Origin: Blattamonas nauphoetae
Lineage: Eukaryota > Preaxostyla > Oxymonadida
Reading direction: 5' to 3'
Length of the DNA: 64,000 nt
Assembly: GCA_033064195.1 (NCBI GenBank)
Contig: JARBJD010000069.1
Location: forward strand, 229,392-293,391
Shown: piece by piece, positions 1 through 64,000 of the stretch
Numbering within the stretch: position 1 is the first letter of the stretch
Layout of the letters: each line of letters opens with the position of its first letter
Made by a program: the position numbers and the translations under genes
The notes under the pieces: generated by a model
Database searches by the model: none
The model's input: only the letters and a program-made list of their open reading frames with translations
What the model was told of the DNA's origin: nothing

Positions 1-593
1 ATACCTCAATTCACCTCTTCGTGCCACACGCCATTTAGGCAGGACGGCATGACCACTTCACCCCATCCACTACCCACCATCACCCTCCTCGCTCGCACAG
101 CTCTGTGTGGACACACACACTGAATGCTTCTTTTTTCCCTCCTGCTGGAGATTCACGAGATGTCTTGTTTTCTCTCTCCCAACCAGACCATGTCACTCTT
201 GATTGTCTGTGAGGTTGGGGAAGTCATCATTCTTCAATCTCTTCGTTTTCTATCTCTTCGTTCTTCACAATCTTCATTCATCAACCGCTCAGACTGTTAC
301 GCTCTTGTCCTAACTGGATTCGCTGTGGAATCCTTTTGATCTGTTCTTCTTCTCGTCTGAGCAACACAATTCCGTGTCATTTTCAGATTCACTGCTTCCT
401 TTTCCATTCATGCACTTTTTCTCGATTTGAGTGATTGTTTTGGAGAGATTGAAAGAAATGGCTTAGAATAATGGATTTAGGGTGAGATCAAATTGCTAAA
501 CGAAAAGATATTTTAAAACTCGCACCTCCCTCTGCATTCATCCTACTCATGACACCTACAGCTTGTGACGTGATTGTATATTGGTCTGCGGAA
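1..593. other. No supported gene
   Basis: Both strands hold only short unrelated frames. The first 120 bases are rich in short C/A-rich motifs and contain a brief CA run. The last part lies downstream of the minus-strand gene that ends at 594, so some of it may be its 3' untranslated region. Confidence 0.5.
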
Positions 594-1557
594 CTAGAAT
601 TGCTGGATTGTTTGGAAGATGATTTGGCGATCCTCTTGCGTTAGGAACTGGGCATGGAGCAAAACGAGCAAGATATCGTTGATTCCAAGTTGGGCGACAT
701 CTGTTTTGGCGGTGTTGACAAGGACATCGGGTCTTCCGAGGAGGAACAGAATTGCTTCGTATTTGTTGGCGTCTCTCTTGTCGTGCAAGATGTTTGCGAA
801 AGCCCACGGAGCAACCAGGGAATACGTAGTGCTGACGAGGGCAGCTGGATGGATGGCGGAGACGGGGATTTTGAGGGGGCCTTGTGAGTCTTTGTCGACT
901 TCCGGCTTTCTCTGTCTGAGGAAGGCACTCTCATTTGGGGAGAAGGCGGGATTTTGGATGTTCCTTGTCTGCCACTGGAGAAGGATATTGATGGCTCGGG
1001 AGCGTATCTGGCCTGTCCAGCCTTGATTTGAAAGAACGGCGAGACTTCGGATGACGGGGGTGTAGAACCTGAAGAAATGGGTTGGATTTGGGGGATTTGT
1101 GGCTTGGAAGTATTGGAGGGCGTGGAGGAGGTGGTCGATTGTGTGTGTATCTTGGATATTGTTGCGTCTTGTCTGGATGAGAATTGTGTGGGAAGCAGCA
1201 GCAACTATGGCGTGGACGAAGGTGGTTGGGGAGCGGTCGAAGTCGACGAGGAGGTCTCTTCTTGTCTGGACGCGCTGGGTTGGCTGGAGGGAGCCGTGGA
1301 TGAGGTCTTTTGGAGATCGGTGGAAACGAAGGAAGAAACCTCGAGTGCATCGCCCGACGTCTGTGATCCACGATTGGAGTGCAGAAAAGAAGGGTCGCTG
1401 AGAGGGAAGGGGAAATGAGGACATTTTGGTTGGAAAGGAAGAAGACGTGAAAAAGTTGGCAGCAGACGCTTTGCTGGCTGGGGACGACTTGGAGATAGGC
1501 GACCCAGTGCTCGGGGAGGGACAGGGACTTTCCGTAGAATCTTGTGAGGGATGTCAT
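594..1557 (-). CDS. Unassigned helical protein, probably with a 25-nt intron
   Basis: I do not recognise this protein. The downstream exon (594..1397) reads as a coherent, mostly helical sequence with frequent Leu, Ile and aromatic residues, including TPVIRSLAVLSNQGWTGQIR and RSRAINILLQW. The upstream exon runs from an ATG at 1557 through TRFYGKSLSLPEHWVAYLQ in another frame. The two frames join in phase if the 25 bases at 1398..1422 are removed; on the coding strand these start GTCC and end CTCAG. An unspliced alternative start exists at 1424. Coding may extend upstream of 1557 through RIQLHYLNFHH, perhaps from another exon. No signal peptide or membrane segment is obvious. The length and the real start are uncertain. 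Confidence 0.5.
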
Positions 1558-1716
1558 CTGAGGTTGGTGGTGGAAGTTCAGATAATGGAGTTGGATTCTT
1601 GACGCCGAATTAGGCGCCGCCTCTGTTCTGACTCTGACCGAGGCTCCCGCACGACCACCGACATTGTGGATCAAGATGGTGTCTGATCGGCGATTTTTAG
1701 GGCTGGATTTCTGATT

Positions 1717-2994
1717 GTGGATTTTCTGCCTTCCCTCTTACTGTCGAAATCGGACAAACCATTTTTTTCTTTGGAGCGGCCCGAACTCTCTCTGTTTACT
1801 GATCTACTCCACTTTTGGCAGCTTTCCGGGCTCCACAGTGATTCTCAAAGGGACTTGAGAGATTTGGCTTTCATTGCTCTCTTAGGTAGCGATCTCACCA
1901 AACCCTTGCCACATCTCTCTCAATATGCCGATCCTGAGCTTTTTGCATCATTTTCCACTTTTCAACCTGTGTTTATCGAGCATTGGAGCGGAACTTGTTT
2001 TCTATATCCTAGCGAATCCGGAGTTCTTGGCACCTCTCACTAAATCCTCGATTTCTGGACATGCACGACATTTTCAAGATTTCAAAGTTGGATATGCACA
2101 ACTAACGGGGCCCTCGATAGATTACTGTGGATGGTACATTTTCAAGCGTCCTGAATATGGCAATTTGGATGGCCATCTATTCGCCCAGGCGCAACTACTT
2201 AAGTTTTGCAGTCTCCGTCCTTCTTAAACATCTCCGCCACACGTTTCAAGCGATTCTGTCCCATTTTTCAAGGTGAAAAGACTGCGTCTGTGTTGCTTTT
2301 TACCGTCGCTTGACTTCATCGCTTGAGACGAGATTCTCGGGGACATGGGAATTGTTGTGGCCATCTTTTTCGATGCACGTGGAACAGGCCGTTCTGACTG
2401 ACATATTCACATTTTTGGATCCTTCCCTCAGTCCCCTTATTGTGGGTTCTTGGCCGAAAATGTGGATCTGGATATCTAACCGTGGAATTGTGCTCGAACT
2501 TGCTCTGTTCTCCACAAATCCACTGTTTCTCCTTATCCCACTTTTGTTGTTGCCATACTTCCTTGTGGGATGCAAACCGTCGTCAACATGATTCGACGCT
2601 CTCTCCTCTTCAATGCACTGATTTGTGCAGAAGAAGTGTGTACCCTTGCCTTAACTGTCACACTTGCTGGATTCTTCGATGTCTGTGTTCATGCATCATT
2701 CATACGACGGAACTCCCATCACTCGAAATCGACTGCTCGACACAGCGCTGGACTGAACCGACCATTTTCCCTTTGAGATCACTTTCGAGGAAGACGACGA
2801 TTGAGCAACCAGCTGAACGCTCTCACTACATTCAACGACACTTCACATCGTTCTGGAGATGTCGCAGTTTTGACACCTCTGCCACTGATTCTGAGCAAGT
2901 TTCAACGCGCCTGACTGCACTCAGCAAAGATGAACGAAAGTGGGTGATGGTGGAATGCAGCAACCGTCGACTTTTCTCAAAACAGTGGAGATAG
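1717..2994 (+). pseudogene. Decayed helical-protein gene
   Basis: Successive short plus-strand frames look protein-like but are broken by stops and frame changes: 1717..2043 with DFLPSLLLSKSDKPFFSLER and FTDLLHFWQLSGLHSDS, then 1925..2227, 2310..2591 and 2440..2994. The style (Leu-rich helices, DLAFIALLGSDL) resembles the helical repeat proteins further along the window. I could not find a set of introns that restores one frame, so I call this a relic. A spliced gene with many tiny introns is the alternative. Confidence 0.3.
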
Positions 2995-3781
2995 GAAAAT
3001 GAATAATCATTTCTGCCACATTGCTCAATCCATAATTTGTGAGTCTATATTTCGTGAGAAGATTAATGATCTCAGCATTTCCTCCACTTATCTTTTTCTC
3101 TATTTTTGTTGAGGATGGTCTTTTTCTTTTCGAAGAATCGAGTAGGAAATAATTATGGGTTGGCTTGATCACACCAATTTCTAGAAATACTCGTTGGCTC
3201 TCCTCGATGTCGTATGGATTTGAATGATTGAATTGTTTCATGGTGCTTCTATCTCTCATATGCATAATTCAACCGTCGTTCTCGGATGAAAATCCACTTT
3301 CTACGCTTTTCTGATGAAAAGAAACTCATCGGGATGAATGAAGGAGCCACGATCAATAGAGTGAATGATAGATATTTCCTGAAGATATTTCCTTGATGAA
3401 AAAACATGTTGACCCCAAACTGTCAGTTGAAGATGAGCTGAACATCAACAAGAAAACCATCCATGGTTCTCTTTCTTTCTGTCATGTTAATGAAATTCGG
3501 CGTGATGTTTAGTAAGACGATGATTAGATTTGTGATGAAAGATGGCCCGTTGAAGAGAGACCACCATCACTTTCATCAGCATGGAAGAAAGGGACGGATC
3601 ATTCATCGTCAACGAGAGACTACCTGATTCGGAAATTACGGGAACATTGATAATATCAACGAACTCATGGGATCCGAGAACCTTTCATGACAACGGTGGA
3701 GAGGATGCGAATGTGCGATGTCAAACATTTTCCGGCTTTTGGGCTCGTCAAATCCGACATCCAGTAAACTTGCAATTATCG
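2995..3781. other. Intergenic and 5' flank of the PB1-metallothionein gene
   Basis: AT-richer than its surroundings, with no convincing gene. An open frame runs through 3581..3781 into the next gene, but its residues show no domain. The PB1 domain begins exactly at the ATG at 3782, so I treat 3581..3781 as probable 5' untranslated sequence. Confidence 0.4.
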
Positions 3782-5272
3782 ATGTCAATCATTTTTAAAG
3801 TTGTCTGCTCAAAGAAACTAGTCGTTGTGAAGTTCGTTACAGCCGAAGCCGTCACATTCGCCGAACTTCAAGCCACAATCTCGGAACGATTCGGAATTGA
3901 AGATCCAACATGCGTACGCTATCTCTACGTCGATTGTGAGTCGGATTTTGTTGAACTTGCAAGTGAAGGAGATCTTGAAGCTGCTAAAGCCTGCCTCTGC
4001 GAGAAGAAACTCATCAAAATCTTCCTCGAACCAAAATGCAAAAAGGGCTGCTGCACCATCAACTGTGGCTGCAAGAAGGAATGCTGCAAAGAAAAATGCT
4101 GCAAAGGTGAAAACTGCGACTGCTGCAAACAGAAATGCGGTGATTCAGAGACCTGCTCAAAAGAAGGATGCAAGCAAGAATGTGGCTGCAAAATGGAATG
4201 CTGCAAAGAAAAATGCTGCAAGGGCGAAAACTGTGACTGCTGCAAACAGAAATGTTGCAAAGAACAGTGCTGCAAGGAGAAATGCTGCAGAGGTGAAAAC
4301 TGTGACTGCTGCAAACAGAAATGTTGCAAAGAACAGTGCTGCAAGGAGAAATGCTGCAGAGGTGAAAACTGCGGCTGCTGCAAACCGAAGTGCTGCAAAG
4401 ATAAGTGCTGCAAGGATCAGTGCCTCAAGAAGGAGATCTGGAAAAGAAGAAAGATGATCATGCACTACAACCACGCCAAATTCTCCCCACAAGAAGAATG
4501 CAAGAAACCAACCTGCTTCGGCCCAAAACAGCAATGCCCTTGCGGCCCAGACTGCCAATGCCCCCCTGACTGCCCCTGCCGATTTGGAGGGAAATGCATG
4601 AAGAAACAAAAGTGCCACAAGAAGTGCAAGCAATCATGCCCATGCGGACCCGGTTGCCAATGCGGACCAAACTGCCAGTGTGGCCCAATGTGCGGACCAG
4701 CCATGTGCAAGTGTGGCCCTTGCTGCCCATGCCCATCTCCATGCCCTTGCGGACCAGCTTGCCCCTGCGGCCCAACATGCCAATGCGGACCCCGCTCCTG
4801 CCCACTTCCTCCATGCCCATGTGGACCTGGATGCCAATGCCCTGCCAACTGCCCGTGCAGATTCGGAGGCAAGTGCATCTGCAAACAAGCAAAGAGATGC
4901 TCACCAGCCTGCCAATGCGGTCCTTGCTGCCAATGTGGACCAAACTGCCAATGCGGCCCATGCTGTGGACCTAAATCATGCCCGTGCGGTCCCTGCTGCC
5001 AATGCGGACCCAACTGCCAATGTGCAAAAATGGTTTGCAAACAGAAGTGCAAATGCGGTCCTGGCTGCAAATGCGCCATGAAAACAGTGTGCAAATGCGG
5101 GCCAGGCTGTTCTTGTGGGCCTCAGAACGATTGCTGCTCAGGAGGAGCATGTCCAAAGGATGGCTGCTGCAAGAAACAGCAATGTTCAAAACAACAATGC
5201 CCATGCGGCCCTGGATGCGACTGCCCAATGGATTGCCCATGCAGATCAGGTGGAGCATGTGTTTGCAAGTAG
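3782..5272 (+). CDS. PB1 domain fused to a giant metallothionein-like Cys array
   Basis: This predicts a protein of 496 residues from the ATG at 3782; an in-frame ATG at 3581 would add 67 featureless residues. Residues 1-84 form a PB1 domain. It has the basic cluster SKKLVVVKF near residue 10 and an acidic OPCA-type motif, YVDCESDFVELASEGDL, around residues 49-65. PB1 domains normally pair head-to-tail with other PB1 domains. Residues ~85-215 are Lys/Cys repeats (CCKEKCC, KGENCDCCKQKC), like metallothioneins of protists. A basic linker containing EIWKRRKMIMHY follows at ~216-245. The remainder is a second array of CxCGPxC and CPCRFGGKC repeats. There are well over 100 cysteines. The arrangement suggests a metal-binding or sequestering protein that can be polymerised or recruited through PB1. 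An A-rich run with AATAAA motifs at 5486..5500 may be the poly(A) signal. No signal peptide is seen, so it is probably cytosolic. Confidence 0.85.
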   Translation: MSIIFKVVCSKKLVVVKFVTAEAVTFAELQATISERFGIEDPTCVRYLYVDCESDFVELASEGDLEAAKACLCEKKLIKIFLEPKCKKGCCTINCGCKKECCKEKCCKGENCDCCKQKCGDSETCSKEGCKQECGCKMECCKEKCCKGENCDCCKQKCCKEQCCKEKCCRGENCDCCKQKCCKEQCCKEKCCRGENCGCCKPKCCKDKCCKDQCLKKEIWKRRKMIMHYNHAKFSPQEECKKPTCFGPKQQCPCGPDCQCPPDCPCRFGGKCMKKQKCHKKCKQSCPCGPGCQCGPNCQCGPMCGPAMCKCGPCCPCPSPCPCGPACPCGPTCQCGPRSCPLPPCPCGPGCQCPANCPCRFGGKCICKQAKRCSPACQCGPCCQCGPNCQCGPCCGPKSCPCGPCCQCGPNCQCAKMVCKQKCKCGPGCKCAMKTVCKCGPGCSCGPQNDCCSGGACPKDGCCKKQQCSKQQCPCGPGCDCPMDCPCRSGGACVCK

Positions 5273-5618
5273 ATACACTATACAGTCAATCTGACAAAGA
5301 TACAGTTTTACGTTCTCTGACATACATTCCTCAATTCTTCTCTCATTAATATGATCTTCATTATGTAAAATGAATTCGGTCTGTCATACTGGAGATGCGA
5401 TGATCTCTCATTTTCCTAATTGTCAGAGATCTGTCCCCTTTTCTTTGAAAGTGTTGCTATGAGTCGGTTTATCATGGAAATGAAAAATAAATAAATAAAA
5501 CTAGTATAGAAATCGAAGACCAATGAAGATTTGATATGGCTGAGCAACAACTACATGAAATAAACCTAGAAAATGAGAATAGACAAAGCCACTAGAAAAT
5601 ATCGATGCCTTTTGGAGT
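5273..5618. other. Convergent 3' ends
   Basis: Short spacer between the plus-strand PB1-metallothionein gene and the minus-strand SLC44 gene. It contains tandem AATAAA-like motifs at 5486..5500, suitable as a polyadenylation signal for the plus gene. No gene is seen. Confidence 0.5.
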
Positions 5619-8084
5619 TTAGTCAATATCTTCAGTCACAACACCGCCCGATGGATCTTGATCGTTCACAAGATGGGCCCGAGACTCATTGTTGGTCAGA
5701 GCATTGGCTTCCTCATTTGCTAATCTCGCCTTAATTGCTGACTCCTCAGCCTTCAGTTGAGCCTTCTGGGCCTTCATTTTCTCATCACTTTCCTTCTTCA
5801 ATTGCTTCTTCAGCAAATCCATCTTTTTCTGTTCGGTCAATTTGTCGATTCTTTGTGGGTAAGAAACTTCGGCTTCTTTCATCTTCATCTCCCACTTGAG
5901 CACGTAATTGCTGTCAATCTCCGAGAAATAGTCTGAGATCGCTCCAGAGGCATAGAGTTGATAATCTGTCTCCTCGCCGGTTCTGTCCTTTCTGATCTCT
6001 TCCTCCTCGAAAGCGAAGCACATGAAGACAGACTTGATAGCTGTCTCAAACGAGTTCAGGGTCAGTTTCGCAGTGTAGAAGGTGAGGAAGAAGATAAAGA
6101 TCACCAAAATCCATCCTTGGAACACATCCACATCCCAATTCAGTACTGCAACATACTTGTTCAATCCAAGAATATCAGGGCGGATGAACAGCACGAGAGC
6201 GGCTATTGTGCACAGCGTAGCAATGGCGATTTCGATCATGGCGAAAATGAACGAGATGGCTGAAGGGAACATCAGGGCATCGACGCGCTGTTGATTCCAG
6301 GGTCTTCTGAGGATTTGGCTCGATTTCTTCGCTGAAGAGCAGTATCCCAGTTGTGTGTATGCTCCCGTCACGTGAGCAAGCATTGTGAGGGAACCAAAAC
6401 ATCCAGAGCAACCGTAGCAGCATCTCTGGCAGCATGGGATGCAGCAGTCGCATGCTTGACCTGGCTTGACCTCTTCAATCGCTTCGTCGCGAATAATCAC
6501 TTGAACAGGAGCAGCTGATGTTGGTTGTGATGCGTGTTCTTGGTCGTACTCGCTCTCCACCACTGCTGATTGGGAATTCATTGGTTGTTCATCGCTGATT
6601 GGTTGAACTGCGTTGTCTCCTCGTTGTTCAGCTTTTCTTTCTTCCCACAAACGGTCTTCAAGGTTCTTAATCTTCTCCTGACGACGAAGGCAAAGAGCTG
6701 ACCAGACACAGCAACATCCAAACGGCTTGGCGATGAGATTCAAGATTGAGCCAAGTGCTGTTGATCCAAGTGCGCCGCATCCAAAGTTGCAGATGATGTG
6801 GCAGAATGTGAAATCCTGCTTCTGTTTGAGTTGGGTCGTGTCGCGGTCGAAATAGGCAGTTCCGATGACAGCTGAAGTAATGCTCTCGTTTGTCGAGATT
6901 AAAGTGATCGAAAACCAAAGGAAGATCACCAGAGCAGCCAGAGGAACAATTCGGAAATAGTTGAAGCCAAGTTTGTCCATTGGTTTTGTTGGGTCGATCG
7001 GATCGCGGACCATGCCAATGAAATGCATCCAGATGACGACGAAGACGACAGCAACGACTGCCCAAATGATAAACAGCACAACAGAGCACAGCATAGCACT
7101 GCAGTGTCCATTCAAGAGTCGTCGTCCTTCGCGGAACAATCCAGAGTTGCGCTTGATGCGTTTTCCGAGGCAGATGAGCATGACAAGTCCAAAGACAAAC
7201 GCCAAAGCAAGGAAGCCACCAAGGATGTAGAATGTGTACGCAGTGATGACGTCAAAATACAGTTTTGAATCTCCAATCAAGACGCCAGCAAAGATAGATG
7301 TCGCAGCACCAGCAAGGATCAAGATTAGAGAGATGATGAGAAGAGACCAGATGGAGCAGTTGACTTCGCATTGGAAGACGAGGTAGGCCAAATAGGCGAT
7401 GATGAATGCGACACCGACTGATGCGAGGATAACCAACCAAGAGCTGCTAATGTCGTTCACAGAGATGGCCAGAATGTCTTTATACTTGTTGAAGTCGGGG
7501 ATATCATTCTCCACGTTAGAATAGCTGGTTACACATTGTCCAAGGAATGACGACATATCCTTGTCAACTTCAACCCAATAGACTGGAGTCGATGTCAGGA
7601 AATACCCTGAGACATTCAGAGCAATACATCCGACCTGGCTAATCTGAGAAAACTGGCCATCAGGGAGAAGACACCAATTTCCTTGTTCGGGGCAGTGTGT
7701 GACGCAACGAGATTCGATTGGGGAAACCGAAGAGTAAAACAATTTGGGTGTGCGAGTGAGGTCAATATTTGCTGTTTGGTTTTTCGTGATTCCACACATG
7801 TTACCACTAGACGAGGATAAAAAAAGTTTGTGACACACGATTCATCAGTTGGAGCGAGAAATTGTTTCGGATTTCCTGCATAGAATCCAAAGGCAAACGC
7901 AAGTACGAAGATGATAATAAAGATCAGAAGCACGACGAAACAGATGACATCTTTCAAACATCCTTTCTGCTTCCTCACTTTGAACTGATCATCGACGACA
8001 GGAACTGACACAATAGGAGTAAATGCTGAGAGAGATCGGTTTACGAGGGGAGAGAGACAAACTGTTTTCTGTTGTTTCGGACAT
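5619..8084 (-). CDS. Choline transporter-like protein, SLC44/CTL family (3 exons)
   Basis: Joining exons 8084..8045, 8004..7839 and 7806..5619 gives 797 residues ending in TAA. The two introns are 40 nt (8005..8044, GTAAAC...GTCAG) and 32 nt (7807..7838, GTGTGT...CTAG). The second splice creates DESGNMCGITKNQTAN, which matches the CTL pattern of a small-residue/Cys-Gly segment after the first loop. Family signs are a first membrane span after GCLKDVICFVV, a Cys-rich extracellular loop with THCPEQGNWC, and about nine further spans. Others are the FGCGALGSTALGSILNLIA motif (the CTL 'GTiAfGSLi' region), a Cys-rich cytosolic stretch before GAYTQLGYCSSAKKSSQIL, and a last span followed by SVFMCFAFEEEE. 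The C-terminus is a charged coiled coil of about 90 residues ending EDID. CTLs move choline or ethanolamine across plasma or organelle membranes; the substrate here is inferred. The gene is divergent from nephrocystin-4. Confidence 0.9.
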
Positions 8085-8410
8085 AATTTTCTGAACGGGA
8101 TGAAACCAAAATTTGGGCCGATCAATAAGATCACCCGGAAGAACTGAATCACTCCTTCAATCGACTAGAAAAGTGTCTAACCTCTTGAGGAGAATGGTTT
8201 GAGAAGAAAGTCAACTTCAGCGAAACGAAGTGATGGGCACTCAATCCAATTACATTCCAGGGCCAGATCGGAGAGAATCTTCTGAAAATGACAATGTGTT
8301 AGGATTCAATCCAAGTCATTCCTGAGGAACAATCATGTGACGGATATTCATGATGAATAGAATTGATTCAAGGTAGGAGAGTCTGATCGAGCCACTCATT
8401 TTTTTCTTTC
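8085..8410. promoter_or_regulatory. Shared upstream region of the divergent SLC44 and NPHP4 genes
   Basis: The 326 bases between two divergent start codons must hold both promoters. The only notable element is at 8303..8335, a GATTCAATCCAAGTCATTCC stretch. It imitates the first coding exon of NPHP4 (8433..8465) with a few changes. No box like the one in front of the repeated gene family occurs here. Confidence 0.5.
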
Positions 8411-11400
8411 ATGTCAGGATACTGTCTATACATCGATTCAGTCCAAGATATTCCTGAAGATCCTAAAATTGTATGAAATATTCCAATTATTTTAAAATTC
8501 TCTCCTTCTTATCATTCCTTCCAGCGTGAACGCCTAGAGAATTGTTCATTCTACCATCGTCTTCACATTTCTTTCTACGACTCTAATGATGGATCATTTC
8601 TTGGAGATACGTATGAAAGCATCCCGTACAATCCAATTGAAACTTCAACTGGAGTGTTTTCAACAGAAATCAAAGACCTCTTGTATTTTCTGTGTCCTGA
8701 CGAAATTTCTGCCATTATTATCATTGAGGTCGTGTGTATTGGTCTGATTCAACTTTTTTCCATATTTTTCATCGGTTTAGCATTGGATCAATACAACCGT
8801 GTGAAGAGAGAAATTGGTCTCGGTTTTGGCTGTTTTCCTGTCGCTTCAAGTGGAGACAACGCAGATCTATCTCAATTCGAAAAAAAGAGTTTTTATCCAC
8901 TCATGCAACAGATTCCAGTTTGTTAATTCCTTCTGATCAATCTCGTCAGATCGCATCAGGAACTCCCTGTATCCTCATGTGCAAGAAAGACATTTCATTT
9001 GATGGTGGATCAAATCTTGTGCCAGATGCTTTCCTTCAACTCACTCTTGTGACACATAACCGCCTGTCAATGCTCACACCCATTCTCCCATCTCTCGTCA
9101 TCTTCGACGAACGTAACGGATCATCATCGATCCCTGGACTCCTTCCGTCACATATATCAACAATTCTTGCACGGGGATTCAAACATGATTACGATGAAGC
9201 GATACAAGCCCTCGAATCAGATCGAACGGACTCAACTCAGACACATGGACGTGGGTCTCCATCGCGTTCAAGAACAGCTCAGGAAAAGAGAAAGAAGGAC
9301 AATAAAGCCCGAAAACTCAAAAAGAAAGAGCTTCAAAGGATTATACAGAGTGACGTGGATGCGCTCCAAACACAACGAAACTCGATTATTGCTTGCTTCG
9401 CAGAAGAACGAAAACGCGGAAAGAAGAAGCAAACAGAAGCACTTGACACGACTCTGATGGGGGACACACTTGACTTCTCACCAAAGAAGAAGAAGCATTC
9501 AGAGAAACACCGACGCGATGAATCATCTTCAGATACCGATTCTTTTGGTTTTGGGGGAAGCGACAACGATATTGAGAGCGATTTTGATGAAATTGTGGAG
9601 GAGAAGAACGAAATTCTCCCGTCACTCACCGAAGACAATTGGACAAACAATCCATTCTGGAATTCTGGGGAATTTCGTGACCATTGGACTCTCCCTCGAA
9701 AAGAGAGGGCATCCGAAGAACGGGGACGAACAGCTATCGAGATGATCGGAGCACAACGCTTAGTAGTTGGCAGCAAGGTCTTTCACGGACAGATCCGCGA
9801 TGCCCCATGGTTCTTCGGACGAACGCTCTTTCGACCAATCCCTCAGGAAAAGATCCCACTTGAGCTTCGGAATGTGACATTTTTGCTGCCCCAGAAGATT
9901 GAAGAGACTGTGAAGACTCATCTGAACTATGTCAGATTGACCGAGCAATTGTACACTGAACCATCAACAAAGGAGATCACACTGACCGGAAAACGACTCT
10001 TTATCATCCCACATTCGGATCTAGGAGTCTGTGGTGACATTGAATCACGGGATCTTGTTTCGTCAGGAAATGCAGCCAGAAAAAAGATGAAGGTTGGATC
10101 AACAACAGCATCGTACCAATCTCTTTCTGTATCAGACCCGAAGGTTATAACACTGAAATCCGCATTTGCTCACCCAAAATATGCAATTATGTTCGCCATC
10201 CTCTTCACATTTCAAATCTCCATCGACACCAAACCTCCCGATAAGAAGGCCAAGACAAAAGTGAATGTAAACCTCCCACAAGAAACCACACGAACACTCT
10301 GGATCGGTTGGGATGATTATCATCCATTTAAAGCACCTGTCAAAGCAGATACTGCAGACGATCAAGAATACGAAGAAGAAGAAGAGGAAGAAGATGATGA
10401 TTTCTTGATGACTGATCGAAATGCTATGGAAAAGCTCAAGGAACAAGTTATTCTCTCGATTCCTGATCTCAGCGACCCTGTGGTCCCTCCTCCATCCTCC
10501 CCCAAAAAAGCCGCCAAAACTCTCAAAACCGACGGGAAAAAGCGAGGAAAAACACCAAAACTGGAAGAAAACGTCGCTCCGAAAGAAGATGAGCAGGAAC
10601 CAGTTGAAGAGAAGCACGATTTGAAAAAGATCCAACTCAAACTGAACAATCAATACCCTCCGCCAAGCATCCTCAATTCAATCCCCGTCACCTGGCTGTA
10701 CAACCCCTCCCGCGGTGTCAACCCCACATTTCGCAAAGTTGTCCCTGCTCCCACTCAACAAAACACAAAATCGAAGAAAACACAACCACAGCCGAAAAAG
10801 GTGAATCAACTTCAACCCGTTTTCGAAACCGTCTTCCCATTCGACAAACTCCATCCGTACGAAACACCATATTACACGCAAGGCCCTTATTCAACACCCT
10901 CAGCCCTCACCCCCTCTGAAACAACCCTCCTTCTCAGTTTCTCGCTCACTCTCCCACCCATTATGAAAGACTGGGACGCAGAGACCCTCAGACAACCCGC
11001 TCTGATTCCCACAATCCTTCCGCCGTATCTCCACACTCCTCAGTACCACCCTTCAGACGCGGAAAAGAACAAAATCGTCAAACACAAAACGTTTCCGGCA
11101 GAAATTGGAAGACTCCCACAACAAAATCATCCATCCCCTCAAACGGCTCCTTTCCCTGCTGCTCCTCGCTACGAACCTCTTCCTCCAACAGCCTTCGCTG
11201 CGGAATCGACGGAATTCTCGATTTCGTCAGATGTGTCGATTGGTGTGCAATCGATGCAGTCCGGGCTGAACGAGAAAGACGCCAAGAAAGCAAGTCAGTT
11301 TGTGTTCAGTTTCGCATCAATGACGAGGAGTGGGCTGACAGACCCGCAGGGATTTGGAATCTCGCTTCCGAGGAGACCACAATTCGTGTTTGGGCTGTTC

Positions 11401-13783
11401 GACAAGATGAGAGTCGAGACGGACGTTGGGATGCTGGAACAGGGAACAAACGAATCGTCACGGATTTATTCAAAAGAGTGTGGGATTCTCATTTTTTCAT
11501 ATTTTTCTCTTGTTTTCATTTCTCAGTTCTCACGAACCTCTCTCCATCCAAATCGAGACAGGAAGTGCAACACTCCCCTTCCACACGCCTCCTCCAACCG
11601 CACTCTCCCGAATCCCATTCACACTCACTGGATCGATCTCCCCCACTTTTCAGAATTCCAGCACGACCCTCCCCGACTCGCTGAATTCGACTCCCATCCA
11701 GGTTGACATCTACGACGCTGAATCTCACATCATCTTCGGCACTTCGTATCTCTCCCTCGCTTCTTTTTCCTCCGACGTCTCAAACGGACAAGAATCGTCG
11801 AAAGAGTTCAAAATCCCGATTTTGGTGCCTTTCCCATCGCCTGAGAATCTTAGCGGTCAGGTCCATCACTCTCTCCATCAATGTCACCTCTACCCTCTCG
11901 TCTTCACAACCCCTCCTGAGTCCATCACACTCGGAATTCTGACAGTTCGAGTGACCCATAAACGCGTCAGACCCACTCCAGTCAAGCAAACGCCAGAAGA
12001 AGTGACGCAAATGCGAAGGTCAATGTCTCCAGCGCCGGCAATCGCAAATCTGACGCTCTCGCCACACATCAACCGAGCCCTGACGAGCGTGGCCACTCCA
12101 ACGATGCACAGCAGAGACTGGAATCAATCGGCCGGATTTGATTCGCTCGAAACAAAAGGGAACCCGCTTGAGATTCTACTTCTTCGCACGGAGAACGACA
12201 TGACGCTATTCGATGGCAATTTGGTGAAAGTTGCGAATCGGATTGTGAATCCTGTGGCTCAATCGCCCTCTGCCAGCATCTCGCAGGAACGGAAGAAGAC
12301 TGACATCGCAAATTTGAGGATGCTGTCGGTTTCGAAGACCAGAGTCATCTTTCCGTCGTTCGCTGCTCCTCTCGTCTTCGACATCCCGTTCCAGAATCCG
12401 CTCTCCAGAAAGCTAAAAGTCACTGTTTCGTATTTCACGTTGACAGGAAACGATTCAGCGACATCTGAACCATCAAAATCCGACACCGAACACGAAATTC
12501 GACTTCTCACACCGCAACAAGCCCAATTCGTCAAAAATCAAAACAAAACAGAATCGAAGCTGTCCGATGTGTCGTCCATCTCGCCTCCTTTCTTCGAAGA
12601 CGAAGTCACTTCCTTCATTGTTCCAGAAAACCAAACTGTGAATGTCTCGTTTCTCTTCCAGTCGTTCGCGTGGGTAGCATCAAAACAAAGCAATGACGAG
12701 CTCAGACCAGCTGAAGGGCCGTTTGATGTGGACGATTACTCGCTTCTGATGAAAGAGAGGGTCGTCGAGATCGCATTCTCAGACGAACAGAACACAACCC
12801 TCCTTCTCCAACATGTTGTCATCTGTCCCACACCAATCGCTCCCACAAGAGTGGTCAGATTGTTCACATCGGCAGGCTCCCAACAAACCTTCAATTTGGA
12901 CCTATTCGACCCGTTCCACGCTGTCCCATATCGTCACTCATCCTCGTCCCCCTTCGTCAAAAGAGCTGTCCTCTGCGATGCCGACAAAGTCTCGTCTGCC
13001 TCTCTGTCTGCTTCTGTCATCACCACCCCACAACCTCATCTCTCTCTCAAATGCGGGTGTGAACTGTCTGACCATTATCGAGGTGAGTCGTTCCACATCG
13101 CGTTCTTCAACGATGATCAATGTTTGTCGCTCTTTGGTGTTTGGACAGTGTCGATTGTGATGCCAGCTATGCTGAGATTGAATTCGACGGTTGGGGAGCT
13201 TGTTGAGAAGACGGAGACATTCGACAGAGCGCGTGTGATCCAGCCAGTCTTCCACACTTCACCACTCGCTGGTCTGATCACGAAATGTTCCGAACAATCC
13301 TCATCCGAACAAAAGTCCATCACTTTTGGACTGAGATCCATTTCAAATCTCCCCCGGTCTTCTCTGCTCACCCTGACAAGCGGGAAGTCCACACATCCGA
13401 TGCGTTTCTGGCTGGTGAATGCATCCGACTCGCAATCTCACTCCATCCCGACACAATCTTTCCAGGTTCGATGCGGTCTTTCACATAAACCAACAGTCAA
13501 TCTTCAATTCCGGAACACAGATCCATCACAAGAACTGTACATCATTTCTGTGAACAAGCCTCTCTCGGCTGTTCCACTCCAAACAACAATCAGAGTTGCC
13601 CCGAACGGCACAGCCACTATCCCTGTTCGCATCCACCCTGTGTTCTTTGAGGGAACAAGTTCTGTTTCGTTGTTTGTCTCAACACATGGATCGCTATTTG
13701 AGAGAACGGTGATGGCCTACAATCTCCAAATTCAGTTTTCGAGTGAATTGAAGAATCAGTGCCAAATAACGCCTTATTCCTGA
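8411..13783 (+). CDS. NPHP4: Nephrocystin-4 (NPHP4), flagellar transition-zone protein
   Basis: Exons 8411..8470, 8525..8741, 8781..8888, 8912..11477 and 11527..13783 join in phase to 1735 residues. The introns are 54, 39, 23 and 49 nt. The 39-nt one could instead be read through in frame, and the 23-nt one is inferred from the frame change. Collinear matches to vertebrate nephrocystin-4, from memory of the family, are LHISFYDSNDGSFLGDTY (C2-like strand), REIGLGFGCFPV, SGTPCILM, PGLLPSH, YAIMFAILFTFQ, IQVDIYDAESHIIFGTSYLS and LVFDIPFQNPLSRKLKVTVS. The ending is a beta-rich Ig-like region. Acidic and Lys-rich disordered stretches lie near residues 150-300 and 600-700. NPHP4 works with NPHP1 and RPGRIP1L at the transition zone and controls entry to the flagellum. 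The length is somewhat greater than the roughly 1400 residues of animal proteins. It is the strongest sign that this organism builds flagella. Confidence 0.85.
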
Positions 13784-14231
13784 GTACACCTCGTTTACGT
13801 CTTCATTTTCATTTCATTCTTCTTCAGTGGGTTTATTTTTCTCGAAATTATGTCGATCTATCTTCTGGAATCTGCGATGTACCTTCCATGAAGGATGGTA
13901 AATCAAGAGTTGACGGGGATATCTGATGTTGATGAATATCCAAAAATGCGATCTAAACAGAGTTTACTTGATGGTTTTTTACTGTAATGGACAATATTCA
14001 TGTTTGACACCCACAAAATCACAAAAAGCGACAATTGTGCAAAATCTTTATCATTTCGCAATATTGAAGAAAAGAGAATATGCAATTCGTATGAAAATGT
14101 GAACATCATTGAAATGAAGCAAATATTTGGTTTTCGTTTCGATTGGTCACTTTCTCCGACATTTCAGCCCATTACAAAGTTCTTTCTCAGAACTCCGAAA
14201 AACCCACTCAATTCGGTATTAAACTTATTCA
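13784..14231. other. Intergenic, promoter of the peroxiredoxin gene
   Basis: AT-rich spacer between the NPHP4 stop codon and the peroxiredoxin ATG. No gene is seen. A purine/AT-rich stretch with TATTAAACTTATTCA sits directly before the ATG. Confidence 0.45.
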
Positions 14232-14726
14232 ATGGCTGCAAAACTTGGCGAAATTCCCGCAGACTTCGAATCAATCAACGAAAAAGGCGAAACAGTCCGA
14301 TTTTCCGACATGAAAGGAAAAGGACCTTTTGTCATCTTCTTCTATCCACAAGACTTCACAGGTGTCTGCACCAAAGAAGCATGCTCGTTCCGTGACAGCC
14401 ACGAAGTATTCCTGAAGGCCGGTGCTTCTGTGTACGGCGTATCGTCGGACAGTGTCAAGTCACACGTCGACTTCATCGAAAAGTACCATCTTCCCTTCAG
14501 TCTCCTCGCCGACGAAGGCGGGAAGCTCCGAAAACTGTGGAAAGTGCCGAAAGGAGGACTGATGCCTGGCCGAGTGACGTACGTGTTTGATCATGAAGGG
14601 CGAATCCACACTGTCTTTGAAGGCGTCTTGAAAGACAAGGAGCACATGGAGAAGGCACTCGAGATGGTCCAAAAGCTCGCTGCTGAGCCAAAACCAGCTG
14701 TGGTTGCTCCTGCGCAAGCGGAGTAG
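14232..14726 (+). CDS. Peroxiredoxin, PrxQ/BCP type
   Basis: A 164-residue, single-exon protein that reduces peroxides with thiols. The catalytic motif reads FYPQDFTGVCTKEACSFRD. The peroxidatic Cys is at residue 45, with the conserved Thr three residues before it (TGVC). A second Cys five residues later is the usual resolving position of PrxQ enzymes. The conserved Arg after this loop and the later GLMPGRVTYVFDHEG segment are present. The last ~15 residues are an Ala/Pro-rich tail (KPAVVAPAQAE), the only unusual part. No organelle signal is seen, so it is probably cytosolic; this fits an anaerobe that needs peroxide defence. The 3' end of this gene, including the stop codon and the next ~200 bases, is copied at 22653..22860, which shows it lies at the edge of the duplicated block. 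Confidence 0.93.
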   Translation: MAAKLGEIPADFESINEKGETVRFSDMKGKGPFVIFFYPQDFTGVCTKEACSFRDSHEVFLKAGASVYGVSSDSVKSHVDFIEKYHLPFSLLADEGGKLRKLWKVPKGGLMPGRVTYVFDHEGRIHTVFEGVLKDKEHMEKALEMVQKLAAEPKPAVVAPAQAE

Positions 14727-15951
14727 TGACCGGACACCATTTTCTGTTCATCGAACCATTTCTGTTGGTCTGCGATCGGACTGACATTTCAAACATACAA
14801 ACTTCATCATTTCGAATCATTCATGTTGTGAGAATCGATAGAGATCTTCAATGTTCCGAGAGGGTTCAATGGATGGATGTGGGGTTGAATAACGTCGAAC
14901 GACTGAATTTCTTGTGTATCTCATCGATTGCAGACTGAATGTGCCGCTTCGTCCGTCGTTCTCGTTGTCCTCAAACTTGCCACTTTTCCTGGCTACACAG
15001 GACGGGTTGTGGTTGTTGTTTTCAGACAGCAGTGTTCGCGATCATTGCACTCACTGTCGCGTTGGAGTGAGTTTCGATGAGCGTTGCGATGAAAGGATGG
15101 TTGCGACGCTCTGGGAACTTGAGATCGATTCTGTCTCGTCAGTTTCCATTGCACCGATCTCGCTCTAGATTTCCCCACTCCTCCATCCACACTTCAACTC
15201 TCGCACCATTCATTCCCTCGTCGTTCCAACGCCGTGGTTGTCTGCAGCTGCCACTGTATCGAGTCTGTTCATGCAAATCGCTTCTTGTGGAAGGAACGAT
15301 GAGATTGCTCGTTCATCTGTCCCCGGAGCATCCTCGACACTTCTGACAGACGCTCGTCGAAGCACAACTGATCGGTTGAATCAGCACGTCTCCGAATGAA
15401 CAGTCTCCCTTCTGGTTATGCCACAATATCGTCGTCTGTTTTCTCCACATCATGAACGGGTCTCTCCGAATGGTGACGTCATTTGGATTGGGGTCACTTG
15501 ACATCTGCCCTCCTGATGAACGACATCGTGTTGATGAAACGATTGTGCAAGAGCTGCTCGTCAAGTTGGTGGAATCTCTGCTCCACTCGCTTCTCGCTCG
15601 TGACTTGAGAGGCATCAACGAGTTTCTTGCTTCTGATATCCGACTCCTCGGTATCAAACTTCGTGAGAGCACCATTTTAGAGAACAATCACAGAAACAAA
15701 AACTCCCAGCAATCGTTACAATTGATCGATCGACTGATTGCCTTCCAAAAAAAGAAGTGCGAGAGTGTGGATGTGGCGGCGAAGGAGGAGAGTGTGGCCA
15801 CCATCGAGCGAGACTGGGTGAGAGAATCCGTATTGTTCCGGCAGATGAAACCAAGAGGTGACGTCAGACCCGAGATACATCACACAACCAGTGTTTGTTG
15901 TCCAAGAGAAGTCAGTAACTGTGTGAAATGTTCGCGGGTTCTTGTTTGTTT
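14727..15951. repeat. Duplicated 3' flank of the family unit
   Basis: No gene is supported. Segments of this stretch recur elsewhere. 14727..14890 recurs at 22705..22870, and about 15570..15760 recurs at 22920..23120. About 15830..15950, with ACCAAGAGGTGACGTCAGA and the run before the next stop codon, recurs downstream of most family copies. It is therefore the downstream part of the unit carrying copy 1. Confidence 0.6.
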
Positions 15952-17025
15952 CTATTGTTGTTCCAGGATGTTCATGCCCAGCAGATTGTTCCATCTGATC
16001 GAATTTGCTGCACCACGCACTCCGAAGTTTTCGTCTTTGTCGTTGTGCAGTTTTTCTTCAATCACATCTTCGATGCCCTCCATTCTCAACATTCGATGCA
16101 CTGTCTTCCCCATCTGCCGCACTTCTCCGCCTTTTTTGTTCCATTCCCGCTGGCTATCGACCAATAAAGACAGAAAAGTGCTGATTGAGTATGAATGTTC
16201 GATGGATGTGAGACAACTTGGAATCGTGAGAAAGACAGGCATATGCAGAACAAAATCCACTGTCTGTTGATTGTATGGACATATTCGGAGCAGTTGAGCG
16301 AGGAGTTCCATGAAAGACTCGGATTGTGTTCCATCGACGATCGAAAATCGGTTCACGCACAAATGCCATATATACTTGTCCAAAGGGGCGAGAACTTGCT
16401 TGAAAATCGTCTCATAAACATCTTGTTGCTCATCATGATCTTCAATTCTGAGTAGTCTGAGAGAATACGGAGTTGCGAGCCAGAGAGAGTTGGAGATGCT
16501 CGACAGGAGACAACTGTGGATATCGACTGCTTTGACAGGGGAAAGAGAATGTGGATTGAGAGTTTCGATGAGTTGAGGGATCAGATCAGCTTTGAGGAGT
16601 GAAAGTTGGGTTTGTAATGAACATCTCAAGATCAGTCTTGCGAGTATCTTCATTGTTGCTGTGGTGATAACCTGACTGGCTGAAGAAATGAGCACCAGTA
16701 TGGACTGGATGAAGTTTATCAATGAATCATCAGATGAAGACTCAAAACTGCCGAGAAAAGCATCAGCTGATTCTTCATCATCCAGATCCACAGATTCGAG
16801 AAATTTCACCGCCTTCGCTTCCAGAGACACATCAAATGAAGGCTGCAACTTCACAGTGGCAACAAGAGATCGAAAGATACCGGTCTTTTCATCTTCAGAT
16901 TCAAGTTCTTCTTCATCCCAATTCAGGAAAGCAGAACAATCAGGAGAACATGAAAGGCAGTGGAAAGAGACACCAATGCAAGGAAAATCAGTGAATGCAT
17001 TTGTCTTCGAGTTTAAACCAGTCAT
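15952..17025 (-). CDS. FLNWDEE-family helical protein, copy 1 (intact, 357 aa)
   Basis: Member of a family present eleven times here. I do not know its function. The protein is 1074 nt, 357 residues. An N-terminal variable ~45 residues leads into SPDCSAFLNWDEEELE, then FRSLVATVKLQPSFDVSLEA and an all-helical body, probably ARM/HEAT-like: KAVKFLESV, LINFIQSILVLISSASQVIT, LLKADLIPQLIETLNPHSLS, DKYIWHLCVNRFSIVDG, LLAQLLRICPYNQQT, FVLHMPVFLTIPSCLT. The end is VHRMLRMEGIEDVIEEKL and IRWNNLLGMN. I start at the ATG at 17025. A TTG 21 bases upstream is in frame, but the ATG lies the standard 23 nt from the shared upstream box. There is no signal peptide or membrane span. Copy 4 (23343..24416) is its closest neighbour, and both share the peroxiredoxin-derived flank. 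Confidence 0.8.
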   Translation of the reverse strand: MTGLNSKTNAFTDFPCIGVSFHCLSCSPDCSAFLNWDEEELESEDEKTGIFRSLVATVKLQPSFDVSLEAKAVKFLESVDLDDEESADAFLGSFESSSDDSLINFIQSILVLISSASQVITTATMKILARLILRCSLQTQLSLLKADLIPQLIETLNPHSLSPVKAVDIHSCLLSSISNSLWLATPYSLRLLRIEDHDEQQDVYETIFKQVLAPLDKYIWHLCVNRFSIVDGTQSESFMELLAQLLRICPYNQQTVDFVLHMPVFLTIPSCLTSIEHSYSISTFLSLLVDSQREWNKKGGEVRQMGKTVHRMLRMEGIEDVIEEKLHNDKDENFGVRGAANSIRWNNLLGMNILEQQ

Positions 17026-17048
17026 TCTTCGTAATTGTGAGGACAATC

Positions 17049-17060
17049 ACTCGTTATGGG
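17049..17060 (-). promoter_or_regulatory. Conserved upstream box, copy 1
   Basis: On the coding strand this reads CCCATAACGAGT, 23 nt before the ATG. The same box at the same 23-nt spacing precedes copies 2 (19493..19504), 3 (22484..22495), 8 (42088..42099) and 10 (52764..52775). Variants precede copies 4 (24440..24451), 5 (29217..29228), 6 (31961..31972) and 9 (50283..50294). In copy 7 (35418..35429) it is degenerate. It may be an initiator or core promoter element, or a conserved 5' untranslated segment. Confidence 0.55.
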
Positions 17061-18395
17061 CCAAACCGAAGAATGAGCGAAACAATGAATATGAGATGAA
17101 ATAATCGTCCAAAAAGGAATAAAAAGCATCGTGTCACGACAAGGAAGAGGATCGATGAATCAAGAAGAAGGTTGGACGGAGAATGAGCAATTGACGAGAA
17201 CATGTTGCATAAAACAACGATGCAAAGACGTGACAGAGTAGTTCCGGAATCGCTTGTGTGTAGTTCATTGTTTCGCTCCGTGGATGGACACAACAAGAAG
17301 ACTCCTGTCAGACTGACGAAGAAGTGCCTCTTCTTCGAATCACACGACGATGTGTCCATCAACTTCGGTCAACTCACTCCAAACACAACACCATCACTGA
17401 CGAAGGACGAGGAGAGAGGATGAAGACAAGTGAGTTGTGGACATCCTGACAATCATGTTCTGGTTGCATTCTGGTGAAGTCGTTGGGAAATGCGATTCTT
17501 CATTGGTTGACGGTCACACTGACAAGATGAACGATGTGGAGGAGATTGCAGACAGACCTGGACATCCGCATTGTCGCCTTTCTCTCGTCTCGTTCATCGG
17601 CTGACTCTTCCCTCTCCACAACGAGTGTCTTCGTTCTTCCATTTCATCGTTTCGTCAATCATGCAATTCTCACTCCCCTCAATCTGTCCATTTCTGTCAT
17701 GTCGCAATCTGTGTAATGTCGTCAAATCCCATCACGTTCTGAGAGTCAGATTGAAGAGTTGACGACAATCACGAGGGACGTTCCATCATTCGACGTCAGT
17801 CAACAGCCTCGTTGTGAAGGGAGCGAGTCGACAGTCAGAAAAGGCATTTCGGTGAATTGATGGACTGGTCTCATTCGACAAAAGAAAAGCGGGTCAGACA
17901 GATGCCGAACACAGCATTCCGAAGACACCAGAAGGTGTTCAGCATGATCAGAGATGTTGGGAGATCTGCGTCCATCACGGTCTGAGAGCCAGATGGAAGA
18001 AAAGACGCTCTTCTTCGCCTCTTGTCCAGGTCCGTCCATCATCTTCGACGAGCAGGAACGAAACACTAGCAGCACTGATCAAGTTTGAATATACAACGGA
18101 GAATCGTGTTTCAGCACAATCTTCCAAAATCGCTTTCCTTTTCCATTCTCCAAGAAAGCGGTCAAAGGGTGGTGGATGATGAAGGCGAACTCTCAGCAAA
18201 TCTGAAGTGGGTGGCTGAGGAATGCTGTCGCACCTGTCGAGTGATCAGTTGGGACGAAAGGTGGTGTCAGGGAGATGGAGTTGGTTGGGTTTGATTCATT
18301 GCTTTCGAATTCCTTCAAAATGCTTGTTTTGTGAGGACTGCACGAGATTTGTCGGTTTGGGTTGTGTTTAGGTGTTCACTGGTCCTCGTCTGTCT
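17061..18395. repeat. Upstream flank of copy 1 and downstream flank of copy 2
   Basis: No gene is supported. 17061..17335 is closely similar to 42100..42365 upstream of copy 8, including ACAACAAGAAGACTCCTGTC. 18100..18290 resembles 48310..48470 downstream of copy 9 (a GCGGTCAAAGGGTGGTGGAT-like run and a TGGCTGAGGAATGCTG-like run). The middle, 17400..18080, is not obviously repeated and shows only incoherent short frames. Confidence 0.55.
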
Positions 18396-19469
18396 CTATC
18401 CACGTCGTGGAAGGTTCATGCCCAGCAAATTGTTCCATCGGATCGAGTCGGCTATAATTAGGCGTCCCACAACTTTGTTGCTGTCATGTTGCAGCTTTTC
18501 CTCCATCACATCTTCGATGCCATCCATTCTCAACATTCGATGGATGGTCCTCCCCATTTTTTGCATGATTCCCATTTTGTCGTTCCATTCACGCTGGGTA
18601 TGGTTCATATTCGACAGAAACAAATAGATTGAGTTCTCATGTTCGAAGAATGTGAGACAACTTGGAATCGTGAGAAGGATTGGCATATTAACGACGACAG
18701 CCATTGTCGGTTGATAATAAGGAGATATCTGGAGGAGCTGGGCGAGGAGATCCAGAAAATTCTCGGATTGGTCTCCGTCGACGATCGAAAAGCGGTTCAC
18801 GCACAAATGCCAAATATACTTCTCCGAAGGAATGACAACTTGCTGAAAGACTGTCTTGTGAACAGCCTGTTGTTCATTGTCTTCTTCAATTCCGAGTTTG
18901 TCGAGCCCATCCGGAGTTGTGAGCCAGAGAGAGATGGAGATGATTAACACGAGACAGGTGTGGATACCGACTGCATCTACAAATGAAAGAGACTGGGGAT
19001 TGAGAGTGTTGATGAGTTGAGGGAGCATATCAGCTTTGATGAGGGCAAGTCGGTGATGATACGAACACCATCCGAACACATTTCTGACCATCGCCATTGT
19101 TGCAGTGGTAATGTTCTGACTTACACATGAAATCAGCACCATAATGGACTGTACGAATTCTGGCGAAGAATGATCAGAATTCGATGCAAGGCGGCTGAGA
19201 AAAGCATCTGCTGGTTCTGTATCCTGTGGATCCACACATTTGAGAAATTTCAAAGCTTTTGCTTCCAGAGAGTCATCAAGTGCAGGCTGCAACTTCAAAG
19301 TGGCAACAAGAGACCAAAAGACAACGACTTTTTCGTTTTCAGTTTCAAGTTTTTTCTCATCCCAATTCAGGAACCGTGAGCAATCCATTGAAAATGGCAA
19401 CTGAGAGGAGGACAAATCAGAGCGTGTTGCACTTGAGAAAGTGTCTGGTTTCTTGTCAATCTCAGCCAT
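18396..19469 (-). CDS. FLNWDEE-family helical protein, copy 2 (intact, 357 aa)
   Basis: Exactly 1074 nt from the ATG at 19469. It belongs to the subgroup whose N-terminus reads MAEIDKKPDTF and PFSMDCSRFLNWDEKKLE rather than the 'SPDCSPF' form. The helical body is collinear with copy 1: FWSLVATLKLQPALD, FVQSIMVLISCVSQNITTAT, LIKADMLPQLINTLNPQSLS, EKYIWHLCVNRFSIVDGDQS, MPILLTIPSCLTFFEH. The end is IHRMLRMDGIEDVMEEKL and IRWNNLLGMNLPRRG. Function is unknown. The frame is free of stops over its whole length, which among so many duplicated copies suggests it is or was recently under selection. Confidence 0.8.
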   Translation of the reverse strand: MAEIDKKPDTFSSATRSDLSSSQLPFSMDCSRFLNWDEKKLETENEKVVVFWSLVATLKLQPALDDSLEAKALKFLKCVDPQDTEPADAFLSRLASNSDHSSPEFVQSIMVLISCVSQNITTATMAMVRNVFGWCSYHHRLALIKADMLPQLINTLNPQSLSFVDAVGIHTCLVLIISISLWLTTPDGLDKLGIEEDNEQQAVHKTVFQQVVIPSEKYIWHLCVNRFSIVDGDQSENFLDLLAQLLQISPYYQPTMAVVVNMPILLTIPSCLTFFEHENSIYLFLSNMNHTQREWNDKMGIMQKMGRTIHRMLRMDGIEDVMEEKLQHDSNKVVGRLIIADSIRWNNLLGMNLPRRG

Positions 19470-19818
19470 TCTTTCGGATTCAGAGAAAAAACACTCGTTA
19501 TGGGTTGGTTGTCAGACGATGCATTTCAGGCAATCCGCACTCGCCAAGGAATGCGACGAAATGTGATAAGAACGAAAAGAAATAACAAATTAGAACGGTA
19601 TCTGATGGAAATGGTTGACGGCGAGAACGTCAAGTCGATGACAAAGACAGGATGAAATGGACAGGAGAGAGCCTCGTACATCTTGGAGAATGTCGAGGAC
19701 GGGAGAGGGAGTGGTGTTCAGCCGTGTTGAGATCGGAGACGGATGGAGAGTTGTGAAAACAGTGTGAAAAGGAAGTCACTTTCAGTTCGTAGTGTTCACA
19801 TGTCCTCGTCTGTTTATA
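19470..19818. other. Spacer between copies 2 and 3
   Basis: Holds the conserved upstream box of copy 2 at 19493..19504 and the short 3' flank of copy 3 (GTTCACATGTCCTCGTCTG-like run at about 19795). Nothing else is recognisable. Confidence 0.4.
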
Positions 19819-22460
19819 TTACTCTTCTTGAAGGTTCGTGCCCAGCCGATCGGTCCATTCGACCGAGTTGACAGCAAGATCAGTACCAAAGTCCCCGTTT
19901 ACGTCGTTCAGCAACTTCTCCTCAATCACATCTTCGATGCCTTCCGATTTCAACAATCGAACCATTGTCTTCCACATTTGGCGATCTTGTCCACCTTGTT
20001 CGTTCCATTCCCACTGGGCATTGTTGAGATCACACAGAAAAGCCCAAATTGAGTTCTCATGTTCGAAGTACAGTCGGTCGGACTGTTGAGGAATTTGTAA
20101 CTCGTCACGTCAAACCTGAAACTGTAGAATTGCATTTTTCATCGAAAATAAAAAAAGTGTCAAACCTCCGTCTGTCTCATGTGTCGACATTCGATTATCT
20201 TTCAAAATTTCCATTCAAAATTCCATATCAAGATTTCTACATCATTGTTGAGCACATTCTTCAACTTTTTTCGTGATCGTGTGCTGAGAGAATGAGGAGA
20301 GTATTCGATTGGAAAAAAGAAGACAACAAAGGACGATACCGGAACAACCCAGAGAAGACATAGGGTGCTGGGCGCATTCAAGGGTCTCGTACAACCAGCT
20401 TGGGAAAAATGATGATCCAGTCGTGGAGGAAGAAAAGAGCGTATTTTCAAGGAATCAGAAAGCAGTGTACTATGCTTGATAAAAGAAGACAGTAGAAGAG
20501 AAATATCATGAAATCAAACCTAAATTTTTGATAGAGAATCAGAGAAAACACATCGTTTGGAAATCCGAAGAGCAAACCCATCTGACTTTACTAGACTCGA
20601 TTCAAAATAGATTGTCCAAATTTCAAGAAGTCTGAGGGGAGCTTGTTGAACAGTGATACATAGATTTGATGATGTTCAATTCGGTTCGCATATCCATTTT
20701 TGTCTCTCAAAGTTCCACCCACTCCGGTTTATCAACACGAGTGGAGACGACTTTCAACAGAATGAGAGATTTGCACTGATGTCCGGAAGTATTTGGTTTG
20801 CCGTCTTAATAATTTTGTCAACCAACAATGTAAATTTCTGAAATCTGTACGATTCGGACACTGATTTCATCTCAAACCTTGAAAGTACAACTTCAAAGAA
20901 ATCAAACGGCAAACTTACTATTTCCAGACATCAGTGCAAATCTCTCATTCTGTTGAAAGTCGTCTCCACTCGTGTTGATAAACCGGAGTGGGTGGAACTT
21001 TGAGAGACAAAAATGGATATGCGAACCGAATTGAACATCATCAAATCTATGTATCACTGTTCAACAAGCTCCCCTCAGACTTCTTGAAATTTGGACAATC
21101 TATTTTGAATCGAGTCTAGTAAAGTCAGATGGGTTTGCTCTTCGGATTTCCAAACGATGTGTTTTCTCTGATTCTCTATCAAAAATTTAGGTTTGATTTC
21201 ATGATATTTCTCTTCTACTGTCTTCTTTTATCAAGCATAGTACACTGCTTTCTGATTCCTTGAAAATACGCTCTTTTCTTCCTCCACGACTGGATCATCA
21301 TTTTTCCCAAGCTGGTTGTACGAGACCCTTGAATGCGCCCAGCACCCTATGTCTTCTCTGGGTTGTTCCGGTATCGTCCTTTGTTGTCTTCTTTTTTCCA
21401 ATCGAATACTCTCCTCATTCTCTCAGCACACGATCACGAAAAAAGTTGAAGAATGTGCTCAACAATGATGTAGAAATCTTGATATGGAATTTTGAATGGA
21501 AATTTTGAAAGATAATCGAATGTCGACACATGAGACAGACGGAGGTTTGACACTTTTTTTATTTTCGATGAAAAATGCAATTCTACAGTTTCAGGTTTGA
21601 CGTGACGAGTTACAAATTCCTCAACAGTCCGACCGACTGTATGTGAGACAGCTTGGAATCGTGAGAACGACAGGCATATGAAGAACGAAATCCATCGTCG
21701 GTTGGTAGGATGGAGATATTCGGAGGAGTGTTGCAAGAAGTAACACAAAACTCTCGGATTGCGTCTCATCGTTCATCGAATAGCGGTTCGCGCACAAATA
21801 GCAAATATACTTCTCGGATGGTACCAGAACTTGCTTTAGAACCGTCTTGTAAACGGCTTGTTGTTCATCATGATCTTCAATCTCGAGTTGGTCGAGACCA
21901 TCCGGAGCTGTGAGCCAGGCAGAGATCCGGATGATTTTCATGATATGGATGTGGATATCCACTGCTTCTGCAAAAGAGAGCGACTGCAGATTGAGATTGA
22001 TGACGATTTGAGGGAGCAGATCAGCTTTTACGAGGGCTAGTCGGATGTTCGGTGAACACCATAAGCTCAGAGAATAGAGCATCTTCATTGCTGCGGTCTT
22101 TATGACATGATTGGGTGTGGAAACAAGCACCAGAATGTATTGTATGAAGATGGTCAAAGATTCATCAGTGGTTTGTCCAAAGCTGTTGAGAATTGCATCG
22201 GCTGATTCTTGGGCATACAGATCCACAGATCCGAGAAAATTAACGGCTTTAGTTTCTAGAGACACATCAAATGAAGGCTGGAACTTCACAGAGGCAACGA
22301 GAGACCGAAAGACAGCAGCCTGTTCGGATTCAGATGCAAGTTGTTCTTCATCCCAATTCAAGAAAGGAGAACAGTCTGGTGAATATGACAAGCAGTGGGA
22401 AGAAATACCAGGGCAAAAGGAATCAGTGGAGGAGGAATTCTTCGTGTCTACAGCTGTCAT
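19819..22460 (-). pseudogene. FLNWDEE-family copy 3, split by a 1569-bp foldback element
   Basis: The N-terminal part (22460..21642) runs through FLNWDEEQLASESEQ, LVKADLLPQIVINLNLQSLS and EKYICYLCANRYSMNDE to IPSCLT. The C-terminal part (20070..19819) resumes with YFEHENSIWAFLCDLNNAQW, then SEGIEDVIEEKLLNDVNG, and ends in TAA. Both parts are open with no other damage. Removing 20071..21641 (the element plus one TA) gives 1071 nt, 356 residues, collinear with the uninterrupted copies. As genomic DNA it cannot make a full protein unless the insert is removed. The insertion must be young, or it is excised. No GT...AG pair lies at the boundaries that would splice it precisely. Confidence 0.75.
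20071..21639. mobile_element. 1569-bp foldback element with TA target duplication
   Basis: The ends are CAGTCGGTCGGACTGTTGAG and its exact reverse complement, flanked by TA on both sides. The arms (about 20071..20780 and 20930..21639) are reverse complements with no indel: positions sum to 41710 throughout. The 82-residue translations on opposite strands (20202..20450 and 21260..21508) are identical. The unpaired centre is ~150 bp. No transposase is encoded. TA duplication and ends of the form TACAGTCG suggest mobilisation by a Tc1/mariner-type enzyme in trans. Confidence 0.85.
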
Positions 22461-22639
22461 TCTGTCGGATTCTGAAGTCAATCACTCGTTATGGGACAGA
22501 TTGGAGAATCAAACGATGACACTGAGATGAAATTGACACCCAAAAGGAAGAACAAAAAAGTCAATCAGCGAAGATCAGAACGATCCATGATGATAAGGAA
22601 GCATGTGAACGAGATGAAAGAGGCAATGAAGGAACACAG

Positions 22640-23342
22640 ATGAAGAGATGCTGGAAGCTCGCTGCTGAGCCAAAACCAGCTGTGGTTGCTCCTGCGCAAG
22701 CGGAGTAGTGACCGGGCACCATTTTCTGTTCATCGAACCATTTCTGTCGGTCTGCGATCGGACTGACATTAAAAACATACAAACTTCATCATTTCGAATC
22801 ACTCATATCGTGTGAATCATGTTGTGAGAATCGATGGAGATCTTCAATGTTCCGAGAGGGTTCAATGGGTGGATGATGTGTTGGTCGAGTGTGATGATGT
22901 TGACTGGTAGTCGACGAGATGAAGACAAAGTCGGCAGAATCTCTGCTCCACTCGCTTCTCGCTCGTGACTTGAGAGGCATCAACGAGTTTCTTGCTTCTT
23001 TTATCCGACTCCTCGGTATCAAACTTCGTGAGAGCACCATTTGAGAGAACAATCACAGAAACAAAAACTCCCAGCAATCGTTACAATTGATCGATCGACT
23101 GATTGCCTTCCAAAAAAGGAGCTCTCGTCTGGTGAGAGAGTGAGGAGGGAGTGGTTGATGTCATGAACAACAATCTTGATTCTTTCGCCTTTCCGAAGAG
23201 TCGACGACGATCGTCGATGTGTATCGTTCCGGCAGATGAAACCATGAGGTGACGTCAGACCCGAGATACATCACGCAAACAGTGTTTGTTGTCCAAGAGA
23301 AGTCAGAAACTGTGTGAAATGTTCGCTGGTTCTTGTTTGCTT
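22640..23342. repeat. Copied tail of the peroxiredoxin gene plus family flank
   Basis: 22653..22860 repeats the last ~48 coding bases of the peroxiredoxin gene, its TAG and ~150 bases of 3' flank (14679..14890) with few changes. After a deletion, 22920..23120 repeats 15570..15760. 23160..23340 is the common 3' flank, with TTTCCGAAGAGTCGACGACG and ACCATGAGGTGACGTCAGA. This fixes the origin of copy 4 as a segmental duplication of the Prx-copy 1 region. Confidence 0.75.
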
Positions 23343-24416
23343 CTATTGCTGTTCCAGGATGTTCATGCCCTGCAAAGTGTTCCATTCGATCGAGTTAGAT
23401 GCACCACGCACTCCGAAGTTTTCGTCTTTGTCGTTGTGCAGTTTTTCTTCAATCACATCTTCGATGCCCTCCATTCTCAACATTTGGAGCACTATCTTCC
23501 ACATAAATCGCACTTCTCCGCCTTGTTTGTTCCATTTCCGCTTGTCATTGATCATTCCCCACAGAAAACTCCGAATTGGCTCTTCTTTTTCGGTGAATGT
23601 GAGACAACTTGGGATCGTAAGAACGACTGGCATATGAAGAACGAAATCCATTGTCGGTTGATAATATGGACATATCCGGAGGAGATGAGCGAGGAGTTCC
23701 ATAAAATCAGAGGATAGCACTCCATCGACGATCGAATAGCGGTTCAGACACAAATGCCAAATATACTTCTCCAAAGATGCCAAAACTTGCTGAAAAAACG
23801 TATTATGAACAGCTTGTTGCTCATCACCATCTCCAATTCCGAGTAGTCTGAGATAATCCGGAGTTGCGAGCCATACAGAATTGGTGACGATTGAGATGAG
23901 ACAATTGTGGATATCGACCGCATCTACAAATGAAAAAGACTGTGGATTGAGATTTCTGACGAGTTGAGGGATCAGATCAGCTTTGAGGAGTGAAAGTTGG
24001 GTTTTCGTGGAACTGGTTTTAATCAGTGTTCTGAGGATTTTCATTACTGATGCGGTGATAACCGGACTGGCAGACGAAATGAGCACCGCAATGGACTGAA
24101 TGAAGTTTATCAATGAATCATCATTGGTTTGTCCAAAGCTGTTGAGAAATGCATCGGCTGATTCTTGATAATCCAGATCCAGAGATTCGAGAAAATTCAC
24201 GGCTTTCGCTTCGAGAGAGTCATCAAGTGTAGGCTGAAACTTCACAGTGGCAACGAGAGACTGAAAGACAACTGCCATTTCTCGTTCAGTCACAGGTTCT
24301 TCTTCATCCCAATTCAAGAAAGGAGAACAGTCTGGAGAATGTGAAAAGCAGTGGGAAGAAATACCAGGGCAAAAGGAATCAGTGGAGGTGGAAGTCTTCG
24401 TGACCAAATCACTCAT
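23343..24416 (-). CDS. FLNWDEE-family helical protein, copy 4 (intact, 357 aa)
   Basis: 1074 nt from the ATG at 24416; a TTG at 24437 extends the frame but precedes the standard start. The N-terminus is MSDLVTKTSTSTDSFCPGIS, followed by SPDCSPFLNWDEEEPVTERE. The body contains FINFIQS-type helices (DSLINFIQSIAVLISSASPV), LLKADLIPQLVRNLNPQSFS, EKYIWHLCLNRYSIVDG and MPVVLTIPSCLTFTEKEEP. It ends GMNILEQQ, as copy 1 does. Of the uninterrupted copies it is most like copy 1, sharing KLHNDKDENFGVRGA. Function is unknown. Confidence 0.8.
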   Translation of the reverse strand: MSDLVTKTSTSTDSFCPGISSHCFSHSPDCSPFLNWDEEEPVTEREMAVVFQSLVATVKFQPTLDDSLEAKAVNFLESLDLDYQESADAFLNSFGQTNDDSLINFIQSIAVLISSASPVITASVMKILRTLIKTSSTKTQLSLLKADLIPQLVRNLNPQSFSFVDAVDIHNCLISIVTNSVWLATPDYLRLLGIGDGDEQQAVHNTFFQQVLASLEKYIWHLCLNRYSIVDGVLSSDFMELLAHLLRICPYYQPTMDFVLHMPVVLTIPSCLTFTEKEEPIRSFLWGMINDKRKWNKQGGEVRFMWKIVLQMLRMEGIEDVIEEKLHNDKDENFGVRGASNSIEWNTLQGMNILEQQ

Positions 24417-24692
24417 TCTGTCGGATTCTGATGTCAATCACTCGTTATGGATCAAACCACAGAATGAGCGAAACAATGACACTGAGATGAAATTGGCACC
24501 CGAAATGAAGAACAAAAAAGTCAATCAACGAAGATTGGAATGATCCACGATGATATGGAAGCCTGTGAACGAGACTGAAAGAAAGAGAGGATGATGGTGA
24601 AGTGAAACAGAATCAGTAGGCAAGAGACACCATTTTTTGTTTCGTCGAACATCGTAGAAACAATGTAGTCAGTCTGGACCTGACAAGAATCG

Positions 24693-25652
24693 TCAGGATC
24701 GGATTCGTCTGAGCCACAGCACCTCAACAGCGAGATTCTCTTCAACGAACCCTGTTGAGATTCCGAGACAGAGACGAGAAGGGATGCTGTGGAAGATCCC
24801 AGGCTGTTCCTCATCGTCAACAAACAGTCGAGCTTCTCTAGCCCACATGTTCACTCGAATCGCTGCTGTCTGGCCGATTCGATCACACTTCTCGTTGGTT
24901 CCAGCTGGCTTGAATTGTCCTTCATTCCACATGCTTCCATCCCAAAGATTGAAATCAACATCAATCCCATTTCTGATAATGTGGTAGCTTGCTCTGATTT
25001 TGAGTTCCCATTCTCCCTCATCGATCGGAAAAGAGAATGCTGTGGCGTAATCGATGCTTCCTTCGAGTATTTTGTTGATTTGTGTGAATGTGGTTGGGGT
25101 AAGTCTGATTCGACTTCTGTTGAGTGTTTTGAGTGATTCGGTTCCGACCCAAATCGGAAGATCGGTTTGCAGAAGGTTCATCCGCTCCATCTTCTCAACC
25201 ATCTCTCTCTTCTCTCTCTCACTCTTCTCCTTCTCTTTTTTCAGTACTTCAAGTTCTTTCCTTGTTTTCTTCACTTCATCTGATAATTTCTCTTTGTCTC
25301 GTTGAGCTTGTTCTTTCTCATCTTCTGCTTTCTTCAGCTTTGCCTCTGCCTGTCTTTGCATCTCCTCTGCCATCCTTTTCCCTTCTTCATCTGTTTTTAT
25401 GATATCTTCGGCCTGTTTCCCTGCTGCCTGCACTGTCACTTGTTGTGTTTGTTCTGGTGCTGCTGGTGACTCGACAGGGACTTCAGTGTCGACAGCTGCC
25501 CTTCCAGTCTCCAGACAGCACCCATCCATGCAGGCTGTGAACGAAGCAGACGATGTGATGTGTGTCGCCCAGAACTCCAGCGACTGCGGAGACAGCGTGG
25601 CTAGTCGCGAGGTCGGCTGTGTCGATGTTCTGTCGGTCTGTCTGCACGCCAC
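24693..25652 (-). CDS. Coiled-coil protein with C-terminal SPRY-like domain
   Basis: The open frame has 319 residues. The real start may be the ATG at 25529 (MDGCCLETGRAAVDTE), because residues 1-41 look non-coding. A Glu/Gln/Pro segment is followed by a long charged coiled coil, about residues 80-160 (RMAEEMQRQAEAKLKKAEDE through REKREMVEKMERM). Then comes a beta-rich domain that starts LPIWVGTESLKTLNRSRIRL. It continues IDEGEWELKIRASYHII, DFNLWDGSMWNE and RLFVDDEEQPGIFHSIPSRL and ends VEENLAVEVLWLRRIRS. The pattern, with a turn-rich 'DDEEQPG' near the end, resembles SPRY/B30.2 folds. I recall this module from many Blattamonas proteins, some with kinase domains; here no kinase is present. 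It may therefore be a truncated or split member. Function would be protein binding, by inference. Confidence 0.6.
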   Translation of the reverse strand: MACRQTDRTSTQPTSRLATLSPQSLEFWATHITSSASFTACMDGCCLETGRAAVDTEVPVESPAAPEQTQQVTVQAAGKQAEDIIKTDEEGKRMAEEMQRQAEAKLKKAEDEKEQAQRDKEKLSDEVKKTRKELEVLKKEKEKSEREKREMVEKMERMNLLQTDLPIWVGTESLKTLNRSRIRLTPTTFTQINKILEGSIDYATAFSFPIDEGEWELKIRASYHIIRNGIDVDFNLWDGSMWNEGQFKPAGTNEKCDRIGQTAAIRVNMWAREARLFVDDEEQPGIFHSIPSRLCLGISTGFVEENLAVEVLWLRRIRS

Positions 25653-26309
25653 AGCGTTCGCTTGTGCTGCTTTCCCTCAACTCAGCCAACAGCATTCTCG
25701 TCCTTCTCTTGAGTGCGGTTGAGGTTGGGTTTGGGAAAAGTGACGGGACAGCTGGTCATCAGTTGCGGTGTCGTGGGCGAGAGCGACGCAAAGCAACACC
25801 GAGCTTCGTCTCGCGCAGCTGACACAGGCGGAGAGAGGTGCGGGAGGGGAGTCGTCCACTTCCTTCTCACTGCCTCTTCATCTCTCCAATCTCCTTCTCA
25901 CTCTTCTTCCTTCTCGAGCACACATCCATCTCTCCACCATCCATCCACTTCCACTTCCTCCGCCCCTCGTTCTCGTGATCCACGCGCCTTCTCCGATCGT
26001 CTCGTCCTCAAATCCCTTTCTCCTTTTCTTCCGGCATCTCACACTTCCACACTTCCGACTCTCGCTCTCTCACTTCAAACAACCACAGACACCAGAACAC
26101 CCACACAACCATCTCAACTGCCCCACTCTTCCTTTCCCCGTCCGCCACTCTCCGGACATCCTGCGCGGAAATCAGAAATGGGGTCACAATCAGACGAGAG
26201 GAAGAAAGGCAAGTGTGTGTGCATGTGGACGAGAGAGAGAGGAGAGCAGATGCATCCAGCCAGGCTCAAGAGGCCTTTCACGAACGCCATTTCGATTGGT
26301 GGACTGTTC
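25653..26309. other. No supported gene
   Basis: C/T-rich on the plus strand (25860..26160). The long plus frames are low-complexity Ser/Pro translations and look spurious. It may hold the promoter of the minus-strand SPRY-like gene. Confidence 0.4.
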
Positions 26310-26995
26310 TTAATAGTGTCCAGGTCGGGGAGGGTTCATGCCCAGCAGGTTGTCCAAACCGATCGAACTGGCAACAACAAGACGTCGTTCGGGTGTATTT
26401 TTGTTATTTCGCAGTTTTTCTTCAATCACATCTTCGAAGCCCTCCATTCTCAACATTAAAATCACTGTCTTCCATATCTGTTGCTCTGATCCCCTCGTTT
26501 TGTTGTATTGTCGCTGGATTTGGATCATTTCATTCAGAAAACGCCAGATTGAGCCATCATCTTCGAAGAATGCGAGACAGCTTGGGATCGTGAGAAACAG
26601 GGGCATATGAAGAACAAAATCCATTGTCTGTTGATAAGATGGACATAATCGGATGAGTTGGATGAGTAGTGCCAGAAAATTTCTGGATTGTAATTTTTCG
26701 ACCATCGAAAATCGGTTCACGCACAAATGCCCAATATACTTTTCTGAAGGGACCACAACGTGCTTCAAGATCGTCTTGTGAACAGCTTGATGTTCATTGC
26801 CATCTTCAATTCCGATTCTTGCGAGACTATCCGGTGTTGCGAGGCAGACAGAGTTGACGAGACTGAGAAGGAGAGAAGTGTGGATATCCACTGCTTGAGC
26901 AATTGGAAGACATTGCGGATTGAGAGAGAAGATGAGTTGAGGGATCAGATCAGCTTTGACGAGAGAATACCGGACTTTGGCTGAACAGTTCGTCA

Positions 26996-27343
26996 TAGAC
27001 CCTCCACAAAACCGGTTTTATTTATGAAACCGGCTAAAATCAAAATAAGACGTTTCATCCACAATTTCGCCAAAATCTCTGAACACGTCACGTAATACAC
27101 CATTTCAAGAAGAACTAGAGATTTTTCAAAAACCAAGAAGTGACGAAAAGAAGGCATTTTCCCCATTATTTGGAAACTTTCTCATGTTTTTTTGCGATTT
27201 TGATGATATTCTCTCTTATCAAACTACTGTTACCATGTTTCTAAGAGGTATTAAAGTACAATTCTTACATTATATTATGAAAAATGACCTTATAATGAAT
27301 AAAACCGGTTTTGTATATTTTAGCCGGTTTTGTGGAGGCACTA
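26996..27343. mobile_element. 348-bp TIR element, TCA target duplication
   Basis: Left end TAGACCCTCCACAAAACCGG; right end is the near-complement, CCGGTTTTGTGGAGGCACTA. Flanks are TCA/TCA on the plus strand. Subterminal AAACCGGTTTT palindromes repeat at each end and the middle is AT-rich. It encodes nothing. Its frame-restoring boundary is a 3-bp duplication, unlike the TA elements. Confidence 0.75.
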
Positions 27344-27701
27344 TCAGCAGAGTTTTGACCATCTTCATTGAGGCAGTGATGATAACTTGATTGGCTGAAG
27401 AAATGAGTACCACAATGCAATGAACGAAGTTGCTTAAAGATTCAGCAGTGGACGATGCAAGGGTGCTGAGAAAGGCATCGACATTTGATGGAGTCCCCCG
27501 TTGAACAGATTCTAGAAGCTTCACTGCTTTCGCTTCCAGAGAGTTTCAATTGTAGGCTGGAACTGCACAGTGGCAACCAGAGACTGCAATATAATTGCTT
27601 GTTCATGTTCAGATTCAAGTTTTTCTTCGTTCCAATTCAGGAACGGCGAACAATCCATAGAAAATGGCCTCTGAGAGGAGGGTAAATCAGAGCGGGTTGT
27701 A

Positions 27702-29153
27702 TACTGCCCGACACGACGACTTGATTCGGCTGTACAATGTTTTTCTTTTTTTGAATAGAGGCACAATTAGTTTCAATTTTCTGTAAATGATAATTTAGAG
27801 AGTTAGACACCTTGTGATAAAAAATTGGACACCAAAAAATTCTGAGTGACACGAAAACTGTAACACAAAAAAAATGATGGACATGTTCATCACGACATGA
27901 CACGTGATTCACTTCATCCTGCTCGACCGCTCTGATATTTCGTCATTTTTCCTCCACGATTGGAACACATGAGGAGGCTGTCGCCACATGAAAGAACGAA
28001 ATCGACAATACTTTCTTGTGGGATCGAGTTCGTGGCACGCACGATTGTCTTTCGAAGTGAATCAATTATGACATTAATCACATAATTTTCAAAAAAAAGT
28101 GAGAAAGGTTTTCCCCGAAGGTGTTTGATGGTGTTCATGTTGGAAGAACCCGTGGGATGAAATTCTTAGCTCATATTTCCCCTTTTGATTCTAGAAAGTT
28201 CCATTGTTTTCCTGTTCCAGACCGTGATATCACTGAGAAAGACATGCGTGTGGAGGGGATGGTACATTTTGGCCTTGGTTCGTCACTTGATGGGAGACTC
28301 AGAGGAAGCTTCAAAAGCATACTCTTTCCACGGAAGACAACTTTGGCAGAAAAACGAATCCCAACCCATCCCCAAATCCTGAGTTAAAAGAGGTGATATG
28401 TGACCTTGATCCTTGGCAAGGTATGTTTTTTCCGTCTGTCATTGTCGAATGTCTCTGGTCCTCTCCCTCTTGAATTTTTTGAATCCTCAAACATTCAAAG
28501 CTCATCAATTCAAACCTTTCGAACGAGTGTCCTTTGCGAAAGCGAAACGTTTTTGAAATTGATTGGAACGTGACGGAGGAACTCTGGAAGATGAATTGAG
28601 ACAGTTTGGATTCATTTTGAAGATGCATTGGAAGGAAAGGCTTGACTTGCTGCTTTTCAGATTTCTCTTCAGTTGACCGACTGTTCTGTAGGACTTGGTT
28701 TTGATTTCGATCTGAACATTTTTCTAGATCTTGATGATGTCAAGCTGTGGTGGGCCTTTTCATTTCGCGATTCGCTGTCAATCATCGACGATCAGCGTGT
28801 TGGTGAACTTGGAGACGGTATTGACAGAGCCTCCAAGAGGAAGAGCTGTCTCATTTCTTCCCTTTCTTCTTCGTCTAGCCTTCATGATCTATCTCTGCGC
28901 GGACATTGACAATCATTGTTCCATTTGTGAGTGCAATCCGAGGTGAATCACATGTCATGTCGTATGACGAATGTCCCCCTACAGTTGCATTTCATGTCAT
29001 TCTCTCTTATTTTTCACAGTTGTTCTTCCAAAAAAATCACAGAGATGTATAACTCAAGGTAGTTGAAGTGAGTGAAAAATGAACTCTCAACTCTCTCTTG
29101 TTCTGTCAAAAAACAAAAATTACTGGTGGATCTAGTCGCCGTGACGCGCAGTA
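27702..29153. mobile_element. 1452-bp element with imperfect TIRs and TA duplication
   Basis: Ends are TACTGCCCGACACGACGACT and, reversed, TACTGCGCGTCACGGCGACT; TA flanks both. The TIR is about 26 bp with several mismatches. The interior holds short frames only. The best is at 28185..28382 (+), containing HLMGDSEEASKAYSFHGRQL, possibly a fragment of a captured gene. Another plus frame spans 28673..28909. No transposase is recognised, so it is probably non-autonomous. Confidence 0.65.
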
Positions 29154-29193
29154 TATTTGAGGTGGCAGCTGTTTTCTTGTCAATCGCGGTCAT

Positions 29194-29971
29194 TTGGACA
29201 GTTTCAGAAACAAAACGCTAGTTATGGGTCAACACAAAGAATCGAAGAAAGAGAATGAGATGAAATGGGTGTTGAAAAAGAAGAAGGAAAAGCAGCCAAC
29301 AAAGACTGATACAATCCATCAACAAAGAGAATATCCCACAATCACGGTTGGGAACAGCGTCAACACGCAATCCCCAAAAGCCAAGCAAAGAGAATCGAGA
29401 GCAGTTGAGGGAGCAGGGCTGCTTCGATCAGTGTTCGGAAGAGCTGGTGTGCACAGAGATCGTTCGGAGGACGGAGCGATGCATGTCCAGTATCGTTTCC
29501 ATCGCATTGCTTCCCCCGCTTCAGGTCCTCCTTCTGCTTCTCGTTTCGAGAGGGGGAGAGATCAGCATTTGGGTGGTGTGCATGAACAACCATTTTGATT
29601 CTGTCTCCTTTCCGAAGTGTCGACGACGATCGTCGATGTGGATCCATTCGGAAATGGCATCGCAAGTACGTCCACAACAGAAGACGATCCTGTGGCACAA
29701 TCACAAATCAAAGATCTCACACAAACCGCAGCCAATCGTCAGCATCGACAGCTTCCATTTCGGAGCAGTTGGAGCAGTGCGAGAGTGGCGGCGAAGGAGA
29801 GGGAGAGTGTGTGGCGATCATCAATCGAGACTGGCTGGGGAGAATCCAAATCTTTCCCGCAAACCAAACCATGAGGTGACGTCAGAGTCGACAACAATCA
29901 CACACAATCAGTGTTTGTGGTCCGAAAAAAGTCGGAAACAAGACGAAAGGTTCGCTGGTTCTTGTCCGATT
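29194..29971. repeat. 5' flank of copy 5 and 3' flank of copy 6
   Basis: 29194..29290 is the upstream region of copy 5. 29530..29970 is the full-length version of the common downstream repeat, with GGTGGTGTGCATGAACAACC, TTTCCGAAGTGTCGACGACG, ATCCTGTGGCACAATCACAA and ACCATGAGGTGACGTCAGA. It is closely similar to 33890..34320 and 51245..51675. Frames across it are not conserved as protein. Confidence 0.65.
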
Positions 29972-31937
29972 CTACCAAGGCTCTGGAAGGTTCATGCCCA
30001 GAAGACTGTTCCATGTGATCGAGCGGGGAACAATCCAACTTCCAAAGTATCCGCTTTTGTCGTTTCGCAGCCTTTCCTCAACCACATCTTCGTTGCCCTC
30101 CATTCTCAACGTTCGATGCATAGTCTTCCCGATCTGTCGCTCCTCTCCCCTTTTCTTGTTCCATCCCAGCTGGGCCTTGATTATGTCAACCAGAAAACGC
30201 CAGATTGAGCCATCATCTTCGAAGAATGCGATACAACTTGGGATGGTGAGAAAGACAGGCATATGAAAAACAAAATCCATTGTCGGTTGATAATATGCAC
30301 ATATCCGGAGGAGGTGAGCAAGAAGACGCATGAATTCTTTAGACATGTCACCATCAACGATCGAATTGCGGTTCACGCACAAATGCATGATATACTTCTC
30401 CGATGGGGCGAGAACTTGCTTCAGAACTGTCTCGTGAACAGCTTGTTGTTCATTCCCATCTTCAATTCCGAGTTCTTCCAGACTACCCGGTTTTGCGAGG
30501 CAGACAAAATGTCGGACGATGTTCATGATGTTGACGTGGATATCGACTGCTTCCGTGAAAGAAAGAGGCTGTGGATTGAGAGTGACGATGAGTTGAGGGA
30601 TCAGATTAGCTTTGACAAGGGCAAGGAGGGGTTTAGCTGAACAGAGCCAAATCAGATAATCAGTCACGGACAAAAGTAAGTGGTCACCCCTTCCTGCATT
30701 TATGACTAGATGATTTTTCACACTTGTTTCGTAAACACTTCACCCTTTTGAAAGACTGTCATTTTTCAAATATAAAACAAAAAAGAGAATGTGAAGTGGA
30801 AATCGAGATGTTTGATTGAGGAGTCTCCCAAGGTACTTTTGATCGCGGCTGTATCAATCTGTCTCCTCTTCCAAAGAGAGGAGATGTGACCTGTGGAATA
30901 TGATCCTCCACTGAGAACTGTCAGTTTCCGCTCCCTGCAGAGATGATGGATGATCTGAAGCTGAAAAGTGTGATTTCTGTCTTCTTCATCTCACCTCACC
31001 CATCCGTGTAACTCTCCAGAACTCTTTAACTGCTCTTGAGAATGCGTGTTTGCCCCTCATCCAACGAATTGCTGACAAATGTGGTGTGTCAGGATGTTGA
31101 CGAAATTCTCAGAATCTTGTTGTCACTACAGCATGTCACAATAATAAAGTCGAGGATAGTATCAACTTAATCTTCGTGAAAGTGAACGTTTGAAAGAGTT
31201 ACACGGATGGGTGAGGTGAGATGAAGAAGACAGAAATCACACTTTTCAGCTTCAGATCATCCATCATCTCTGCAGGGAGCGGAAACTGACAGTTCTCAGT
31301 GGAGGATCATATTCCACAGGTCACATCTCCTCTCTTTGGAAGAGGAGACAGATTGATACAGCCGCGATCAAAAGTACCTTGGGAGACTCCTCAATCAAAC
31401 ATCTCGATTTCCACTTCACATTCTCTTTTTTGTTTTATATTTGAAAAATGACAGTCTTTCAAAAGGGTGAAGTGTTTACGAAACAAGTGTGAAAAATCAT
31501 CTGGTCATAAATGCAGGAAGGGGTGACCACTTACTTTTGTCCGTGACTGAATGGAGCATCTCCATTGCAGCTGTGGTGATAGCCTGACTGGGCGTGGAAA
31601 GGAGCACCACAATGCACTGCACGAAGTTGGTTAAAGATTCAGCAGTGGACGATGCAAGGCTTCTGAGAAAACCATCCGCGGATGATTCATTATAGGGTTT
31701 TACAGATTCGAGAAACCTCACAGCTTTTGCTTCCTGAGAGGCATCAAGTGTAGGCTGCAACTTCACAGTGGCAACGAGGGACCGAAAGATAGCTACCTTT
31801 TCGGATTCACATGGATTGTTTTGTACGTTCCAATTCAGGAACGGTGAGCTATCCATTGAAAATGGTAATTCAAAGGAGGGCATGGAAGATCGAGTTGTAC
31901 TTGAAAAAGCATTGATTTCAATGGTTACATTCTCCAT
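29972..31937 (-). pseudogene. FLNWDEE-family copy 6, split by an 889-bp palindrome
   Basis: N-terminal part 31937..31553: MENVTIEINAFSSTTRSSMP, SMDSSPFLNWNVQNNPCESE, then VVLLSTPSQAITTAAMEML. C-terminal part 30660..29972: YLIWLCSAKPLLALVKANLI through EKYIMHLCVNRNSIVDGDMS to LLGMNLPEPW. Removing the palindrome and one AAT gives exactly 1074 nt, 357 residues, with no other lesion. The insertion lies between codons for Met-Leu-His and Tyr-Leu-Ile, the same codon as in copy 8. Confidence 0.78.
30661..31549. mobile_element. 889-bp foldback element A, AAT target duplication
   Basis: Ends are CAGTCACGGACAAAAGTAAG and its complement, flanked by AAT. The arms of about 355 bp (30661..31016 and 31194..31549) are near-perfect reverse complements. 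The ~180-bp centre is unpaired. It encodes nothing convincing. It has the same length and ends as the element at 40788..41676, but the arm sequences differ substantially between the two. Confidence 0.85.
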
Positions 31938-32234
31938 TTCGTCAGATTTGATGAAGAAATGCTCGTTATGGGTCTGAACTCAACAGCGTTATTTAGAGTT
32001 CTCACATCAAAAACTACCTTGAAATGAATGAGAAATACATATTGAAGAGTATCAGTACACACAGAAAAAAGACTGAAGAGAGAGTGTCCAATTCATGGCT
32101 TCTGAAGCGTTTTGATCACAATTCGCCAATTTCCATTCAATCAAGAAAGATTCGACGAATATCCCGTTCTTCAACGAATCGCAGATTGTGTGAGGGCTGA
32201 CTTCTGCTTGTCTGTGTCTGTTCCGACCACAAAT
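31938..32234. other. Spacer between copy 6 and the UBX gene
   Basis: Contains the upstream box of copy 6 at 31961..31972. The rest is AT-rich, with no gene; part may be the 3' untranslated region of the UBX gene. Confidence 0.4.
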
Positions 32235-33434
32235 CTAATCATTTTCGACGTCTCCCACATCATCCTCGTCCTCTTCCACTTCGATCAAAACCGCCGACCG
32301 GGGGCACAGCCCAGCGCTCTCCAACGTCTGCCCATGATCGTCAAGCCGCCTCCGTGGCAGAGACACCGCATGGATCGTCTTCCCCATCAGTTCTTCATCC
32401 AGCGTCCGCACCACTGCTAACAGGTTCGCAATCGTGTGTCCCACCAGGAAACGACGAACAACAGGCCGGGCGGGCGGCGGAAGGCGGATTTGGAGAGTGC
32501 AGAGTTGGTCGGCGGGAGTGGCTTCGTCGGGCTCTTCGACAAAGGCTGCTTTCGTCAGTTCCGTGTTCATCGTCAACTGGTCGTTCTTCTGTCGCTCTCT
32601 TTCGATGTCCAGTTCCTTTTGTTTTTGCTTCGCCTCCTTTTCCTCTTCCATCATTCGGAACAGCCGCGCTTGTTCTTCTTTCATCGATTCCTCTTTCGCT
32701 TTGTCAATCAGCATCGATTCTTCGTATTCTGCGTTTGTCGATTCAATGATCATCCGCTCTTCCTCCAATTCTTGCTGCTTTCGCTCCCGTTCCTCTTGTT
32801 CAAGTCTCAGTCTTTCAGCTGTCATTCCCGGCTCAGGCATGACATCAAATCGTTGCCCATCAAACATCAGCGAAGCAAACGTGTAGTTCAGCCGATGCCC
32901 GTCAATTTCTGTCTGTCTCACATCCAATGCTTGCAGAATGTTCACAAGCGTCAGATCCACATCCATCGCTTCTTTCGTTCGAAGAAACCCGTGCACATTG
33001 AGACACGGAAAAGAAAACGACACAATATAACATGCAAAGTTGGAAGGGGAATATGGCAGAGTTTGGGCTTGTTCAGGTGTGACCAGCATCCCGAAGTATT
33101 GAAGTTGATCCTGAGTCACTTCACGCACACCTTCTGCACAGAGCACAGTTTGTGAAAAGCGAACTGCAAAAGATTGCTCAGTCGTCACGACAATGCAGAG
33201 TGGTGTACGCTGCATTTGGGAGGCGAAGAGGGTTTGGCCGAGTGAGGCTGTAGAAAATGTGATTGGCAACGGCGGAGTGATTGATGAGAGTGCGGTGATG
33301 TATGGGGAAATAGGTTGATTGGTGGAGATGTTGAGGAGAGTGTGGAAGAAGGAGAGAAAGACGGGTGGGGAGAAGTCTTCCAGGAGATCCGCCTGGAGAT
33401 GAGCGCGAGGTTGCTGAGAGGAGCATCGGTTCAT
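32235..33434 (-). CDS. UAS/UBX-domain protein, probable Cdc48/p97 adaptor
   Basis: 399 residues, single exon. Residues ~20-185 fit a thioredoxin-like UAS domain, with PLCIVVTTEQSFAVRFSQTV and a late NILQALDVRQTEIDGHRLNY. A highly charged coiled coil follows at ~205-285, starting RLRLEQEERERKQQELEEER. It includes STNAEYEESMLIDKAKEES, the 'QdxxYeeSLxxDkxKe' signature of FAF1/UBXD8-type proteins. Residues ~310-385 form a UBX fold: TLQIRLPPPARPVVRRFLVG, TIANLLAVVRTLDEEL, then LPRRRLDDHGQTLESAGLC in place of the usual FPRR loop, and SAVLIEVEEDED. Such proteins bind Cdc48/p97 and help extract or degrade ubiquitinated, often ER or lipid-droplet, substrates. No UBA domain or membrane hairpin is seen. 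The first residues (MNRCSSQQPRAH) fall in DNA resembling a family-gene relic, so the original N-terminus may have been lost or lie in another exon. Confidence 0.8.
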   Translation of the reverse strand: MNRCSSQQPRAHLQADLLEDFSPPVFLSFFHTLLNISTNQPISPYITALSSITPPLPITFSTASLGQTLFASQMQRTPLCIVVTTEQSFAVRFSQTVLCAEGVREVTQDQLQYFGMLVTPEQAQTLPYSPSNFACYIVSFSFPCLNVHGFLRTKEAMDVDLTLVNILQALDVRQTEIDGHRLNYTFASLMFDGQRFDVMPEPGMTAERLRLEQEERERKQQELEEERMIIESTNAEYEESMLIDKAKEESMKEEQARLFRMMEEEKEAKQKQKELDIERERQKNDQLTMNTELTKAAFVEEPDEATPADQLCTLQIRLPPPARPVVRRFLVGHTIANLLAVVRTLDEELMGKTIHAVSLPRRRLDDHGQTLESAGLCPRSAVLIEVEEDEDDVGDVEND

Positions 33435-33500
33435 GGTTGACCATTTTGGACAACAGATTTCAGTAATGTCACTGCCATAGCTTCCAGACAGTCACTGAAA
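33395..33500 (-). pseudogene. Short relic of a FLNWDEE-family gene
   Basis: GCGCGAGGTTGCTGAGAGGA and the following TGGTTGACCATTTTGGACAA stretch match 50615..50700, which is itself recognisable as family coding DNA (the part coding the 'ADAFL' segment). It overlaps the start of the UBX gene. It is too short to tell which subgroup it came from. Confidence 0.4.
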
Positions 33501-34320
33501 GACAATAATCCCTTGCGCCGAAACAAGCACAGCACAACACAGTTCGGTGCTTTCCCACAAGACACAAGTCCAATCTTCAAGAACAGTCAGTCCACTGGGC
33601 AGAATGTCTGGCAATGCAAGTGAAGAGAAGTGCTCGTGCTTGGCCATTTCTGGGCATCGGTGGCTCGTCATCGTCAACAGCCATCCTTCCAGTGCAACAG
33701 CCATTCAGACACAGTCTGTTCCATCGAGTCCATTGTGGCAGTGTGAGTGGCCACGGGACAGCCCTTCGTCTCCACACCATCCAACGAGGAGCGTGTTGTT
33801 TTGTTCCGATTCACGATGAAGGTCGCAGTTGGAAGAGAGACATCGTTTGGATGAGCTTGCTCGTCTCACTTCATATTTTGTTTTCGGAGCTCTCTTCAGG
33901 TGAGAGAGATCAGCCATTGGGTGGTGTGCACGAACAACCATTTTGATTCTGTCGCCTTTCCGAAGTGTCGACGACGATCGTCGTTGGGGATCGATTCGGA
34001 AATGGCATCGCATCGGAGTCCTCAAGAGAAGACGATCCTGTGGCACAATCACAAATCAAAGATCTCACACAAACCGCTGCTAATCGTCAGCATCGATAGC
34101 TTCCATTTCCGAGCAGTTGGAGCAGTGCGAGAGTGGCGGCTAAGGAGAAGGAGAGTGTGGCGACCATCGAGGGAGGGAGAGTGGGGAGAGAGTGTCTGAA
34201 TCGTTCCGGCAATCGAAACCATGAGGTGATGTCAGAGTCCACACAGATCACGCACAAGCAGTGTTGTTGTCCAAAGCGAGTCACAAATTGTGCGAATGGT
34301 TCGACGGTTCTTGGCTGTTT
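33500..34320. repeat. Large duplicated flank, partner of 50780..51675
   Basis: Runs parallel to 50780..51675. It includes CACAGCACAACACAGTTCGG, the stretch around CATCCTTCCAGTGCAACAGC, and the common 3' flank with ATCCTGTGGCACAATCACAA. The frames on either strand are not conserved between copies, so I read this as non-coding. It is the downstream part of the copy 7 unit. Confidence 0.65.
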
Positions 34321-35394
34321 CTATCGACGCCATGGAAGGTTCATGCCCTGCAGGTTGTTCCATTCGATCGAGCCGAAATCAACCCATCTTCCGGAGTCAG
34401 TTTGTTTGTCGTGTTGCAGCTGGGCCTCAACCACATCTTCGATGCCCTCCATTCTCAACATTTGGAGCACTGTCTTCCCCATCTGTCGCTCAACTCCCCT
34501 TTTCTTGTTCCATTCTCGCTGGATAAGGATCATTGAACGCAAAGAATGCCAGATTAAGAACCCATCTTCGAAGGCTGTGAGACAACTTGGGATCGTGAGA
34601 ACGACTGGAATATGAAGAACAAAATCCATTATCGGTTGATGAGAAGGAGATATTTCGAGGATGCGAGTCAGAAGAATCATGAATTCATTCGACATGTCGG
34701 CATCGACGATCGAATAGCGGTTCATACACAGATGCCAAATATACTTCGCCGAAGGCGCCAAAACATGCTTGAAAACTGTCTCTAGAACAGCTTGCTGTTC
34801 ATCGCTATCTTCAATTCCGAGGTCGGCGAGACCATCCGGAGTTGCGCGCCAGAGAGATCGGCGAATGCTCTCCATGATGCTGATGTGGATATCGACCCCT
34901 TCATCAAAGGAAAGAGTCTGCGGATTGAGAGTGATGACAATTTCAGGAATCAGATCAGCTTTGACGAGGGAAAGGTAGACTTTGGCTGAACAATCCTGAA
35001 GCAGACTATCCAGCATCTTCATTGCAGCTGTGGTAATAGCCCGACTGGTTGAAGAAATGAGCACCATAATGCACTGCACGAAGTTGTTCAAAGATTCATC
35101 AGTGGACGATACAAAGCTGCTGAGAAATGCATCTGCTGATTCTTCATCATTCGGCTTCACAGATTTGAGGGATTTCACTGCTTGAGCTTCGAAAGAGACA
35201 TCAACTGAAGTCTGGGACTTAACTGTGGCAACGAGAGATCGAAAGACAACTGCATTTTTGGATTCAGAAGGATTGTTTTGTACCCTCCAATTCAGGAACG
35301 GAAAGCAATCCATTGAAAATGCCAAGTGAGAAGAAGACAACTCAGAGCGTGTTTGATTTGATAAAGTGTTTGTTTTCTTGATTATCGGGTTCAT
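34321..35394 (-). CDS. FLNWDEE-family helical protein, copy 7 (intact, 357 aa)
   Basis: 1074 nt from the ATG at 35394; a GTG at 35400 is in frame. N-terminus MNPIIKKTNTLSNQTRSELS, then SMDCFPFLNWRVQNNPSESK, where 'WRVQNNPSESK' replaces the usual WDEE acidic run, as in copy 6. The body is collinear: FVQCIMVLISSTSRAITTAA, LVKADLIPEIVITLNPQTLS, AKYIWHLCMNRYSIVDADMS, VVLTIPSCLTAFEDGFLIW, LQMLRMEGIEDVVEAQL. End GMNLPWRR. The upstream box is degenerate (35418..35429), so expression may differ from the other copies. Function is unknown. Confidence 0.8.
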   Translation of the reverse strand: MNPIIKKTNTLSNQTRSELSSSHLAFSMDCFPFLNWRVQNNPSESKNAVVFRSLVATVKSQTSVDVSFEAQAVKSLKSVKPNDEESADAFLSSFVSSTDESLNNFVQCIMVLISSTSRAITTAAMKMLDSLLQDCSAKVYLSLVKADLIPEIVITLNPQTLSFDEGVDIHISIMESIRRSLWRATPDGLADLGIEDSDEQQAVLETVFKHVLAPSAKYIWHLCMNRYSIVDADMSNEFMILLTRILEISPSHQPIMDFVLHIPVVLTIPSCLTAFEDGFLIWHSLRSMILIQREWNKKRGVERQMGKTVLQMLRMEGIEDVVEAQLQHDKQTDSGRWVDFGSIEWNNLQGMNLPWRR

Positions 35395-35570
35395 TCTCAC
35401 AGATTCTGAGTCGGATCACTCTTTCTGGACCAGAACGATCTGGGAATCAATCAGACAGAGAAAAGGGGATGGATTTCTTGAGTATTGATTTTGAGTTGTT
35501 GAAAGCAGTTAAAGTGGAATCTGGTGACGAGATGGCTGATTGATTGGGGAAAAGGGCAGATCGATTCTCG

Positions 35571-38500
35571 ATGCCTCCAAAACATAAACTGAGGAAAACG
35601 CGCAGTGTTCCACAATCTACTCCTCATGTACAAACGGTTCACTCGAATAGTTCAAGTACAGACATCGTGGATTCATCGCATCCAGATTGCGTCGAAACCA
35701 ACGAAGAATTTCCGATTAATTCCCCTCCAAACCAATCAGCCAATGATTTCCTCACGATCCTCCCAGATGATCAACCCTATGTTCAAATTTCAAAGCAAAT
35801 TATGCAATACGAAACGAAAAGAAGACGACTCCATCTCGAACCAAACTCTATTCAATCACATCTGGTGGGTGGTGATATTCATCCTCAAACTTCGATTACA
35901 TCGGATTGGAGAGTCGTTTTGCAGGATTCAATTACAGATGATAATTTGCGGTAGGGATGTATTACCCTATTCAAGCCACTGAAATCTGGAACTGAATTAT
36001 CATCCAGCGAAGTGGACCACGCAATTCGGTTCCTGGAATACACCACCATGTACCTCCATAGTGTTCCCCAAGCACCTTACCGGTTTTTCAGAGACATCTT
36101 CGACGGTTCCTTTTCGCCAACTACAGTCGGTTTGATAAATGGTAACAGGTCCCACTTTTCTCCTCAATGGGACGATCTTCCTTCATTTCATTGAAACCTT
36201 TCTATTTAGACTTCAAAACATTCACATCAAAATGAAATAGAACAAGACTTAATAATCTTCAGTTAAATTGTGAGATGATCACCTGTTTGAGATAGAGACT
36301 CAGATCGATTAAGAACGAAGAATGGGGATCTCTGCCCAAAGTTGATAAATATGGTTTCAACGGATTCCATTGTTCGTATTTCGGTGTCTTTCAATCAGAT
36401 ATATGTGTTCTGAATGAAACAGTCCGTATTAGAGATATCCTTGAAATCTTGAGAATTTGATCGTCCCATTGAGAACAAAAGTGGGACCTGTTACCATTTA
36501 TCAAACCGACTGTACTCTCACGTCATCTCTCCTCAAAATCTTATCCCATCCGTCCAAAACACTGTGTGCTGTTACACTTGCTTTTCTCTCCATTGGGTTC
36601 TCAGATTGGATGACAGAATTCTCTGAAGAGATCGCAAAAACCGACTTCTTCTACCAACTCCTCTCACTCCTGAAGCCCCACGAAATTCCGTTCAGCGACA
36701 CGACTTTGAACATCCACCATCATGTTACATCGATTATCATGGGTTTTATCGACGAAAGTGAATCATTGATCGAAGAACCACTTCCACCTGAAACCATCTC
36801 ATCGATTCTCCTAACTTTCTGTCCGTACTTGCGGTATCTCATCGCCCATCCTGCTTTCTTCCCTTGGAAGCTATTTGAGATGACATTTGACTTGATTCTT
36901 CATTCATTCGAAGAGATAATCATCTCTCTCGACTCTCGCTCATCTCATCCCGAACTTGTTCAATTTGTCGACGAAATGAAGAACACACTTTCCGAAGAGC
37001 TTGCATCTTTGATCGGTCTTGCCGATCAAAAGGAGACAGCCAAATGTCTTCTCTTCGACGAACAGGATTCACCAAGCACTTCTGTTTGGATGAAAGGATT
37101 TGAATGTCTGCTCGCTCATGCTGACGAAGGGAGACAATTCTCTGATGTTGGACTGCAGTCGATTGTGATCTTCCTCGAACGTTGCCCAGGTTATCCACGA
37201 CTGGTCTTCGCGGACGATGGCACATTCACAATCCGAGTGAAGAGCAAGTTGGTTTCTTCGTCCAAATTCCATGTCCGATCACTCTGGGCTCTCCTCACCC
37301 CAACTCAACCGCAGCACGCAACAGCTCTTATCAGTGCCGCTCACTTCGTCTCCGATTGGATCGATTTCGAAGACAGAATCAAACATTTTTGGATTGGCTG
37401 GCTCTCCCACTTCCTCAACGCTGTCAACCCTTCGCGCCTGCCATTCACACCTCAGTACTTGTCACTCCATGCTCACCTCGTCGATGTGATGCGCGATATA
37501 ATTTATTCCTTCGGTAAATACGAGCTTAACGCCGAATTCTATCCACCAACCATCACTCAAAGTGAGTTGAAGAAGTGTTGTCTCTCGTTTCTCAATCTCT
37601 CGAAAGAGTATCTCGTCCATCTCTCGCACAATGCGCTCGCAAACCATCCATACAACGATGCCGCAGTTTGTGACTTGCTTTCCCAAGTGATGAGATTTGA
37701 TCTAGAGACACCCACCACTGAAGGATTTCGTCGAGAGCTGAAGGAAGAGATGATCTCGTCTGGTCTCGCTTCGTCCTCTCCGCCTTTCATCCTCACAGCG
37801 GAACTTGTGTGTCCTCTCTCAGTAGGCGAGACGATGGACGTTGTGGATCGAATTGTGGGTCTGCTGGACAGGGACTGCTCTTTGGATGACGACGCGATTC
37901 TGCGGATGTGCGTGTTCATCGCGCGTCACAACTCCCGAAGCCTCCAACTCGCGTTTCGAAACACTGGACACTCGAAAGAAGAGTTTTTGCACGCCATCGA
38001 ATCTTTCCTCTCTCTTCACATCGAATCGTTCCAACATGCACCGATTCGAAGTCTCCTCTCGTCTCGACCAGACGATCACGAACCAACATTGGACGAATGG
38101 GACGAGGCTGATTTGGAGACAGTCCCGATTGTGATGCACATGAGAAAACAGAACCTACTCTCAATCGACACTGACTCTGTTGAGTTCCAAGATTTCTTCA
38201 TCAACTTTGTTGTGCGCAGCCTCCAACAAGCTCGTCACTGCGCGACCCGATTACTCGAACACAGCTTGAGCGTCTGATCGCCCCGTCTATCGATTGCCTC
38301 AACAAATGCTTCAAACATCGTCGTTTAACCTCCGGAATGTTCCGTGATCAATGGCAGGAAGTGTTTCAAGGAGTCTGTTCAGTCTGTGACCAGCCAGTTG
38401 TGTCTCGTGCCATCAGCAAGACGGGACTCTTCTTCCGAATTGTGAATGGGATCACAAAACGTTTTGAGGTGGAGAGGTCGATGGTAAACTTGATGTTCCT

Positions 38501-38762
38501 GATCAATTTTGTGAGAGAAAAGAAAGTCGACCGTGAAACAGCAAGGATGTTGAGAAAAGGAGGATTTCCGATGTTTCAAGAAGAAGGGCTGGAGGATCTG
38601 TCCGAGTTCAGACTGTTGATGAAACCGGACGACTGTAATTTCAAAGAAATCGCATATCAGACACAACATCTTCTGAAATCCTTTGGGACAAACTTACCTG
38701 CTCTGCATCACTTTGATATGTCTGGAACAGATTGGCACCTTCGCGAGCGTTGCCGTGTCTAA
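35571..38762 (+). CDS. Long two-repeat relative of the FLNWDEE family, split by a 389-bp element
   Basis: Exon 1 (35571..35950) codes a basic, disordered start, MPPKHKLRKTRSVPQ. Introns are 57 nt (35951..36007, GTAGGG...ATCCAG) and 56 nt (38209..38264). Exon 2 starts REVDHAIRFLEYTTMYL and reaches FSPTT, where a TIR element interrupts it. After the element it resumes LTSSLLKILSHPSKTL. Removing 36124..36514 gives a continuous frame of 2688 nt, 895 residues. The layout 'FLE...FFRDIF...SLLKIL...FYQLLSLLKPHEIPFSDTTLN' parallels the tandem family. A second helical unit follows from ~residue 300 (WMKGFECLLAHADEGRQF, RPPFTP-like RLPFTPQYLSLHAHLVDVM). The end is FRDQWQEVFQGVCSVCDQPV to HLRERCRV. It is probably the full-length type from which shorter members derive, or the reverse. 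Function is unknown. The second intron could alternatively begin 3 nt later. Confidence 0.6.
36124..36512. mobile_element. 389-bp TIR element, TA target duplication
   Basis: Ends CAGTCGGTTTGATAAATGGT and its exact complement. The inverted repeat is ~54 bp with two mismatches, and TA flanks both sides (36122..36123 and 36513..36514). It encodes nothing. The first eight bases are the same as the 1569-bp element of copy 3, so both may use one transposase. Confidence 0.82.
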
Positions 38763-39102
38763 AGTGAAATCAACACTTTCGGGATTAAATGTCCATTTCA
38801 CTTCGTTGATTAGTCTCATCTCAACGAACGAATCACGTTTCCATTCAATTTTCTGGTCATCTTCACGGGAAATTGACAAAAACAAGAGAGAAAGAAGAGT
38901 AATCTCTTGAGAATGGGAAAGAAAACGAAGTGAAAAGGGAGAACAACAATCAACCAACGAAAGCAGAGACGATTCAGAAAGAGAAGATGAGGGAAGTGGA
39001 GCGCGTGAGTGCGTCACTCCAGAAAAAACGTGGTGAGGAGGAATGAAGAGAGATTGGCATGAGAAGAGGAGAATCCAGTGCGATGTCAGTCGAATCAGAA
39101 TG
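38763..39102. other. Spacer, no gene seen
   Basis: Purine-rich on the plus strand, with GAGAA-type runs. It lies between the stop of the long helical gene and the end of a decayed membrane-protein gene on the other strand. Confidence 0.4.
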
Positions 39103-39790
39103 TCACTCGCTTGTTGATTCGCGACAAGCGATACTTCGCACCCGCCACTGCACGTCGAGACCTTCCATCTTTTCGTCAAACTCCTCGGGATCCTGCGCTT
39201 CCATCTCTTTCGGAGCGGGTTCAGCATTCTTCTTCTGTCGTCGCCGGAGCAGAACGATGATGATGATGGCAAGAACCAGTGCAAGCAGCAGACAAGCAAC
39301 AAGTGGAGTCAGCCAGCTCAGCTCTTTCTTCGTTTTGGGTAGCATTTGATTCTTCTTGCCAAAAGACGATTGTGGGACGTGGAATGTGTGTGTGGCGTAA
39401 GCAGACTGTCGTTTCCAACAACAGCAACAAACTTCGGACTGTCTCCACGCAGAGCTTCTGACAAGATCGGCACAGTGATCGTCACATCCTTCCCCTCCTC
39501 CTCCACAACGATGTCGAACGACCCTTTCACCTTCTCGTTGAAGACAAGAACAACAAATGCTGATTGGGGGTCTGATCTGACGAGGTCGCACGAAGACGAG
39601 ATGAGAGGATGGTGTGTCGTGTTGGATGATTGGTGGTTCTGGTGTGATCGATGATTCGGCTGGTGTGGTGGATGTGGTGAAGTGGGGATTTGCGGCGAGG
39701 TTGAAGGCCCACACAGCAACAGTGATTGTGATGTCGTTCGCACTCATCGAAGAAGAGGAAGCAGGAATCATTCCCACTCTCTTTGTGATT
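39103..39790 (-). pseudogene. C-terminal relic of a large single-span membrane protein
   Basis: The last part reads KTKKELSWLTPLVACLLLAL, a membrane span ending in IIIIVLLRRRQKKN, then an acidic tail (KEMEAQDPEEFDEKMEG). I associate this tail with large surface or kinase-linked proteins of Blattamonas. Upstream, in the adjacent frame, SSCDLVRSDPQSAFVVLVFN and VKGSFDIVVEEEGKDVTITV look like the repeated beta domain of those proteins. The frame changes at least twice. One change lies in a CA run at about 39390, where loss of two bases would restore it. Little remains upstream, so I call it a decayed end. Confidence 0.5.
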
Positions 39791-39889
39791 GTGTAAGTCG
39801 GCTCTCGAAACGTGGATGAAAGGCTCGGCTGGTTTCAGAACGTGTGCGACCATCCAGTCTCAACAATCTCCCCTTCAACTTTGGACACA

Positions 39890-40098
39890 CCCGGATGAAA
39901 CGAGAGAGTGCGAAAGTGGTGGCGAAGGAGAGTGAGGCGACCGTCGAGGGAGGGAGACTGACGAGAGAGAATCCCAATCGCTCCCGCAAACGAAGCCATG
40001 TGGTGATTTCAGAGCCGACAATGATCACACACACACAGCGTTTGTGGTCCAATGGAAGCCAGAAACTGTCTGGAACATTCATTGGTTCTTGTCTGTCT
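39890..40098. repeat. Common 3' flank of copy 8
   Basis: Shortened version of the shared downstream flank (GGCGAAGGAGAGTGAGGCGA, then GATCACACACACACAGCG). It leads directly to the stop codon of copy 8. Confidence 0.55.
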
Positions 40099-42064
40099 CT
40101 ATCGACGAAGTGGAAGGTTCATGCCCTCAAAGTTGTTCCAATCAATCGATCTGCCAACAGTCCATCCTCCTTTTCTCCCGTTTTTGTGGTGTTGCAGCTT
40201 TGTTTCAATCACATCTTCGATGCCCTCCATTCTCAACATTCGATGCATTGCTTTCCCCATCTGTCGCTCTGCTCCCAATTTTTCGTTCCATTCTCGCTGG
40301 GTAACGATCATTGAACTCAGACAATACCTGATCGATTCATCATTTTCGAAGAATGTGAGACAACTTGGGATCGTGAGAATGACTGGCATACGAAGAACAA
40401 ATTCCATTGTCGGGTGATAATATGGACATATCCGGAGGATACGAGCAAGAAGAAATATGAATTCATTCGACATGTTCCAATCGACGATTGAATAGCGGTT
40501 CACGCACAAATGGCAAATATACTTTTCCAAAGGCACAATAACCTGCTGCAAAACCGTCCCGTGAACAGCTTGTGGTTCATCGCCATCTTCAATTTCGAGT
40601 TCTTCGAAACCACGTGCAGTTGCGGGCCAGAGAGAAAAGGTGATGCTCGACAGGAGAGAAGTGTGGATATGGACTGCTTCAGCAAATGAAAGAAACAAGG
40701 GATTGAGGGTAATTGCTAGTTGAGTGATCAGACCAGCTTTGATTAGGGAAAGTCGGACTTTTGCTGAACATCTCATCATCAGAGAATCAGTCACGGACAA
40801 AAGTAAGTGGCCACCCCTTCCTGCATTTATGAACAAATGATATTTCACACTTTTTTCGTAAACACTTCACATCACTGAAAGACGGAAATTTTTCAAATAT
40901 AAAAAGGGAGTAGTGTGGTGAAGTGGAAATCAAGAGATTTGACTGATGTGCCCTGGGAGGCACTTTTGATTGCGGATGTCACAATATGTCTCCTCTTCCA
41001 AGAAGAGGAGATGTGACCTGTATAGTCTGTTCCTCCACTGAGAGCTCTCAACTTCCACTCCTCGCAGAGATACTGGACGATCCGCGACGAAAAAGTGTGT
41101 TTTCTCTCTTCTTCATCCCTCTTCAGCCAGCTTTGTAAAGACATCAAACGCTCTCTCTGACGATGTTATTGAGTATTCTCACTTTCTCTCAATTGTAAAG
41201 ACCTGCTGTAGGGAACATGAGATTCGCACATTTTCTCCCACATTTTTTCACTCCACAATTGTCAGCTCTCTATCGAACAAGGACAGAATAAGCATTCTGA
41301 CGACAAGTTAAAGAGGTTGGAAGTGTTGCACGGTTGTCAGAAGAGGGTTGAAGAAGAGAGAAAACACACTTTTTCGTCGCGGATCGTCCAGTATCTCTGC
41401 GAGGAGTGGAAGTTGAGAGCTCTCAGTGGAGGAACAGACTATACAGGTCACATCTCCTCTTCTTGGAAGAGGAGACATATTGTGACATCCGCAATCAAAA
41501 GTGCCTCCCAGGGCACATCAGTCAAATCTCTTGATTTCCACTTCACCACACTACTCCCTTTTTATATTTGAAAAATTTCCGTCTTTCAGTGATGTGAAGT
41601 GTTTACGAAAAAAGTGTGAAATATCATTTGTTCATAAATGCAGGAAGGGGTGGCCACTTCCTTTTGTCCGTGACTGAATAGGGCATCTTCATTGCTGCTG
41701 TAATGATAACCTGACTGGCAGAAGAAATGAGCACCACAATGGATTGAATGAAGTTTATCAATGAATCATCAGTGGTTTGTCCAAAGCTGCTGAGAAATGC
41801 ATCGGCTGATTCTTTATCAGACGGATCCACAGATTCGAGAAAATTCACGGCTTTAGTTTCGAAAGAGACATCAAATGAAGGCTGAAACTTCACAGAGGCT
41901 ACGAGAGATCGAAAGACAACTGCTTGTTCATGTTTTGATTCAAAAGGTCTTTCATCCCAATTCAAGAAAGGAGAACAGTCTGGAGAACATGACAAGCAGT
42001 GGGAAGAAATACCAGGGCAAAAGGAATCAGTGGAGGAGGAAGTATTCGTGACCAGATCACTCAT
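40099..42064 (-). pseudogene. FLNWDEE-family copy 8, split by an 889-bp palindrome
   Basis: N-terminal part 42064..41680: MSDLVTNTSSSTDSFCPGIS, SPDCSPFLNWDERPFESKHE, INFIQSIVVLISSASQVII and TAAMKMPY. C-terminal part 40787..40099: SLMMRCSAKVRLSLIKAGLI, LEKYICHLCVNRYSIVDWNM, MPVILTIPSCLTFFENDESI and the end GMNLPLRR. Removing the palindrome plus one AAT gives exactly 1074 nt. The N-terminal half is nearly the same as copy 10, the C-terminal half less so, which suggests gene conversion among copies. Confidence 0.78.
40788..41676. mobile_element. 889-bp foldback element B, AAT target duplication
   Basis: Same ends and length as element A (30661..31549). Its arms, 40788..~41128 and ~41336..41676, pair almost perfectly (positions sum to 82464); I noted one mismatch near the ends. 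Translations of opposite arms are identical over ~75 residues. Compared with element A the arm sequence differs at perhaps a fifth or more of positions by eye. Confidence 0.85.
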
Positions 42065-43027
42065 TCGGTCGGATTCTGAAGTCAATCACTCGTTATGGGC
42101 CAAACCAAAGAGTGAGCGAAACAATGAAAATGAGATGAAATAATCGTCGAAAAAGGAAGAAAGCAACATCAAAGCAGGATGAGTGAGATAACCAATGAAT
42201 GAAGAGAAAGTTTGGATGGGAAACAAGCAATTGATGAGAAGACGTTTCAAACGACGACATAAAGGTGTGACAGAGTAGTTCTGGCATCGCTTGTGTGCAT
42301 GTCATTGTTTCACTCAGAGGAAGGACACAACAAGAAGACTCCTGTCAGACTGACGAAGAAACCTCTCTTCCTCCATTTCTGTCAGGTCGCAGTGCGATCG
42401 TGTATTCGATGTCCTTCATTCTAAGCTACTTATAAGCCCTGCTCCATTCGCCGACCGATCTTTTCCCGTGTTCACCTTTCGTCCGGGCATCCATCATTCC
42501 TCCAGCACACCCACAATTCACCACTCATCCCAAAACGACAAGAGATAACTTGGGATGGTGAGAAGGAGGGGCAGAGAGTGAATGGATATCGTCGTTGGAT
42601 GAGGAGAGCAGCAGACAACGACGATCAGAGAAGGTATTTCTATGAATTGGTTGGAGTGAGGGAGGCGACAGTCAGAGATGAAACGCGATGGACGAGTTGA
42701 ACGAGCAGATGGCGAGAAGGCAGCCGAGGAGAGAGGAGGATGTGAGTGGGGGAATGAGGGAGTGGACGTGCAGACAGCGAGTGTGGAATGATCAATGGCT
42801 CGATGAGCGTCCAACATGATGAACGAAGCACTGGTTTCTGTTCATTCGAATCTTTCTCTCTCACGTCAGCTCACCAATCACACTGAGCGAGGTGTGCGTG
42901 TGCTACAACCACATCATTCGGAGTGTTCGTTCCGAGATCTGCGTGGTGTGCGAAGTTAGTCCACGATGGGAACATCCGAGTGGAGTCGATCAGACGTCAA
43001 ATTGTCTTCCGATCATTGTCAAGCGGT
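42065..43027. other. Upstream flank of copy 8, then unassigned DNA
   Basis: 42088..42099 is the upstream box. 42100..42365 repeats the upstream flank of copy 1. 42366..43027 contains only incoherent frames; nothing is recognised. Confidence 0.4.
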
Positions 43028-43085
43028 GCTCCAAGACAAACGAGTGCTCCTCAACACAGCGAGTACCTGAAATGGGCTGGCCGAT
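43028..43085 (+). repeat. Left member of a long-range inverted repeat
   Basis: CTCCTCAACACAGCGAGTAC followed by CTGAAATGGGCTGGCCGAT recurs in the opposite direction at 47726..47783. The two bracket 4.6 kb. Confidence 0.65.
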
Positions 43086-43314
43086 AAAGAGATTCAAAGA
43101 AACAAAATAAAAGTTTTTTATCTGTTTCCGAATTACCCAACGGGGAACTAGAAGTTCACAGGTTGGTTTACCCCATAATGGGGCCGTTGAGGAAGCAAAA
43201 AAGGTAATGTGGGCAAGAAATCCCTAACAGGGAACAAAAACTTGCCAAATGGTCTAATGAGACGAGGTGAAGTGAAAATGCCAGAACTTGCCAGGTTGTG
43301 TGGCAGAGTTGCAA

Positions 43315-43395
43315 TGTTGAGGAGCACTCGTTTGTCTTGGAGGAGTTCCCTCTGGTCACTCCAAGCCCAAACGAGGGCTCCTCAACACAGCGAGT
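43315..43395. repeat. Composite copy of both inverted-repeat arms
   Basis: A reversed copy of the left arm type (GTTGAGGAGCACTCGTTTGT) is joined to a forward copy of the right arm type (GGAGTTCCCTCTGGTCACTC, CAAACGAGGGCTCCTCAACA). Together they form a local hairpin. Confidence 0.55.
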
Positions 43396-46300
43396 GTTGA
43401 AAGGAAAGTCTAAAGGAAGCAAAGAGAGAACCAAAAAGAAGAAGCCTTCTAGTGTTTGCTTCGATTCGATGATCTTCTTTGGCCGTGACCCCCATCGGGG
43501 CTGGCACCTCCTGGAGAACAAGTTCTGGTTAAAGATGATGAGAAGAAACAGAGGAGGAGGGCTTGATGATCAATCACCCGCACTGCTGTCTCCTCGACCA
43601 GCCCTCCCCCACTTTGGTCTTCATTATGCTCACCTCTCGTTCCTTCATCCTCTTCTCGCTTTCCAAATCGAGTGAGGGCATCCGCTGATGAGAGCCTTCT
43701 TCCAATCCTCTCATGTTGATGGACATACAAATCAACATTTTTAAATTGATCCACTCGATCGCAATCGCGATATCTATTCGCCTGTCTCTCTGTTCGCATT
43801 CCAAATCGATTCCTTCTCAACCAGGCGAGAGACCCATTGGTGACGCCGTGCACTTGCTCCTCTTTCACAGACCTCACTCCTTCAATCCAGAGAAAAACAT
43901 ACCGAGACTGTGCATCTCCACGCTTCACTCCCTCTGCCAACCCCATCTGTCACCCTCAAACAAACTCTCTCCTTCAGACTCTGCACAGTCCTCCCTGTGG
44001 AGATATTCTCACGCATATCATCCTCACATCCTGTTCATTTGCTCCCCATCACTTCGCCAATGGTGATCTTTTCTTTCCACGACTATCCTCCAAATTGAGA
44101 ACAAGTGTGGGGATGCGCTGCTCACGCTGGTCATCGACATCTTCTTCACAGTTTCTCACACGCATCGGGAGTGATGCGGGAAGTACAATGGGCCGAATGC
44201 GATCTGTTTATGACAGTTTGACCTGTGGTATAGTCCCACTTCAATCACTGACACCTCCATTTCATATCTCCATCTCCCTCATGTCCATTGATTGATGATC
44301 CCCTTCATTGAGATTCCTTTCCAAAGAATGTGTCTGCGCATGTTTAAGAAGGATGACGAACGTTGTTTGTTGTCAGACATCCATCCTCTGCATTTCGGAG
44401 TTCCTCATCGACACAGCCTCGATCAACAGTGTCCGTTTCCGTCGTTGGACATTGGTGGGGGTTAAACAGCAGAGCATTCTGCCCTTTTTCATCACATCAC
44501 TCGAAGTTAGCACCTTGGAGAAAAGAAAAGTCGACTATCTTCCGGCTGTCCATATCCAGGATGACCAAGAGAACGATGTGGGCAGTTCTACGATTCTCGT
44601 TCGCAGTCCGAATCCTTCTGATTCCAGAGTATATCTGGTTGATTTCAGCTGTGTTCTTGAAACGATGAAGCAGCCCCTCCTGAACTCGCATGAACTTCGT
44701 TTCTGATCCACCTTCCGTCGGTGTCTTTAATTGAGCTTAAATACTACTTCACTCCCATCTCTAATCAAGAAGACAGTTCGCTTGTTCACAATCCCTGTTC
44801 CAAAGGGATCTTTGGGGAGTTGCTCATTGTCGCAGCATCGTGAAGGAGTGTCGTGAATGTGGTCGTGTTCTCTGCTGGTCAGTCGAACATGAAAACACTA
44901 CAAACATCTATTGAACAAATGTTGAGTGAGGCGACTGCGATGGAATATCGATCAGAGACGTTTTTGATGTGGTTGTGTCACGTACCGCCAAATCCGAGAT
45001 GAAGATGGAAATCTGGTTCCACTTCTCTTCTCCCAATTCAATCTTCAACGACACCAAACGATCCTGGTGTCGTTGAGGCATTAGAAGATCGGCCTATTAC
45101 ATCTGTCACGGCTGCCAATCGATTTAGCTTCTGCATCCTCTTCCTTATCGACAACGGATCCTCATTTCCTCTCGGGAAGAGCCGCATCAAATTGACACCT
45201 TCCCATGGATCGAGGAGCAACTCTCCGTTTCATCTTCACACAGAAGACCAATTCCGTTGATGTCTTCCGCTCTGTCCACACACTGTCCAACCCGACAGGC
45301 TTCTTTCTCCTCACTTCGGCATCGCATTCGACTCGCCACGAGCACCTCGTGTTTCATATTGTTGATGCTGCAGATGAGGCGAACAGGAAAGGGAGTATAG
45401 ATTGATCGGTTATTCTGCGACCGGCACCATTGGAGAGGGTAGTTGAGAGGTATGATTGAAGACTTGATTTCGACGTGTCCGAACGCACAGTGTCTGAACC
45501 GTTCGTCGACGAGAGGGAGTGAAGATGACGAAGGATGGAGTGACCCCATTCACTCTTCTCTGATTATCATTCAATTCCAAGATCGCGATCATCCAGGAGA
45601 AGCCTCTCTCCTTTGATGTGAGCGAGCTTGGCACGATTGTGGATGAGAGGTCGTTAGTGAGCAGACAAGAGTCTTATATGTAGGTTTACTCATCCTCTCC
45701 AAATGTGATTGTCGAATTGTCAACTTCAGGCTTGATTTATACATCCAATGTTTCTGGAGCCGTTTCAGAGTGTCGTTCTCAAAGTTCAAGTGAAAGCTCC
45801 TCTGCACACTTTCGCAAAGAATTGTTCGAAGTTCGTTCCCGTTGTTCATTGATTGTCGAAGAGTAGTGGGTTCATCCTGGGTAAAGTGTTATTATTTTCA
45901 AGCTTGATGTGTCGCGTCTGTTGTGCGTATTTTAAATCCAATTGGCATTTCTGCTTCACCCGCTTCAGGATATTTCGGCGAATGATCTGGATGATCTGAC
46001 ACTTCCCGCAATTCATTCTTCTGACCGTGCCGAGGGGATTGCAGATCGCAGTGTGCCCTCAAGAGTTCTTTGTGGCTTAAATTCTGAAGGACCACAGGAA
46101 TGTGGATAGAAGCGGAACTATCTCGCTTCTTCCGATAGTGCAGGTGAGATTCCTGACTCGTATTCGAGACATCAACGATGGACATGTTCCAGATTTGGTT
46201 GACGTGAAATTCTCACGGTAGTCAGGAAGAACATGATTCGATGGAAATATTGACATAAGGACGGTCCTGGATTGTCTGCATTCCAGTAGTTGCCCGGAGC

Positions 46301-47725
46301 TCGTAAATCATCCTGTAAGACAGTCCATAAAACCCACGTCTGGCCGGCCTGATAAAGATCAATCATCTTGGTCACGCAGTGTGTGAAACCAAACATTCCA
46401 TTCACACAAGTTAACTATTAATAAATGAGCACGTTCATCATGTGAACTCCCCCTTCGTTCCTCCAAATGTCTGGATTTGGAGGCCACGAGTTGCAGACCA
46501 CGAATGGATTGTACTTTGTTCCGCGAGATCAACGGTCCTCCCAATATCAACGTTCATAGTTGTAGAAACTCGAAGCTGAAACCAGAAACTAATTTGGGAC
46601 GTCTAAATTGTCGATCTGGTGCTAAAGTCCTCCAGGCGATCAGAAAGTCTCCCTCTGTCGGTCTGTACCCGTTAAAAACCAACGTAAACGATCGTGGTCG
46701 ATTTGTGAAGTCTGAGGGACGTCCAGACTCAGCTTGCGTTCTATCGGATCGTCGGACATGATCCACTGGTCTAGCCTCTTGTGTACGAACAACCATCATT
46801 TCTAGAGCTTGTATTGTGACGCCATGATGTGTTTGATTCTGGGGAATGGCGACGTCTGCCACCATTCTCCTTTGTTTCCTCATCGTGTGGCGATGTCACT
46901 GAGCAGCGTTTCCTGAAAGAGATTCTCCAGCGTGAGAGAAATCTGGGTGCTGTCCGCACTGTAATATGTTTCGAGGATGAATCACGTATTATTTTTTAAC
47001 CTTTGAGTTCGTGGGCGCAACTTAAAGCATCAACTGGGGTGGGCAGCTCGTTCAGTCCTTTTGGAAAACATGAGTCATCGATACGACTCGGAATCGGTGT
47101 TTTGTCCAACCTCCCTCGCGATCGGCATGATCAAAGTCTTCATTTGTCCAAAGCAGATGTCCGATCCCACGGAGTTCGACACGTACGAAATATAGTGTGT
47201 CACTGCTATTCGCCTCAAGGGTATGATACTCGATCGCGAATAACAATTGTATTCGTGCGAAATGACACTAAACACCTTGAATCAGTACTTCCGGTCGAAC
47301 GGTGTTTGATCAAGAAACATGGGCTATTCGACAAAATTTTGAGTTCTGAGAATTATGTTGATATCGGTTCCAATGATGTCCGAAATGTATGACACCCTGG
47401 TCCACCTCCTCGTCTTCCTTGTTCGCTGCGCTTGTCGTTTCCTGGTGGTGTACTGTAGTCATGTGTTCTGTCCCTGCCTTTAATCTCGGGTTGTGTCGCC
47501 TCGGTGAACCTCGTCGCAATCAACTCCAGTGATTATGAGGTGTAGTTGGTGAAGTAACTTCTTCGTTTGACACAAAAATGACTGAATGGTGTTAGGTTGA
47601 ATAAACAGCCAGTTCGTCGTTATGTCCATTCTTAACAAGGAATTGAGAAAAACGTTTGTATCTTAACAAAACAGTTTTGCGAGAAAAGACGAGGAGGCTT
47701 CGTTATTTTGTTGAAAGAATCTCAG
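43396..47725. other. 4.3 kb of degenerate DNA between inverted repeats
   Basis: No intact gene. Frames up to ~130 codons (44308..44706, 47003..47392) show no clear domain. One plus-strand stretch, about 46905..46997, reads EQRFLKEILQRERNLGAVRT then VICFEDESRIIF before a stop. The 'F-x-DES-R' run resembles the second catalytic Asp region of Tc1/IS630-like DDE transposases. This might be a decayed transposon body; the match is weak. Confidence 0.3.
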
Positions 47726-47803
47726 ATCGGCCAGCCCATTTCAGGTACTCGCTGTGTTGAGGAGCCCTCGTTTGGGCTTGGAGTGACCAGAGGGAACTCC
47801 ATG
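47726..47803 (-). repeat. Right member of the long-range inverted repeat
   Basis: Reverse complement of 43028..43085, extended outward by a segment shared with 43350..43395 (GAGTGACCAGAGGGAACTCC on the plus strand). Confidence 0.65.
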
Positions 47804-48706
47804 ATCAATGCATCGAGTGTCGCTGCAGGGTGAGTGCTTGCCTTCCCTCTTCATCTCCCGTCGAGGGGAGAGGGACGAGGGACGGGTTGGGGCATTGACG
47901 AAGAAGCCTTTTGGTTCTTCCGTCTTTCCGAAGGGTCGAGGACGATCGACCATCGAGCAATACTGGTGAGAGAGAATCCCATCTCATCATTGCGATCGTT
48001 CTTCATGCAGGCTGCATCCAACACGTCAATCCAGTCTCTCATGACATCCTCGTGCATTCGCTTGTCCGAGAAAGCAAAGCGTTGAGGATCGACAGAACGG
48101 TGACGTTGCAGTTCGCGTCGAGCAGAGTCAATCCGTGTCGACAGCTCGTTCCAACAAGCACTCCAGCATCACTCACTCGTCGTCAGATATCAACTGGGAT
48201 GCTATGCCAATGCTGCATTCTTCGCGATGCCCGAGCCGCTGGCGAGTCCTGTGCTCCACCAATCTCGACACGACCATCCCTTCTCACTGATGGCACAGAT
48301 CATCCAAAATCACATTCCTGCTGCATCCCCCAAGATTGCAGTCAAAGGGCGGTGGATAGGGAAGACGAATTCTCAGCAATCTGAAGTGTATGGCTGAGAA
48401 ATGCTGACGCACCTGGCGAGCGATCAGTTCCGATGAAAGGGGGAGACGGGGAGATGGAGTGAGTTGGGTTTGATTCTTCGTTTTCGAATTCCTGTAAAAT
48501 GCTTGTTTCGTGACAATTCTGTTAGTGTTGTGGGCTTTTGTTGAAACGCGGGTGCATGATGGTTGGAATGAACAACACATTCCAGTCAATCATTCAGGCA
48601 CACCATGATGTGATACCAGAGCCTACAAAGCTCACACACACGAGCAGTGTTTGTTGTTCAAAGAAGACACAAACAGTTCCAAAGGTTCGCTGGCTCTTGT
48701 CAGTTT
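47804..48706. repeat. Relics of the common flank, downstream of copy 9
   Basis: 47915..47980 is a worn copy of the shared flank (TTTCCGAAGGGTCGAGGACG). 48310..48470 matches 18110..18290 downstream of copy 2. 48640..48706 has the usual approach to a family stop codon. No gene is seen. Confidence 0.5.
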
Positions 48707-50259
48707 CTACCGACACAGTGGTGTGTTCATGCCCAGGAAGTTGTTCCATTTGATCGACAAGGCAACAATACGGCCTACTCTCCTTTCGTTTTGGTCGTGT
48801 TGCAGCTTTTCCTCTATCACATCGTCGATGCCCTCCATTCTCAACATTCGATGAATGGTCCTCCCAGTTTTTTGCACTTCTCCGCCTTGTCCGTTCCAGT
48901 CCAGCTGGGCATCGACCATGTAATATATAAAAAACCAGATTGCCCATTCAAATGGGAAAAATGTGAGACAACTTGGGCTTGTGAGAACGACAGGCATATT
49001 CAAGACCAAATCCATTGTCGGTTGATAATAAGGAGATATTTGGAGGAGGCGGGCGAGGACCTCCAGAAAAGACTCGGATTGGTCTCCATCGATGATCGAA
49101 AATCGGTTCACGCACAAATGGCAAATATACCTTTCCGAAGGTCTCACAACTTGCTGAAAAATCATCTTGTGAATAGCCTGTTGTTCATCATGATCTTCAA
49201 TCTCGAGTTGGTCGAGACCATCCTGAGTTGAGAGCGTGAGACAGAACACGATGATAGTACCCGGATAAACCCGTTAAGTCGGATAAACCCGTTACCAACA
49301 TACCCCACTTCACATTGAAACTTTTATTATGACGACTGATATGTTGTGCTTGAAAGAAAGTTATTGTTCGAATTCTGAAATGATTTGTCCCCGGTTCAGA
49401 TGTTTGATCGAGGTCAATGTGTCAGTTCAAATCGATGAATGACCAGCCACGACACCCTGTATGTGATGCTGAGTACAAAGAGGTCGTATCTCAATGTACC
49501 ATCCCTTGGACGCCTGGGAAGATATTGGCTAAGTTCCGAGCACATTTCGACTTACATTTTTCTCATTCCATTTCACAGTCATTCTTTCAACAGTGACTCC
49601 TGTTTTAAAAATAACAAAAAGAGTAATGATCGGGAAGTGGAAGGATAATTTTAGTGAAGAGGGGGGACTGCTATGCTCATGTGGAATGGTTAACGGGTTT
49701 ATCCGCTCTAACGGGTTTGTCCGACCACTATGATCATCATTAGATAGACGTGGATATCAACTGCTTCTGCAAAAGAGAGAGATTGTAGATTGAGACTGAT
49801 GACGATTTGAGGGAGCAGATCAGCTTTAACGAGGGCTAGTCGGATGTTAGGTGAACACAAATAGATCAGAGGTCTGAGTATCTTCATCGTTGTGGTGGTG
49901 ATAACCTGACTGGGTGAGGAAAGGAGTACCCCAATGGATTGTGTGAAGCTTGCTACAGAATCATCAGTGGTTAGCCCAAAGCTCCCGAGAAAAGCATCGG
50001 CTGAATCTCTGCCAGACGGAATCACAGATTCTAGAAATTTCACCGCTTTCGCTTCCACAGAGACATTAAGAGTAGGCTGTAACTGCACTGTTGCAATAAG
50101 AGATCGAAAGAGAACGATCTTTTCATCTTCAGATTTAGGTTTTTCTTCATTCCAATTCAGGAACGGTGAGCAATCCATAAAACAAGCTACATGAGGGAAG
50201 GACATATTAGCGCACGTTGCATTTGAGGAAGCGTCTGATTTCTCGTCAATCATGGTCAT
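48707..50259 (-). pseudogene. FLNWDEE-family copy 9, split by a 474-bp element
   Basis: N-terminal part 50259..49735: MTMIDEKSDASSNATCANMS, CFMDCSPFLNWNEEKPKSED, QSIGVLLSSPSQVITTTTM, LVKADLLPQIVISLNLQSLS and IHVYLMMI. C-terminal part 49255..48707: IVFCLTLSTQDGLDQLEIE, ERYICHLCVNRFSIIDGDQS, MPVVLTSPSCLTFFPFEWAI and the end GMNTPLCR. Removing the element with one copy of a 5-bp duplication gives 1074 nt, 357 residues, without any other break. An open frame extends upstream to 50523, but the ATG at 50259 has the standard box 23 nt before it. Confidence 0.78.
49256..49729. mobile_element. 474-bp TIR element, 5-bp target duplication ATGAT
   Basis: Ends AGTACCCGGATAAACCCGTT and, reversed, AGTGGTCGGACAAACCCGTT. 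Each end carries two tandem CGGAYAAACCCGTTA units. The flanks are ATGAT at 49251..49255 and 49730..49734. No coding capacity is seen. The 5-bp duplication separates it from the TA and 3-bp elements nearby. Confidence 0.78.
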
Positions 50260-50534
50260 TCTTTCTGTTTTAGCGAAAAAACTCTCGTTATGGGTCAGAA
50301 CTGGATGTGAATCAAAGAAAGAGATTGTGATGAAATGGATGTCAGAAAGGAAGAACAGAAAGGCAACTAATGAAGATCCTGACGATTCAGGAACGATGAT
50401 GGAGCTTGTGAACGAGGTGAGATGAACAAGACGAAGGACGAATGCAGAAGAAGAGACGGATGTGTCAAAAGGAGCGGTTTCACGCCGTTTTTTCTTCCAT
50501 TCTTTTCGATTCGTCCAATCCACAACGAAGTCGT

Positions 50535-50770
50535 GTTTTTATGACGACGTTTCTGGCTGAAGAAAGGAGCACAACAATGGATAGCACGAATGTGGTCGAA
50601 GATCCATCAGCGATTGGCGCGAGGTTGCTGAGAAGAGCGTCTGCTCATGGATGACCATTTTGGGCAATAGATTTCAGAGATGGCTCGGCCGTTGCTTCCA
50701 GAGTATCATCAAACGCAGGTTGGAACTTCAAAATAGCAACCAGGCACAGAATGACAACCATCACTTTCGG
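50535..50770 (-). pseudogene. Fragment of a FLNWDEE-family gene
   Basis: On the plus strand CTGGCTGAAGAAAGGAGCAC, then ATGGATAGCACGAATG and GGTTGCTGAGAAGAGCGTCT, follow the family coding sequence around the 'LISSASQ...FVQ...ADAFL' region. It continues to the segment coding 'VxLQPxFD' near 50715. Frames are broken and both ends are missing. Confidence 0.55.
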
Positions 50771-51675
50771 CGAAGCGAGCACAGCACAACACAGTTCGGT
50801 GCTTTCCCACAAGACACAAGTCCAATCTTCAACAGCAGTTAGTCAAGCAGTACAATCTCTCTCAATGCAAGTGAAGAGAAGTCTCCATGTTTGTCTGTGT
50901 CCCCAAAAGAATCGCCTTCAGCGCTGTTGGTCATCTCGTCCACATTTTCAGTGATATACAACACTCACATTTCCAGCCAGAAGCCAGTTTCTCCATTTCA
51001 GGGCATCGCTGGCTCACCATCGTCAACAGCCATCCTTCCAGTGCAACAGCCATCCCAGACATAGTTTGTTCTGGCGAGTCCATTGTGGCAGTGTGAGTGG
51101 CAATGGGACAGTCCCTTCGTCTCCACACCATCCAACGATGGGCGTGTTGCTTGGCTCCGATTCACGAGGAAGGTCGCAGTTGGAAGAGAGACATCGTTTC
51201 GATCTGATTTCTCGTTCTGCATTATTCTTCCTTCCGCAGCTCGTTTCAGGTGAGAGAGATCAGCCACTGGGTGGTGTGCACGAACAACCATTTAGATTCT
51301 GTCGCATTTCCGAAGAGTTGACGACGATCGACGATGTGGATCGATTCGGAAATGATATCACATCGGCGTCCACAACAGAAGACGATCCTGTGGCACAATC
51401 ACAAATCAAAGATCTCACACAAACCGCTGTCAATCGTCAGGATCGACAGTTTCCATTTCAGAGCAGTTGGAGCAGTGTGAAGGTGGCAGCGATGGAGGAG
51501 AGTGTGGCGACCATCGAGGGAGGGAGACCGGCGAGAGAGAATCCGAATCGTTCCGGCAAATGAAACCATGAGGTGATGTCAGAGCCGACAAAGAGCACGC
51601 AAACAGTGTTTGTGGTCCAAAAGAAGGAAGAAACTGTTCAACAGGTTTGCCGGGTTCTGTTTGATTCTATTCGAG
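50771..51675. repeat. Large duplicated flank, partner of 33500..34320
   Basis: Same order of blocks as 33500..34320: CACAGCACAACACAGTTCGG, CATCCTTCCAGTGCAACAGC, GGTGGTGTGCACGAACAACC, ATCCTGTGGCACAATCACAA, AAACCATGAGGTGATGTCAG. It lies downstream of copy 10 just as its partner lies downstream of copy 7. Confidence 0.65.
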
Positions 51676-52740
51676 TTACGGAAGGTTCACGCCCAGCATG
51701 TTGCTCCATCTGATCGATTCGGCAACAATTGACCATGATCTCGATCCAGTTTTGTGGTTTTGCAGCTTTTCTTCAGTCACATCTTCGATGCCCTCCATTC
51801 TCAACATTCGATGCACTGACTTCCACATCTGTCGTGTTTCTCCCATTTTCTTGTTCAATTCTAGCTGGGTATTGTTCATTCGATACAGAAAATACCAGAT
51901 TACGTACTCATCTTCTAAGAATGTGAGACAACTTGGGATCGTGAGAACAACTGGAATATGAAGAACAAAATCCATTGTCGGGTGATAATATGCACATCTC
52001 CGGAGGAGGCGAGCAAGAAAAACCATGAATGCATTCGACATGTTCCAATCGACGATCGAATAGCGGTTCACGCACAAATGGCAAATATACTTCGCCGAAG
52101 GGGCGACAATTTGCTGCAAAACCGTCTCGTGAACAGCTTGTTGTTCATTGTGACCTTGAAATCTGAGTTTGTTGAGACCATCCGGAGTTGAGAGCCTGAG
52201 AGAATAGGAGATGATTGACACGAGACAGGTGTGGATACCGACTGCATCTACAAATGAAAGAGACTGTGGGTTGAGAGTGGTGATGATTTGAGGGATCAGA
52301 TCAGCTTTGACGAGGGCAAGTCCGACGGCAGCTGATAACAAGAAGTTCACTTGGTTGAGCATCTCCATTGCTGCTGTAATGATAACCTGACTGGCTGAAG
52401 AAATGAGCACCACAATGGATTGTATGAAGTTGGTCAAAGATTCATCAGTGGTTTGTCCAAAGCTGCTGAGAAAAGCGTCGGCTGATTCTCTATCAGACGG
52501 ATGCAAAGATCCGAGAAAATTCACGGCTTTAGTTTCGAAAGAGTCATCAAATGAAGGCTGAAACTTCACAGAGGCTACGAGAGATCGAAAGACAACTGCT
52601 TGTTCATGTTTTGATTCAAAAGGTCTTTCATCCCAATTCAAGAAAGGAGAACAGTCTGGAGAACATGACAAGCAGTGGGAAGAAATACCAGGGCAAAAGG
52701 AATCAGTGGAGGAGGAAGTCTTCGTGACCAAATCACTCAT
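51676..52740 (-). CDS. FLNWDEE-family helical protein, copy 10 (intact, 354 aa)
   Basis: 1065 nt from the ATG at 52740 (TTG at 52761 in frame). N-terminus MSDLVTKTSSSTDSFCPGIS, SPDCSPFLNWDERPFESKHE, then INFIQ-type helices, LVKADLIPQIITTLNPQSLS, AKYICHLCVNRYSIVDWNMS, IPVVLTIPSCLTFLEDEYVI, HRMLRMEGIEDVTEEKL, and a shorter end, WSNMLGVNLP. Three residues are lost at the very C-terminus relative to most copies. The N-terminal half is almost identical to copy 8, upstream box included. Function is unknown. Confidence 0.8.
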   Translation of the reverse strand: MSDLVTKTSSSTDSFCPGISSHCLSCSPDCSPFLNWDERPFESKHEQAVVFRSLVASVKFQPSFDDSFETKAVNFLGSLHPSDRESADAFLSSFGQTTDESLTNFIQSIVVLISSASQVIITAAMEMLNQVNFLLSAAVGLALVKADLIPQIITTLNPQSLSFVDAVGIHTCLVSIISYSLRLSTPDGLNKLRFQGHNEQQAVHETVLQQIVAPSAKYICHLCVNRYSIVDWNMSNAFMVFLARLLRRCAYYHPTMDFVLHIPVVLTIPSCLTFLEDEYVIWYFLYRMNNTQLELNKKMGETRQMWKSVHRMLRMEGIEDVTEEKLQNHKTGSRSWSIVAESIRWSNMLGVNLP

Positions 52741-52775
52741 TCTGTCGGATTCTGAAGTCAATCACTCGTTATGGG

Positions 52776-53204
52776 ACAGAATGAAGAATCAAACGATGAC
52801 ACTGAGATGAAATTGACACCCAAAATGAAGAACAAAAAAGTCAACCAACGAAGATTGGAACGATTCATGATGATGACGAAGTCTGTGAACATCGATGTGG
52901 TTGGTGTCGTTCATTTTCACAACATTTCACCTCTTCAATGGCCAGATGATGCAGACACAAATCAAAATCCACAATCCAACTCAGACAAAGAAGATCAGGG
53001 TGTGTATCCAGCGTGGTGGAGAGTGTTGGAGTGAATCACTGTTCATAATCAAGAGTGCGAGTGAGGTCAATCACCGTTCAAATCAATAGAGCGAAAGAGT
53101 GTTGTTGAAATCACAAGAAAACGAGGAAGGGGGGCGGGAGATGGCTGAGTGTGGATATCGAAGTTTGTTATTCCGTTCGGGTATTCGCTGGATCCTGTCT
53201 GTTT
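52776..53204. other. Spacer, no gene seen
   Basis: The first ~100 bases repeat the upstream flank of copy 3 (22496..22590), with GATGACACTGAGATGAAATTG split by one change. The rest is unassigned. Confidence 0.4.
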
Positions 53205-53245
53205 CTATTCCTGTTCCGGAAGGTTCATGCCCCGCTGGTTCCAAA
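53205..53245 (-). pseudogene. Relic of the 3' end of a family gene
   Basis: On the minus strand it codes WNQRGMNLPEQE then TAG, the typical family ending (WNNLLGMNLP...). It is preceded downstream by the usual flank. Upstream of it the family sequence stops abruptly, so only this tip survives. Confidence 0.55.
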
Positions 53246-53812
53246 TCCGGAACGATCCATTGGCATCAGATGACGAAGTTCGAGATGTGGATGACGACGT
53301 TCAGGACAGTGTTGCGTGATGTGTTTGGGGGAGAGCATCGTTGTGTTGGTGACGATCTGGCCAACAGACGAGTCGCAAGGGAGGGAGTGTTGGTCGCTGT
53401 CTGTCATTGGATGATGGGAGATTCGGATGAATTTCGGATTCAACTGTCGTGTCGACTTGGCCAGCATCGTAAAAACAAGAAGAACAATGTCTTCAAATTG
53501 ATTTGCGACGGGTCCTTCCGTTTCCCCTCCAAATTTGAAGCATATCGAACTCGACGTTTTGCTTATCCAAGCTGTGCAACCACGAGGGAGGTGAAGTGAG
53601 TTGGAGGGGACTGCGGTGAATTAATGTCGCAACCACGATGGAGAAGGAGTGTGGCGACCATCGAGCAAAATAGCCGCGAGAGAATCTCAATCGTTCCGGC
53701 AAACCAAACCATGAGGAAACGCAAGAGCCGACAAAGATTTCAAAGAAACGGTCTTGTTGCCAAATGACGCCAGAAACTGGTCGAAAGATTCGCTGGTTCG
53801 TTCGTGTTTCTA
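53246..53812. repeat. Unassigned DNA, then common 3' flank of copy 11
   Basis: 53246..53630 shows no gene. 53640..53810 is a worn copy of the shared flank (GAGTGTGGCGACCATCGAGC, AAACCATGAGGAAACGCAAG). Confidence 0.45.
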
Positions 53813-54517
53813 TCAACGCCGTTGAGGGTTCACGCCCTGCTGGTCGTGCCATCTGATCGATTGTTGAACAATCAATCTTCCAAAGTATCCGTTTTGGTCG
53901 TTTTGCAGCTTTTCCTCAATCAAAGCTTCGATGCCCTCCATTCTCAACATTCGATGCACTGTCTTCCACATCTGTTGCTGCACTCCCTTTGTTTCGTTCC
54001 ATTCCCACTGGGCATTGTTCATGTTGTACAAAAACAGAAAGATTGATTGTTCTTTTTCGATGATTGTGAGACAACTCGGGATCGGGAGAACGACGGGCAT
54101 ATGAAGAACCAAATCCATTGTTGGTTGATAATATGGACATATTTGGAGGAGGTGAGCAAGAAGAAACATGAATTCACTCGACATGTCGCCATCGATGATC
54201 GAATAGCGGTTGACGCACAGATGCCTGATATACTTCTCCGAAGGCACCAGAACTTGCTGAAAAACCGTCGTGTGAACAGCTTGTTGTTCATTCCCATCTT
54301 CAATTCCGAGTACTGCGAGATAATATGGAGTTGTGAGCCGTACAGAATGGGAAATGCTTTCCAGGAGAGAAGTGTGTATATCGACTGCTTCGGTTGGAGA
54401 GAGAGATAGGGGATTGAGAGTGTTGATAAGTTGAGGTATCAGATCAGCTTCGACGAGGGGAAGGAGGACTTCAGCTGAACAGTCATGAACAACATGGGTC
54501 AATATTTTTGACATCAT
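53813..54517 (-). pseudogene. FLNWDEE-family copy 11, lacking the N-terminal third
   Basis: Starts within the family at MMSKILTHVVHDCSAE and runs open through LVEADLIPQLINTLNPLSLS, EKYIRHLCVNRYSIIDGDMS, VVLPIPSCLTIIEKEQSIF and VHRMLRMEGIEALIEEKL to GVNPQRR. The missing part ends within a few codons of the site where the palindromes sit in copies 6 and 8 and the 348-bp element sits in copy 5. A larger insertion or a deletion may have occurred there. The FLNWDEE part is not found upstream to 55 kb. Confidence 0.65.
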
Positions 54518-55077
54518 AGAAAAGTTCGAGATCACCCCTTCAAAACCTCCTCTCCGCATTCTTTTTTTCAAATTTGCTGTTAAATCTCAAATAGCTCTTT
54601 CTCACCTCCATGAACTGATTACATGTGTTTTTTTCGATCTATTCATACCAGTAGACAAATTGGAGGTGGATTACAAAACAATATGGGTTGATCGTCATTT
54701 GGTGGACTATGTACCGTCTACCATCTTCCTCACTGCACTGGATGTGGTGTTCCGGGCGAATGTCTCCTTCACCACCATATTACCTCTTCTCTCATTCTCT
54801 CTCTCTTCTGTTTTCCCTCTCTACGCACGATTTTGAAGCTTGGATGAATGATTTCAGTTTTATTCACTTTTGGTGGTGTATTATCTCAAACAAGTGATTT
54901 TTCTTTAGTTTGTTTTCTCAAGAAAGTGTTAATTGTGAGTTGAAAACAACAAGATTCATGGAAGACACAATTAAGATGGAAAGTGCTGATGAGAGAAAGA
55001 GTGGAGGGAGGCGGAGGCTCGAGGAGGTGAGTTTGGATGTCGCAGAAGGAAAAAGGGAGTCTATCGGAAGGAGGTGA
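54518..55077. other. No supported gene
   Basis: AT-rich to 54670, then T/C-rich. A plus frame at 54688..54897 has no recognisable feature. From 54960 the sequence turns purine-rich and grades into the minisatellite. Confidence 0.4.
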
Positions 55078-55179
55078 GTGGAGGACGAGGGAGGTGAGTG
55101 GAGGGCGAGGGAGGTGAGTGGAGGATTAGAGAGGGGAGGGGAGAAGTGCAGAGGACGAGGGAGGCAAGTAGAGGTGAGT
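55078..55179 (+). repeat. Degenerate GGTGAGTGGAGG repeats at the minisatellite edge
   Basis: Short imperfect units of GAGGTGAGTGGAGG with GGCGAGG/GACGAGG variants lead into the 30-bp array. Confidence 0.6.
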
Positions 55180-58100
55180 GGAGTGTGTGGTGGCGATGGG
55201 GAGCGAAGTGGAGTGTTTGGTGGCGATGAGGAGCGAAATGGAGTGTTTGGTGGCGATGAGGAGCGAAGCGGAGTGTTTGGTGGCGATAGGGAGCGAACTG
55301 GAGTGTTTGGTGGCGATAGAGAGCGAGCTGGAGTGTTTGGTGGCGATGAGGAGCGAAATGGAATGTTTGGTGGCGATAGGGAGCGAAGCGGAGTGTTTGG
55401 TGGCGATGGGGAGCGAAGTGGAGTGTTTGGTGGCGATGGGGAGCGAAGTGGAGTGGTTAGTGGCGATGAGGAGCGAAATGGAGTGTTTGGTGGCGATGGG
55501 GAGCGAAGCGGAATGTTTGGTGGCGATGAGGAGCGAACTGGAGTGTTTGGTGGCGAGGAGGAGCGAAGCGGAGTGTTTGGTGGCGATGGGGAGCGAAGCG
55601 GAATGTTTGGTGGCGATGGGGAGCGAAGCGGAATGTTTGGTGGCGATGAGGAGCGAAATGGAGTGTTTGGTGGCGATGGGGAGCGAAGTGGAGTGTTTGG
55701 TGGCGATAGGGAGCGAAGCGGAGTGTTTGGTGGCGATGGGGAGCGAAGCGGAATGTTTGGTGGCGATAGGGAGCGAAGCGGAGTGTTTGGTGGCGATGGG
55801 GAGCGAAGTGGAGTGTTTGGTGGCGATGAGGAGCGAAGCGGAATGTTTGGTGGCGATGAGGAGCGAAATGGAGTGTTTGGTGGCGATAGGGAGCGGAGTG
55901 TTTGGTGGCGATGGGGAGCGAAGCGGAATGTTTGGTGGCGATGGGGAGCGAAGCGGAATGTTTGGTGGCGATGGGGAGCGAAGCGGAATGTTTGGTGGCG
56001 ATGAGGAGCGAAATGGAGTGTTTGGTGGCGATGGGGAGCGAAGCGGAATGTTTGGTGGCGATGAGGAGCGAAATGGAGTGTTTGGTGGCGATAGGGAGCG
56101 AAATGGAGTGTTTGGTGGCGATGGGGAGCGAAGCGGAATGTTTGGTGGCGATGAGGAGCGAAGTGGAGTGTTTGGTGGCGATGAGGAGCGAAGCGGAGTG
56201 TTTGGTGGCGATGGGGAGCGAAGCGGAATGTTTGGTGGCGATGAGGAGCGAAGCGGAGTGTTTGGTGGCGATGGGGAGCGAAGCGGAGTGTTTGGTGGCG
56301 ATAGAGAGCGAACTGGAGTGTTTGGTGGCGATGAGGAGCGAAGTGGAGTGTTTGGTGGCGATGAGGAGCGAAGCGGAGTGTTTGGTGGCGATGGGGAGCG
56401 AAGCGGAATGTTTGGTGGCGATGAGGAGCGAAGCGGAGTGTTTGGTGGCGATAGGGGGCGAAGCGGAGTGTTTGGTGGCGATAGAGAGCGAACTGGAGTG
56501 TTTGGTGGCGATGAGGAGCGAAGTGGAGTGTTTGGTGGCGATAGAGAGCGAACTGGAGTGTTTGGTGGCGATGAGGAGCGAAATGGAGTGTTTGGTGGCG
56601 ATGAGGAGCGAAGCGGAGTGTTTGGTGGCGATAGAGAGCGAACTGGAGTGTTTGGTGGCGATGAGGAGCGAAATGGAGTGTTTGGTGGCGATGAGGAGCG
56701 AAGCGGAGTGTTTGGTGGCGATAGGGAGCGAACTGGAGTGTTTGGTGGCGATGAGGAGCGAAATGGAGTGTTTGGTGGCGATAGGGAGCGAAGCGGAGTG
56801 TTTGGTGGCGATGGGGAGCGAAGTGGAGTGTTTGGTGGCGATGGGGAGCGAAGTGGAGTGTTTGGTGGCGATAGGGAGCGAAGTGGAGTGTTTGGTGGCG
56901 ATGGGGAGCGAAGTGGAGTGTTTGGTGGCGATGAGGAGCGAAGTGGAGTGTTTGGTGGCGATGAGGAGCGAAGCGGAGTGTTTGGTGGCGATGGGGAGCG
57001 AAGCGGAATGTTTGGTGGCGATAGGGAGCGAAGCGGAGTGTTTGGTGGCGATGGGGAGCGAAGCGGAATGTTTGGTGGCGATAGGGAGCGAACTGGAGTG
57101 TTTGGTGGCGATGAGGAGCGAAGTGGAGTGTTTGGTGGCGATAGAGGAGCGAACTGGAGTGTTTGGTGGCGATGAGGAGCGAAATGGAGTGTTTGGTGGC
57201 GATGAGGAGCGAAGCGGAGTGTTTGGTGGCGATAGAGAGCGAACTGGAGTGTTTGGTGGCGATGAGGAGCGAACTGGAGTGTTTGGTGGCGATAGGGAGC
57301 GAAGCGGAGTGTTTGGTGGCGATGGGGAGCGAAGTGGAGTGTTTGGTGGCGATAGGGGGCGAAGCGGAGTGTTTCGTTGCGATAGAGAGCGAACTGGAGT
57401 GTTTGGTGGCGATGAGGAGCGAAGTGGAGTGTTTGGTGGCGATAGAGAGCGAACTGGAGTGTTTGGTGGCGATGAGGAGCGAAATGGAGTGTTTGGTGGC
57501 GATGAGGAGCGAAGCGGAGTGTTTGGTGGCGATAGAGAGCGAACTGGAGTGTTTGGTGGCGATGAGGAGCGAAATGGAGTGTTTGGTGGCGATGAGGAGC
57601 GAAATGGAGTGTTTGGTGGCGATAGGGAGCGAAGCGGAGTGTTTGGTGGCGATGGGGAGCGAAGTGGAGTGTTTGGTGGCGATGAGGAGCGAAGCGGAAT
57701 GTTTGGTGGCGATGAGGAGCGAAATGGAGTGTTTGGTGGCGATAGGGGGCGAAGCGGAGTGTTTGGGCGATAGAGAGCGAACTGGAGTGTTTGGTGGCGA
57801 TGAGGAGCGAAGTGGAGTGTTTGGTGGCGATAGAGAGCGAACTGGAGTGTTTGGTGGCGATGAGGAGCGAAATGGAGTGTTTGGTGGCGATGAGGAGCGA
57901 AGCGGAGTGTTTGGTGGCGATAGAGAGCGAACTGGAGTGTTTGGTGGCGATGAGGAGCGAAATGGAGTGTTTGGTGGCGATGAGGAGCGAAGCGGAGTGT
58001 TTGGTGGCGATAGAGAGCGAACTGGAGTGTTTGGTGGCGATGAGGAGCGAAATGGAGTGTTTGGTGGCGATAGGGAGCGAAGCGGAGTGTTTGGTGGCGA

Positions 58101-58830
58101 TGGGGAGCGAAGTGGAGTGTTTGGTGGCGATGGGGAGCGAAGTGGAGTGTTTGGTGGCGATAGGAGCGAAGTGGAGTGTTTGGTGGCGATGAGGAGCGAA
58201 GTGGAGTGTTTGGTGGCGATGAGGAGCGAAATGGAGTGTTTGGTGGCGATGAGGAGCGAACCGGAGTGTTTGGTGGCGATAGGGAGCGAAGTGGAGTGTT
58301 TGGTGGCGATGAGGAGCGAAATGGAGTGTTTGGTGGCGATGAGGAGCGAAGTGGAGTGTTTGGTGGCGATGAGGAGCGAAGCGGAGTGTTTGGTGGCGAT
58401 GGGGAGCGAAGCGGAATGTTTGGTGGCGATGAGGAGCGAAGCGGAGTGTTTGGTGGCGATGAGGAGCGAAGTGGAGTGTTTGGTGGCGATGAGGAGCGAA
58501 ATGGAGTGTTTGGTGGCGATGAGGAGCGAAGTGGAGTGTTTGGTGGCGATGAGGAGCGAAGTGGAGTGTTTGGTGGCGATGGGGCGAAGTGGAGTGTTTG
58601 GTGGCGATGAGGAGCGAAGTGGAGTGTTTGGTGGCGATGAGGAGCGAAGTGGAGTGTTTGGTGGCGATGAGGAGCGAAGTGGAGTGTTTGGTGGCGATGA
58701 GGAGCGAAGTGGAGTGTTTGGTGGCGATGAGGAGCGAAGCGGAATGTTTGGTGGCGATGGGGAGCGAAGCGGAGTGTTTGGTGGCGATAGGGAGCGAAGT
58801 GGAGTGTTTGGTGGCGATGGATAGCGATGG
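55180..58830 (+). repeat. 30-bp minisatellite, about 120 units
   Basis: The unit begins GAGTGTTTGGTGGCGAT and ends GAGCGAA plus a variable dinucleotide and G. Three sites vary: GAG/GGG/AGG/AGA after the GAT core, AAGCG/AAGTG/AAATG/AACTG at the end, and GGAGTG/GGAATG. Because 30 is divisible by 3, two plus frames stay open for hundreds of codons (decapeptides ECLVAMRSEA and GVFGGDEERS); the third has frequent stops. Frame changes occur near 55893, 57145, 57764, 58165 and 58583 through small indels. Runs of a three-unit, 90-bp higher-order pattern are visible at 56550..56760, 57430..57600 and 57840..58060. I regard it as non-coding satellite, although a secreted or structural repeat protein cannot be ruled out from sequence alone. 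Confidence 0.93.
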
Positions 58831-58874
58831 TGAGGGTGTGGTGGAGCTTGAGTGGGAATATTGATGGTGGTGTA

Positions 58875-59005
58875 CTACTGAGTGGTGGGGGAGTGGAGAT
58901 GAGAGGTTGGCTGAGTGGTGGGGGAGCGGAGATGAGAGGTTGGCTGAGTGGTGGGGGAGTGGAGATGAGAGGTTGGCTGAGTGGTGGGGGAGTGGAGATG
59001 AGTGG
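58875..59005 (+). repeat. 33-bp tandem repeat, four units
   Basis: Units of GTGGTGGGGGAGTGGAGATG plus AGAGGTTGGCTGA, nearly perfect, ending with a diverged fourth copy. Confidence 0.8.
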
Positions 59006-59509
59006 TAGGTTGGTGGCTGGGAGGAATGTACACCATCGCTAATTGGACCTGGAAGATAAAGAAGTCACGAAGAAGGATTGAGACATATCGTTTTTCTTAC
59101 CACAACTGAAGTGAACTTGATGCTATGATCCAAAGTCTAGTGGAGGAATTGAGTGAATGACAGACAACCTACAAGAGGAGAAGACAAAAATGAGAATGAT
59201 TGTTGATGAAAGAGAAAAAATTTGTGAAATATAAACGGAATTGTTCTAATACAGAAATCAATAATGAAAAATATGTCTTTCAGTGTTGTCCTCACTCATT
59301 CCAAGTCCTGCTGTGAACCTAGTACCGGACACAAGGCCGTAAATGGTACTAGGCTAGCCCTGTTCGGCCAAAAGGCCTGGCAGGATAAGCCAGGTATGGA
59401 ATGAGCGAGGTGGTAGGGGGTTTAATTGTAATAAAATGGCGAGGTGAAAAATGAATTAGAATCAAAAAGAATAGGAGAGCTTGGAGGTGAATATAGAATT
59501 GGAGAAGTT
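59006..59509. other. No supported gene
   Basis: Contains one small symmetric stretch at 59318..59400 (TAGTACCGGACACAAGGCCG, AATGGTACTAGGC, GGCCAAAAGGCC) able to form local hairpins. Otherwise nothing is recognised. Confidence 0.35.
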
Positions 59510-59640
59510 GGAGTGATTGGATGAACAAGAGAATGAGAAGAATGAAAAAGTGAAGAAGGAGAAGAATGAATAAGTGAAGAAGGGGAAGAATGAATAAGTG
59601 AAGAAGGAAAAGAATGAAGAGTATGAGAATTAGGAGTTGA
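59510..59640 (+). repeat. 24-bp purine-rich tandem repeat
   Basis: Three to four units of AGAATGAATAAGTGAAGAAG plus GGGA, with variants. Confidence 0.65.
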
Positions 59641-59698
59641 AGAAGAAACATTTGAAAGATATGAATAACGAAAGATGTAAGAGACTGAAGACCCGAAC

Positions 59699-60492
59699 TC
59701 ACCTCATTCTCATCCCGTCTCTCAACTTCCTCCTTCTCAAACACCTTCCTCTCCCTTTGTCCCTCCCTCTTCTCTGAAAACGCAATAAGAAGTCAAATGA
59801 AGACGCGTTCACACAAACAGGGGCCCCGGTCAAGGAGGTATCTGATCGGAAAAATCCAAGGTATTCCTTCAGACCGGTGATTATGACCCGAAAATATGAG
59901 TGACTGTCTGGGAAGACAGTATGTCTAAAGTGAATGAAAAGATGAACTATCAAAAAAGAGACACACCGGTGGAAGGAATGAACGGAATTTCCGTCATTCC
60001 CATTCAATTGAGTGAGATGTGAAGTGAAAAAATCAATAAGGTCATCCGAGGAGCGGATTGGTTCAGTGAGGTGATGTGAAACAAAATTTGAAAGGACTCC
60101 GAATTCGGAGTCGCAGCAGTTCCCATGCTGCTCTGAAAAGAAACAGTACTGAATTTTCTTCCCTGAAAACAAGGGATTTTGAGAAGACAGAAAGTAACCG
60201 AGAACATACTGGTTCCTAAAATGCGGACCAGTATCAGTAAATACAGTGATGTGTTTCTTGGAAGTGTATGAATCAAGAGAAAATAAATCGGCAAGACATT
60301 CTTGAACAAAACGGTGATCATGAGAAAGAACAGGGAAATAAAGTTGTGATATGTTTTTGATAACAGAATTCTGTGAGGTGAAACAAGTAATGCAGAGATG
60401 AGAAACTGAAGTTTTAGATAAAAATCGTGTCCGACTTGGTCATTGGAAAGAGGTAATGACCAATTTTCTTTAAAGTCCATGACGATGACCAA
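59699..60492 (-). pseudogene. Decayed transposase-like ORF
   Basis: The first frame codes IVMDFKENWSLPLSNDQVGH and DFYLK. After a one-base frame change at about 60420 it continues TSVSHLCITCFTSQNSVIKN, then LSHDHRFVQECLADLFSLD, KKHITVFTDTGPHFRNQYVL, FFSEQHGNCCDSEFGVLSNF and onwards to a stop at 59699. The spacing of 'MDFKEN', 'FTDTGPHFRN' and 'EQHGNCCDSEFG' looks like an RNase H-type D-D-E/H core. I cannot name the superfamily. Two upstream minus-strand frames (61273..60914, with KVKLMQCVSKYSHLARHRLL; and 61671..61483, with DDDPDLWAIEDRFHIFRQPQ) may be earlier parts of the same element. The frameshift and missing ends mark it as inactive. Confidence 0.45.
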
Positions 60493-61111
60493 TGTGTCAT
60501 CGTCTATGGATGAAATGGATGAATTGTAATAATTTCTTTGTGTTTCGGCTATTTTTTGTGTTTTTCTATTGTTTTAGTTCATTTTGTTCTTTTCTGTGAG
60601 TTTTTGTTTTGTGCTTTTAATGTTTCTTCTTTTTTGTAAATATTTGCCTCGTTCACAAAGGAACAGAGGTCAGTTCTTTGTTGCTTTTCAGGAATTTTGT
60701 TTGTTTGCAGAAAGTAGAGTAAGAGATTTTGGTTTTCCTTCCTCAACTAGCTGACGGTGAAGCTCCTTTTCGTTGTTTCAAGGAGCCTTGTTTCGATGTG
60801 GTGTGTTTCGGTTGCTATGGTTTCGAGGGAGTTGTCCGGAGTTGATGGACTATCTGACCTGCTGAGGAGGAATAGCAGGTCATCGTCGTCCAGTGTGTCA
60901 ACTGCTGGCTTTTCTAATAGTATAAAGAGAATTGGGTGAAAAGGAGTGTGAGCATACGTTTCTTAACCCTCTTCTGTGGTTTTCTTTTCTGGTTTTCGCA
61001 GCTTGGTGACGTTTTATCTTCTATTGCTTTCATCAGTTCAGTGTCTTCGAGGATGTTTATTTTCTGTGAGAATGATTGAAAAAAGGAAAAGGAACCTGTT
61101 TTGAGGCCGGT
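60493..61111. other. T-rich spacer, then possible upstream part of the transposon
   Basis: 60530..60720 is strongly T-rich on the plus strand. The minus frame 61273..60914 overlaps its end (QKINILEDTELMKAIEDKTS, then a Lys/Arg cluster). No complete gene. Confidence 0.35.
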
Positions 61112-61191
61112 CGACGTCGAGTGGGATTCCGAGGTCTCCCACCGATTCTGTCGAATCGGGCAGGCATAGTTATATGCCCTCCTCGACGTCG
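61112..61191. ncRNA. Cloverleaf-forming sequence, four stems
   Basis: An outer stem of 10 bp pairs CGACGTCGAG (61112..61121) with CTCGACGTCG (61182..61191). Inside lie three hairpins in a row: TGGGATTCCGAGGTCTCCCA (61122..61141, 5-bp stem), CCGATTCTGTCGAATCGG (61142..61159, 7-bp stem with a TGTC loop) and GGCATAGTTATATGCC (61163..61178, 6-bp stem with a GTTA loop). It is not a tRNA: stem lengths and the T-loop consensus do not fit. It could be a structured RNA, or a transposon or recombination site. Confidence 0.4.
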
Positions 61192-61849
61192 AAACCAACA
61201 GCCTGTGTCTCGCCAAGTGAGAGTACTTGGAGACACACTGCATCAATTTCACCTTGTCGTCTTTGCACCTCATTTCACGATGTAAATGAGTTAAAGACGA
61301 AATAAGTGAAGTGAATTTATCTAAAGAGAAAGAATGAGAGAAAAAGCCAAACTATTGTAATGAGCAAGGACAATCTCCTTGATTGGTATGAGTTCATGAC
61401 GACTATCCAGAGCTTTGATGAGAGGTGCTGCTGGATAGTCGCGATATGTTGACGAAGGTCGTAAATCTCCTTCCCGTGCGTGCTAATGGTTGATTTGGGT
61501 TTTGTAATATAAGCTTCCATGGTTGCGAGAAGATATGATGGGGATAAGAATTTTCGAGTTTTGCTTGAATATTTCTTGGGGTTGTCTGAAGATGTGAAAT
61601 CTGTCTTCAATGGCCCACAAGTCTGGGTCATCATCTTCTCTGACTCTATTCAAGAGTGAGAACACCCTCAACCGATGTCCAATTTCCCTCTTTACTCCTC
61701 CAACCCATCACCAACTATCCTCTTCCCACCTACCCATCTCCAACGACCTCTTCATGCTCCGACATCCTCACCAAATAACCTAATTTTATCCCGCTGCCAC
61801 TCTATTCAGACAGGTTATGCCCTTTCCCCTTCCATCCATCTCAAATTCA
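61192..61849. other. Unassigned
   Basis: Contains minus frames 61634..61317 and 61671..61483 in the style of the decayed transposon, then C-rich DNA that leads into the next minisatellite. Confidence 0.3.
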
Positions 61850-62275
61850 TCTCCTCCATCCCTCCACCCATCGCAAATTCACCTCACTTCCTCCCTCCAC
61901 CCATCACAAATTCACCTCCTTCCTCCCTCCACCCATCGCAAATTCACCTCCTTCCTCCCTCCACCCATCGCAAATTCACCTCCTTCCTCCCTCCACCCAT
62001 CGCAAATTCACCTACTTCCTCCCTCCACCCATCGCAAATTCACCTACTTCCTCCCTCCACCCATCATAAATTCACCTACTTCCTCCCTCCACCCATCCTA
62101 AATTCACCTACTTCCTCCCTCCACCCATCGCAAATTCACCTCCTTCCTCCCTCCACCCATCGCAAATTCACCTCCTTCCTCCCTCCACCCATCGCAAATT
62201 CACCTCCTTCCTCCCTCCACCCATCGCAAATTCCTCCTTCCTCCCTCCACCCATCGCAAATTCACCTCCTTCCTC
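61850..62275 (+). repeat. 32-bp minisatellite, about 13 units
   Basis: The unit contains CTCCACCCATCGCAAATTCA followed by CCTCCTTCCTCC. With a period of 32, successive units are read in rotating frames (SSLHPSQIHL, LPPSTHRKFT, FLPPPIANSP), and the frame stays open in all three. One unit near 62230 lacks three bases; others have CATAA or CCTAA for CGCAA. Confidence 0.9.
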
Positions 62276-63249
62276 ACTTCCGCCAGTGGATCGACGGTCA
62301 AAACCACTCCTCTCAGCTCTGGAATATCATGCTCTTGATGATTAGATGGTACTTATGCATGTTTTCCCGCAATTCCAATATCTTTTCGTCCATTGTCAGC
62401 TATCACAAAGCGTGTTCCCCTCCTCCTTGTCATCAACTCGACCAATTCACACCAATCCCAACTTTTGAGTGTTCACTCCTCCTCATTCATCTCCTCCGAC
62501 TGTCCGTGTCGCACACTTCCGACCGCCTCACCAAACTCAACAACAAGCCTTCATTCAAGCTCAGATGCAGCAATCACAACTAGTGGGCAGAAACAACACC
62601 TTCTGGTTCTGAACACTTTTCAACAACGCTATCACATGTACCACCAACAGAACCATCAACAATAGATGCAAATAAAACAAGCAAGCCCGATCCAACTCAA
62701 AATTGGTCAATTTGTCTCCACAGAGCAACAAAACAAGCCATTCAACAACAGTTTGCCCAAGATATGGAGCAAAGTACAGCTCCTGAAGGATATTCTGTCA
62801 GAAAAATACAGCAATAGCAACAACTTGAAATTTCGCAAATGCCATAGTCTCCAAAGGATCTCAAAACTCGTCTGCAGTCTTCATCTCTGAAATATCATTA
62901 TCTCCTGAAAGTGGTGAAAATCAGTGCCTCACACAATAGTCTAGACTAATCGAACATAGTGAATCTCGAATTGTTGCCACTTAGTTTATGGATTAAGTGA
63001 TTGATCAATGCGAGTTCTGCACGCTCCTCATCCTTCCTGAATCGTCCGTGGAGCCCAGTAACATCGACAGCACTCTCACAAAATTGACCATTACCATCAA
63101 CAGTGCAGTGTACAAACCAACTACGTCCACTCTGCGCGAATCACAATCGTCAAGTTTACCTTGACGAAATCCTCCATCGACGCGTCTGCTCTTAAAGCTG
63201 ACATCTCCTGTGGCACTCTACAGTCACTCATAAACCATCAGCGTGTGAG
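62276..63249. other. No supported gene
   Basis: Low-complexity Ser/His/Gln frames on the plus strand (62393..62665, 62666..62890) but no domain. A CAACAA-rich stretch lies at 62540..62740. Confidence 0.35.
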
Positions 63250-63490
63250 GTCAAGGACAGAACTTCACATTTAGCCTCCGACATCAAGTCGTTCACGACG
63301 CATTCCGGGTTCGATCAAACGTCGACGACCGCATCGTGCTGGATTACAATCTCGAAAACACCAAGAACTGCACGCGCACGTACTTCTCGTGGTATTCCTT
63401 CAAAGAATGGTCCAGTAAACCCTTCACATTTATCCTACGACATCAAGTCGTTCACACGACGCATTCCGGGTTCGATCAAACGTCGACCAC
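63250..63490 (+). repeat. Direct repeat of ~70 bp, two copies
   Basis: ACATCAAGTCGTTCACGACG plus CATTCCGGGTTCGATCAAAC (about 63260..63328) recurs at about 63420..63488 with a two-base insertion (CACACGACG). The intervening DNA is not repeated. Confidence 0.75.
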
Positions 63491-63824
63491 CTCACAAGCA
63501 TGTCTTGGTCGACTACGCCGACAGAGTCGCTCTCTGCGCTCCAGTCGATCGTCCTCAGTTAAATGTTCAACTGCGGACAGCCACAGCTCCATCAAACCAG
63601 TGATACAGACTTCGCCAGTCAACTCACCCAGCTTACTCTGACGAAGGGTTCCCTTATCACCAACGCTTCCATCATCGACACCCACTCTGCCAGCATGCCT
63701 ATATCCCGCACGCACCATCTCGCGCAACGACACTCTCCCCGACGACAGAATCTGATATGTTTGTGCACGGTGGAGTGAACTCGGACTCCTCCAGTCCAAC
63801 TGCAGCAACATTAGTTATGTCAGT

Positions 63825-64000
63825 CCATTCTCCACTCGCCCTCGCTGCACGCCACTCTGCACTCGCTTCCCTTGCTGCACGCCACTCTGCACTCCGCTTC
63901 CCTCGCTCCACGCCTCTGCACTCTTCCCTCGCTCCACCTCTCTGCACTCGCTTCCCTCGCTGCACGCCACTCTGCACTCGCTTCCCTTGCTGCGCCACTC
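63825..64000 (+). repeat. ~30-bp tandem repeat running off the window end
   Basis: Units of CGCTGCACGCCACTCTGCAC and TCGCTTCCCT with deletions, about six copies to the end of the window. Confidence 0.8.

Follow-up and report, generated by a model that had tools for sequence, protein, structure and literature searches.

The seven inserts that interrupt genes in the window, the 64,000-nt stretch analyzed here at the end of a contig of the oxymonad Blattamonas nauphoetae, are very probably recent DNA transposons and non-autonomous (MITE/foldback) derivatives of such elements, lodged in genes of one family. They are ordinary, recent, gene-breaking insertions, since no sign of removal was seen at their borders, among the empty sites scored or in the one gene model inspected, that of copy 6. 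This plain transposon reading replaces a more striking one, in which the inserts are removable. An earlier note on this DNA had placed the seven inserts, and all of them (7/7) were found at the coordinates given below with duplicated flanks and inverted ends.

Inserts in an ARM-repeat-like gene family

The interrupted genes are members of a large ARM-repeat-like family. On the minus strand of the window, copies 1 (15952..17025), 2 (18396..19469), 4 (23343..24416) and 7 (34321..35394) are intact at 1074 nt, and a further copy (51676..52740) is intact at 354 aa. Also on the minus strand, copies 3 (19819..22460), 6 (29972..31937), 8 (40099..42064) and 9 (48707..50259) are split at codons 273, 128.33, 128.33 and 175, respectively, and copy 5 (26310..29194, 5' limit approximate) carries two inserts and a frame change. 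A long relative on the plus strand (36048..38277) is split near codon 25. The earlier note saw a lesion besides the inserts in copy 5 only; this does not hold, as the minus strand also carries a copy shortened at its 5' end by ~124 codons (53813..54520, 5' limit approximate) and a relic (50534..50758) that retains residues 49-124 only.

The insert of copy 3 (20071..21639) is a 1569-nt palindromic (foldback) element of family T1, with the terminal inverted repeat (TIR) CAGTCGGTCGG and a TA duplication, and consists of two 747-nt arms that are 99% complementary and flank a 79-nt loop. Copy 5 contains a 348-nt element (26996..27343; ends TAGT/TAGA..CCTCC, TCA duplication under the rule TNA) and a full-length but coding-defective 1452-nt element of Tc1/mariner type (27702..29153, TA duplication). 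The long relative holds a 389-nt element (36124..36512) with TIR CAGTCGGTTTG and a TA duplication, seen in this copy, the sole 389-nt copy examined for it. Copies 6 (30661..31549) and 8 (40788..41676) carry 889-nt elements with arms of ~355 nt (356 and 352 nt, 100% and 98% complementary, respectively) and a random 3-bp duplication, here AAT; the two belong to different subfamilies, are 76-79% identical and lie in opposite orientations at the same codon. The 474-nt insert of copy 9 (49256..49729) was correctly recognized, but its duplication, first given as ATGAT, is better read as TGA, the element then spanning 49255-49730 with an element-borne T and A, because the 36 sites of this family read T-N-A followed by an element-borne T (flanking T in 35/36, flanking A in 35/36, element-borne T in 36/36).

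Element families elsewhere in the genome

All seven inserts have near-identical copies elsewhere in the genome, the nearest being 97-100% identical, and are therefore not chance features. The nearest copy is 100% identical for T1 (first 790 nt) and for the 889-nt insert of copy 8, 100% over 850 nt and 98% over the full length for that of copy 6, and 99%, 98% and 97% for the 348-, 474- and 389-nt inserts; that of the 1452-nt insert differs at 2 of 1452 positions. Duplications follow family-specific rules: TA in 29/29 T1 rows with both ends found (30 rows, some elements being counted by both arms), 3-bp duplicates in 27/28 rows of 889-type elements with both ends found (30 rows), TNA at 20/21 sites in the 348-nt family and 34/36 in the 474-nt family, and TA in 29/31 left flanks of the 1452-nt family, with TA on both sides of the window copy.

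L073, related to the 1452-nt insert at the 72% level, encodes an intact 341-aa ORF that matches DDE_3 (E 4e-13) and, below the Pfam cut-off, HTH_Tnp_Tc3_2. Coding periodicity was sought in the 1452-nt subfamilies and none was seen. Transposase-domain matches number more than 200 genome-wide (at least 150 DDE_3 and 62 DDE_Tnp_4), and the 1452-nt family is the only one linked, through L073, to a transposase-coding relative. The proposal in the earlier note that several transposon families struck very recently is supported by what was directly observed: element families in many copies, with the duplications typical of each, one family with a relative that encodes a transposase, the youth of the copies and sites outside open frames. 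Transposases acting in trans would cut and paste the elements and duplicate the target, which is TA for the T1, 389- and 1452-nt families, TNA for the 348- and 474-nt families and an arbitrary 3 bp for the 889-nt family.

The T1, 389- and 1452-nt families resemble Tc1/mariner elements and their MITEs in the TA duplication and in TIRs that start with CAGT (T1, 389) or TACTGC (1452), and the 1452-nt family also in the DDE_3 transposase of L073. They differ in that the ORF of the 1452-nt window copy is broken, with none intact, in that a transposase is linked to neither T1 nor the 389-nt family, and in that T1 is almost wholly palindromic. PIF/Harbinger elements are marked by a 3-bp TWA duplication. 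The 348- and 474-nt families are like these (IS5-like) MITEs in duplicating 3 bp that start with T and end with A, and DDE_Tnp_4 matches are present in the B. nauphoetae genome, none of them linked to either family; unlike in PIF/Harbinger, the middle base is free (C or G in 27/36 sites of the 474-nt family). The 889-nt family shares a 3-bp duplication of any sequence with CACTA/EnSpm elements, whose ends are characteristically CACTA or CACTG, but its own ends are CAGTC..GACTG, its 350-nt arms are near-perfect and a transposase is not linked to it.

Frame restoration, age and removal

Because the target is duplicated on insertion, taking out an element with one duplicate restores a frame exactly, by construction. 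Joining the flanks minus one duplicate brought copies 6, 8 and 9 back to exactly 1074 nt, as claimed, and gave the long relative an open frame of 612 aa when counted from Met and 643 aa between stops. The wider claim that every deletion restores a frame was right for these and for copy 3, although the latter comes to 1071 nt (356 aa) and not 1074, and wrong for copy 5, which with its two inserts and frame change stays broken (longest ORF 235 aa).

The scarcity of lesions had also been taken to argue against neutral junk. Comparing insert age with expected decay weakens the case for removable inserts: at 0.2-1% divergence 0.08-0.45 stops are expected per gene, and the argument fails because so few are expected at this age. 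Selection inferred from missing lesions was rejected on the same count. The hits are young and have left the broken genes only a short time in which to decay; the split genes probably lose function, in a family that may be redundant.

The earlier note's other suggestion, that the inserts are tolerated and taken out at the DNA or RNA level, found no support, although this may yet happen at a low level. Introners with TIRs and target duplications are known elsewhere, and the inserts resemble these transposon-derived introns as TIR elements with duplications within genes whose joined flanks restore frames; the 889-nt element has GTAAGT near its end, and an in-frame GT..AG pair lies no more than 20 nt from both borders in 2/7 inserts. 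However, GT..AG borders suited to exact removal occur in 0/7 inserts, on which spliceosomal removal was rejected. The two 889-nt elements of the window are oppositely oriented, and many elements sit outside open frames (32/49 distinct T1/889 sites do not interrupt one, defined as at least 70 aa on both sides). At copy 6, the one insert checked, the public gene model BLNAU_9826 comprises the downstream half and transposon sequence only, with the halves not joined: its start codon (30699) is inside the element, and its 35-nt GT..AG intron (30637..30671, minus strand), which reproduces the model, leaves the element in place. That the inserts are introner-like, spliced from mRNA with the genes staying active, is scarcely credible.

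Precise excision from DNA, IES-like or as frequent somatic loss, would leave a share of genomes or cells with working copies and would likewise restore the frames. The outer 8 nt of T1 and the 389-nt element, with TA (TACAGTCG), fit the Paramecium IES consensus TAYAGYNR, but the same terminal motif is expected of Tc1/mariner ends. An empty version at 95% identity or more was not found among the 40 scored of 1051 candidates; within these 40, paralogs matched across the empty junction at 6/7 sites (best per site 75-88%) and none did at site 26996, and the top junction-spanning matches, at 88% and 86%, were paralogs rather than an assembled empty allele. Oxymonads are not known to show nuclear dimorphism. 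Excision footprints are rare at the hot codons, since among 124 family proteins a one-residue indel occurs in 1/124 at codons 128-135 and in none at 172-180, and footprints were rejected as a source of variability at codons 128-134 and 172-180. Altogether we consider excision very improbable, and the inserts are better read as inactivating transposons.

Positions of insertions within family genes

For insertions that simply kill a gene, it should make no difference where in the frame they fall; the sites nevertheless cluster. Of 25 insertions in the body of family genes, 24, from five element families that follow three target rules, are mostly near codons 41, 86, 131, 176, 223-230 and 273-281, a period of ~46 codons or ~140 nt. 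Sites at codons 110, 3 and 13 are off this spacing, and so is codon 345.7, the site of L173, a weak 39-bit match of the 389-nt family that was added last. For the non-window sites the position pattern gave P 0.0036 with L173 and 0.0003 without it, values for a periodicity noticed after viewing the positions and not from a pre-stated test. The elements appear to enter family genes at preferred spots ~140 nt apart, for which DNA or chromatin accessibility is the favored candidate cause.

Insertions favor codons of high entropy (mean 1.93 versus 1.47 for 24 inner sites, P 0.00005; P 0.00025 for 25 sites). Gene-conversion breakpoints at patches were left out of the counts because they fall at variable codons by construction. 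Membership of hypervariable helices alone explains little (11/24 sites, P 0.047). Target-sequence preference was rejected as a cause of the clustering, as weight matrices from non-family sites showed no bias to variable codons (expected 1.33-1.53, unweighted 1.49). GC was a weak predictor (P 0.07, 0.006, 0.03 and 0.49 at 5-, 9-, 15- and 21-codon windows), and ten base-composition features at three widths reached z of at most 2.2.

We speculated that, in this family with its diversifying codons, several DNA transposon families that differ in their target rules use one common set of entry points ~140 nt apart, largely at hypervariable helices, and that breaks from insertion and excision would be mended from paralogs, so that the passage of transposons would reshuffle the family and make it more diverse at constant length; we regard this full scheme as improbable. 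Shared, evenly spaced entry points would give a map of chromatin in a protist that has been little studied, or tie transposons to the diversification of a hypervariable repertoire. Clustering could instead reflect retention, gene conversion between paralogs erasing inserts in conserved segments and sparing divergent patches. This is possible, if on balance unlikely: it does not predict even spacing, and two of the hot spots, near codons 223 and 273, lie in conserved sequence (entropy 0.7-0.8), but it accords with the preference for high-entropy codons and with the mosaic look of the copies, copy 8 closely resembling, by eye, the copy at 51676 over the first 125 residues and not beyond.

Identity of the seven inserts

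The earlier note placed seven inserts in members of a gene family and a long relative, and all of its coordinates proved correct: 20071-21639 (T1, a 1569-nt foldback insert, copy 3), 26996-27343 and 27702-29153 (348 and 1452 nt, copy 5), 30661-31549 and 40788-41676 (889 nt, copies 6 and 8), 36124-36512 (389 nt, a long relative at 36048-38277), and 49256-49729 (474 nt, copy 9). Every insert has relatives elsewhere in the 88.3 Mb genome, the nearest being 97 to 100% identical, and target duplications follow a rule specific to each family (TA for T1 and for the 1452-nt element, any 3 bp for the 889-nt element, TNA for the 348- and 474-nt elements). The inserts are transposons, and the recent arrival of several families, one of the two readings first proposed, is supported. 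The ATGAT previously read as the duplication of the 474-nt insert is TGA plus a T and an A borne by the element. The exact-length frame claimed after removal was recovered for copies 6, 8, and 9 (1074 nt), but copy 3 gives 1071 nt and copy 5 nothing whole; the long relative with its flanks joined encodes 612 aa from Met.

L073, a member of the 1452-nt insert's family (1455 nt, 72% identical to the insert), has an ORF of 341 aa that includes a DDE_3 domain. An ORF of this type is absent from the window copy and from its near-twin L072 (2 differences), and because both are dispersed without it, it is natural to infer mobilization in trans. Genome-wide, DDE_3 has at least 150 matches, with 150 of 432 candidates scored, and DDE_Tnp_4 has 62, with all 82 candidates scored; many of these matches share identical scores. 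Three of 14 control genomes had a match to DDE_3 and one of 14 to DDE_Tnp_4. Relatives L069-L071 and L073 are 17 to 30% diverged from the copy at 27702-29153, with just 5 to 7 single-base gaps over 1450 nt, and no codon periodicity was seen in them. In the 889-nt type (the two window copies and L039-L068), the arms are ∼99% complementary in 22 of 26 copies although subfamilies differ by ∼20%, so the arms evolve jointly, by conversion or hairpin-based copying; L060-L063 gave lower arm scores in this ungapped comparison. At C812:34870-35665 (genome coordinates), 474-nt and 348-nt element matches lie 1 base apart.

Possible removal from RNA or DNA

The alternative, that the inserts are removed from DNA or RNA, found no support. 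GT-AG borders allowing exact removal were found in none of the seven inserts; two have a frame-preserving GT-AG pair with each member no more than 20 nt from its border. Among the 40 of 1051 candidate matches scored, no insert had an insert-free site at ≥95% identity, and paralogs span an empty junction at six of the seven sites (best per site 75-88%). Because the homologous site is empty in these paralogs, sequence comparison indicates that the inserts at the six sites are the derived state. The B. nauphoetae genome is described as 88.5 Mb with 44.96% GC and 25,221 genes, its gene models informed by RNA-seq (PMC10703272). The public model of copy 6, the only split copy whose model was compared (BLNAU_9826, 230 aa), can be reproduced with an ATG within the element and a 35-nt intron (30671-30637) that leads into the downstream half, leaving the element in place. 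This model (30637-30699) takes its start codon from a transposon, and other family gene models may be affected likewise.

The scarcity of lesions had been read as a sign of either very recent hits or tolerated inserts, with copy 5 as the sole copy bearing another lesion; damaged copies also lie at 50534-50758 and 53813-54520. Stop-making changes account for ∼4% of substitutions in family ORFs, and 0.08 to 0.45 stops and 0.04 to 1.1 frameshifts are expected per gene at 0.2 to 1% divergence since insertion. Because so few are expected, the clean state of copies 3, 6, 8, and 9 says little about selection. The seven inserts are ordinary recent transposon insertions.

Insertion positions within the gene family

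Family copies in the window lie on the minus strand, and intact members are usually 357 aa. Two members used as queries matched 472 and 495 database proteins; among the 120 listed of the 472 for copy 2, all 119 named rows are Blattamonas nauphoetae (BLNAU_). A Pfam scan of three window members gave no match above cut-off. An AlphaFold model (48 sequences) is all-helical (pLDDT 80.6, pTM 0.81), and among solved structures it most resembles designed armadillo-repeat proteins and importin-alpha (probability 1.00, TM 0.52; best E 8e-3, none <0.001); on this basis ARM-like is a fair description, not a proof. Alignment of 65 members places hypervariable positions at residues ∼40-45, 80-84, 129-134, 172-179, 236-244, 277-290, and 333-344, and pN/pS in 11 intact genes is 1.22 at hypervariable versus 0.46 at low-entropy codons. 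The large family at 15952-54520 has these codons and a nearly constant length, and is possibly a diversified binding repertoire.

We mapped 161 insertion sites, 49 by both flanks and 67, 32, and 13 by one flank. Family ORFs hold 23 (12 + 6 + 4 + 1; L124, a seventh match beside the 6, lies past the gene end and was dropped), or 27 with four window-only sites. Excluding codons 3 and 13 in the variable N-terminus left 25 inner sites, at codons 40, 41, 45, 51, 86, 88, 110, 128, 128, 131, 131, 132, 132, 135, 175, 175, 177, 178, 223, 224, 230, 273, 277, 280, and 346; nine of these are in distant members (21-34% identity), where the assigned position may be wrong by a few codons, and only one of the 25 lies past codon 281. 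Without L173, a weak 389-nt-family match off the spacing, 31 pairs lie within 4 codons versus 6.9 expected (0/20,000 simulations), and 23 versus 5.75 after removal of two same-position cases. Copies 6 and 8 are hit at the same codon by elements only 76 to 79% identical and in opposite orientation. The insertion in copy 9 also coincides in codon with L132; the two were most likely independent hits, judging from flanks that are 70% and elements that are 93% identical.

The best period is 46.5 codons (0/3,000 simulations, period scan included). Periodicity was recovered from the 19 non-window inner sites alone (P 0.0003) and from 15 close sites alone (P 0.0035). With a phase learned from close members, the positions of the nine distant sites are also predicted (P 0.0003). 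With the off-pattern L173 included, 25 sites gave 0/5,000 simulations and 20 non-window sites P 0.0036. All target classes followed the phase before L173 was added (mean cosine 0.95 for TA, 0.87 for TNA, and 0.64 for random-target elements). Sites favor high-entropy codons (P 0.00025, 25 sites), also when the target rule is imposed on 20 non-window sites (P 0.0015; set with codon 3, without L173), but the nine distant sites taken by themselves give only P 0.053.

The clustering is not explained by local target sequence, and GC explains it only weakly. We favor periodic DNA or chromatin accessibility as the probable cause. Nucleosome spacing is usually longer than 140 nt, so the cause may equally well be a property of the repeat-coding DNA itself. 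The main rival is a retention bias by gene conversion. That transposons should favor evenly spaced positions in this gene family was unexpected.

Sites outside the family and the surrounding sequence

Of 49 distinct T1 and 889-nt sites, 17 interrupt an open frame (≥70 aa each side; flanks ≤1.5 kb, introns ignored) and 32 do not; one of the 17 has no duplication. Five of the interrupted frames were scanned against Pfam: one has a kinase domain, one is an ABC transporter, one a beta-helix, and the other two had no match. These look like multi-copy types.

The window (bases 229392-293391) reaches the end of the 293391-base contig. Near that end, a G-rich 30-bp unit is repeated in tandem ∼122 times (55177-58827); this array is strongly strand-asymmetric and contains long open frames. 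Further C-rich 30- to 32-bp arrays with the opposite skew lie at 61824-62275 and 63839-64000, the latter extending to the contig end. At 3581-5272, an ORF combines a PB1 domain with a downstream run of apparently Cys-Cys-Lys-rich tandem repeats.
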